Shown piece after piece: positions 1 to 36,767 of a DNA stretch of 36,767 nt. The stretch comes from an uncultured Alistipes sp. Its GTDB lineage: Bacteria; Bacteroidota; Bacteroidia; Bacteroidales; Rikenellaceae. The notes under the pieces are model-generated. The model ran no database searches. It was not told where the DNA came from and saw nothing but the letters and a program-made list of their open reading frames with translations. How positions within the stretch are numbered: position 1 is the stretch's first letter; each line of letters begins with the position of its first letter. The translations under genes were made by a program, and so were the position numbers. The stretch covers positions 1 to 36,767 of the forward strand of contig CALUJN010000054.1 of NCBI GenBank assembly GCA_944320985.1. The letters are read 5' to 3'.

Positions 1-12
1 GGTCCAAAAATG

Positions 13-37
13 AAAAAAGGGGCTCCGAAACGGAGCC
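13..37 (-). terminator. Rho-independent terminator downstream of miaA
   Basis: Seen: the arms GGCTCCG (21-27) and CGGAGCC (31-37) form a 7-bp GC-rich stem with a 3-nt loop. On the minus strand this stem is followed within 2 nt by a run of six T (13-18 on the plus strand are A), and a second T run follows at 6-10. This is the classical intrinsic terminator layout for minus-strand transcription. It lies about 90 bp past the miaA stop. On the plus strand the hairpin is followed by A-rich sequence, so it should not terminate in that direction. Confidence 0.85.
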
Positions 38-75
38 GAAAATATAAAAAGATGAGTTCGATCGGAAAAATTACC

Positions 76-124
76 GGGACAGTCTGCCGATTGACTCATA
101 ATGACGGAATTAAACGACTGTCCC
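76..124 (-). repeat. Inverted repeat overlapping the miaA stop codon
   Basis: Seen: GGGACAGTC (76-84) and GACTGTCCC (116-124) form a perfect 9-bp inverted repeat separated by 31 bp. One arm begins at the last base of the miaA stop codon. In RNA it would close a 31-nt loop just upstream of the intrinsic terminator. No T run follows it, so it is not itself a terminator. It may stabilise the 3' end of the transcript, or may be chance. Confidence 0.4.
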
Positions 125-1029
125 TAACGTACCCGTGAATCGATATATTCGATCATGGCCGCATCGTCCGTCGGTCGGAACCAGCGGATCTCCGCATCCC
201 GTCGAAACCAGGTCAACTGTCGCTTGGCATAGCGCCGGGAATTGCGTTTGATAAGCTCTACAGCCTTTTCATAGCTTATCAGGCCGTCGAAATAATCGAA
301 AAACTCCCGATAACCCACCGTTTGCAAGGCATTCAACCCCCGATAGGGATAGAGGGCCCGCGCCTCGGCCTCCAGCCCCTCGGACAACATCCGATCCACG
401 CGTTGGTCGATCCGGGCATAAAGCTCCTCACGCGGCAGGTCGATGCCGATCTTGATGATCTGGAAGGGACGTTGCAGGCGCTGTCCGGTTCGTTGTTCGG
501 AATAAGGGCGTCCCGTTTGCAGACAGACTTCCAGCGCCCGCACAATCCGGGCCGGATTCTTGCGATCGACCGTCTCGTAATAAATGGGATCGCGATCCCG
601 AAGCTCGGCGACCAGCGCGTCAAGTCCTTCGTTCTCGAGGCGTCGGGACAATTCAGCCCGCAACGTGGGATCCGCCTGCGGCAGGTCGTCCATCCCTTCG
701 CACAAAGCCTGCACATAAAGCCCTGAGCCTCCGACCGCCACAACCCAATCGTGTCGAGTAAAGAGCTCTTCGAGGCGCGAAAGAGCCTGCACGGTATACT
801 CGCCACAATTCAAGCCTTCCTTTATATCATGCGATGCAATAAAATGATGTTCAACCTGTTGCAGTTGATAATTTTCGGGCTGGGCCGTACCAATGGGCAT
901 TCCGCGGTAGATCTGCCTGGAGTCGGTCGAAAGAATCGGGGCCCCATAATGAAGCGCCAGGCGGATACTCAAATCCGTCTTTCCCGAACCCGTCGGTCCG
1001 ACAATCACCAGCAAACGCTTAATACTCAT
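124..1029 (-). CDS. miaA: tRNA dimethylallyltransferase
   Basis: This 301-residue cytosolic enzyme transfers a dimethylallyl group to N6 of adenosine-37 in tRNAs that read UNN codons. Seen: a P-loop GPTGSGKT at residues 11-18 and the family motif TDSRQIYRG (35-43) with Asp36, followed by MPIGTAQP. Further along are the conserved KNPARIVRALEV and GLNALQTVGYREF segments, and a basic C-terminal region. The length is normal for the family. The reading frame stays open another 50 codons upstream, but ATG 1029 is chosen because it places the P-loop at the usual distance from the N-terminus. It also gives an 11-bp overlap with the preceding gene (stop at 1019-1021), which suggests translational coupling. 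The gene ends in TAG, showing that TAG is a normal stop codon in this genome. Confidence 0.97.
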   Translation of the reverse strand: MSIKRLLVIVGPTGSGKTDLSIRLALHYGAPILSTDSRQIYRGMPIGTAQPENYQLQQVEHHFIASHDIKEGLNCGEYTVQALSRLEELFTRHDWVVAVGGSGLYVQALCEGMDDLPQADPTLRAELSRRLENEGLDALVAELRDRDPIYYETVDRKNPARIVRALEVCLQTGRPYSEQRTGQRLQRPFQIIKIGIDLPREELYARIDQRVDRMLSEGLEAEARALYPYRGLNALQTVGYREFFDYFDGLISYEKAVELIKRNSRRYAKRQLTWFRRDAEIRWFRPTDDAAMIEYIDSRVR

Positions 1030-1531
1030 CGTCGTATGAGTCGTCTCCTTCAAAATTCTTGAACTCGTCCATAATCTCCTCGAAGGCCGAACCCTCTTCG
1101 TCGTCACGGTTCTTCGACGGGTCGTATTGGTCCGGAGCCTCGGCCCGGGCGAAGATCTCACGCGGATAGCTGGCCGCATCGTCGGCTTCGTAGGCGCCCG
1201 TAAGTTCCAGATAATAGGCCCGGTCGCCGAAAAGATCGAACAGGTAGATCAACCGGTCGCGATGGCGGTGGATCAGTTGTCCGAGTGTCACCCGATCCAT
1301 CGTCTCGGGGGCCTCTTCCGAACCGTCGCCCATATCCATCAGCGTAAATTCGCGCTGTTTTTCCCAGCGTTCGTCGGCCGTGAAGAACGACGCCATACAA
1401 TCCTCGTATTCAAGCGACTGCAGGATGAAACGGTGAAAATCCAGCAGCGTTGTATCGTACATCACCTCGTAATCGCGCACGAAATGGTCGTTTTCGTCGC
1501 TCAACATCCGGAATCGGAAAACCATCGACAT
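1019..1531 (-). CDS. pRiA4b ORF-3-like (IS1096 passenger TnpR-like) family protein
   Basis: This acidic protein of 170 residues resembles the plasmid pRiA4b ORF-3-like family, a small fold sometimes labelled IS1096 passenger TnpR-like. Its function is unknown. Seen: an N-terminal beta-strand pattern beginning MSMVFRFRML, an aromatic/hydrophobic core (TLLDFHRFILQSLEYED), a middle LIYLFDLFGDRAYYLEL segment typical of the family, and a highly acidic tail of about 30 residues. An ATG six bases further in is an alternative start. No transposase or inverted repeats surround it, so the family name should not be read as evidence of a mobile element. It overlaps miaA by 11 bp and probably shares its transcript, with a -7 box just upstream at 1557-1564. 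Confidence 0.75.
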   Translation of the reverse strand: MSMVFRFRMLSDENDHFVRDYEVMYDTTLLDFHRFILQSLEYEDCMASFFTADERWEKQREFTLMDMGDGSEEAPETMDRVTLGQLIHRHRDRLIYLFDLFGDRAYYLELTGAYEADDAASYPREIFARAEAPDQYDPSKNRDDEEGSAFEEIMDEFKNFEGDDSYDDEY

Positions 1532-1556
1532 GGCAGTAATCGTTTTAATCTCAGAA

Positions 1557-1564
1557 CAAAGATA
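1557..1564 (-). promoter_or_regulatory. Bacteroidetes -7 promoter box for the ORF-3-like/miaA unit
   Basis: On the minus strand the sequence reads TATCTTTGT, matching the Bacteroidetes -7 consensus TAnnTTTG. It lies between the stop of the acyl-CoA reductase (1571) and the ATG at 1531, so a transcript would have a leader of roughly 20-25 nt. I see no convincing -33 TTTG box 19-20 bp upstream. Confidence 0.5.
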
Positions 1565-1570
1565 GTATTT

Positions 1571-2563
1571 TTATCCATTCAGCGTCTCGAGCCACGCAAG
1601 AACATCGCGGTCATCGGGATAATCGGTCAGCGAGGGGGACTGTGCCTGTCCGAAACCCGTACGGCGGCTGTGCGCAAGGCATTCGCTTACGACGCATTGC
1701 AGTTCATTGTCGTGAGCCTCCAGCCAGGCCGACACTTCGTCGAGCGAGTCGTAATAGCTGCAGTTGATTCGGCTCAAGGCATTCGGGAAGGCCCGTTCTT
1801 CGACCAGCAAGGCTGCACCCAGATCGCGGAAGGGGAGTCCCTGCATCTCGAACAGCGCTTTTTGTTGGATGTAATTGTTTTTGTATTTGCTGTTTACGGC
1901 AGGCATCTGAAGTTTCGGTTCCGCACCGCGAGGAAGGAACAGAAGCGATACGCTGCGGCATCCCAATCCGGAATAGGCCCAGATATCGTCTGAAAGTCCG
2001 CTCCATTGTGCCTCGGTCTCGCGGCCCGAAAGCACCGCGACGGATTGACGGCTGCCCCGAAGCAACGACGGAATCCCGGCATAGCGTGTCCGAAAATAGC
2101 GGTTGGCGTTATCGCTGCCCGTGGCAATCACGGCATCGACCGGCATGCCCTCTTCATAGCGTACCGCGGGAACGGTCGGATCGATCGCATGCAGTTGCGT
2201 CAGAAGGTATTCCATCAGCACGCGGTCCTTGTTCGAGGGTTTGACCAGACAGCGATCTCCCGCAACAAGTACGCACAGCAGATCGAAAAAGCCCACCAGC
2301 GGAATATTCCCGGCCATGACAACCAGCACGTTGTGCGGTGTATGGGGTTGGCTGAGAGAAGGGTAGGCCGCCAGCCACGCTTCGAGAAGGTCGCGGCGCA
2401 GTATCCCGTCGGCGATTGCTCGGACGGCCCGCAGGATCTCCTCCGGAAGGAACCATCCGTTGGCGGCATGGGCGGCCTCGACAACACGCCGTGTTGCGGC
2501 ATCCGATCCGAAATGCCGCAGGCGGGAGCCCAATTCGGTAAAAAGAGTTACAACATCGTTCAT
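1571..2563 (-). CDS. Acyl-CoA reductase, LuxC family
   Basis: A 330-residue protein of the LuxC-type fatty acyl-CoA/acyl-protein reductase family, which reduces activated acyl groups to aldehydes with NAD(P)H through a cysteine thioester. Seen: the nucleotide-binding core GNIPLVGFFD (85-94) with VAGDRCLVKPSNKD after it, the strand DAVIATGSDNANRYF (143-157), and the candidate catalytic Cys202 in SGLGCRSVS. The family is shorter here than in luminous Vibrio, as in other Bacteroidetes. It follows the biosynthetic cluster after a 227-bp gap and has its own candidate promoter, so membership of the pathway is uncertain. No LuxD is present. The only possible LuxE-type partner is the PaaK-like ligase at 7439-8758. 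It could make a fatty aldehyde for envelope lipids or be unrelated to the pigment. Confidence 0.85.
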   Translation of the reverse strand: MNDVVTLFTELGSRLRHFGSDAATRRVVEAAHAANGWFLPEEILRAVRAIADGILRRDLLEAWLAAYPSLSQPHTPHNVLVVMAGNIPLVGFFDLLCVLVAGDRCLVKPSNKDRVLMEYLLTQLHAIDPTVPAVRYEEGMPVDAVIATGSDNANRYFRTRYAGIPSLLRGSRQSVAVLSGRETEAQWSGLSDDIWAYSGLGCRSVSLLFLPRGAEPKLQMPAVNSKYKNNYIQQKALFEMQGLPFRDLGAALLVEERAFPNALSRINCSYYDSLDEVSAWLEAHDNELQCVVSECLAHSRRTGFGQAQSPSLTDYPDDRDVLAWLETLNG

Positions 2564-2568
2564 CAGCG

Positions 2569-2599
2569 CAAAGATACGATTTCGAGGGCGATTTTCACA
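2569..2599 (-). promoter_or_regulatory. Candidate promoter for the acyl-CoA reductase
   Basis: On the minus strand TATCTTTGC (element at 2569-2576) matches TAnnTTTG. TGTG, three of four bases of the TTTG -33 box, lies 19 bp upstream (2596-2599). The -7 box ends only 6 bp before the ATG at 2563, so the transcript would be nearly leaderless if this is the real start. Confidence 0.45.
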
Positions 2600-2640
2600 C
2601 CTCTTTCGTTACGATTTTCCGGAAAAAGGGAGCGGGAGAT

Positions 2641-2790
2641 AGAGTCCCGGCAGAGCCTGAGAAGGCAAGGGCGCAAGGAATGGGTGAGGGCGGCGGGTAA
2701 AGAAGGCAAGGAGCAGGAGGCGGACGTCATGATGCGAGCGGGAAGAGGGGCGGGCCGGGGAGTGAAAGCCGGAGCGAGCGGAAGGGACGA
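2641..2790 (-). other. C-rich, G-poor gap after the exporter gene; possible Rho-dependent terminator
   Basis: The 227-bp gap between the exporter stop (2791) and the reductase start (2563) has no gene. Over 2641-2790 the minus-strand sense contains, by hand count, about 74 C and 26 G, and it looks weakly structured. This C-over-G bias is the usual signature of a Rho loading site. I find no convincing intrinsic terminator; GGGA/TCCC before a TTTTT run near 2625-2650 is only a 4-bp stem. An 11-bp direct repeat AGAAGGCAAGG (plus strand) occurs at 2660-2670 and 2701-2711. Confidence 0.35.
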
Positions 2791-5700
2791 TCACTCCCAT
2801 ACGCGGCAATCCATTCCCGCATACTTTGCGTGTTGCTCCGGGGTTGGACGGAAAAGGTACCAGCGGGCATCGGCAAAGGCCTCGGGAGCGAGGGCCGATT
2901 CGGAGGCAAGGTGCAGATTCTCCGGTTGAGCCGCCACCTGACGGGAGAGGGCCAGCAGATCCGCATCCCCCTCGAAGGCGTAGACCTCCGTAGCCGGATG
3001 GACCAAGGCAAAGAGCAGTCCGAGTTCGCCCTGTCCGTTATTGACGACCACGATCCGGGGCGGAAGTGGGTCGGTATCGATCCAACGGCTGAAGGCATCG
3101 GTTTCACGCAGCAGGCGCCGGCAGCGTGACTCGACCTGCGGCCCCTTGTAGAGGTAGCGGGCCAGGATTTGCGGACGGAAACAGGCTGTGTCGGAACCGT
3201 CGCGCCGCAACTTCTCCTCCAGTGCATCGACCCGTCGTGCGGCATCGCAGGCGTGCATGCGGACCGGAATACCGAAGTCGACCGTCAGCATTCCGGCGGC
3301 CGGAAGCAGGCCGCCATCGGGCAGCAGTTCCCGGCTTCCGTGGATCCCGACGGGGAGAATCATCGTATCGAAATCGAGCGGTTCGTCGACGAAAAAGGCG
3401 ATCCGTGCCCCCTGTTCCCAGGCTGCGCGGGCCTGGCTGCACGGGATCAGCGTATGCGTTGTCCGCAGCAGGGCCGACAACAGACGCGGCAGACGGCGAT
3501 CCGTCGCAAGAAGCGTTCCGGCAAAACATCCCGTCACCACGAACGGATCCAGCGCCGTATGGTAGCGCACGGCCAGAAGGCGTTCCGGGGTTGCGGCCGG
3601 CGTATTGCGGAGATGGAGGTCCGGCAGGTGTCGCAGGTTCCAGACTGCGGTCCGGTGCATGAAACGTTGCAGCAACCGGCGGTTATTGCCCGCAGCGAGG
3701 GCAAGCACCCGTGCCACGAGCAGTTCCACGACGACCGATCCCCACAGAACGGCGGCTGCGAAGATCCGGCGGAATGTCACCGGAACCGACCGCGGAGCCC
3801 CTTGTGCATCGCGGACCAGCCAGCGGTAGATGAACGGCGGAAGGAGATAGGCCATCAGTACCACGGCAAACATCCCGACGATGGTCACTTCGGCCAGCGA
3901 ACGGAGGGCCGGATGGCGGGAAAGGATAAGCGTGCCGATGCCGATGAGCATGATCAGCGCCGAGATTACGATACTCTTCTTATAGGAGCCGAGAAGTTTG
4001 CGGCCGTAGGCGTGTTCGTAGATCAGCCCCTCGGTGATGAAGATCGTATAGTCGTCGCCCTGTCCGAAGATGAAGGTGGCAAGGATGATGTTCACCAGAT
4101 TGAAGCGGATGTCGGCCAGTTCCATGATGCCCAGGATCCAGAGCCAGCTGACGGTCATCGGAAGGAAGGCCAGCAGGCTCAGTTCGAGGCGTCCGAACGA
4201 GAACCACAGGAAGAGAAAGACGATGATCCCGCACGACCAGCAGATATAGTTGAAGTCGCCGGTCAGGGCGTTCGAAATGGCGCTGTTCACACCCCGGACA
4301 TCGAAACTGTAGGAGTCGGGAACTCGCTCCCGCAGCGCCTCCTTGACCGTCTCGACGGCGGTCGGCGGAACCTCGATCCGGTCAACCACCGTGCAACGCC
4401 CCTCCTGGCTGTCCAATGCACCGCTGAACAGATTCTCCGTGAGCGGTGCGAACTCCGACCAGGAGATCGGAACAAAGTGTCGTGCGAGCAGCTCGTCGAA
4501 CGGCGCGAAGGCATCCGCCCGGAAGCCGTTCGCACGGAGCGCCGCCTCCATCCGCGTGCGGATCATCGCACCGTGCCGCTCCAGAAAATCCTCCCAAAGG
4601 GCCAGACGCCGCTGTTGTTCGGCCTGCGAGGGCAGGTAGGGCGTGGCGCTTGTCAACCGGGCGCCGGGGCACTCCGCAACGGTCCGTTCCACCGCTGGCC
4701 GGGCCTGTTCGCTGCGTCGCAGGGCCTCGTCCCAGTTCGTGCCTTCGGAGGCCACGTAGATCGTCGTCAGCCCCTCGTTGCCGAGCATCTCCCGGAACGT
4801 TGACAGATCGGCTCGCTGTTCGGAGGTCATGTAGTTGATGTGCTGCAGATCGGTGTCGAAGGCCGTATGGCGGCTCAGGAACCCGAAGACAACGGTCAGC
4901 AGGCAGATCGTCACAAAGAGCCGCGGGCGCTTCTCGAACGAAATGCGGGTGAAGGGGCCAAGCAGCGCATCGCTACGCTCCGGAGCCGGCCTCCGACGTC
5001 CGGCCAGATGAGGCAGGAACACCAGCACGAAAAGGATCGTACCCACCAGCATGAAGGCCGCAAAGAGTCCCAGATCCCGCAGCGCAGGAGCCGTCATCGG
5101 GACCAGGCACAGGAAGGCTCCGACGGTCGTGAGGTTGCCGATCACCAGCGGGGAGACGATCTCGCGCAGCGCCGAGCGCATGTCGGGTTCATGGTGCAGG
5201 TGCGAGAGCAGGTGCAGGGGGTAGTTGACGGCGATGCCGATGATGATCGACCCGATTCCCAGGATGATCATCGAAACCTCGCTGCGGAAGAGCGACAGGC
5301 AGCCCATGGCGAAGAGCCACCCGAAGAGAATCGTAAGTCCGATGAGCAGCAGCGAACGCAGCGACCGCAACGTATAGAGGAGCAGCGAGAGGATCAATAC
5401 CGCGGCAATGGCGATCGCCAGCAGACTGTCGCTCTTGATCTGTCGGGCATTCGTCACGGCGATGACCGGGGCGCCCGAAAGGTGGACCTCCACCTCGGGA
5501 ACGGCCTTCTGGGCCGCCGCGGCGGCCTCGGAGAGCAGTGACACCAGGCGGGCATTGTTGCTCGTCTCGTTCGATCCGTAGGGTGTACGCATCGTCACGA
5601 TTGCGCAGCGGCCATCCGGAGTCAGGATATAGCCGTCGTAGAGTTCGTATTTCAGATCGTTGCGGAAGCGTTGCAGGCGCGATACGGTCGGCGAGAAGAG

Positions 5701-6240
5701 ATTCAGCGGATCCTGTCGCACGAATTGCGAGAGAAGACCTCCCGTCGGGAACATCAGCTGCATCCGATCGCGGGCGATCTGTGCGTCGATGTACTCCGGC
5801 GTCAGCAGCGAGTCGATCCGCGCGTAGTCTCGCTCGTCGAGGAAATAGGGGATATGGCTGTAGAGGAACTCGGGCACGGCGGAGAAACGTTCGTAGTCGA
5901 TGCGCGTCGTGAAGTCCCGAAGCGCATGGAGCGTATCCCGCAGCACCACCTCGTCGGCAAAGCGGTCGACGGCAGCGGTCAGGCGGTCGGGAGAGACCGC
6001 CGCGGTTGTGTCATGCGGTACGACGAGGGCGACGATCCGGTCGGCCGCCGAGAGGTTCTGGTAGAGGTTCAGCGCCTTGCGGTGGGTGTTGTCGACGGGC
6101 AGGAAGTCCAGGATGTTCTCGTTGTGCCGAAGCGACAGCATCCCGGCTGACAGGGCCAGGCAAAGCCCCGCCAGCAGGGCAAAAAGCCAGCTCCGATGCC
6201 GGCTGAACCAGTCGTACACGCGAAGAAAAAACGTCACCAT
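2791..6240 (-). CDS. MMPL/RND-type exporter fused to a degenerate acyltransferase-Rossmann module
   Basis: A large inner-membrane protein of 1149 residues. Seen: TM1 at about 18-36; a periplasmic domain to about 268; a five-to-six helix bundle at about 271-412; another helix near 440-456; a second periplasmic domain to about 660; and a second bundle at about 664-808 containing FGQGDDYTIF (725-734). This is the two-fold RND/MMPL architecture, and such exporters accompany aryl polyene and xanthomonadin clusters, where they are thought to move the lipid product. Unusually, residues about 820-1149 add another membrane segment, a PlsC-like region with decayed motifs (HTALD 894-898, no FPEGT) and a Rossmann-like stretch IVVVNNGQGELG (1063-1074). 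This tail matches the interrupted gene at 11754-12944. It is the last gene of the cluster, after a 65-bp spacer with a hairpin. Confidence 0.88.
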   Translation of the reverse strand: MVTFFLRVYDWFSRHRSWLFALLAGLCLALSAGMLSLRHNENILDFLPVDNTHRKALNLYQNLSAADRIVALVVPHDTTAAVSPDRLTAAVDRFADEVVLRDTLHALRDFTTRIDYERFSAVPEFLYSHIPYFLDERDYARIDSLLTPEYIDAQIARDRMQLMFPTGGLLSQFVRQDPLNLFSPTVSRLQRFRNDLKYELYDGYILTPDGRCAIVTMRTPYGSNETSNNARLVSLLSEAAAAAQKAVPEVEVHLSGAPVIAVTNARQIKSDSLLAIAIAAVLILSLLLYTLRSLRSLLLIGLTILFGWLFAMGCLSLFRSEVSMIILGIGSIIIGIAVNYPLHLLSHLHHEPDMRSALREIVSPLVIGNLTTVGAFLCLVPMTAPALRDLGLFAAFMLVGTILFVLVFLPHLAGRRRPAPERSDALLGPFTRISFEKRPRLFVTICLLTVVFGFLSRHTAFDTDLQHINYMTSEQRADLSTFREMLGNEGLTTIYVASEGTNWDEALRRSEQARPAVERTVAECPGARLTSATPYLPSQAEQQRRLALWEDFLERHGAMIRTRMEAALRANGFRADAFAPFDELLARHFVPISWSEFAPLTENLFSGALDSQEGRCTVVDRIEVPPTAVETVKEALRERVPDSYSFDVRGVNSAISNALTGDFNYICWSCGIIVFLFLWFSFGRLELSLLAFLPMTVSWLWILGIMELADIRFNLVNIILATFIFGQGDDYTIFITEGLIYEHAYGRKLLGSYKKSIVISALIMLIGIGTLILSRHPALRSLAEVTIVGMFAVVLMAYLLPPFIYRWLVRDAQGAPRSVPVTFRRIFAAAVLWGSVVVELLVARVLALAAGNNRRLLQRFMHRTAVWNLRHLPDLHLRNTPAATPERLLAVRYHTALDPFVVTGCFAGTLLATDRRLPRLLSALLRTTHTLIPCSQARAAWEQGARIAFFVDEPLDFDTMILPVGIHGSRELLPDGGLLPAAGMLTVDFGIPVRMHACDAARRVDALEEKLRRDGSDTACFRPQILARYLYKGPQVESRCRRLLRETDAFSRWIDTDPLPPRIVVVNNGQGELGLLFALVHPATEVYAFEGDADLLALSRQVAAQPENLHLASESALAPEAFADARWYLFRPTPEQHAKYAGMDCRVWE

Positions 6241-6272
6241 ATCATCTTGTCATTCATCCCGTTCATTGTACT

Positions 6273-6300
6273 TGCCGGGTGAAGCTGCCGCTCCCGGCAG
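6273..6300 (-). other. Two mutually exclusive hairpins before the exporter start
   Basis: Plus-strand CTGCCG (6285-6290) and CGGCAG (6295-6300) form a 6-bp stem with a 4-nt loop. Alternatively TGCCGGG (6273-6279) pairs with CCCGGCA (6293-6299) to give a 7-bp stem. Both use the same arm, so only one can form. They lie in the 65-bp spacer between the acyltransferase stop (6306) and the exporter ATG (6240). No U run follows. They could tune translation or mRNA stability of the exporter, but this is inference. Confidence 0.35.
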
Positions 6301-6305
6301 GTCCC

Positions 6306-7442
6306 TCAATCGTTTGTGTCGTTGTCGTAGTCGACCGGCGAGGCGTAGATCCCCAGGAAGAGGTCGCGCAGCAGGTCGCCGTCCGCCACGTCGAATCTCG
6401 ACAACTCGCCCAGCCGGTCGAGGAACGCCTCCTTCTGCGCCGGAGTGTAACGGTCGGCATGGCGGCGTTGCCCGTAGAGCAGATCGTGGGCGATGTAGTT
6501 GTTCGGCGTGCGGCGGTAGCGACTCCGGATCGCCCGGTCGAGCAGCCGCGTCACCTGCCGGTGGTATTCGTTGTGGGTGCAGCCGTCGTAACGCCGCAGC
6601 TGCTCCTCGTCCAGACACGGCCCGAAGGCCATATGAACGGCCCCCTTGGGCTGCATGATGCCCGTGAGGATGCTGTTCAGATCCTCGCCCGGCTTCTTCG
6701 TGTAGCGCGTGAAGCGCGATTCGTAGAGCTCCAGCGCCTTGAGAATGTCGCACGGCTCCCATTCGTAGGAGATCGTCAGCGGCACGATGTGAAGCTCGGC
6801 AAGAGCCTCGATCTTGTCGAATGGCTTGCTCATGCAGAACATCTTCACGATGCCCTGATCCGTAAGGTCGTTGCCGTCCTTCGTGCGGCCGTTGCGCTGC
6901 GCGATCCATACCGACTGCCGCTTCTCGGTGATCGTGTGACGGATGTACTCCGAACAGTGCAGCGAACTGCGGTAGAAATCCTTCATGTTCCCGCCCCGCT
7001 CGATGCGGAACATCTTGTTCGACTTGCCGATGTCGATGACCAGCGGCGAAGACATCAGATTCGCCCCGAAGGTGATCTCCGAGGTCTCGTGTCCGTTCAC
7101 GAAGAGCAGGTACTGAAGCAGCGAGGCATCAAGCATGATGTCGCGGTGGTTCGAGACGAAAAGATAGCGTTGGTTTGGATCGAGACGCTCCAGCCCCTCG
7201 TGGGTGAACGACGTGATGCTCCGCGCGATGACCTGTTCGTTCACGGGCTTCATCACCTCGCCCTGGAACTCCCGGATCGTCGTGATCCCGGAGACCCGCC
7301 TCCGTACCGATTCGAGCTCCTCGCCCGGAAAAACATAGGTCGCCAGCAACGGGAAAAACTCACTCGCGGCGATACGTCGCATCGCCGCCGGGATCTCCTC
7401 GTCATAGTAGGGACGGATATCGTCAAAGCGGGTGTCTCTCAT
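6306..7442 (-). CDS. PlsC/GPAT-like acyltransferase
   Basis: A 378-residue protein of the glycerolipid acyltransferase superfamily, predicted to move an acyl chain from ACP or CoA to a hydroxyl acceptor at the membrane. Seen: SNHRDIMLDASLL with His99 and Asp105 as the likely catalytic pair; a following basic segment FRIERGGNMKDFYRS; WIAQRNGRTKDGNDLT, which takes the place of the glutamate-glycine motif III; and LHIVPLTISYEW as motif IV. There is no obvious membrane anchor, and the protein is longer than simple PlsC. The open frame extends far upstream, but ATG 7442 is chosen because it gives a 4-bp ATGA overlap with the ligase gene and everything before it reads as a shadow of that gene. Its role is probably esterification of the aryl polyene acid to a lipid or glycerol acceptor. 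Confidence 0.85.
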   Translation of the reverse strand: MRDTRFDDIRPYYDEEIPAAMRRIAASEFFPLLATYVFPGEELESVRRRVSGITTIREFQGEVMKPVNEQVIARSITSFTHEGLERLDPNQRYLFVSNHRDIMLDASLLQYLLFVNGHETSEITFGANLMSSPLVIDIGKSNKMFRIERGGNMKDFYRSSLHCSEYIRHTITEKRQSVWIAQRNGRTKDGNDLTDQGIVKMFCMSKPFDKIEALAELHIVPLTISYEWEPCDILKALELYESRFTRYTKKPGEDLNSILTGIMQPKGAVHMAFGPCLDEEQLRRYDGCTHNEYHRQVTRLLDRAIRSRYRRTPNNYIAHDLLYGQRRHADRYTPAQKEAFLDRLGELSRFDVADGDLLRDLFLGIYASPVDYDNDTND

Positions 7443-8758
7443 ACTTGTTTGCGTTTGTCGATGAATTTGACCGGTTTGCGGCTCTTGGCCGGAAAGTTGA
7501 TGCGCTGGATCTCCTCCACGGGAAGAATCTCGATCTCCGGAGCCACGCGGATCCGCGAACGGAAACGGTCCTTGAGATCCTTCACCGCGTCGAATCCGGG
7601 AGCCTGCTTCAGCCCGATGCGGACGATGACCCGATCGGTCCCGGCATCGCTCTCCTCGACCTCGACAACGTAGTTCTCCACGTAGTCCGTATTGTCCAGT
7701 ACGTCGTTCAGGGCCGGCGGATAGAGCGTCGTGCCCTTGAGCTTGATCATGTTGTGCTTGCGCCCGACGAGCGGCGTGAGGCGGTAGGACCACCGGCCGC
7801 AACGGCACTGCTCGGTCCGTTTGGCGGCGATGTCCCCCGTGCGGAAGCGCAGCAGCGGCATGCCCTCGACCCCGAGCGTCGTGACGACGATCTCGCCGTA
7901 CTCCCCGTCCGGAACCGGAAGGTTGTCCTCGCCGATGATCTCCACGATGATCAGCTCCGGATGGATGTGGCCGCCGCAGCCGTACTCGCACTCCGAGAAG
8001 GTCGCACCCATCTCCGTCGAGGAGTAGGTGGCAAAGAGCGCCACGTCCCACTTCTCGCGGATGCGCTGTCCGAGCAGATTGAGCGAAAAGTCCTGTTCGC
8101 GCAGCCCCTCGCCGATGCCGATGATGCGGCGGATGCTGCTGTGGCGGTAGTCGATGCCGTGCTCCTCGGCGTACTGGATCAGCCGCAGGATGAACGACGG
8201 CACGCACATGATCGTATCGGGCTGCAGCCGCCGGATCGTGTCCCACTGCAGTTCGGGAATGCCGTTTCCGACGCGGATGACGCTGGCACCCAGTTCACGG
8301 ATCCCCAGGAAGTAGGCCAAACCGGCCATGAAGCGCTTGTCGAGCGTGGTCATCAGCTGCACGATGTTACCCGGTCGGAGCCCCGCACAGGCGAAGGACT
8401 TCTTTTCGTTGTAGGCCAGGCGCTGCAGGTCGCGTTCCGTACATCCGAATGTCACCGGATCGCCCAGCGTCCCCGAGGTGGTCACATAGTCGACGATCCG
8501 CTCCCGCGGGCAGCAGAGAAACTCCTCGTTGAAGAGCTGCAGGTCCTTCTTCTCCGTGAAGGGGATCTTCACCAGATCCTCGAGGTGGCGGATCCGATCG
8601 AGGCGGATCCCATAGCGCTCGAACATGCGGCGGTAGTAGGCCGAATGTTCCGACAGATAGTGCAATGCCTCCTGCAGCAGCCCCTCCTGGAAGCGTTTGA
8701 TCTCCTCCGGCGTGCGGTATTCGATGTCGTTCTCAATAGGTGAAAGAATCGGTTCCAT
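7439..8758 (-). CDS. PaaK-like AMP-dependent ligase
   Basis: A 439-residue adenylate-forming enzyme of the phenylacetate-CoA ligase (PaaK) branch. It activates a carboxylic acid with ATP and passes it to CoA or a carrier protein. Seen: the P-loop TSGTLGDPV (94-102), the adenine/substrate motif YSSTEMG, the hinge-region motif FRTGD followed by a CRCG pair, GRKHNMIKLKG, and a small C-terminal PaaK-type domain. CEYGCGG and CRCG may form a structural metal site. In this cluster the natural substrate would be 4-hydroxycinnamate from the ammonia-lyase, loaded on CoA or an ACP as starter; this is inference. A fatty acid is the alternative, since LuxE-type acyl-protein synthetases are distant relatives. 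ATG 8758 is chosen over 8788 to shorten the overlap with the upstream oxidoreductase to 26 bp. Confidence 0.86.
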   Translation of the reverse strand: MEPILSPIENDIEYRTPEEIKRFQEGLLQEALHYLSEHSAYYRRMFERYGIRLDRIRHLEDLVKIPFTEKKDLQLFNEEFLCCPRERIVDYVTTSGTLGDPVTFGCTERDLQRLAYNEKKSFACAGLRPGNIVQLMTTLDKRFMAGLAYFLGIRELGASVIRVGNGIPELQWDTIRRLQPDTIMCVPSFILRLIQYAEEHGIDYRHSSIRRIIGIGEGLREQDFSLNLLGQRIREKWDVALFATYSSTEMGATFSECEYGCGGHIHPELIIVEIIGEDNLPVPDGEYGEIVVTTLGVEGMPLLRFRTGDIAAKRTEQCRCGRWSYRLTPLVGRKHNMIKLKGTTLYPPALNDVLDNTDYVENYVVEVEESDAGTDRVIVRIGLKQAPGFDAVKDLKDRFRSRIRVAPEIEILPVEEIQRINFPAKSRKPVKFIDKRKQV

Positions 8759-10265
8759 GGTCGGTTTCGTATTTCGTGTTGATAGCATGGATCAGTCGGT
8801 TGGTGCCCAGCAGCGCCTCGGCCGTGTTGATGGCCGTGAGCGGTACGCCGCAGATGCCGTGCAGGTTGATGTTCTGACCCGTAAGGAGCAGGTTGCGGAT
8901 CTTCGTGAAGATCGGAACCTGCGACAGCGCGATCTGCTGCGCATCCTTGCAAAAGCCGTACATCGAACCCTCCTTCACGCCGTAGTAATCGCGGATGGTC
9001 AGCGGACTCGACGTATGGAGCGTCTCGATCTTCGTGCGGAATCCCGGATGGAGCTGCTCCATGAGGTCGAGAATCCGGGCGGCCTGCGCCGCCTTCCAGC
9101 GTTCGTACTCCGCACCGCGGCGTCCGGTCGTCGTCGACTCCCAGCGGCGCACCGCCTCGAAGCTCATCGGGGTGGTGATGATCATCTTCCGGCTGAAGGG
9201 CCCCTGGTCGCTTACCGGCGGTGTCATGTACATCACGCCCCGCGGCCAAAGATCGTCGTATGCGCCGAAGCGCCACGCCTCGCCGTGCGAGATCTGGCAG
9301 TAGCACGTGTGGTTGATGTAGGGGAACGCGTCGGGCCGCAGCGTCAGGTAGAGCGTGAAGGCCGAATAGCTGTTCGGAATCGAATCCAGCCGCTGGCGGT
9401 AGGCCCGGGGCAGAGACCCCTCGGGCAGCAGGCGCAGCAGCGTACAGGGATGGATGGCCGAGATGTAGCGGTCGGCCGTGAAGCGGCGCCCGTCGGCGGT
9501 CTCCACGCTGTGGATCGTCCGCTCCTCGCAGTGTATGGTGCGGACCTCGGCGCGGGTTTCGACGGTTCCGCCTCCTGCACGGATAACGTCGGAGAGCGCC
9601 TCGGCCAGTTGCGAACTGCCGTCCACGAAGCGGTCTTCACCGTTGATGTAGAGTACGTTGACCAGCGCATGGATATAGGCCGGCGTATGGTGCGCAACGC
9701 CTCCGTACATGGGATTCATGTAGGCCAGCACGTCGCGCAGCCGGGGATCCGAGACGTAGCGGGCGATCAGTTCGTCGGCCGGGCAGAGGAACTCCTCCGA
9801 ATGGGAGAAGATCGACACGGAATCCTCGCGCAGATAGAACATCCCGACCTCTTCGGAGAGGCGGTAGAGCGCCTCGACGTAGCGTCGCACACCCTCCGCC
9901 TCGAGGGGAAACCGTTCGGCGAAGTAGGCCGTAAAGCGTTCCCGCCCCCCGGGGATGGCATAGCGCTCGCCCTCCGCAAGGTAATGCAGCGAGTCCATGC
10001 AGTCGGGATCCGTCGGGCGGATCCGCAGCCGGTCGAGGATCCCCAGGTAGTGGCAGATCCGCGCGAGCGACCCGCCCCGGCGGAAGCCTCCCAGCATGTG
10101 CATACCCGTCTCGAAGCGTTCGCCGCTCCGCACAAAGGTCTGAAGACCGCCGCCGGGCGTGGCGTTCTTCTCCAGCACCGTAACCCGGTATCCGTTCCGT
10201 GCCAGCAGCGCCCCCGTGAAGAGGCCTCCCAGCCCTCCGCCGATGATCAGTACCCGCTCATTCAT
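8733..10265 (-). CDS. CrtI/phytoene desaturase-like FAD oxidoreductase, copy 1
   Basis: A 510-residue flavoprotein of the CrtI/amine oxidase-like superfamily. Seen: the N-terminal dinucleotide-binding motif LIIGGGLGGLFTGALLARNG followed by the ribose-binding Glu in VLEKN, then the CrtI-type GGGLQTF and FETGMHMLGG segments. A C-terminal flavin-binding block reads NLLLTGQNINLHGICG. Start ATG 10265 places the Rossmann motif at the N-terminus; the frame is open upstream but reads as a shadow. It overlaps copy 2 by 8 bp. No phytoene synthase is present, so carotenoid synthesis is unlikely. Possible roles are dehydrogenation, isomerisation or saturation of the polyene or its head group. It has the same layout as the next gene but is clearly diverged from it. 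Confidence 0.88.
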   Translation of the reverse strand: MNERVLIIGGGLGGLFTGALLARNGYRVTVLEKNATPGGGLQTFVRSGERFETGMHMLGGFRRGGSLARICHYLGILDRLRIRPTDPDCMDSLHYLAEGERYAIPGGRERFTAYFAERFPLEAEGVRRYVEALYRLSEEVGMFYLREDSVSIFSHSEEFLCPADELIARYVSDPRLRDVLAYMNPMYGGVAHHTPAYIHALVNVLYINGEDRFVDGSSQLAEALSDVIRAGGGTVETRAEVRTIHCEERTIHSVETADGRRFTADRYISAIHPCTLLRLLPEGSLPRAYRQRLDSIPNSYSAFTLYLTLRPDAFPYINHTCYCQISHGEAWRFGAYDDLWPRGVMYMTPPVSDQGPFSRKMIITTPMSFEAVRRWESTTTGRRGAEYERWKAAQAARILDLMEQLHPGFRTKIETLHTSSPLTIRDYYGVKEGSMYGFCKDAQQIALSQVPIFTKIRNLLLTGQNINLHGICGVPLTAINTAEALLGTNRLIHAINTKYETDHGTDSFTY

Positions 10266-11757
10266 GGCATGCTTCGTCGATTTGATTGAATATCGTTTGT
10301 GCACCCACCACGTCGCCGCAGGCCGTAAGCGTGCCGACCAGAACCCCCAGAATGCCGTGCGAATTGATGCTCTGACCCGCCAGCAGCAGGTTCGGAATTC
10401 GCGTGCGGTGCGAAACCCGGCTCCCGACGCCCGCCTGCACGTCGTGCACGATGCCGTACATTGAACCGCCCTCGGTGCCGGTGTAGTCCCGGTAGGTGAG
10501 GGGTGTCGAGGTCCAATAGGCCGCGACCTGCTGCCTGAGCCCCGGGAATTCCCGTTCGACGACCGACAACAGCCGTTCGGCCTTCCGCCGCTTGAACGCC
10601 TCGTACTCCGCACCGCGGTGTCCGACCGTCGTGTCGAGCCACGGCGTCAGTTCGTCGATCGACATGTAGGAGATCACCACGCCGCATTTCGCCCACATGG
10701 GATGCGCGTCGTGGCACGTATGCATGTAGAGGTAGCCCTTGGGCCAACTCGTCTCGTCGTAGGATTCGCAATCCCAGGGCGAGTCCGACGTATAGCCGTA
10801 GAAGTTGTTGTTGCGGTAGGGTACCGCCCCGTCCCGGAAACGGAGGTAGACCGAGAAGCCCGCCGTCGTGTTGCGCAGTGCGTTGATCCGGTTGCGGTAG
10901 GCCGGGCGGAAGCGTTCGCTGTCGACAAGTTCGAGCGTGCGCCGGGGATGGATCGTCGAGAGGACCAGATCGGCCGTGTGGAACGTTCCGTCGGCGGTCT
11001 CGACACCCCGGGCCCGCGTGGCATCGCAGTGGATCCGCACGGCCCGGCTATGCGTCAGGATCCGGCCTCCGTAGCGGGCGAGCGTGCGGGCGAGCGACTC
11101 GGCCAGGGCGTCGCTCCCGCCCACAATGCGGAAGGAGCTCCGGTTATAGAAATCGGTGATGAAGGCGTGCGTCGAGAAGGGCGTGCGGTCGCGTTCGGCG
11201 GCATAGAGCGGCAGGTTGCCCACCAGCACGTCGCGCAGCAGCGGATCGCGGATGATGGACTCCAGCACGGAGTTGATACTCCGCATCCGGTATTCGGTCA
11301 GGATGGCCAGGTCGTCACCGCCACGCTGCAGCGCCTGCAGCGCCGAGGTCGTGGCGATGCGCTCCACCAGATTGAAATAGCGGCACAGGGCGTCGCGCTC
11401 TCCCGGAAAGCGCGAGGCAAGCTCCTCGATGAAGGGTTCGCGGCCCTGAGCCAGGTGAAAACGCTCGCCGCCAAGGGCGATCACCTCGTAACCCGAAGGG
11501 TCGAGCGGGCTGAGCCGCAGATCGTCCAGCACCTCCAGATAGCGCAACAGCCGCCAAAGCACCTCGCCCTCGTTGCAGCTGCCGATGAAGTGCATTCCGG
11601 TTTCGAATTTCGCATCCCCGCGGTGGAAACACTGCAGGCAGCCCCCGATCCGGGCATCCTGCTCCAGAAGGGTCACGTCGTAACCGTTCCGGGCCAGGAT
11701 CACCCCGCACGACAGGCCTCCGAGGCCGCTCCCTATGATCACACAACGCGGTTTCAT
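10258..11757 (-). CDS. CrtI/phytoene desaturase-like FAD oxidoreductase, copy 2
   Basis: A 499-residue paralogue of the downstream oxidoreductase. Seen: CVIIGSGLGGLSCGVILARNG at the N-terminus with Glu in LLEQD, then GGCLQCFHRGDAKFETGMHF, VGGSDALAESLA in the substrate domain, and the C-terminal flavin block NLLLAGQSINSHGILG. ATG 11757 is chosen because it forms an ATGA overlap with the stop of the interrupted acyltransferase gene and starts at the Rossmann fold. Both copies share the WPKGYLYM/WPRGVMYM and YRDYTGTEGGSMYG/IRDYYGVKEGSMYG stretches, so they arose by duplication. They may act on successive substrates or as a heteromer, which cannot be decided from sequence alone. Confidence 0.88.
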   Translation of the reverse strand: MKPRCVIIGSGLGGLSCGVILARNGYDVTLLEQDARIGGCLQCFHRGDAKFETGMHFIGSCNEGEVLWRLLRYLEVLDDLRLSPLDPSGYEVIALGGERFHLAQGREPFIEELASRFPGERDALCRYFNLVERIATTSALQALQRGGDDLAILTEYRMRSINSVLESIIRDPLLRDVLVGNLPLYAAERDRTPFSTHAFITDFYNRSSFRIVGGSDALAESLARTLARYGGRILTHSRAVRIHCDATRARGVETADGTFHTADLVLSTIHPRRTLELVDSERFRPAYRNRINALRNTTAGFSVYLRFRDGAVPYRNNNFYGYTSDSPWDCESYDETSWPKGYLYMHTCHDAHPMWAKCGVVISYMSIDELTPWLDTTVGHRGAEYEAFKRRKAERLLSVVEREFPGLRQQVAAYWTSTPLTYRDYTGTEGGSMYGIVHDVQAGVGSRVSHRTRIPNLLLAGQSINSHGILGVLVGTLTACGDVVGAQTIFNQIDEACHE

Positions 11758-12338
11758 CGTACAGAGACAATTATGACATCGGCCTCGGGTACATCGTCCG
11801 GGGTCTTGTCGGCCAGAGGCGTCGGGCGGCATTCTTCCAGGCGGTAGTGCAGCGTCGTGGCGGGCACCTCCTCCGCCGCGGCGTACCAGTGCAGGTTCGG
11901 AGGAAGCGACAGCGCACGCTGCGCCACGGCACGACGCCGTGGGTCGCTCTCGACGGCATGCACCTCGGTCTGCGCGTGAACCAGCGCATAGAGCAGCGCG
12001 AATTCACCCGTCGCGGCATGGTCGATCCGTACGGAATCGACCGTCGGGGCCGCATCGATCGTCGTTCGGAAGTTGTCATTGCGCCGCAGCAGCATCCGGC
12101 ACGCGTGACGGGCCCGCCAGCCCGCCGCGCGGTACTTTTCACGGACGTACCATGCGTAATAGTCGGCCCCTTCGCGACGGGCGCAGATCTCGGCATAGTG
12201 CCTCCGGTAAAGGCTGCGGATGGCCGAGGTCCGGGCCTTGAAATCGCTTCCGTAAAGCGGATCGTCGGGGGCAATCCGACGTCCGATCTCGGTATACATC
12301 GACCCTTCGCGGAGCATGAAGTCCTGTTTCGGAAGCAC
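11754..12338 (-). CDS. C-terminal fragment of the interrupted acyltransferase (possible GTG restart)
   Basis: An open frame of 194 residues could restart at GTG 12338, 33 codons after the TAG and in the same frame. It contains LREGSMYTEIG, an Arg-rich linker and the Rossmann-like segment GEFALLYALVHAQTEVHAVESD, which matches the tail of the MMPL exporter closely. Whether it is translated is unknown. It has no obvious start signal and is best regarded as the second half of the broken gene. Confidence 0.45.
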   Translation of the reverse strand: MLPKQDFMLREGSMYTEIGRRIAPDDPLYGSDFKARTSAIRSLYRRHYAEICARREGADYYAWYVREKYRAAGWRARHACRMLLRRNDNFRTTIDAAPTVDSVRIDHAATGEFALLYALVHAQTEVHAVESDPRRRAVAQRALSLPPNLHWYAAAEEVPATTLHYRLEECRPTPLADKTPDDVPEADVIIVSVR

Positions 12339-12437
12339 GTGGCCGATGCCGTGCAGGTAGATCGGAAGCAGGTCGAGATGCAGCCGCTCGGCCAGATAGA
12401 AGGCCCCTCGGTGAAAGCGCAGGATCCGGCAGCCGGG

Positions 12438-12944
12438 CTAGAGCGTCCCCTCGGGGAAGACGACGATCGAGTATCCCCGCCGCACAAGGTCCGCCAACCG
12501 GTCCAGATTGGCGTCGATACCGTCCGAAACGGCATAGAACTCCGCACGTCGGATCACCAGTCCGTAGATCGGGTTGCGGTGGACCCAGTCGTTGGTCAGC
12601 ACCACCAGACGCGGCGTCAGCATCAGAATACACATCAGGTCGAGGTGCGACTGGTGGTTGCTGATGATGACCGCAGGGCGTTCGAAACGCTCTCCAACGT
12701 CGTTGTTCAACGTGAAGGTCACACCCGGCACGCGGCGCACGATGAAGCGCGAAGCCGCGCAGATGAAGCGGTGCAGACGCATGCGCTTGCGCTCCGTCGC
12801 ACCGCCGATGAGGAAATAGAGGTACGTGACCGGCAACACCAGCAGAAACATGCTCACGCACAGGAAAAGAATCGAATACAGCGAGTAAACGATCCGTTTT
12901 GCCGTCAGCGGAACGGTCCGGGAGGTATGGATGTCGGCACTCAT
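12438..12944 (-). CDS. N-terminal fragment of the interrupted acyltransferase
   Basis: This is the 168-residue product expected if translation stops at the TAG: a membrane anchor, the HX4D motif (His97-Asp102) and FPEGT, but no motif IV and no C-terminal half. PlsC enzymes need the missing part of the fold, so this fragment alone is probably inactive. ATG 12944 overlaps the glycosyltransferase stop as ATGA. Confidence 0.6.
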   Translation of the reverse strand: MSADIHTSRTVPLTAKRIVYSLYSILFLCVSMFLLVLPVTYLYFLIGGATERKRMRLHRFICAASRFIVRRVPGVTFTLNNDVGERFERPAVIISNHQSHLDLMCILMLTPRLVVLTNDWVHRNPIYGLVIRRAEFYAVSDGIDANLDRLADLVRRGYSIVVFPEGTL

Positions 12945-13693
12945 CGCAGCAGTTTTCTAAGCAGGGTCCGCGGCCAGCCGTAAACCACGGCCACCAGACA
13001 CAATACGGTATTCAGCAGCGAGATACGCAGAAAATCCCGCGTCGGGCGGAAATGGCTCACCCTGTCCGCGGGGTAGTCCACGCGCACCGTCACGGGCAGC
13101 AGCCGGACCCCGGCCCAGGCCGACGCTACCAGCAGCTCCAGTTCGGCCTCGTAGCGCGAGGTCATCCACCGCTCGCCGCGAAGCTCCGACAGCGGATAGA
13201 TGCGCAGTCCGGTCTGCGTGTCGGGGAGGTCGAGTCCCGTCTGCACGCGGAACCAGAAGTTCGAAAAACGGTTGGCGAAGGTGTTGCCGCGCGGCATGTT
13301 CTCATGGACGAGCGGACGGCTGCCGACGATCAGCGCCGCGGGATCCTCGCAGGCCGCAGCAAGCAGTCGCGGCAGATCCTCGGGGTAGTGCTGTCCGTCG
13401 GCATCGAGCGTCACCGCATGGGTGAAACCTCCCTCGCGGGCCTTGCGGAAACCTTCGCGCAGAGCGTGTCCCTTGCCGCGGTTCCTCTCGCCGGAGACCA
13501 CCGTAACGGGAACCAGCGAGGCCGCCAGCAGCTCCGCCGTGCGGTCCGTCGACCCGTCGTCGACCACCACGATGTCGGGCAGCAGGGCATGGGTCCGCCG
13601 TACGACGTCGAGCAGTGTCCCGGCGTTGTTGTAGGTCGGAATCACGGCGCAGAAGCGCGGCGTCACGCGCTCTTTATCGTTCTTCGGATTCAT
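12941..13693 (-). CDS. Family 2 glycosyltransferase
   Basis: A 250-residue GT-A-fold enzyme resembling dolichol-phosphate mannosyltransferase-type GT2 proteins. Seen: the N-terminal AVIPTYNNAGTL; the nucleotide-binding VVDDGSTD (44-50); RNRGKGHALREGF; the metal-binding DxD as DADGQH (97-102); and a later DTQTGLRIYPL. The last 35 residues are hydrophobic and basic and may contact the membrane (LLNTVLCLVAVVYGWP). It would transfer a sugar from a nucleotide donor to a polyprenyl phosphate or directly to the product. Sugar-bearing aryl polyene lipids are known in other bacteria, but the acceptor here is inference. ATG 13693 overlaps the dehydratase by 20 bp; the longer frame upstream is a shadow. 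Confidence 0.87.
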   Translation of the reverse strand: MNPKNDKERVTPRFCAVIPTYNNAGTLLDVVRRTHALLPDIVVVDDGSTDRTAELLAASLVPVTVVSGERNRGKGHALREGFRKAREGGFTHAVTLDADGQHYPEDLPRLLAAACEDPAALIVGSRPLVHENMPRGNTFANRFSNFWFRVQTGLDLPDTQTGLRIYPLSELRGERWMTSRYEAELELLVASAWAGVRLLPVTVRVDYPADRVSHFRPTRDFLRISLLNTVLCLVAVVYGWPRTLLRKLLR

Positions 13694-14069
13694 CGCTGCA
13701 GGCTTCTTCGAAATGCATCGACAGTTGGGCGAACTGGATCTCCGAATCCCGGACCACGGCCTTGATCCTCCAGGTGCGGCCCTCCGACTCGATGCTGCGG
13801 AACACCACCCGGCAGGTTGCATGCTCCACGGGCGAGAGGACGTGCTGGAACTTCACGTTCACGACACGCTTCAACCTCAGGCTGCGTCCCGTGAGTTGCT
13901 CGAGCAGCTCCGCAACCAGCTGGATGATACAGACACCCGGCGTTATGGGGTTGCCCGGGAAGTGGGCCCGGTAGATTGCATGCTGCGCATCGAGACGGAT
14001 TCCATAACTGGTCTCGCCCTCCGTGCTCGTCGTATCTTCGATGTGGTAAAAACCGTTCCGTAGTTTCAT
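13674..14069 (-). CDS. Hot-dog 3-hydroxyacyl-ACP dehydratase-like protein
   Basis: A 131-residue single hot-dog protein of the FabZ/ApeI type, which dehydrates 3-hydroxyacyl-ACP to the trans-2-enoyl form. Seen: the hallmark HFPGNPITPGV (36-46) with catalytic His36. Where FabZ has the catalytic Glu (GVLxxEAxAQ) this protein has Gln50 (GVCIIQLVAE). The partner dehydratase at 20308-20742 keeps a Glu at the comparable position. Aryl polyene systems are known to use a two-protein dehydratase, so a hetero-oligomer with complementary residues is plausible; this is inference. It lies between the glycosyltransferase and the DUF3261-like gene. The acidic C-terminal tail (EEACSDESEER) falls in the 20-bp overlap with the next gene. 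Confidence 0.85.
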   Translation of the reverse strand: MKLRNGFYHIEDTTSTEGETSYGIRLDAQHAIYRAHFPGNPITPGVCIIQLVAELLEQLTGRSLRLKRVVNVKFQHVLSPVEHATCRVVFRSIESEGRTWRIKAVVRDSEIQFAQLSMHFEEACSDESEER

Positions 14070-14079
14070 GGTTGCAGGT

Positions 14080-14613
14080 TTATTCGTTCAGCGGGGTGAA
14101 GCGCAGCTCCAGATCCCGTCGGGTATGGGTCAGCGACAACGTGCCGTCGTCGAGGCGGGCAAGGCGTCGGCCCCGACGTTGCAGGGGAGCTTCGAGCTCC
14201 GCATTCTGCAACAGCAGCGACAGGTCGCGGCGCAGGGTCTTGCGGATGTACCAGCGGTCGAGCAGCGCGAGCAGGTTCGAAAGCCGTACGCGCCCGCGTT
14301 GCGGATCGTAGCGGAAATCCAGGGCCCGGATGCCGAATTCGTTCAGCAGCGTGCCGACCAGTTCATTGTCAAGGCGTTTCACGATGCAGAGGCCCGTGAG
14401 GTGTGCGCGTCCGAAATCCAGCGTCACGGCATACGTTGCCCGTTCACCCGCTCCGGTCGGGAAAAAGGTCTCCCGGATCCCGGTCGCCGAAGCCTCACGA
14501 ACGGCCGTAACGGAAGGGACGACCGGCTCCTGGGCGGCGGCCGGAACCTCCGCAAAAGCCGGGACGCAGAAGAGCCACCACATCGGGCTAATCGATCGCA
14601 AAAACCGCCTCAT
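14080..14613 (-). CDS. Secreted DUF3261/LolB-like protein
   Basis: A 177-residue protein with an N-terminal signal-like sequence (basic MRRFLR, hydrophobic WWLFCVPAFA, Ala-rich cleavage region near residue 28). No clear lipobox is present. The core HLTGLCIVKRLDNELVGTLLNEFGIRALDF resembles the DUF3261/LolB-like lipoprotein-localisation fold that accompanies aryl polyene clusters in other phyla. The assignment is from pattern only. It directly follows a LolA-like gene, so the two may form a periplasmic relay carrying the hydrophobic product to the outer membrane. The start overlaps lolA-like by 26 bp; an internal ATG at 14583 would remove the overlap but also the basic end of the signal sequence. 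Confidence 0.6.
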   Translation of the reverse strand: MRRFLRSISPMWWLFCVPAFAEVPAAAQEPVVPSVTAVREASATGIRETFFPTGAGERATYAVTLDFGRAHLTGLCIVKRLDNELVGTLLNEFGIRALDFRYDPQRGRVRLSNLLALLDRWYIRKTLRRDLSLLLQNAELEAPLQRRGRRLARLDDGTLSLTHTRRDLELRFTPLNE

Positions 14614-15232
14614 CGATCGCAGTATTCGTTTTCAGGTTCTTCAAATCGATCGTCGTCCGGTCACCGTTCCGCTCGATCAGCTCCACCCGGATGACCAGCT
14701 GTCGCGTCGGGTCGAAATGCAGACGCACCTTCGTGAAGAACTGCGCCATCTCGCGCCGACGGGGAGTCAGCTCGGCGATCCATCGCTCCGCGCCGGCCTC
14801 GATCCGTACGTCGAAGTCCGACGTCGCGGTCAGGCATCGTCCCGTCAGCGAGTTCATCATGATCCGGGCAATCTCCCGGAACACACGGTTGTCGGAGGTG
14901 TCGATTACGTCGGTACGCTCCCCGGAGCGCATCATCACCCGTTCGCCGTTCAGGACAAACGTATATCGGTACGGCGTGCGATACTCCCAGCGGAGCTGCC
15001 CGCCCGTCTGTCGGTAGTAGATCACCCCCTGCGAGACCAGCTGCTCCTGCAACAGCGAGAGCTCCTTGGTCTGCACGAACTCCCCCTCGAGGCTCCGGAG
15101 CGACGAGGCGCTCCGGTCGATCGCGGCGAGAATCTCCGCCTCACCGGGGAGCGATGCGGCGGTCTGGCCGCGGGTCGGACCCGGAAGAAGCGTCACAAGG
15201 CAGGCGAACAGGGATATCAGCGTATTTTTCAT
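14588..15232 (-). CDS. LolA-like outer membrane carrier protein
   Basis: A 214-residue periplasmic protein with a signal peptide (MKNTLISLFACLVTLLPG, cleavage near residue 22). Seen: the LolA-family pattern LEGEFVQTKELSLLQEQLVSQGVIYY, then LRWEYRTPYRYTFVLNGERV and a run of beta strands typical of the half-barrel that binds acyl chains. True LolA shuttles lipoproteins across the periplasm. Copies inside aryl polyene clusters are thought to handle the pigment lipid instead, and the position between an SMR protein and a DUF3261-like protein supports that. Only 4 bp separate it from the SMR-like gene. Confidence 0.82.
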   Translation of the reverse strand: MKNTLISLFACLVTLLPGPTRGQTAASLPGEAEILAAIDRSASSLRSLEGEFVQTKELSLLQEQLVSQGVIYYRQTGGQLRWEYRTPYRYTFVLNGERVMMRSGERTDVIDTSDNRVFREIARIMMNSLTGRCLTATSDFDVRIEAGAERWIAELTPRRREMAQFFTKVRLHFDPTRQLVIRVELIERNGDRTTIDLKNLKTNTAIDEAVFAID

Positions 15233-15236
15233 CTTG

Positions 15237-15590
15237 TCATTTGGCTATCAATACACATCCCGCCATGATCAGCGCAATGCCGATCCAGCGGGTCAGGGGG
15301 ATCTGTTCGTGGAAAAAGAGCATGGCGGCAAGCATCCCCATCACATAGGCCAGGCTCAACATCGGGTAGACCATGCTGAACGGGTAGCGTTTGAGCATGT
15401 ACAACCAGCAGAAGGCCGTGGCCGCAAAGCACACGCCGCTGCCGATCATGTAGAAGTTGGCGAAGAAACGCGCGAACCAGCCCCAGCTCCACGAAAAATC
15501 ACCCGCACGGTTCAGGGCGAACTTCTGCAGGAGCTGGCAGGCGACCATCAGGGCCGACTGCCCGAAGGCCAGGGCGATCAGTTTCCACAT
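15237..15590 (-). CDS. Small four-helix SMR/EamA-type membrane protein
   Basis: A 117-residue integral membrane protein with four predicted helices: KLIALAFGQSALMVACQLLQ, FANFYMIGSGVCFAATAFCWLYML, PFSMVYPMLSLAYVMGMLAAMLFF, and TRWIGIALIMAGCVLIA. The YPMLSLAYVMGM and GIALIMAGCVLI stretches are typical of the EmrE/SMR and half-EamA families, including aminoarabinose-lipid flippases. It may flip a polyprenyl-linked sugar made by the GT2 enzyme, or a pigment intermediate. It could instead be a drug efflux protein, but its place inside the operon argues against that. ATG 15590 is chosen because the longer frame upstream is a shadow; it overlaps the chain-length factor by 13 bp. Confidence 0.8.
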   Translation of the reverse strand: MWKLIALAFGQSALMVACQLLQKFALNRAGDFSWSWGWFARFFANFYMIGSGVCFAATAFCWLYMLKRYPFSMVYPMLSLAYVMGMLAAMLFFHEQIPLTRWIGIALIMAGCVLIAK

Positions 15591-16615
15591 AGGGCACGCA
15601 GCAGTTGAAGTGAATATTGTTTGCCGTCGCGCTGGTTGACGAGCAGCAGCGTCCGCGGCGCCCCCTCCCGCAACGGAACGGATCCGTAGGGCAGTGCTTC
15701 CGGGATGAAACCCCGCTCCAGGCAATGCGCCGCCACATAGGGGGCAAAGGCCGAGGCCGTGTACCCGGTTCCGAACAGATGCCGGTATCGCAGCGTCGGA
15801 ACCCCGGGCAGCAGCTGCGAGGTGAACGCCTCGTAGAAGGCGTCGTTTGTCCGGCTGCCGTTTACCCCCGTTATCACGGCGGAGAGTTCCCCGCAGGTGA
15901 TTCCCGCCTCGCCGAGAAGGTGCTCGAGGCCCTGCCGCAACTCCTCCGGAGTCGGACGGTAGAGAATCCGCAGGCCGGCCAGCTCACACAGCGCATCCTT
16001 GCTGTCATCCGTAAGGAGCATCGTCACCGTCGTCTCCGATCCCGGGACCTCCCCTTCGGCACCCAGATAGCCGATCCGCCGGAGCAGCGTGTAATACGAA
16101 GGGGTCAGTTCGTCGTAACCGCCGACCAGCGCCGTACGGATCCGCCCCAGACGGAACTGCATCCAGGCATCGAACAGCGCCAGATCGAACGACAGATCCT
16201 TGTGCGAGCAGGTGAGGTTGTGGCCGTGCGACTTCGTGTGGATGGCCAGCAGCGAGGCCACGGTGTTGTGCGTCGACTGCATGAAGTGCGTCGGACTGAA
16301 CATCGACTCGCCGTCGCGGCACAGCGTCTCGAGCAGGTGCTCCGTATTGACCATGCACCCCAGTCCCGTCCCCACGCAGATGGCGTCGGGATGCTCCACG
16401 CCCGTTTTGCGGACGATGCTCAGCGCCGTCACCAGCGCCCGTTTGAGAATTTTGCCCAGGCGGCGGCTCTCCGCAGGCGTGAGCCACGTCCGGAAATCGG
16501 GATCCGCTGCCGGGGCATAGGGCCCCTCCACCGAAACGGGATCGGTCATCCACGCCTCGCTGAGCGGCTGCTGCAGCGAGATCTGTTCGGCGGCACGTAT
16601 ATAGATCTTTTTCAT
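15578..16615 (-). CDS. Beta-ketoacyl synthase chain-length factor-like protein
   Basis: A 345-residue protein with the thiolase/ketosynthase fold but without the catalytic triad. Seen: THNTVASLLAIHTKSHGHNLT (115-135) corresponds to the NTxxGxIAIxxGxxGP block, but the following TCSHKDLSF has no Cys at the nucleophile position. GVNGSRTND replaces HGTGTxxND, and FGTGYTAS replaces the GH motif. Loss of Cys and both His is the mark of chain-length factors, which pair with an active ketosynthase to set polyene length. The active partner is encoded directly upstream and overlaps by ATGA, as in KS-alpha/CLF pairs of type II polyketide and aryl polyene systems. The start at 16615 follows from that overlap. 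Confidence 0.85.
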   Translation of the reverse strand: MKKIYIRAAEQISLQQPLSEAWMTDPVSVEGPYAPAADPDFRTWLTPAESRRLGKILKRALVTALSIVRKTGVEHPDAICVGTGLGCMVNTEHLLETLCRDGESMFSPTHFMQSTHNTVASLLAIHTKSHGHNLTCSHKDLSFDLALFDAWMQFRLGRIRTALVGGYDELTPSYYTLLRRIGYLGAEGEVPGSETTVTMLLTDDSKDALCELAGLRILYRPTPEELRQGLEHLLGEAGITCGELSAVITGVNGSRTNDAFYEAFTSQLLPGVPTLRYRHLFGTGYTASAFAPYVAAHCLERGFIPEALPYGSVPLREGAPRTLLLVNQRDGKQYSLQLLRALCGN

Positions 16616-17814
16616 GCCTCTTCCCTTTTTGAAAGCAGCAGCGACGAGTCGTTGCCGCCGAATCCGAACGAGTTGCACAACACGTGGCGGATCTCCCGCT
16701 GCGGACGGCTCTCCACAACCGGCCGGATCCCCTCCGGCATCGCTTCGCGCCAGTTGAGATTCACCGGCAGGAACTGATGACGTAGCGCCAGCAGGCAGAT
16801 CACCGTCTCGATGGCTCCCGAGGCACTGGTCGTGTGCCCCGTGAAGGATTTGGTCGACGAGACAGGCGGCACCCGATCACCGAACAGCCGTTTCAAGGCG
16901 GCGCTTTCGCTGGCGTCGTTGTTCGGCGTGCCGGTGCCGTGGGCGTTAACGTAGTCGACCTGCTCGGGGGCAAGGCCCGCATCCTCCAGCGCTTCGCGCA
17001 TGGCGCGGAGGGCTCCCTCGCCCCCGGGCGACGACGCCGTTTGGTGGAAGGCGTCGCAGGCGTTGCCGCAGCCGTCGAGCGTCGCCGAGGCCACAACACC
17101 CCGGCTTCGGGCCGTGGAGGCGCGCTCCAGCACCACGTAGGCAGCCCCTTCTCCCAGATTCAGACCCACACGCGTGGCGTCGAACGGCCGGCACGCCTCC
17201 CGGTCAAGGATCATCAGCGCATTGAAGCCGTTCAGGTGAAATTTCGTCAGGCACTCGCTGCCCCCGGCAACCACACGGTCGAACGCTCCGCTGCGGATCA
17301 AATCAGCGCCCAGGATGATGGCATTGAGGGCCGACGAACAGGCCGTCGAGGGTGTGGCGACGAATCCGAAACGTCCGAAACGGTCGGCGATCAACTCCGT
17401 CGAGGCCCCACAGTCATGCAGCGCGATGTAGGCGTTCCGGGTGTCGTTGGCCAGAAAATCCGGATAATAGCGCTCGCTTTGGTCCATGCCTCCGACGGTC
17501 GTACCCGAAACGAAAGCCGTGCGGAGAAGCTCGTCGGCGGTCAGGCGGGCCTCTTCGAGCGCCTCTTCAAGGGCCAGCATGCCCAGCAGCGCCGTACGGA
17601 TCGTCGGCATCCCGGGGGCGATGCCCAGCCTCGCACGGAGCTCCTCATCACTCAGACGGACCTCGCCCACGGGGAGCTCGCGGTGCTCGCTCTGCAGGTG
17701 GCGCATCGGTCCGATGCCCGTACGGCCGTGAAGCAGCGAATCCAGCGTCTCGCGCTTGTCGAGGCCGATGGCCGAGACGATGCCGGCTCCCGTTATCCAG
17801 ATCGGTTCCTTCAT
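16612..17814 (-). CDS. Beta-ketoacyl-ACP synthase, KS-alpha-like
   Basis: A 400-residue elongating ketosynthase that condenses malonyl-ACP with the growing chain. Seen: the nucleophile Cys159 in PSTACSSALNAI, His292 in NAHGTGTPNND, Lys322 and His327 in STKSFTGHTTSASG, and the C-terminal NSFGFGGNDSSLLL. All active-site residues are present and the length is standard for FabF-like enzymes. It overlaps the triad-less chain-length factor by 4 bp, so a heterodimer of the two is the expected polyene-building condensing enzyme. An ACP gene lies 10 bp upstream. There are three intact ketosynthases in the cluster, and this one is the best candidate for iterative chain extension. Confidence 0.92.
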   Translation of the reverse strand: MKEPIWITGAGIVSAIGLDKRETLDSLLHGRTGIGPMRHLQSEHRELPVGEVRLSDEELRARLGIAPGMPTIRTALLGMLALEEALEEARLTADELLRTAFVSGTTVGGMDQSERYYPDFLANDTRNAYIALHDCGASTELIADRFGRFGFVATPSTACSSALNAIILGADLIRSGAFDRVVAGGSECLTKFHLNGFNALMILDREACRPFDATRVGLNLGEGAAYVVLERASTARSRGVVASATLDGCGNACDAFHQTASSPGGEGALRAMREALEDAGLAPEQVDYVNAHGTGTPNNDASESAALKRLFGDRVPPVSSTKSFTGHTTSASGAIETVICLLALRHQFLPVNLNWREAMPEGIRPVVESRPQREIRHVLCNSFGFGGNDSSLLLSKREEA

Positions 17815-17824
17815 CTCGCGGGGG

Positions 17825-18082
17825 TTATTTCGTGCGGTGTGCGGCGATGTAGTCGGCCATGGTACGGAGGCTGCGGAAAATCTCCCGCCCGGCTGCCGGA
17901 TCCTGCAACTTGATGCCGTAGCGCTTCTCCATCAGCACGATCAGCTCCAGGGCGTCGATCGAATCCAGACCCAGACCGTCGCCGAACAGCGGCGCGTCGG
18001 GATCGATATCCTCGGGTTTTACCTCCTCGAGATTCAACGCCTCGATGATGGCGTTCTTGAGTTCCAATACAAGTTCTTCCAT
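17825..18082 (-). CDS. Acyl carrier protein (second ACP of the cluster)
   Basis: An 85-residue acidic ACP. Seen: the phosphopantetheine attachment motif GLDSIDALEL with Ser41, and the usual four-helix pattern from MEELVLELKNAIIEALNLEE to the C-terminal MADYIAAH. It would tether the starter or the growing polyene. It sits next to the KS-alpha/CLF pair (10 bp), so it is likely their cognate carrier. It differs clearly from the other ACP (21676-21924), suggesting a division of labour. No phosphopantetheinyl transferase is in the window. Confidence 0.93.
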   Translation of the reverse strand: MEELVLELKNAIIEALNLEEVKPEDIDPDAPLFGDGLGLDSIDALELIVLMEKRYGIKLQDPAAGREIFRSLRTMADYIAAHRTK

Positions 18083-18104
18083 AGCTTTATATAACAGTTT
18101 TCAA

Positions 18105-18716
18105 TTATTTGTCATTCATAACCTTGCAAATATTATCATCGATCCATTCGGGTCCCTCGTCCGACTCTTCGACAAGAAAAAGTACGGCCTCGAAACAGTC
18201 CGGATCCGGACTGTCGACCCATCCGCAAAGCACCGAGTGCGTCTCTTCGTCGAGAAATGCTTCGCGGGTCGTCGCGGCCAGCACCGACGTCTCCCGGCGG
18301 TCGAGCAGGTAGCAGGAGGTCTCGCCGAAGTAGCGGTTGCGGATGGCGATCTCCCCCGTGAGAATATTGGCCAGCGTATAGACGAAAACCGCCGGGCTGG
18401 GGTAGTACTCTGCCCGATCGCAGATCGTCCGCTCGTAGTGGCTGTCGCTGGCGAACGACCCGCTGTGGGTAAAGAGCACCACGGCGCGATCCCCGCGCGG
18501 CGTGAATCGCGACGGCTCCTCCCCGATCAGCAGCTCCGAGGCAATGAACCCGGCACGGCACAGCGGATCCATCTTGAAGAACTTCGGGTAGCTGCCCACT
18601 CGCTGGCGGTAAAGCGCCACAAGCAGCGGATCTTCCGTCGGTTCCAGGTGGACCGGACGACCGTCGATCACGGCCCCCGTCGGGGTGATGCGCACCCAGC
18701 GTCGAATCGTCAGCAT
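18105..18716 (-). CDS. Truncated ketosynthase-like protein
   Basis: A 203-residue protein that looks like the N-terminal half of a beta-ketoacyl synthase. Seen: MDPLCRAGFIASELLIG, then VLFTHSGSFASDSHYERTI, then YPSPAVFVYTLANILTGEIA followed by IRNRYFGETSCYLL, which follows the order of the NxxxGxxAI and GP blocks of ketosynthases. There is no TACSS nucleophile motif and no HGTGT or GH region. The clean start and stop and the 7-bp overlap with the upstream ketosynthase argue for a maintained gene, not debris. It may be a structural partner of a ketosynthase, comparable to a chain-length factor, but no function can be assigned. ATG 18716 is chosen over the longer frame, which shadows the upstream gene. 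Confidence 0.65.
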   Translation of the reverse strand: MLTIRRWVRITPTGAVIDGRPVHLEPTEDPLLVALYRQRVGSYPKFFKMDPLCRAGFIASELLIGEEPSRFTPRGDRAVVLFTHSGSFASDSHYERTICDRAEYYPSPAVFVYTLANILTGEIAIRNRYFGETSCYLLDRRETSVLAATTREAFLDEETHSVLCGWVDSPDPDCFEAVLFLVEESDEGPEWIDDNICKVMNDK

Positions 18717-19888
18717 ATCTCTCCTCCCCGTTTGAACAGCAGCGCGGCATTGCATCCGCCGAAACCCGAAAGCATCTTGACAAAGGCGCGGCGCGTCGTC
18801 GGCACGTGTCGGGAGGTGAGGCTCTGCGGATGCGAAACGCCGCATTCCGCATATCCGCGCGTCCCGAGTACAAGCCCCTCGTCGAGAGCATGCATCGTCA
18901 AGACCGACTCCAGCACCCCGGCCGCACCCATCGTATGGCCGAAATAGCCCTTCAAGGCGTTGACGGGGACTCCCGTCAGTCCGGCCCGGTCGAGGGCGAT
19001 GGACTCCATCTCGTCGTTGTAGAGCGTCGCCGTGCCGTGGACGTTAACAACGGCCAACTCTCCGGGGTCAACACCCTGCAGAACGGCCTGCAAGGCCCGG
19101 TAGCACCCTTCGCCCGTCCGCGAAGGTCCCGAGATATGGTTGGCATCGTTGCGGATCGCACCCCGGCAGGCAATCCACATCTGCGGCGTGACCTCCTCGC
19201 GGCGGCGGCGTGCATAGATGACCGTCGCGGCGGCCTCGCCCAGGTTCAGTCCCGTACGGTTGCGGTCGAAGGGGCGGCACGCCTCCGGGGAGAGCGCCTT
19301 GAAGCTCTGGAAACCCGAAACGATGAAGCGCGACTGTCGGTCGGCGCCGATCACCACGGCACGGTCGCAACGTCCGCTCCACAGCGCCCGCATGGCGGCA
19401 ATCTGTGCGCAGAGGCCCGACGTGCAGGCATTCGATACGACGACCGCCGGATTCGGATTGCGGAAAAATGAGGCAATCCGACGCGCCGACCAATCGGGAA
19501 GCACCTCCTCCCGATAGCGGTTGTCGGTCTCCAGCAGCGCCACGTTGCCCTTCGTCGTCGAGAGGAAGAAGAGCACACGCTCCGACGACGGGTCGATGCC
19601 CGCCTCGTCCAGCGCACACGCAGCCGAAAGGATCGACAGCCGCTCGAATTCGCTGTAGCCCGCCAGTCGTTCCGCTCCATAACGCGCAGACAGCGCCCGG
19701 TCGATCGCCCCGAAATCCAGCAACGACGCAACGAACGGTTCCGGGAGGTCCCAGAGCCCCTCGTAGCGGCGCAAGGCAGACTCCCCGGCCACGACAGCGC
19801 GAAGCGTCGCGGCCGTATCCAGTCCCAGCGGCGAGACGATATTGTCCCCCTCGCGGACGATCAGTTCATGTTCCAACGCGCTTTCCAT
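18710..19888 (-). CDS. Beta-ketoacyl-ACP synthase, FabB/FabF-like (second KS)
   Basis: A 392-residue condensing enzyme. Seen: Cys155 in SNACTSGLCAQ, His284 in VNVHGTATLYND, Lys313 and His318 in ALKGYFGHTMGAAG, and the C-terminal MLSGFGGCNAALLF. All catalytic residues are present. The N-terminus is shorter than FabF and lacks the usual VVVTGxG strand, beginning ELIVREGDNIVSPLG instead. ATG 19888 gives a 28-bp overlap with the thioesterase. In aryl polyene systems one ketosynthase often starts the chain and another elongates it; which role this one has cannot be told. It sits directly upstream of the truncated ketosynthase-like gene. Confidence 0.88.
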   Translation of the reverse strand: MESALEHELIVREGDNIVSPLGLDTAATLRAVVAGESALRRYEGLWDLPEPFVASLLDFGAIDRALSARYGAERLAGYSEFERLSILSAACALDEAGIDPSSERVLFFLSTTKGNVALLETDNRYREEVLPDWSARRIASFFRNPNPAVVVSNACTSGLCAQIAAMRALWSGRCDRAVVIGADRQSRFIVSGFQSFKALSPEACRPFDRNRTGLNLGEAAATVIYARRRREEVTPQMWIACRGAIRNDANHISGPSRTGEGCYRALQAVLQGVDPGELAVVNVHGTATLYNDEMESIALDRAGLTGVPVNALKGYFGHTMGAAGVLESVLTMHALDEGLVLGTRGYAECGVSHPQSLTSRHVPTTRRAFVKMLSGFGGCNAALLFKRGGEIC

Positions 19889-20301
19889 TGGGCGTAAAAT
19901 TCCGGTGTCAGCCACACCAGGCGGTACTCCTTGTCCATGAAGACCTGCACGCTGTGGCCCGTGGCCAGCAGTTCGTCGGTCTCGGCATGGCGGATCTCGT
20001 AGTCGAAGACGATCTTCGCGGCCTCCGTCGGCCGATAGTGGATGTCGATCCGGCACGGCATGCCATAGACGATCGGCGACTTGTACTTGAATGACAACTC
20101 GACCAGCGGCGCGTAGTATCCCTGGCCGAAAATGTCCATGTAGCCCAGCCCGTATTTGGCTCCGAAGGCCTCCCGGGCATCCTCGAAATAGAGCGGGTAG
20201 GAGCCGTGCCAGACGATGTTCATCGAGTCAACCTCGCTGAAGCGCACCTCGAAACGTTTCGAGGCGACCAGCTCTTTCGTGATCTTTTTATCGCTTTTCA
20301 T
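19861..20301 (-). CDS. Hot-dog acyl thioesterase (4HBT family)
   Basis: A 146-residue thioesterase of the 4-hydroxybenzoyl-CoA thioesterase/YbgC family, which hydrolyses acyl-CoA or acyl-ACP thioesters. Seen: the family signature VRFSEVDSMNIVWHGSYPLYFEDARE with Asp25 and His32, then YAPLVELSFKYKSPI. The length is typical. In aryl polyene clusters such enzymes are candidates for releasing the finished chain or editing stalled ACPs. It is flanked by ketosynthase and dehydratase genes (28-bp overlap, then a 6-bp gap), which supports action on ACP-bound intermediates. Confidence 0.88.
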   Translation of the reverse strand: MKSDKKITKELVASKRFEVRFSEVDSMNIVWHGSYPLYFEDAREAFGAKYGLGYMDIFGQGYYAPLVELSFKYKSPIVYGMPCRIDIHYRPTEAAKIVFDYEIRHAETDELLATGHSVQVFMDKEYRLVWLTPEFYAQWKARWNMN

Positions 20302-20307
20302 CGTCGG

Positions 20308-20742
20308 TTATGGTTGTGCGTCGGTTTCACTCAGGGCTATCTTCATCCGTGCCGTGGCCAGAAGCTCTCCCTCCGTGCGGACCTCGGCTTCGACGAGCAG
20401 CATGCGGAAAATCTCCTCACGGGTCACGATCGTCGTCTCAAGCGTCTCTCCGCAGCGTGGCAGGCGCCGGATCTCCAGATCGCGGATCGCACCGATGAAG
20501 CCCAGTTTTACCCGCTCGGCGTGCAGCAGGTTGATATATCCCATTCGGGCGGCACAGGTCTGGGCGATATTTTCGATCACTCCCGCCGCCTGCAACTCGC
20601 CCTCCTCGCAGAAGAGGTGTTCCGCGCGCACCGTAAAGCGCGTCACCGTGCGCTGTTCGTCGAAATCGACCAGGCGGTCGATCAGGATGAACGGCTCTCG
20701 CTGCGGAAGCAGCTCATGAATGTCGATCGCTTCGAATGACAT
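20308..20742 (-). CDS. Hot-dog dehydratase of the ApeP type
   Basis: A 144-residue hot-dog protein related to the ApeP/FabZ-like 3-hydroxyacyl-ACP dehydratases. Seen: IHELLPQREPFILIDRLVDF at the N-terminus, the typical opening of these proteins, and GVIENIAQTCAARMGYI with Glu57 and Gln61 at the positions of the FabZ EAxAQ motif. His42 in AEHLFCEEGEL may serve as the catalytic His, though spacing differs by about one residue from FabZ. It probably works with the dehydratase at 13674-14069, which has the His but lacks the Glu. ATG 20742 comes 2 bp after the TAG stop of the upstream acyltransferase; a TTG at 20754 is less likely. Confidence 0.82.
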   Translation of the reverse strand: MSFEAIDIHELLPQREPFILIDRLVDFDEQRTVTRFTVRAEHLFCEEGELQAAGVIENIAQTCAARMGYINLLHAERVKLGFIGAIRDLEIRRLPRCGETLETTIVTREEIFRMLLVEAEVRTEGELLATARMKIALSETDAQP

Positions 20743-20744
20743 GG

Positions 20745-21668
20745 CTATTCCCAAAAATCGTAGTAGTTAAACCATTGCGTCGGGTAACGGCGTACAATCG
20801 CCTCCAGCTGAGCGGAAAACATACGGGCGGCATGCTCCATGCGCTGTCGTTTCGGAAGGCTTGCGTCGCCCGTGTCGATCCGTTCGACGAAGATCCGGTA
20901 GCGTTTCGCGGACTCCTTCATCACGAAGATCGAAAGCATCGCAACATCCCGTTGTACGGCCAGTGCGAACGGACCCAGCGGAAATTGCGCCGAAGCGCCC
21001 AGAAAATCACAGCGGACGCTCTTCTGCGAACCGAACAGCCGGTCGCCCGGCATCCCGACGATGTTTCCCTCCATCAGCGCCCGGTTGGCCGTGAACAGGT
21101 GCGACATGTCGCCCAGCACCGGAACCATCTCGATATTGTTCCCCGCAAAGCACTTCGCACGGTTCTGCATCACGGTCTCCTTCTCTCCGGCATAGACCAG
21201 CGCATAGAAGCGTTTCTCCTCGGGGTGGAGCGAATAGCCCGCCAGTTCGTAGTTGCCCACGTGCGAACTGACCATAAGGAAACCTTCGGGGCGGGAGACC
21301 CGTTCGCGATAGTATTCGTTATGCTCGATCTCGATGTGGAACTGTTGCCCGGCATAGATGGCAAAGCGGTCCAGAATGATCTGTCCGAAGCGGTAGTGAC
21401 TCGCGTAGACCGACCGCAAGGTTCTCCAGCGTCCGTATCCCAAGCGCCGGCGGAAAAAATCCCGATTGGCCCGGTAGCCCCGGCGGTTGAAGAGCATGTA
21501 GAAGACGACAACCACCGCCATGACGCCATACAGGATGCGGATGTCCGTCCAGCGGAACAGGGCGATCAACGATCGCAACATCCACGGACGGCCATCGGTG
21601 CGGCCCTGCCACGCCTCGTGTGCCGAAACTTCGGCTCCCCCTGCGGTCGATGTCGTTTCCGCTCCCAT
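20745..21668 (-). CDS. LpxL/HtrB-like lipid acyltransferase
   Basis: A 307-residue inner-membrane acyltransferase of the lipid A late acyltransferase family. Seen: an N-terminal membrane segment at about 44-60 (ILYGVMAVVVVFYMLF), the catalytic HX4E motif as HVGNYE (His136, Glu141), then the GMPGDRLFG and FPLGPFALA blocks typical of the family. It would transfer an acyl chain from ACP to a membrane-bound acceptor. Because it sits between an ACP and a dehydratase inside the polyene operon, the donor is more likely the aryl polyenoyl-ACP than a housekeeping fatty acid; this is inference. The first 29 residues are low-complexity, so the ATG at residue 30 (WMLRSLIALF) is a possible alternative start. 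It ends in TAG. Confidence 0.88.
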   Translation of the reverse strand: MGAETTSTAGGAEVSAHEAWQGRTDGRPWMLRSLIALFRWTDIRILYGVMAVVVVFYMLFNRRGYRANRDFFRRRLGYGRWRTLRSVYASHYRFGQIILDRFAIYAGQQFHIEIEHNEYYRERVSRPEGFLMVSSHVGNYELAGYSLHPEEKRFYALVYAGEKETVMQNRAKCFAGNNIEMVPVLGDMSHLFTANRALMEGNIVGMPGDRLFGSQKSVRCDFLGASAQFPLGPFALAVQRDVAMLSIFVMKESAKRYRIFVERIDTGDASLPKRQRMEHAARMFSAQLEAIVRRYPTQWFNYYDFWE

Positions 21669-21675
21669 CGCCCCG

Positions 21676-21924
21676 CTATTTGTCGCCGACCTTGCTCTGG
21701 ATGTAGTCGCAGAAGTCCTGCAGCGTCTTTACGCCGCCCATCTCCTCGGGCTTGATCTTGAAGCCGAACGTCCGCTCGACAATCACCACGATATCCACGA
21801 AATCCAGGCTGTCGATGCCGATGTCCTCCTTCAAAAGGGCCTCCGGGAAGATCTTCTCCTCATCCACCTCCAGTTCGTCGATCAGAAACGCCTTGACTTT
21901 TTCTTCGATCTCTTTTCTTTCCAT
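21676..21924 (-). CDS. Acyl carrier protein (first ACP of the cluster)
   Basis: An 82-residue ACP with the phosphopantetheine motif GIDSLDFVDI at Ser39. Helix I (KEIEEKVKAFLIDELEV) is strongly acidic and the C-terminal helix ends LQDFCDYIQSKVGDK. It is the more FabF/FAS-like of the two carriers. It lies 7 bp upstream of the LpxL-like acyltransferase and 23 bp downstream of the methyltransferase, so it may present the chain to the acyltransferase. Confidence 0.93.
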   Translation of the reverse strand: MERKEIEEKVKAFLIDELEVDEEKIFPEALLKEDIGIDSLDFVDIVVIVERTFGFKIKPEEMGGVKTLQDFCDYIQSKVGDK

Positions 21925-21947
21925 AAAAAATATGCTTGTTGTTTGTT

Positions 21948-23048
21948 CTATTGTTTTTTCCGGCAGACCATGATGCTGTGACCCCAGCCCAGCGAGTCGT
22001 GGAGCGTCTCCACCTCCAGACCGGCCGATTCAACCAGGCGCTGCATGGCTTCCGAATGGTACATCTTGCTGTTGCCGTTGGCGATGGCCGTGAAGTAGAG
22101 GCTTGTCAGCGTCAGGCACAGCGTCGCCGTTTCGTACTTCTGGCGGTCCCAGAAGGTCTCCATGATATAGAGACGCGTCGTCTCCGTCATGATCCGGGCC
22201 GCACGCTCCAGGATCGAGCGGATCTCCTCCTCGCCGAAGCAGTCGAGGAACTGGCTCATCCAGATTGCATCGTACGTGCCGTCGGTCGGGAAGGGCGTCG
22301 CAGCATCCAGCAGGTTGCAGCCGTAACCGTGGATCCGATCCGAACCCGGCTTAGCTGCCGTCTGGCGGCGCATCATCTCGAGTTGCTGCGGGAGGTCCGC
22401 AATCGTCACCTCGACCTGCGGATCGTAAGCCACACAGCGAAGGGCCCAGCGGCCCGTATTTCCGCCGACGTCGAGCAGGCGATGGGTCGGACGCGAGAAG
22501 ATCACCCGCAGCGCCTCGTCGAACGAATGGTCCGAGTAGAAGTGGTCGAACCCGAACCAACTCCGCTGCACCTCCTCCGGAAGCTGCGAAAGACCCTCGT
22601 AGACCGTCTTCCACGGCCCGAAATGCTCCAGACCGGCCGGACGTCCCTCCCGGAGCGACTCCTCGAGGCGGAACATGCCTTCGTAGTTGACGTCGTGGTT
22701 GAAATCCAGGTTCACGCGCGTCGAGGCGTCGGTCAGCAGGAACCATCCCGTCTTCGAGAGCGTGAAACGCTCGCTCGACGGATCGACCAGCACCGTGCCG
22801 ATCGACAGCGACGCCTCCAGCAGAACCCGGACCGCATACTCCGAAAGGCCGGTCTCTCGGGCGAGCTCCTCAAGGGTCATCCCGGCGTCGCGGTCGCGCA
22901 ACAGATCCAGGATCCCGAACTTCACCATCAGGCGCGACACCTCGAAGACGATCGGTCCGAAGGCGATGAACTGAGCCTGTCGCTGAGCCTCACGCGCCGT
23001 CAGCGGCTCGCGCGTGTAGCGTTTTTCCAATGCGGGGAAGAGTTTCAT
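21948..23048 (-). CDS. SAM-dependent O-methyltransferase-like protein
   Basis: A 366-residue class I methyltransferase of the hydroxyindole/caffeate O-methyltransferase type. Seen: an N-terminal winged-helix dimerisation domain (FGILDLL, MTLEELARETGLSEYAVRVLLEASLSIG), then motif I LLDVGGNTGRW (191-201), VTIADLPQQ (motif II) and DAIWMSQFLDCFGEEE (motif III). Enzymes with this layout usually methylate a phenolic or carboxyl oxygen. The phenol of a 4-hydroxycinnamoyl starter, or a ring position, is the natural candidate here; methoxy or methyl head groups occur in related pigments. The expected His base is not obvious, so C-methylation cannot be excluded. It is 9 bp downstream of the first ketosynthase. 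Confidence 0.85.
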   Translation of the reverse strand: MKLFPALEKRYTREPLTAREAQRQAQFIAFGPIVFEVSRLMVKFGILDLLRDRDAGMTLEELARETGLSEYAVRVLLEASLSIGTVLVDPSSERFTLSKTGWFLLTDASTRVNLDFNHDVNYEGMFRLEESLREGRPAGLEHFGPWKTVYEGLSQLPEEVQRSWFGFDHFYSDHSFDEALRVIFSRPTHRLLDVGGNTGRWALRCVAYDPQVEVTIADLPQQLEMMRRQTAAKPGSDRIHGYGCNLLDAATPFPTDGTYDAIWMSQFLDCFGEEEIRSILERAARIMTETTRLYIMETFWDRQKYETATLCLTLTSLYFTAIANGNSKMYHSEAMQRLVESAGLEVETLHDSLGWGHSIMVCRKKQ

Positions 23049-23057
23049 GGCATTCGC

Positions 23058-24281
23058 TTACTTGACTTTGCGCAGCACAAGGGCGCTGTTCGTACCGCCG
23101 AACCCGAACGAGTTCGAAAGCACCGTGTCAACAGGCGTATCCACCGTGACGGCGGTGAGATTCAATTTGGCGGCGTATTCGTCGGGGTGTTCCAGGTTGA
23201 TGTTCGGTGCCACGAAATCGTGCTGCATCATCAGCGTCGAGTAGACGATCTCGCTCGCGCCGCCCATCCAGCACTCGTGGCCCGTCATCGATTTCGTCGA
23301 ACTGATCAGTGCATGCGTATCGTGGAAAACCCGGTCCAGGGCGATTGCCTCGTACATGTCGCCCTGCGGCGTCGACGTTGCATGGGCATTTACGTAGTCG
23401 ATCTCGTCGGGCTGCATCCCCGCGGCCTCCAGCGCCCGAAGGATCGCCGTAACCGATCCGTCGTCGCTCGGCTGCGAGATGCCCCCGCCGTTCGACGAGA
23501 AGCCGTAGCCGCAGACCTCGGCAAGGATCGGGGCTCCGCGACGGACGGCATGTTCGTACTCCTCGAGCACCAGAGCCGCGGCTCCGCCGCTGGGGATCAG
23601 TCCGTCGCGGTCACGGTCGAAGGGCCGCGAAGCCTTCGTCGGTTCGTCCATCCGGACCGAAAAGGCGCTCAGGGCGTCGAACGTCGCCATCGAGTAGTAG
23701 TTGACCTCCTGCGCGCCGCCGCACAGCACGGCATCCTGAAGCCCCTGGCGGATGAGCAGGTATCCCAGACCGATCGAGTGCGAGCCGCTGGCGCAGGCCG
23801 CACTCACGGTGAAGTTGATGCCCCGCAGGTGGAAGATCGTGCTCAGATTCATCGTCACCGTGGAGTTCATCGACTGGAAGATCAGACCCGACCCCAGCAA
23901 TGCCGAGTCGTGTTTCTCATCCATGATGCGGGCAGCCTCGATGACCGGTTTGGCCGAGGAGTCGTTGCCGAAAAGGATCCCCACCTCGTTCTCCCGAAGG
24001 TAGGATTCGTCCATCGCCGCCTGTTCGAAGGCCTGCCGCGAGGCCATGTAGGCATATTCGGCCTCCTCCGAAAGGCCCACCCGCAGGCGGCGGTCCAGGA
24101 TCCCCTTGAGCTGCGGCCGCGGGACGATGCCCGTCAGTCCCGAGCGATAGCCGTATTCAAGCCGTTCCCGCTCCAGGCCAATGCCCGAACGCCCGGCATG
24201 AAGCGACTCCTTCACCTCCTTGAGATTTTGTCCCAGGCACGACCAGATGCCCATGCCCGTAATAACGACGCGTCGTTCCAT
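23058..24281 (-). CDS. fabF: Beta-ketoacyl-ACP synthase, FabF-like (first KS)
   Basis: A 407-residue FabF-type condensing enzyme with all catalytic residues: Cys163 in SAACASGSHSIG, His300 in VNAHATSTPQGD, Lys330 and His335 in SSTKSMTGHE, and the C-terminal SNSFGFGGTNSALVL. The N-terminus RRVVITGMGIWSCLG is canonical. It is the second or third enzyme made from the operon, directly after the ketoreductase (20-bp gap), so it may carry out the first condensations on the aryl starter. It is closer to housekeeping FabF than the two downstream ketosynthases, but its location shows it belongs to the cluster. Confidence 0.92.
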   Translation of the reverse strand: MERRVVITGMGIWSCLGQNLKEVKESLHAGRSGIGLERERLEYGYRSGLTGIVPRPQLKGILDRRLRVGLSEEAEYAYMASRQAFEQAAMDESYLRENEVGILFGNDSSAKPVIEAARIMDEKHDSALLGSGLIFQSMNSTVTMNLSTIFHLRGINFTVSAACASGSHSIGLGYLLIRQGLQDAVLCGGAQEVNYYSMATFDALSAFSVRMDEPTKASRPFDRDRDGLIPSGGAAALVLEEYEHAVRRGAPILAEVCGYGFSSNGGGISQPSDDGSVTAILRALEAAGMQPDEIDYVNAHATSTPQGDMYEAIALDRVFHDTHALISSTKSMTGHECWMGGASEIVYSTLMMQHDFVAPNINLEHPDEYAAKLNLTAVTVDTPVDTVLSNSFGFGGTNSALVLRKVK

Positions 24282-24301
24282 ATAGCTGTTCTTATCTTTT
24301 T

Positions 24302-25030
24302 TCAGGTGTACAATCCTCCGTTGATCGAAATGGTCTCGCCCGTGATGTAGGACGCATCCTCCGAGACCAGAAAGGCAACCAGTGCCGCAACCTCCTCGGG
24401 CCGTCCGAAACGCCCCGCAGGCACCAGCTTCTTCAACGACGACTGGTCGAGGTCCTTCGTCATGTCACTCTCGATGAACCCCGGAGCCACGGCGTTGACC
24501 GTCACCTTGCGCGGTGCAACCTCCTGTGCCAGAGCCTTCGTCGCGCCGAGCAGCGCAGCCTTCGCGGCCGAATAGTTCGTCTGCCCCGGAAGCCCCTTGA
24601 GCCCCGAAAGCGAGGCCATGTTCACGATCCGTCCCCAGCGATGGGTCAGCATCTCCTTCAGCAGACGGCGCGTGACGTAGAAAAAGCCGTTGAGCGTCGT
24701 GTCCAGGACCTTGTGCCACTCCTCGTTCTGCATGAAGACCAGCAGGTTGTCCCGACGGATCCCGGCGTTGTTCACCAGAACGGCGATATAATCGTCGGGG
24801 TGCGTCGCGCTCCATGTCTCGAGCGCCTTTTCGGTCTGTTCGGGATCCGAAACGTCGAACCGCAGCAGTTCGGCTTGTCCGCCCGCCTCGGTAATCGTGC
24901 GGAGCGTCTGCTCGGCGGCCTCCGTGTTCGACTGGTAGTTGATCAAAACCGGCCACCCCTGGGCTGCCAGCTTCTGACAAACGGCTCGCCCCAAACCCCG
25001 GGAGCCGCCCGTAACCAATGCGTATTTCAT
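24302..25030 (-). CDS. fabG: 3-oxoacyl-ACP reductase
   Basis: A 242-residue short-chain dehydrogenase of the FabG type, reducing 3-oxoacyl-ACP with NADPH during each extension cycle. Seen: the cofactor motif TGGSRGLG (7-14), NNAG (87-90), and the catalytic Ser140, Tyr153 and Lys157 (NMASLSG, NYSAAK). PGFIESDMT and the C-terminal ITGETISINGGLYT complete the family pattern. It lies 9 bp downstream of the ammonia-lyase gene. It is the only ketoreductase in the cluster, so it should serve all ketosynthases. Confidence 0.94.
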   Translation of the reverse strand: MKYALVTGGSRGLGRAVCQKLAAQGWPVLINYQSNTEAAEQTLRTITEAGGQAELLRFDVSDPEQTEKALETWSATHPDDYIAVLVNNAGIRRDNLLVFMQNEEWHKVLDTTLNGFFYVTRRLLKEMLTHRWGRIVNMASLSGLKGLPGQTNYSAAKAALLGATKALAQEVAPRKVTVNAVAPGFIESDMTKDLDQSSLKKLVPAGRFGRPEEVAALVAFLVSEDASYITGETISINGGLYT

Positions 25031-25039
25031 GATGTCGTT

Positions 25040-26575
25040 CTATTCCAAATTGAGCGGGTGATTCTTCAGATACGTTTCGACCTCGGCGATCTGTTTGTAG
25101 AAGGGCGCATCCTCGACAAAGCACGGAATGATAGCCCGAACCGCCTCGTAGATGCGGCGCGACGTCGGAGCCAGCGCGTCCCGGATCTTCAGGCAGTCGA
25201 CGGCCTGCGTCAGCGCAATGAAGTGAATCGACATCACCTGGTAGGCATTCTCGATCACCCGTTTGCAAAGAAGCGCCGAGTTGGTCCCCATGCTGACGAT
25301 ATCCTGGTTGTCGTTGTTGTTCGGTATGCTGTGCACGTAGTTCGGCATCGAGAGCGTCTGGCACTCCGCCGTGGTCGACGTTGCCGTGAACTGGCACGCC
25401 TGCATCCCGTAGTTCAGACCCAGCGTCCCGAGATTCAGGAACGGAGGAAGGATGTTGTTGATCCGGTCGTGGAACAGGTAGTTCAGTTGTCGCTCGGCCG
25501 TCATCGCAATGCGCGTCACGGCGATCTTCACCTTGTCCTCCTCGAGCGAAATGTAGTCCCCGTGGAAATTGCCGCCGTGGAAGACGTTCTGAAGGTCGGG
25601 ATCCACGATCGGATTGTCGCACGCCGAATTGAGCTCCTCCTCAAGAATACGGCGCGCGTTTTGCAGCGTCTCGTAGACCGGCCCCAGAATCTGCGGCGCA
25701 CAGCGCAGCGAATAGTAGGCCTGCACCTTGTGACGGCTGTCGAAGGTCTTGTCGTCTCCATGACCCCCGCTGTAGAGTTCGTGCTCCCGCTTGAGCATCC
25801 GCGTTCCGCCCTCGGAGAGCTCTCGCAGCCGCCGCGCGATGACCTGCTGTCCCTCGTGTCGCCGGCATGCGTTCAACCCCTCGGCCATGAAGTCATCGTA
25901 CGATGCCGCAATTTCGTTCATCATCACCGTGGCGAGCGTCGCCCAGTCCAGCAGCCGCTCGGCATAGAACTGGTTGACGATGCCGATGCCGGTCATCACG
26001 GAGGTCCCGTTGGTGATCGACAGCCCCTCGCGGATGTGGATACGCATGGGCTGCAGGCCGTTTTCACGCAGTACCTCTCCGGCCGGGCGCCATGCTCCCC
26101 GATAGTGGACTTCGCCCTCACCGATGAGCGTCAGGGCAATATGCGCCAACTGGACCAGGTCGCCGCTGGCGCCCACGCTGCCGTGTTCCGGGATGAAGGG
26201 GAAAATATCGCGGTTGATAAACTCGGTCAGCAGCTCCACAACCTCGGGATGGACGCCCGAACGGGCCTGAAGCAAGGTCCCCAGGCGGGCGATCATCGCC
26301 GCCTTGACATACAGGTCGGGAAGCGGGTCCCCGGATCCCGTCGAGTGGCTGCGGATGATGTTGTATTGAAGATCCGTGAGGTAACGGTCGTCGACGCGCC
26401 ATTGGGCCATCGGTCCGAAGCCCGTGTTGATGCCGTAGATCACCTTCTCGGAAGAGAAGCTGCGCAGGAATTCATAGCAGCGGGAAACCTCCTCGACAGG
26501 AAGCTCCGAACGCTCGATCCTGGCCCCCGAAAAAAGGAGATCTTCGACATAATTTAAACCAATCGCTCTGATCAT
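25040..26575 (-). CDS. Aromatic amino acid ammonia-lyase, tyrosine ammonia-lyase-like
   Basis: A 511-residue MIO-type lyase. Seen: the ASG triad (136-138, in GSVGASGDL) that forms the MIO electrophile; Tyr47 in YGINTGFG; SITNGTSVMTG; YYSLRCAPQILGP; and NNNDNQDIVSMG. The substrate-selectivity position reads RSH (75-77). Ser-His is typical of histidine ammonia-lyases, but from memory flavobacterial tyrosine ammonia-lyase also has LQYNLIRSH, matching LQYNIIRSH here, together with NTGFGPMAQ. No hutU, hutI or other histidine-degradation gene is nearby, whereas polyketide genes follow at once. I therefore infer that it deaminates tyrosine to 4-hydroxycinnamate as the pigment starter. ATG 26575 (MIRAIGLNY) is chosen; upstream codons are AT-rich leader. 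It is the first gene of the operon, 54-60 nt after a candidate promoter. Confidence 0.88.
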   Translation of the reverse strand: MIRAIGLNYVEDLLFSGARIERSELPVEEVSRCYEFLRSFSSEKVIYGINTGFGPMAQWRVDDRYLTDLQYNIIRSHSTGSGDPLPDLYVKAAMIARLGTLLQARSGVHPEVVELLTEFINRDIFPFIPEHGSVGASGDLVQLAHIALTLIGEGEVHYRGAWRPAGEVLRENGLQPMRIHIREGLSITNGTSVMTGIGIVNQFYAERLLDWATLATVMMNEIAASYDDFMAEGLNACRRHEGQQVIARRLRELSEGGTRMLKREHELYSGGHGDDKTFDSRHKVQAYYSLRCAPQILGPVYETLQNARRILEEELNSACDNPIVDPDLQNVFHGGNFHGDYISLEEDKVKIAVTRIAMTAERQLNYLFHDRINNILPPFLNLGTLGLNYGMQACQFTATSTTAECQTLSMPNYVHSIPNNNDNQDIVSMGTNSALLCKRVIENAYQVMSIHFIALTQAVDCLKIRDALAPTSRRIYEAVRAIIPCFVEDAPFYKQIAEVETYLKNHPLNLE

Positions 26576-26635
26576 GTGTATGGTGAAAGATTGGACTTTC
26601 AGGAAGGTTCTTGTCTTTAATTGCCTAAAATTGTG

Positions 26636-26667
26636 CAAATATAACCAAAAAAGTTCAGAATTTCACA
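26636..26667 (-). promoter_or_regulatory. Candidate promoter of the biosynthetic operon
   Basis: On the minus strand TATATTTGC (26636-26643) matches the Bacteroidetes -7 box TAnnTTTG. TGTG (26664-26667), three of four bases of the -33 TTTG box, lies 20 bp upstream. The leader to the lyase ATG would be about 55 nt. The surrounding 90 bp are the most AT-rich of the intergenic region, as expected for a promoter. It shares the TGTGAAA...TATnTTTG layout with the candidate at 2569-2599. Confidence 0.6.
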
Positions 26668-26886
26668 TTCTTTTCTCCAAAATAAGGACCTATCGACGTA
26701 TTGCCTGCGGCGTCTGCAACGCGGAAGACTGCGTCCAAACGGCTCGAAGATGCCGGGGACGAATCGGGAAGACAGGCCCGGCTCTGTCTTCGGTGTGTCG
26801 GCCGTTTATCATGAGGCGGTTCGGCATTCGGGAGAATCCTCCGATCCGGGAGTCTGAAACCGGTTGCTTTTTACTTTTCCATACAG
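26668..26886. other. Upstream intergenic region without a supported gene
   Basis: This is the promoter-distal part of the roughly 480-bp gap between the ammonia-lyase and tlpA-like genes. Short frames exist on both strands but none has family features or a plausible start. The only structure is a perfect inverted repeat, GAAGACAG (26768-26775) and CTGTCTTC (26784-26791), with an 8-nt centre, about 125 bp upstream of the -7 box. It could be a regulator-binding site or a remnant hairpin. No T run follows it. Confidence 0.4.
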
Positions 26887-26935
26887 ACAAAACAAAAGCA
26901 AAAGCCTCGTAAACAGGTAGTTTACAAGGCTTTTG
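26887..26935 (-). terminator. Strong intrinsic terminator of the SusCD-TlpA operon
   Basis: Two 16-nt arms (26899-26914 and 26920-26935) enclose a 5-nt loop. They pair fully except at one position, which is C-A on the plus strand but a permitted G-U pair in minus-strand RNA. This shows the hairpin is selected for minus-strand transcription. It is followed on that strand by a U-rich tract (CTTTTGTTTTG, 26888-26898). It lies about 125 bp past the tlpA-like stop and isolates the biosynthetic operon from the upstream unit. Confidence 0.9.
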
Positions 26936-27058
26936 TCCTTCAAGGGTCGCTATCCGATTCTCTCTGACGGAGCGTAGGGGCGGGGCAATGTCGCGCACCC
27001 GATCTTCAAACCCGTTGCGTTCGCTTTCTGGGCTTGATACGGGGTGTCGATCGGCGTG

Positions 27059-27535
27059 TTACTTCAGGTAATCCAGCGCCTTCTCGACCACCAGCCGCTC
27101 GTTGCCCGGCGTATAGCCCGTGTGGGTGTAGAGCGTTTCGCCCTCCTTGACGATCATCACGAACGGAATCGAGGTCAGGTTGAGAGCCTTGAACAACGCC
27201 TTGTTCTGGTCAAGCAGCACCTCGTAGGGCCAGCGTTTGCCCTTCACCAGCGAGCGGACCTTGGCGGCAGCACGCGAGTCGTCGGTCGAAATGGCCACGA
27301 TGCGGACCTTGTCCTTCCACATCTCCTCGATGTCGCACAAGGCATCCAGCTCGGCCTGGCACGGCTTGCACCACGTGGCCCAGAACGAAACGATCACTAC
27401 ATCGTCCTTCAACACATCCTTCATCAGGACCTCCGTGCCATCCAGTTGCTTCAATGCCAGGTTGCCCGGAATGTTCTGGCCCATGGCCAGGCTTGCGGCC
27501 AGAATCAGCGCGCAGGTAAACAGAATCTTTTTCAT
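27059..27535 (-). CDS. TlpA-family thioredoxin-like disulfide protein
   Basis: A 158-residue exported thioredoxin-fold protein. Seen: a signal peptide (MKKILFTCALILAASLAMGQ, cleavage near 19-20), the active-site WCKPC with Cys56 and Cys59 in SFWATWCKPCQ, and the cis-Pro SIPFVMIV. It would reduce or isomerise disulfides of periplasmic or surface proteins. It is the last gene of the SusCD operon, 18 bp after the pseudoprotease gene. The cysteine-containing secreted metalloprotease or imported peptides are likely targets. A terminator follows. Confidence 0.92.
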   Translation of the reverse strand: MKKILFTCALILAASLAMGQNIPGNLALKQLDGTEVLMKDVLKDDVVIVSFWATWCKPCQAELDALCDIEEMWKDKVRIVAISTDDSRAAAKVRSLVKGKRWPYEVLLDQNKALFKALNLTSIPFVMIVKEGETLYTHTGYTPGNERLVVEKALDYLK

Positions 27536-27553
27536 GGTTGTTTGTCTTTGAGG

Positions 27554-29281
27554 TTATTGATTTTCAGTTCTGATCTTTTCGAGCCGCTGCCGTTCGAGAT
27601 CGGCGAAGAGTGCCGTTGCCGAACCGCTGCCGTCGGCAAGTCGGGTGTAGAGTCTTTCAAGCGCTTCGGCGACGGGGACGAACTCCGGATGGGCGTCGAG
27701 CTGCCGGATCAGTTCGCCAAGGAAACCGTCCTGCATGGCAAAGACGGCTTCGCCGGGCTCCTCCAGCATCTGGCGGAACAGTTCCGGAATTCCGGCAAGA
27801 GATTCGGGCGTAACGGTTGCCAGCACCTCTTCCCAGATCTTGCTCTGGCGGCGGGCCGTTTCGCGCGGCGTGGCCGTCAGCCCGTTATCCCGCAGAAACG
27901 GTGTCGAAAAACGTCCCTCCGCATCGGCGATCACTCCCCGGACGATCCATTCCAGCATTTCGCTCTGGAGCGACATCCCCCGTGATTGCCGGGCCATTTG
28001 AGCGTAGAGTTGTTGCGTCTCGGACAGCATGGCGTCATAGAGCGCTACGGCAGGAATCTCCGGATCGCTCCCGGCAAGGTGTGAGGACTCCTCACGCATG
28101 AAGCGTTCCCATAGGTTCATGCGCTTCCCGAGGTTGCGGAACTCCCGGGCCAGGCGCTTCTCCGTCAGAGGCTCCGGGGTCGGCCGGAATTGCTCCGGAG
28201 TTGTTCCGAAGGCCTCCTCCAGCATCATCGTGAAGCGATCCGTCAGACAGTCACGGCGCCGGATCTGGGCATCGGTCAGCATCTGCCGCAAAGTGCGGTA
28301 GGAACTCGCTTGACGGAGACTGTGGCGCAGGGCTTCCTGCTCCCAGCTTCCGGCTCCGAGGTTGATGCGGACGAATGTCGGCATCTCTTGCTCCGGACTG
28401 CGCAGCGTATGGACGGCAAGCCGCTCCGCAGAGGCATCGTAGGAGATTCCGTATGGTGTCGTAAGCGGGATAACCTCCTCGCCGGATACCGGCTGCAACG
28501 GCATCAGGCGGTGGCGCCGGTTGTATTCGGCCACGGCCTGCCGCAATACGTCGGCATACTCCTCCGGAAGGGTGGAACCCACGACCACTTCGATCGGGGA
28601 CTCTTTCCCGGCTTTCGGACTGTCGGAACCGACTTCCTCACCGGCATCGCCGGCTGTCAGGCTGAAGCTGATTTCGAGCGGCAATGCCCCCGAAGAAATC
28701 AGGACCTCCGTGCTGCGATCCGGGGATTCCACGTCGTACCAGACTCCGATCCGAACGAGCATCCCGTCGGCCGTCGGTTCGACGCCCAACAGCGCTTCGT
28801 GGCCATAGCGGCGATTGCGCAGGATGCCCTCGCTGCACTCGTACCACAGTCCCGAGTTATAGAGACATTCGTGGATGTCGGCCAGCAGTCGCTCCGATCC
28901 GGCAATCCGTGCCAAGGGTAGGGGAGTTGTCCCGAACTCCCGGCTCCGGAGCGTGTCGGCAATCTGCAACCGGGCAACGCCTGCTTCAGGATCTGTCTCC
29001 AGGCGGAACGGCGGCAAGCTCGGAAGTACCCGGTTGCGCATGCCGGCTCCCCGGTCGAGCTGGGCCGTAAGCCGGAGCTCGCAGGTCGGGACCTCCAGCC
29101 AGATTCCGTCGCCCAAGGTGTAGAGTGACAATCGGCCTCCGCAGAGCTGTTGCAGAGAGTCCGTTGCAATCTCCCGCAGTGTCGGGGCTGTCGCCTGTTG
29201 TTCGCCGGCGGCAAGGGTGCGGTGCGGAACTGCCCCCAGCAGGATCAGCAGGACCGCGCATCGTATCAAGGTTCGTTTCAT
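27554..29281 (-). CDS. Secreted metalloprotease-like protein lacking the zinc motif
   Basis: A 575-residue exported protein (signal MKRTLIRCAVLLILLGAV, cleavage near 25). It appears to be a diverged paralogue of the metalloprotease encoded just upstream. LYTLGDGIWLEVP matches the LYRTESGYRWELP stretch; VVVGSTLPEEYADVLRQAVAEYN matches FYLDRNFPERWKETTRRAAANWE; and the C-terminal helical regions correspond. Where the upstream protein has HEIGHVLGLEH, this one reads LEEAFGTTPEQF (354-365), with no HExxH anywhere. It is therefore probably not an active zinc protease. It could bind the substrate, or chaperone or inhibit the active partner. It overlaps the protease gene by ATGA. The homology is inferred by eye and needs a profile search. 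Confidence 0.7.
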   Translation of the reverse strand: MKRTLIRCAVLLILLGAVPHRTLAAGEQQATAPTLREIATDSLQQLCGGRLSLYTLGDGIWLEVPTCELRLTAQLDRGAGMRNRVLPSLPPFRLETDPEAGVARLQIADTLRSREFGTTPLPLARIAGSERLLADIHECLYNSGLWYECSEGILRNRRYGHEALLGVEPTADGMLVRIGVWYDVESPDRSTEVLISSGALPLEISFSLTAGDAGEEVGSDSPKAGKESPIEVVVGSTLPEEYADVLRQAVAEYNRRHRLMPLQPVSGEEVIPLTTPYGISYDASAERLAVHTLRSPEQEMPTFVRINLGAGSWEQEALRHSLRQASSYRTLRQMLTDAQIRRRDCLTDRFTMMLEEAFGTTPEQFRPTPEPLTEKRLAREFRNLGKRMNLWERFMREESSHLAGSDPEIPAVALYDAMLSETQQLYAQMARQSRGMSLQSEMLEWIVRGVIADAEGRFSTPFLRDNGLTATPRETARRQSKIWEEVLATVTPESLAGIPELFRQMLEEPGEAVFAMQDGFLGELIRQLDAHPEFVPVAEALERLYTRLADGSGSATALFADLERQRLEKIRTENQ

Positions 29282-31545
29282 GCTGCCTCCTCCATATTTT
29301 CATTCCGGGCGGCGATCCGTTCACACACCCCGTTCCAGTAGGGATTGCCCGACTCCGCGAATTGCTCCCGGAGCATCTCCATCCGTTGCAGGCACTTTAC
29401 CCGCAAGGTGATGCCGCGCGAAGGATCGCCGGTAAATCCGTCGAGAGCCGCCAGGTAGGATTCGACCATGGCTCGGCGCGTCTCCGTCGGTTCCGCATCG
29501 AACTCGTCCCCCAGGAAGAGTTTGTCGAGGTCCGCCAGATAGGCCTCCACCGGATAGTTGCCGCCTGCAAGGGCATTCTCCTCGACCCACGCGAGCCGTT
29601 CCAGCAACGACGATGCCAAGCCCTCCCGCAAGTCGGGTTCAAGCAGCCGGTTCATCCAGGCCGGAGGCATCACCACGTATCGGGCAAAGAACGCGAGAGC
29701 CTCGCGGTGCTCTTCGGCTCCGACCGGACGGAAAAGTTCCTCGGGGCGGTCGAATACGCGCCGGCGTCCGCCGATATGCTGCGATACCTGTCCCACGTAG
29801 TTGCTGAACTGCATCCTGACGGCCTGAAGAATCAGCGTCGTGTCGAGCATTCCCGGGGTTGGTTCCTCCAGTGATTCCAGAGCCCGCTGCAGATGGCGCA
29901 TACCCAGTTCGATCGTCTCCAGCGGATGACGTCCGAGATCTTCGGCCATCACCTGCGGGTCGCGGGTGTTATGCTGCGGCATGTAGCGGCCGTTGCGGTC
30001 GGCAAACATCCCGGCGGCGCGTTGCGATAACGAATCGTTTACGCTTCTTTCGTTGCAACCCGGCCAGCAGCGGTAGCCCCACTCAATGGCGGCCAGGTCA
30101 TAAGGACCCACTCGCGGAATCAGATCCTCGGCATCAACTCCATCCTCGGGTTGTACCGCGTGGTTCAGCCGCAGGTAATCCATGATGGAGGTTCCCGAAG
30201 TTTCGCGCCGCATCAGCTCCGGATCGCGGAGCTGTTCCGTTTCGAAACGGGTACTGCCGTAGAAGTTGTGCTCCAATCCCAGAACGTGACCGATTTCATG
30301 TGTGAGCACCCATTCGAACATTCGCTCCTCCATCTCCTCACTCATCGGCATCACGTCGCCCATCTGCGAGATATGCCATCGCCGTTCGAGGTTGAACGAG
30401 GCATCGAAAATCCGGATCAGGGCACACAGCACTTCTCCGTTGCGCAGGTCCGTATAGGAGCGTCCGTAGGCATTCTCGTTCGGCGAAGGGGTGAACTTGA
30501 TCCACGTCAGTTCACCGTTGTCGAGCGTGCACGACGGATCGTCATCGGCCTCCCGAATCTCAATGACATCCCGGAATCCCGCCGCTTCGAACGCCGGCTC
30601 CCAGTTGGCCGCGGCCCGCCGCGTCGTCTCCTTCCACCGCTCGGGAAAGTTCCGGTCGAGATAAAAGACGATCTTCTTTCGCGGAACGACCGTTTCGCCC
30701 CGGTTGTAGCGTGCCGTGTCGCACGGCGCCGGCTCCAGATGCCACCGTTTGGTAATTCCCGCCGCGGCGAGCTCACTGCCGTTCTCCCTGACGCTCCGGC
30801 CCGGAATCTCGAAATACCCGACCCGTTGGTCGAAGTAACGGGCCGGCATCTCTTCGCGCGGAAGCAGCGACAGACTCGCTCCGATCTGCCAGCGTGTCGT
30901 GTCGATCCGGCGTCCCGGGAAAGGGATCGAGGTGTAGGTGCGTATCGAACGGACGATCACTCCGCCGGGAATCTGCCGGATTTCGCTGAATCCAGGACAG
31001 GTGTCGATGCACATGCCCAGTTTGAGCATGAACGAGGCGGATTGCAGCCCGAAAAGCTGGTCGTCGGTCAGCAGCGGCTCGGCATCGATCGTCACGCTCC
31101 CGGCATCACGCCGAAGTACCGGCAGCCAGTTGCGCGTATTCCAGGTGCGGGATTCGTTATGAAGTCTGGCCGCCGGCGTTCCGTCATCAGGAAGTTCCAT
31201 CCCGACGGCCTGTTCCAGCCGTACCGATTCTCCGTCGTCGACGAATCGCAGGATCATCGGCCCGAAGCGGTCGCCCTCATAGCCGTATTTCGCATCCTTG
31301 TCCACCTTGGTCGGGGTGTTGAGCAGCGTCACGAAAAGACTCATCGCGCGGCCCAGAACCGAGTCGGGAAGCTCCCAACGATACCCGCTCTCCGTGCGGT
31401 AAAGCCTTCCCAGACCCTCCGTCCCCGTCATTACGGGGCAGGAGGTTGCCGCAGGCTCTCCGAAAGATGCGGGGGACGTTGCCGCCGCCATGATTTGAAG
31501 CGGCAACAACGTCCCGAGCAAAAGGTGTAAAATCCGGTTTGCCAT
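29278..31545 (-). CDS. Secreted zinc metalloprotease, DUF5117/DUF4953-like
   Basis: A 755-residue exported protease. Seen: a signal peptide (MANRILHLLLGTLLPLQIMA), a long N-terminal beta-rich domain (DUF5117/5118-like, including RFGPMILRFVDDG), and a metzincin catalytic centre HEIGHVLGLEH (His416, Glu417, His420, His426) followed by the Met-turn SIMDY (453-457). The C-terminal helical DUF4953-like region ends the protein. Such proteases are regular members of SusCD loci with a PKD lipoprotein and are thought to cut peptides or proteins at the cell surface or in the periplasm. ATG 31545 lies 1 bp after the PKD gene stop; ATG 31557 (MKSK...) is an alternative that would overlap by 11 bp. Confidence 0.9.
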   Translation of the reverse strand: MANRILHLLLGTLLPLQIMAAATSPASFGEPAATSCPVMTGTEGLGRLYRTESGYRWELPDSVLGRAMSLFVTLLNTPTKVDKDAKYGYEGDRFGPMILRFVDDGESVRLEQAVGMELPDDGTPAARLHNESRTWNTRNWLPVLRRDAGSVTIDAEPLLTDDQLFGLQSASFMLKLGMCIDTCPGFSEIRQIPGGVIVRSIRTYTSIPFPGRRIDTTRWQIGASLSLLPREEMPARYFDQRVGYFEIPGRSVRENGSELAAAGITKRWHLEPAPCDTARYNRGETVVPRKKIVFYLDRNFPERWKETTRRAAANWEPAFEAAGFRDVIEIREADDDPSCTLDNGELTWIKFTPSPNENAYGRSYTDLRNGEVLCALIRIFDASFNLERRWHISQMGDVMPMSEEMEERMFEWVLTHEIGHVLGLEHNFYGSTRFETEQLRDPELMRRETSGTSIMDYLRLNHAVQPEDGVDAEDLIPRVGPYDLAAIEWGYRCWPGCNERSVNDSLSQRAAGMFADRNGRYMPQHNTRDPQVMAEDLGRHPLETIELGMRHLQRALESLEEPTPGMLDTTLILQAVRMQFSNYVGQVSQHIGGRRRVFDRPEELFRPVGAEEHREALAFFARYVVMPPAWMNRLLEPDLREGLASSLLERLAWVEENALAGGNYPVEAYLADLDKLFLGDEFDAEPTETRRAMVESYLAALDGFTGDPSRGITLRVKCLQRMEMLREQFAESGNPYWNGVCERIAARNENMEEAA

Positions 31546-31546
31546 C

Positions 31547-33274
31547 TTAGATTTCATCCCGGAACGAGAAGAGCATGTCCACGACGTTCTTGAATCCTCC
31601 GTTGAATTTGTAGATGACAGGCTCCGAGGTCTCGGCATTGATCTCAACCTCGCCGGCTGCCGTCAGGTGAATCTCCACCAACGTCGCATTACCCTCGCTA
31701 TCCTCCTGGAGTACACCCAGGTGACGGATGATCTCCTTCGTCGGGATTGCTCCCACAGAACTGTCTACGTCATAGGCTATATCCTCGTTGTCCGACTTGA
31801 GCTCCATCAGTTTGATGGCTCCGTCTTCGGGATCGGTCTCGTAAACCACCTCCACGGCCGGGGTGGCCTGCGTGAGGTCAACCCGATAGATTGTGTTGCC
31901 GGCAGCGTAGAAGAACATACGCTCGAAGTAGCTCGACGTGGTTACCTGCCATTTGCCGTCCGATCCGACCGTGGGCGTACCCTTGCCGGCAACCTCCCAT
32001 TTGGCGTTGCAGACGGCCATGTTCTCGATATACGAGTTGGTCAGGGCATTCGGGCAGAACTCGAAGATCGTGAGCTGCTGGCCGACGTGTCCGATGGCCA
32101 TGATCGTCAGGTTGTGGTCGCCCGAGGCGTTGCCCATGTAGTCGAGTACGAATCCGCCCGGAACTTCGGTCTCCGGATTGAAGGCGTTGGGAACAGATCC
32201 CGCTTCGATCGATTCGATCTTTGCGCTGCGGTTCACGTCGGTCTCGTTCAGATAACGGTCGTCCTGCGATCCGGCTCCGTTGACGATCAGTTTGCGTGTG
32301 TTGTAGCCAACGTCGAGGGCCGTGTTCGTATAGCTCAGGAAACGGTTGCCGCGGGCGTCGTAGATCAGACACTGCGAAGTTGATGCAAAACCTACACCCT
32401 TGACTTCGTAATTGTCCCCGCCGCCCAGTTTGTCCGAAAGCTGAATCGGGTACATCAGAGCCAATTCGTCCGGAAGCGCATACCACAACTTGCCGTTGTC
32501 CACGATGGTGAAGTTCTTACGGTTGCCCTTCATAATCTGCGGATTGCTCGTCAGATCGCCCTTGACCTTTTTCTCATAAAGCAGACGCCAGTAGTTGTAT
32601 TTGTGGTTCTCTAGCGTCGCTCCCTTCAGAATGTAGGGCTCCGGATTGTTTGTGAAGACCCCCAGAAGAATCTCGAAACTCGGGTTCACATCCGTGACGA
32701 CCGTCGTACGCATGAAGTTGTGCATGCCCAGCCCTACGGGAGATCCGATCAACGAGGTTCCCGTCTCTCGCTTGTAGACGTCCGTCGACATCTCGCGGGC
32801 GTTTCCTTCTCCGTCCACACAACCCAGAACAGCCTGCCCGTCGACATCCTGCAACAGGAACCAGCTCTGGTTGAACTTGAAGATCGGCTTTACGGTGATC
32901 TCCTCGTAGGTGATGATGTCCAGCGTCGTGTCGGTGACGGCCAGGCGCAGCACGATGGGCTGCGTGTCCGACGATGTGACCGTCAGTGTGTAGGTGGGTT
33001 CATGACCCACGACCTCCCACGTCAGCGTGCCCGTCTGACGCTTCCATTCGTAGGCCAGGTTTTCCGTGCCGGTGGTGATCGTCTGCGTGATCGTCGGGGC
33101 AATCACCACGGTGTTTGTCATCCCCTCCTTCGGGGTCGTGTAGCTGTATTCGCTCGTCGTGATGACGATATCGTTGATCTCGTGGTAGTCGTAGTTGCCC
33201 TTGTCTTCGTAGCACGAACCCAGCAACAGCGACAGGCCGGCAAGAATCAGTAAGAATTGAAATCTCATTTTCAT
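31547..33274 (-). CDS. PKD-like family lipoprotein
   Basis: A 575-residue lipoprotein with signal sequence MKMRFQFLLILAGLSLLLGS and lipobox LLGSC (Cys at residue 21), so it is anchored in the outer membrane and probably surface exposed. Seen: an N-terminal Ig/PKD-like beta domain (IVITTSEYSYTTPKEG, LAYEWKRQTG, TYTLTVTSSD) followed by a larger beta-rich region resembling the PKD-like family of Bacteroidetes SusCD loci. It probably contributes to substrate binding next to SusD. No catalytic motif is visible. It lies between DUF4843 and the metalloprotease in the usual order. Confidence 0.85.
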   Translation of the reverse strand: MKMRFQFLLILAGLSLLLGSCYEDKGNYDYHEINDIVITTSEYSYTTPKEGMTNTVVIAPTITQTITTGTENLAYEWKRQTGTLTWEVVGHEPTYTLTVTSSDTQPIVLRLAVTDTTLDIITYEEITVKPIFKFNQSWFLLQDVDGQAVLGCVDGEGNAREMSTDVYKRETGTSLIGSPVGLGMHNFMRTTVVTDVNPSFEILLGVFTNNPEPYILKGATLENHKYNYWRLLYEKKVKGDLTSNPQIMKGNRKNFTIVDNGKLWYALPDELALMYPIQLSDKLGGGDNYEVKGVGFASTSQCLIYDARGNRFLSYTNTALDVGYNTRKLIVNGAGSQDDRYLNETDVNRSAKIESIEAGSVPNAFNPETEVPGGFVLDYMGNASGDHNLTIMAIGHVGQQLTIFEFCPNALTNSYIENMAVCNAKWEVAGKGTPTVGSDGKWQVTTSSYFERMFFYAAGNTIYRVDLTQATPAVEVVYETDPEDGAIKLMELKSDNEDIAYDVDSSVGAIPTKEIIRHLGVLQEDSEGNATLVEIHLTAAGEVEINAETSEPVIYKFNGGFKNVVDMLFSFRDEI

Positions 33275-33286
33275 GGTTGATTCGGT

Positions 33287-34006
33287 TTATTGCAGCGGGA
33301 AACTGATTTCGATCTCGCTCTCGTCATCGTCGCCGTACAGCGGCCCGTATTTCTTTTTGTACTCGTTGTAGGCGCGGCGGAGTTCCAACTGGTTCTCCTG
33401 ACTCTTGGCAATGCCGTCGAGCGTCGTCTTGAAGATCTCCATCATGAAGAAGTACTTCGACGTGCTGTAGGATCCCCACCAGGCACTGTCCCAGCTCGTG
33501 GGATAGATGTTGAGCGTCACGTCCAGCGAACAGATCAGATTCTCTTCCCGTCCCAGTCCGAACTGGTGCAACGAATTCGACGTATCTGAACTCACCTCCA
33601 TGACTCCGCTCTTGGTGGTATTCAGGGTGGATACCTGTTCCTTCGTCGGGCAGGTCACGAAGACCGAGGCTTCGCTCGTCGCTACCGATACCGGGAAGGT
33701 GTAGGGATTCTCGAACCGGACCTTGACATCGAAATCTCGCGACTCTGCCTGAACTCCCTGGATGCAGTAGGTCATCGGTTCGGTCAGCAGACGTCCGATG
33801 AGCTGGGCCGTTATCTTGCACTCCTTTTCGGTGGTCTTCTCATCGGCAATGTAGGCGTTCAGATAGTCCTTGTCGTTGAACGAACACGAGGCTACCGTCA
33901 CATACTCCAGGCGAGGCGACTCGTTGTAGAGTGCGATGTCGTTCTCCTTGCAGCCGACAGCCGCGCAAAGCATCATTGCGGCCGTCGTTATCGTTTTGAT
34001 GTTCAT
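33287..34006 (-). CDS. DUF4843-type lipoprotein
   Basis: A 239-residue lipoprotein with signal MNIKTITTAAMMLCAAVG and a lipobox Cys in AVGCKEND (residue 19). The pattern NESPRLEYV at the start of the mature protein and the beta-rich body (DVKVRFENPYTFPVSVATSE) fit the DUF4843 family, which sits between SusD and a PKD-like lipoprotein in many Bacteroidetes loci. The C-terminal third (MEIFKTTLDGIAKSQENQLE, then YGPLYGDDDESEIEISF) is helical and acidic. Function unknown; probably an accessory surface-binding protein. Confidence 0.82.
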   Translation of the reverse strand: MNIKTITTAAMMLCAAVGCKENDIALYNESPRLEYVTVASCSFNDKDYLNAYIADEKTTEKECKITAQLIGRLLTEPMTYCIQGVQAESRDFDVKVRFENPYTFPVSVATSEASVFVTCPTKEQVSTLNTTKSGVMEVSSDTSNSLHQFGLGREENLICSLDVTLNIYPTSWDSAWWGSYSTSKYFFMMEIFKTTLDGIAKSQENQLELRRAYNEYKKKYGPLYGDDDESEIEISFPLQ

Positions 34007-34011
34007 CTCGT

Positions 34012-35493
34012 TTAATTGTTGTTTCCGAATGTGTACTCGTCGTCGGGAAGCGGCATCTGATAGTGGGTCGTCATGTCGTCCTGAGGCGCCGGGCAGTTCG
34101 AGAAAGTTTTGAAATTATGTCGCTTGTAGAAGAAGAACAGCTGGCCTTCGCCGTAGAACTCCTTCACGTACTCCTTCATCAGTTCGTTGACACGGACGGT
34201 CTGACCCGTTACCTGGCCGTAGATCTGGCGCGAGTCGATCTGGTCGAAATTCTGGGTCTGAGTCGGACTGTTCTGACCCGTGCGGGTAACGATCACGGCG
34301 TTCAGATACGAAGCGGCGGTTGTGGCAACCGGTTCGCACTCCGCGGCGATGTAGTACATCTCCGCCAGACGGATCAGCGGCTGCGAGTTGATACCCGAGT
34401 AGTTGTCGCGTGACGACGAGTAGTAACTCTGGTTGTACTTCTGGCTGACCTTCTTGATCTTGCCGTTGTCCGAGACGTTGCGGAACGTCTGATAGCGCTT
34501 GTCGCTCGCACCGCCGCTAGAGGTCTCATACCACGTCTCGATCGTAGACTGATAGGCGCTCAGAATGTTCGAGCTGCTGGCATCGATGAAGACCGGATCG
34601 ACGATCTCGTCGTATTCGTCGATATAGAGCGCGAAGATCTGCTCCGTCGGCATGATCGGGGCGGCCGTGATCGAGTTGTAGGTCGACAGCGAGAACTTGC
34701 CGCTTTCTATGACCTGCGTGGCATACTGCAGTGCCAGGGCCTTGCTTTCGCTGTCGCCCTTGTAGCAGTAGGCGCGGGCCAGCATGGCACGGACTGCCCA
34801 GAGGTTCATACGCATCTGACGCATTTCGGTGAAGGCATCCGCCGTATCGTCGTAATTGAAGATCTCGCTGTCGTGACCATCGAGCAGTTTCTCGGCCTCG
34901 AGCAGGTCGGCGATGCAGAGATCAAGCACCTCGCGGGCCGTCAGGATCGGCGTGGCCTCGTTGTTGAAGGCCTTGCGGTAGGGAACGGCCTTGCCGTCGG
35001 GGTTCTGCGAGTAGACCGGGCCGAACAGGCGCAGCAGATCGAAGTGCAGGAAGGCCCGCAGGCCCAGCGCCTCACCCTTCATCGTTTCGTAGTAGTCCGG
35101 CGTGGTGATAACGTCGCGTTTGGCGTCTACGAAGTAGAGGAAGTTGTTGATGTTGGCGATGATGTTGTAAATCTTCGAATAGATGGTGTTCACCGTCGAC
35201 TCGTAGGTTCCGTCATAGGCGTAGAGGGCCGACCAGTCATAGATCTCCGGAGCGCTCTCGTAGCGTCCGGCAAGCATGTCAAGGTACGAATAGGTCAGAT
35301 TCTGCGCATACAGGTTCTCGGTTCCCATAAGCAGGTAAAAACCCGTCAGGGCATCCTTGAATCCCGTTTCGCGGGCAAAGAGGTCGTCCTGCTCCACCGA
35401 GGTTTTCGGCTGCACGTCGAGCCACTCCGCGCACGAGGTCGCTCCGCCGAGAAGCGTGGCCAGAATCAATATGCGGCAATAGAGACTTTTCAT
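34012..35493 (-). CDS. SusD/RagB-family nutrient-binding lipoprotein
   Basis: A 493-residue outer-membrane lipoprotein. Seen: a lipobox in LGGATSCAEWLDVQP; the SusD opening LDVQPKTSVEQDDLFA; the TPR-rich helical core (IYSKIYNIIANINNFLYF, MKGEALGLRAFLHFDLLRLFG); and the late LIRLAEMYYIAAEC repeat typical of the family. It closes over the SusC barrel and binds the substrate. It starts 15 bp after the susC stop (ATG 35493, MKSLYCRI); ATG 35505 would add four residues. The partner genes suggest a peptide or protein ligand, but glycans cannot be excluded. Confidence 0.94.
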   Translation of the reverse strand: MKSLYCRILILATLLGGATSCAEWLDVQPKTSVEQDDLFARETGFKDALTGFYLLMGTENLYAQNLTYSYLDMLAGRYESAPEIYDWSALYAYDGTYESTVNTIYSKIYNIIANINNFLYFVDAKRDVITTPDYYETMKGEALGLRAFLHFDLLRLFGPVYSQNPDGKAVPYRKAFNNEATPILTAREVLDLCIADLLEAEKLLDGHDSEIFNYDDTADAFTEMRQMRMNLWAVRAMLARAYCYKGDSESKALALQYATQVIESGKFSLSTYNSITAAPIMPTEQIFALYIDEYDEIVDPVFIDASSSNILSAYQSTIETWYETSSGGASDKRYQTFRNVSDNGKIKKVSQKYNQSYYSSSRDNYSGINSQPLIRLAEMYYIAAECEPVATTAASYLNAVIVTRTGQNSPTQTQNFDQIDSRQIYGQVTGQTVRVNELMKEYVKEFYGEGQLFFFYKRHNFKTFSNCPAPQDDMTTHYQMPLPDDEYTFGNNN

Positions 35494-35508
35494 GTTTGTG
35501 GTCATACG

Positions 35509-36767
35509 TTAGAATACAATGTTAAGCGACAGGGCGAACTGGCGCGAGAAGGGATAGACCGTACCACGCTCGCGCTTGATCGTCGAGACGTAGAAGACAT
35601 CCTCCATCGTGAATCCCCATTTCATCGAGCTGATCTTCAGTTTCGAAAGGAACGGCGTGTTGTTGCGGTCCATACGGTAGGTCAGCGAAAGAGAACCCAT
35701 CTGCAGCGTGTTCTCATCCATGACGAATCGCGAGGTCTGCTGCGTGTTCGAACCGTTCGAGGAGTTGGTCAGACGCTTGTACTGGGCCAGGTCGCCGGGG
35801 TTCTGCCAACGCTCGGTCAGCACGCGGCGGTCGGCATTGTAGCGCAGGTCGGCGTTCTCAACCTTCGACACCAGCGTCTCGTTGTACATCTGTCCGCCGA
35901 ACTTGTAGGTGAAAGCCAGGTTGGCGCCGAAACCCTTGTACTGGAACGACGTGTTGATCGTACCCTGCCATTTGGGCTCCGTGTCGCCGCACAGCACGGC
36001 ATCCACCGAGTCATAGACACTCGTGATCGAACCGTTGCGCTTGAGAAGGATCTCGTCTCCCGTTGCCGGATCGATACCCAACGAGCGGACGGCCCAGATA
36101 CCCGTCGTCGACTGTCCCTCGACGTAACGCGGCAGCGGCGAGATCGTCTCGGCCGAAGCGTTGATTTCGTTCTGGTGCTGCAGGGCCTGCGAGATCTCCT
36201 TCAGCTTGTTCTTGTTGTGCGAACCGTTCACCGAGACCACCCAGTAGGACTGCGTGGCATCGTTGCGGTAGGGGATGACGGCCAGGTTCAACTCGATACC
36301 CTTGTTCTCGAGCGTACCCATGTTCTCGGGATAGGACGCAAAGCCCAGCGACGGAGCCAGCGTGATCTGAGCCAGCGAGTTCTTCGTATTCTTGATGTAG
36401 TACTCGGCGCGGGCGGTCAGACGACCCTTGAAGGCCGAGAGTTCGATACGCGTATTCCACGTGGCGGTCTGCTGCCACTTCAGACGGTCGTTACCCAAAG
36501 CCACAAGCTCGATACCCGTAGCGTCGGACGACAGGTAGTAACGCATCAGATTCGAGTAGGAGTAGACCTGACGTGACTGGTAGGGGGCGAAGCCCTGATT
36601 ACCGGTGATTCCGTACGACATGGCGAATACCAGATCATCCAGCCACTTCTTGTTGGCCTTTTTCATGAACTCCTCGTTGGTGATGTTCCATTTCACACCG
36701 GCCGACCAGAAGGGGGCGAAACGGTTGTCCTTACCGAACTGTGAGGAGCCGTCCATACGGATGTTGG
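35509..36767 (-). CDS. SusC/RagA-type TonB-linked outer-membrane transporter (3' part)
   Basis: The C-terminal 419 or so residues of a SusC-like barrel; the 5' part lies outside the window. Seen: NIRMDGSSQFGKDNRFAPFW at the window edge, followed by SAGVKWNITNEEF. Further on are YGITGNQGFAPYQSRQVYS, LKWQQTATWNTRIEL, GTLENKGIELNL and NTSFQYKGFGANLAFTYKFG. The protein ends in a terminal Phe strand (FALSLNIVF), the usual outer-membrane barrel signature. It imports substrate bound by the SusD partner using TonB energy. The plug domain and any carboxypeptidase-like N-terminal extension cannot be seen. Confidence 0.95.
   Translation of the reverse strand, partial: NIRMDGSSQFGKDNRFAPFWSAGVKWNITNEEFMKKANKKWLDDLVFAMSYGITGNQGFAPYQSRQVYSYSNLMRYYLSSDATGIELVALGNDRLKWQQTATWNTRIELSAFKGRLTARAEYYIKNTKNSLAQITLAPSLGFASYPENMGTLENKGIELNLAVIPYRNDATQSYWVVSVNGSHNKNKLKEISQALQHQNEINASAETISPLPRYVEGQSTTGIWAVRSLGIDPATGDEILLKRNGSITSVYDSVDAVLCGDTEPKWQGTINTSFQYKGFGANLAFTYKFGGQMYNETLVSKVENADLRYNADRRVLTERWQNPGDLAQYKRLTNSSNGSNTQQTSRFVMDENTLQMGSLSLTYRMDRNNTPFLSKLKISSMKWGFTMEDVFYVSTIKRERGTVYPFSRQFALSLNIVF

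Follow-up and report, generated by a model that had tools for sequence, protein, structure and literature searches.

What does a flexirubin-type polyene operon make when no genes for flexirubin's dialkylresorcinol half are seen beside it? The question is raised by a 36,767-nucleotide stretch from an uncultured Alistipes sp. (assembly GCA_944320985.1, contig CALUJN010000054.1, positions 1 to 36,767; hereafter, the window), whose assembly is a metagenome-assembled genome (MAG) that is 87% complete. The minus strand of positions 2791-26575 carries a tightly packed operon of 24 genes (Table 1), with intergenic gaps of at most 94 bp and frequent overlaps, the exception being the gap behind the interrupted acyltransferase AT_S. 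The gene order is largely that of the flx clusters in other Bacteroidota families. The MMPL exporter gene ends the operon in the window and in genome G395 and lies between the GT2 and FAD protein genes in the other compared clusters. A LuxC-like gene at 1571-2563 was ruled out as an operon member, as it has no counterpart in the G395 region. All gene classes listed in a preliminary description of this DNA, made from its letters alone, were recovered on this strand by family searches and a motif check; it had overlooked the two FAD proteins, AT_U, the EamA-like protein, the conserved protein KSN, and the in-frame stop of AT_S.

Table 1. Genes of the flx-type operon and the evidence for their assignment (bit scores with model cut-offs where given)
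Feature	Position	Strand	Evidence
FlxA-type tyrosine ammonia-lyase, MIO motif ASGD	25040..26575	-	NCBIfam NF053541 835 bits, cut-off 700
Ketoreductase KR (SDR)	24302..25030	-	SDR glycine motif and YSAAK; homologues in place, 54-80%
KS1, FabB/F-like ketosynthase	23058..24281	-	Cys-His-His motifs
FlxJ-family methyltransferase	21948..23048	-	NF053543 598 bits, cut-off 560
ACP1	21676..21924	-	PF00550; GIDSLD
LpxL/HtrB-like acyltransferase	20745..21581	-	PF03279
DH2, FabZ-like dehydratase (weak)	20308..20742	-	NF000582 40 bits, cut-off 113; no Pfam match
4HBT thioesterase	19861..20301	-	PF13279
KS2	18710..19888	-	PF00109/PF02801; Cys/His/His motifs
Conserved flx protein KSN	18105..18716	-	No Pfam/NCBIfam match; conserved in place across clusters
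ACP2	17825..18082	-	PF00550; GLDSID
KS3	16612..17814	-	PF00109/PF02801; Cys/His/His motifs
Chain-length factor CLF	15578..16615	-	PF13723; no KS active-site motifs
Small EamA-like membrane protein, possible flippase	15237..15590	-	PF00892 33 bits, cut-off 28
LolA2 flexirubin transport chaperone	14588..15232	-	NF053544 180 bits, cut-off 125
LolB2-like protein (LolB/DUF3261-like)	14080..14613	-	NF053540 28 bits, below cut-off 60
DH1, FabA/ApeI-like dehydratase (weak)	13674..14069	-	PF07977 25.3 bits, cut-off 23; PF22818 below cut-off
GT2 glycosyltransferase	12941..13693	-	PF00535
PlsC-type acyltransferase AT_S, cut by TAG	12438..12944	-	PF01553
CrtB, CrtI/CrtD-like FAD oxidoreductase	10258..11757	-	PF01593; TIGR02733 below cut-off; tree
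CrtA, second CrtI-like FAD oxidoreductase	8733..10265	-	PF01593; tree
FlxY 4-coumarate ligase	7439..8758 (alternative start 8788)	-	NF053551 693 bits, cut-off 520
AT_U, GPAT1-fold acyltransferase	6306..7442	-	Fold search; NHRDIxLD motif
MMPL/RND lipid exporter	2791..6240	-	PF03176

Curated NCBIfam cut-offs are passed by FlxA, FlxY, FlxJ, and LolA2, and the FlxA and FlxY matches point to a 4-coumarate starter rather than the 4-hydroxybenzoate of the E. coli type. FlxA would deaminate tyrosine to 4-coumarate and FlxY would activate it, as can be predicted from the Chitinophaga pinensis homologues, the only ones with demonstrated activity. The lyase does contain a histidine ammonia-lyase (HAL)-like SH stretch (IRSHS), which might suggest an enzyme acting on histidine in an operon that serves another purpose; however, motif 1 of the characterized FlxA likewise resembles that of HAL, according to excerpts of PMC3992019. 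The window lyase exceeds the cut-off of the FlxA model and falls below that of the HutH model (405 bits against 539), and a separate hut-type lyase is encoded on contig C15, between HutU-like and HutI-like frames; by eye, the translation of this C15 lyase reads GQEDHVSMG and that of the window lyase NQDIVSMG. In 395 genomes, a gap from 795 to 394 bits separates FlxA from the other lyases. On the grounds of the missed HutH cut-off, the separate hut-type copy, and the score gap, the HAL reading was rejected as extremely improbable, and the tyrosine start proposed in the preliminary description, which had allowed for a histidine-acting lyase, is upheld.

The type II polyene set (KS with CLF, two ACPs, KR, and DH) is present. 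Cys/His/His motifs are found in KS1, KS2, and KS3 and are absent from CLF, whose PDB matches, found among FabF matches, are weak (7f28, E 4e-4; 6qsp_B, E 4e-3); both ACPs contain the DS motif. Both of the dehydratases claimed earlier were seen, albeit as weak matches, DH1 just above its Pfam cut-off and DH2 solely as a FabZ match below cut-off. Likewise, of the LolA/DUF3261-like proteins, LolA2 was confirmed, and the LolB2-like protein scored below cut-off but is placed as in the clusters of G395, G396, and G400. Chain extension to a polyene can be expected from KS3 and CLF acting with KS1, KS2, the ACPs, KR, and the dehydratases, and FlxJ would methylate this polyene, so the sequence supports the aryl polyene assembly, probable methylation, and export predicted earlier. 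A probable role of the CrtI-like FAD proteins is to isomerize or desaturate the polyene. A carotenoid reading of these proteins was rejected, as the assembly, 87% complete, yielded no phytoene synthase. Relatives of CrtB are also encoded in G025, G170, G012, and G238, and CrtA forms in the tree a separate clade found in clusters with AT_U (see below).

As noted previously, the window contains no dialkylresorcinol (DAR) genes. Of the genome-wide search for darA and darB that had been proposed, the DarB part returned no match in the 87%-complete assembly (at E 1e-20), and DarA has no tblastn match within the window; the absence extends across the same assembly to DarH (E 1e-10) and the C45 acyltransferase (E 1e-20). 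The earlier statement that flexirubin clusters normally carry darA/darB is right in part: in C. pinensis, excerpts of PMC3992019 place these genes in a locus separate from flx. A dar locus could be located in the missing part of the MAG, in which case the product would be an ordinary flexirubin, as the C. pinensis arrangement, the limited completeness, and two genomes with the AT_U architecture and DarB on another contig (G405 and G410) would all allow. Against this, DarB, DarH, and C45 are all undetected in the assembly, and absence of DarB is common in Bacteroidales. It is missing from 44 of the 74 FlxA-encoding Bacteroidales genomes that are at least 90% complete, as opposed to 1 of 31 outside the order, in counts that treat related genomes as independent and include probable duplicates (G409/G510 and G395/G835) and possibly other overlaps, and from 14 of the 16 named Bacteroidales genomes (completeness not given). 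The 74 genomes are the 86 FlxA-positive Bacteroidales minus the source genome, G238, and 10 genomes below 90% completeness; the partial lyases of G693 and G731, which are below cut-off, are outside the 86, and G277 was left out of one aligned set (stop in the aligned stretch). With the DarB-positive G238 counted in, DarB is present in 31 of 75. An ordinary flexirubin is accordingly improbable. Given that the resorcinol-partner genes were not found and that the operon encodes a GPAT-like protein, a different membrane lipid is the probable anchor. It is fairly probable that the product of this complete or near-complete flx-type operon is an aryl polyene acid, derived from tyrosine and probably methylated, with a polar lipid and not a dialkylresorcinol as its anchor.

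With the flexirubin flx/dar clusters of C. pinensis and Flavobacterium johnsoniae, as excerpted in PMC3992019, it shares the FlxA/FlxY start, the KS/KR/DH set, LolA, and the exporter. The cluster of G025 (family f7, probably Flavobacteriaceae), the one aligned here, has largely the same gene order; relative to it, the window lacks DarA, DarB, DarH, C45, a polysaccharide deacetylase, and an ABC pair and has the additional CrtA, AT_U, and EamA-like protein. With the E. coli CFT073 ape cluster, in the available parts of PMC8253772, it shares the type II KS set, two ACPs, the methyltransferase, thioesterase, acyltransferases including a predicted GPAT (ApeD), RND exporter, and LolA/LolB-like proteins, and the ape gene table given there likewise has no DAR genes. 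In contrast to ape, the window has the predicted tyrosine-derived starter and the CrtI-like FAD proteins. The flexirubin-like arylpolyene cluster pBGC-12 of Bacteroides xylanisolvens, which is also a gut member of Bacteroidota, is described in excerpts of PMC12940132 as similar to and syntenic with the C. pinensis flexirubin cluster.

The new point, overlooked in the preliminary description, is a swapped attachment module. The window combines the EamA-like gene, CrtA, and AT_U, whereas other clusters encode a deacetylase, mostly together with the C45 acyltransferase. All 13 AT_U-type clusters have the EamA-like gene at the corresponding position, and none of the 15 deacetylase-type ones does. 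FlxY adjoins AT_U in most AT_U-type clusters, and AT_U largely excludes C45; three of the 16 named relatives (G397, G407, and G408) have no AT_U within 1.5 kb on either side of FlxY, and these also lack C45. A clean swap of AT_U for DarB was rejected, as their association is not significant (5/24 versus 23/56, p 0.12, with related genomes counted as independent). The sets for this comparison and for DarH and C45 comprised 63 of the 74 genomes, the source genome, G238, and 15 of the 16 named ones.

AT_U has a GPAT fold and an HX4D motif; a sequence search against PDB gave two matches only (E 0.11 and 0.22), and the fold search did better. This fold says nothing on the substrate, making glycerol-3-phosphate only a candidate acceptor. 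An apparent stop (TAA) in AT_U of G395 is that gene's own end. The operon acyltransferases would hand the finished acyl chain to a polar lipid acceptor, and AT_U is tentatively singled out as the most likely enzyme of this transfer. GT2 would complete the lipid along with the LpxL- and PlsC-like acyltransferases. Its flipping may fall to the EamA-like protein, and its transport to the outer membrane would be the task of MMPL, LolA2, and the LolB-like protein. AT_U-like proteins (about 33 to 50%) are encoded away from FlxA in many genomes, and in the source genome and G395 the cluster copy is the sole one, so AT_U might perform ordinary phospholipid synthesis. It is conceivable, if not the reading we would choose, that GT2 and the LpxL-like acyltransferase attach the polyene acid to a glycolipid or lipid-A-like amino sugar, with AT_U being a housekeeping GPAT found in the operon by chance. 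GT2 and the LpxL-like protein do occur in clusters with and without AT_U, AT_U-like proteins exist elsewhere in genomes, and for E. coli ApeD and ApeJ have been proposed to anchor the aryl polyene, possibly onto a glycolipid (PMC8253772, in part). However, G404 and G400 encode a cluster AT_U (63% and 66%, respectively) alongside a distant paralogue (39%), and the adjacency of AT_U and FlxY holds across most AT_U-type clusters, with C45 largely excluded. A GPAT-type ApeD was proposed earlier for the E. coli aryl polyene in the same source.

Attachment could nevertheless fail in this strain, as AT_S is interrupted by an in-frame TAG (12440-12438), beyond which the frame stays open for 227 codons, to 11754. 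None of 10 own-family clusters has a stop in the stretch that was aligned; in nine of them, the homologous region is apparently the acyltransferase portion of a fusion with an exporter, and the tenth cluster, from G835, is probably that of G395. These data might indicate a decaying operon that no longer yields the finished pigment lipid, but the remaining 23 frames are open, and one erroneous base in a MAG could be enough to create such a stop; decay is unlikely.

The idea of the operon as an isolated oddity was not supported. The lyase has relatives in 319 stretches, the best 80 of which are at least 72% identical, and excerpts of PMC8241843 and PMC12940132 report aryl polyene clusters in genomes from the rumen and gut. 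In seven clusters of the same genus (G894, G915, G991, G937, G992, G817, and G938), the backbone is the same and, as in the window, the stretch compared has no match to DarA, DarB, or DarH, but C45 and the deacetylase are found in place of CrtA, AT_U, and the EamA-like protein. Their lyases are 61 to 66% identical to that of the window, and in the tree six of them form a separate clade, with G894 nearer the window. All nine other own-family clusters compared are of the C45 type, and a tree grouping their lyases with the window lyase was rejected, which suggests horizontal exchange of the operon. A fuller scenario, still doubtful, is that in a host-associated Bacteroidales lineage a dedicated GPAT (AT_U) puts the flexirubin chromophore as an acyl chain into a glycerophospholipid, giving a coloured aryl-polyene phospholipid, and that the complete operon is passed from family to family and has replaced the C45-type one in the genus of the window.

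Aryl polyenes rank among the commonest predicted metabolites of gut and rumen, and the clusters of gut Bacteroidota have so far been called, in the excerpts available, plainly flexirubin-like or aryl polyene. Many FlxA-positive Bacteroidales have no gene for the resorcinol half of flexirubin, and the clusters divide by attachment module, a split of which no description was found in excerpts of the open-licence PMC literature; the AT_U type includes the named strain Segatella buccae ATCC 33574, in which DarB was not detected. By analogy with the aryl polyene literature, the product likely serves as a membrane antioxidant pigment. Should AT_U be the attaching enzyme, the pigment pathway would be coupled to that of phospholipids, a route suggested before for the E. 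coli aryl polyene (PMC8253772, in part).

The flx operon comprises 24 minus-strand genes, separated by gaps of no more than 94 bp and frequently overlapping; the single long gap lies behind the interrupted acyltransferase AT_S. The window (61% G+C) is all of contig C54 in an assembly of 2.66 Mb and 90 contigs that is 87% complete. FlxA, FlxY, FlxJ, and LolA2 score above the cut-offs of the NCBIfam flexirubin models, LolB2 scores below its cut-off, and both dehydratases give weak matches. In a motif check, Cys-His-His was found in all three KS and not in the CLF, whose weak matches in the PDB include 7f28 and 6qsp_B, presumably aryl-polyene synthase partners. A phosphopantetheinyl transferase, which the preliminary description proposed to look for elsewhere in the genome, is encoded on contig C65.

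The FlxA cut-off is passed by 33 of 395 Bacteroidota genomes (795 to 906 bits; the next match reaches only 394) and by 86 of the 393 genomes in the Bacteroidales sample (lowest score, 708). The characterized FlxA of C. pinensis prefers Tyr ∼1,010-fold over Phe and gave no product with His (PMC3992019). The second lyase of the genome lies in what is, judging by its neighbors, an ordinary histidine-use operon.

Coordinates of the features discussed in the text
Feature	Location	Remarks
flx operon	Window, 2791-26575, minus strand	FlxA lyase first, MMPL exporter last
TAG codon in AT_S	Window, 12438-12440	In frame; PlsC-type acyltransferase
LuxC-like acyl-CoA reductase (PF05893)	Window, 1571-2563	Adjoins exporter
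TlpA-like thioredoxin, two large proteins, SusD/SusC-like locus	Window, 27059-36756	Upstream of operon; read by eye
Second lyase	C15:15897-17270 (G000, L001)	Flanked by HutU-like and HutI-like frames, read by eye
B12-binding radical SAM protein, 120-aa protein, BD-FAE esterase	L163:7535-10115	Between CrtA and FlxY
Separate DAR locus of G405	L182:3948-13172	MMPL, DarH, DarB, DarA, LolA-like, EamA-like, dehydratase genes
DAR genes of G757	L189:7289-14082	Radical SAM gene adjoins DarA, DarB, DarH, and an ABC pair

The compared clusters show three kinds of gene order. The DAR type (e.g., G025 and G755) combines the dialkylresorcinol genes DarA/B/H with a deacetylase and the C45 acyltransferase; the C45 type (G238, G494, and nine genomes of the window's family, Rikenellaceae) has the deacetylase and no Dar genes in the cluster; and the window's type lacks C45, deacetylase, and Dar and carries an EamA-like gene, two CrtI-like FAD proteins (CrtA and CrtB), and the GPAT-fold acyltransferase AT_U. 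All 13 AT_U-type clusters in which the interval from CLF to LolA2 was seen have the EamA-like gene there, versus 0 of 15 clusters with the deacetylase. Among 80 FlxA-positive Bacteroidales, C45 occurs in 3 of 24 genomes with in-cluster AT_U (no more than about 31 kb from FlxA on one contig, or in the FlxY flanks; a lower bound, because contigs break) versus 42 of 56 without it; for DarB, the figures are 5 of 24 and 23 of 56 (P = 0.12). AT_U is not beside FlxY in 3 of 16 named relatives, which counts against a simple rule.

CrtA and CrtB of the window share 37% identity. CrtA of the AT_U-type clusters forms its own clade, and the one Crt-like protein of G025 and that of G012 are placed on the side of CrtB. 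A search of the window's assembly for phytoene synthase found none. In several AT_U-type clusters (G692, G680, G403, G405, and G406), three additional genes (radical SAM, 120-aa protein, and esterase) occupy the CrtA-FlxY interval, which is too short for them in the window and in G395, an Alistipes-labeled MAG. The aligned stretch of AT_S has no stop in 10 of 10 clusters from the family, and the TAG could reflect a genuine mutation or a mistake in the assembly. The LuxC-like gene has no match in the G395 region; one of the two large upstream proteins resembles, by eye, a zinc protease. In the E. coli anchor model, ApeD is a predicted GPAT, and the intermediate is possibly glycerophospholipid derived (PMC8253772). 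Published accounts report 2,800 aryl polyene clusters in rumen genomes (PMC8241843) and a flexirubin-like cluster in Bacteroides xylanisolvens (PMC12940132; see also PMC6275135, PMC6767994, PMC6469967, and PMC12144888).

The absence of Dar genes from a cluster alone proves little because darA/darB of C. pinensis sit at a locus separate from flx (PMC3992019). For DarB, the absence noted in the preliminary description extends to the 87%-complete assembly, in which it has no match. Outside Bacteroidales, genome-wide searches found DarB in 30 of 31 FlxA-positive genomes (29 above the cut-off, G017 at 519 bits; G118 is the sole exception), compared with 30 of 74 FlxA-positive Bacteroidales at least 90% complete (all ≥527 bits, 24 above the cut-off; Fisher P = 1.6e-8, treating genomes as independent despite kinship). 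DarB was unmatched in 38 of the 74, and the remaining 6, with matches of just 81 to 97 bits, were scored as absent. It was found in 2 of the 16 named Bacteroidales genomes. Among the 80 FlxA-positive Bacteroidales, 26 encode both DarB and DarH, 2 only DarB, 8 only DarH, and 44 neither; DarB, DarH, and C45 are all missing in 30, including the window's genome. In AT_U-type genomes that encode it, DarB can occupy a separate locus, as in G405; around DarB of G410, no further Dar gene was matched.

In a tree of 59 FlxA sequences plus HutH, the window pairs with G395 (L003) inside a 21-member clade (support, 100/99), 19 of whose members lack DarB and whose named members are, by title, mostly rumen and gut MAGs. 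Within the family, 19 of 200 genomes, including the window's own, encode FlxA. Clusters were fetched from 10 of the other 18: that of G835 (probably G395 again) is of the window's type, and the other nine have C45, deacetylase, and one Crt-like gene, with no match to AT_U or Dar genes within the fetched stretches. Eight of these nine lyases form a separate clade (SH-aLRT, 96), and that of G894 falls beside the 21-member clade with modest support (85). With a quick tree, a constraint grouping all nine with the window was rejected (AU P = 3e-5); the group did not include G395, the window's closest neighbor among the tree sequences. An old duplication followed by differential loss could also explain this distribution, but its simplest explanation would be horizontal exchange.
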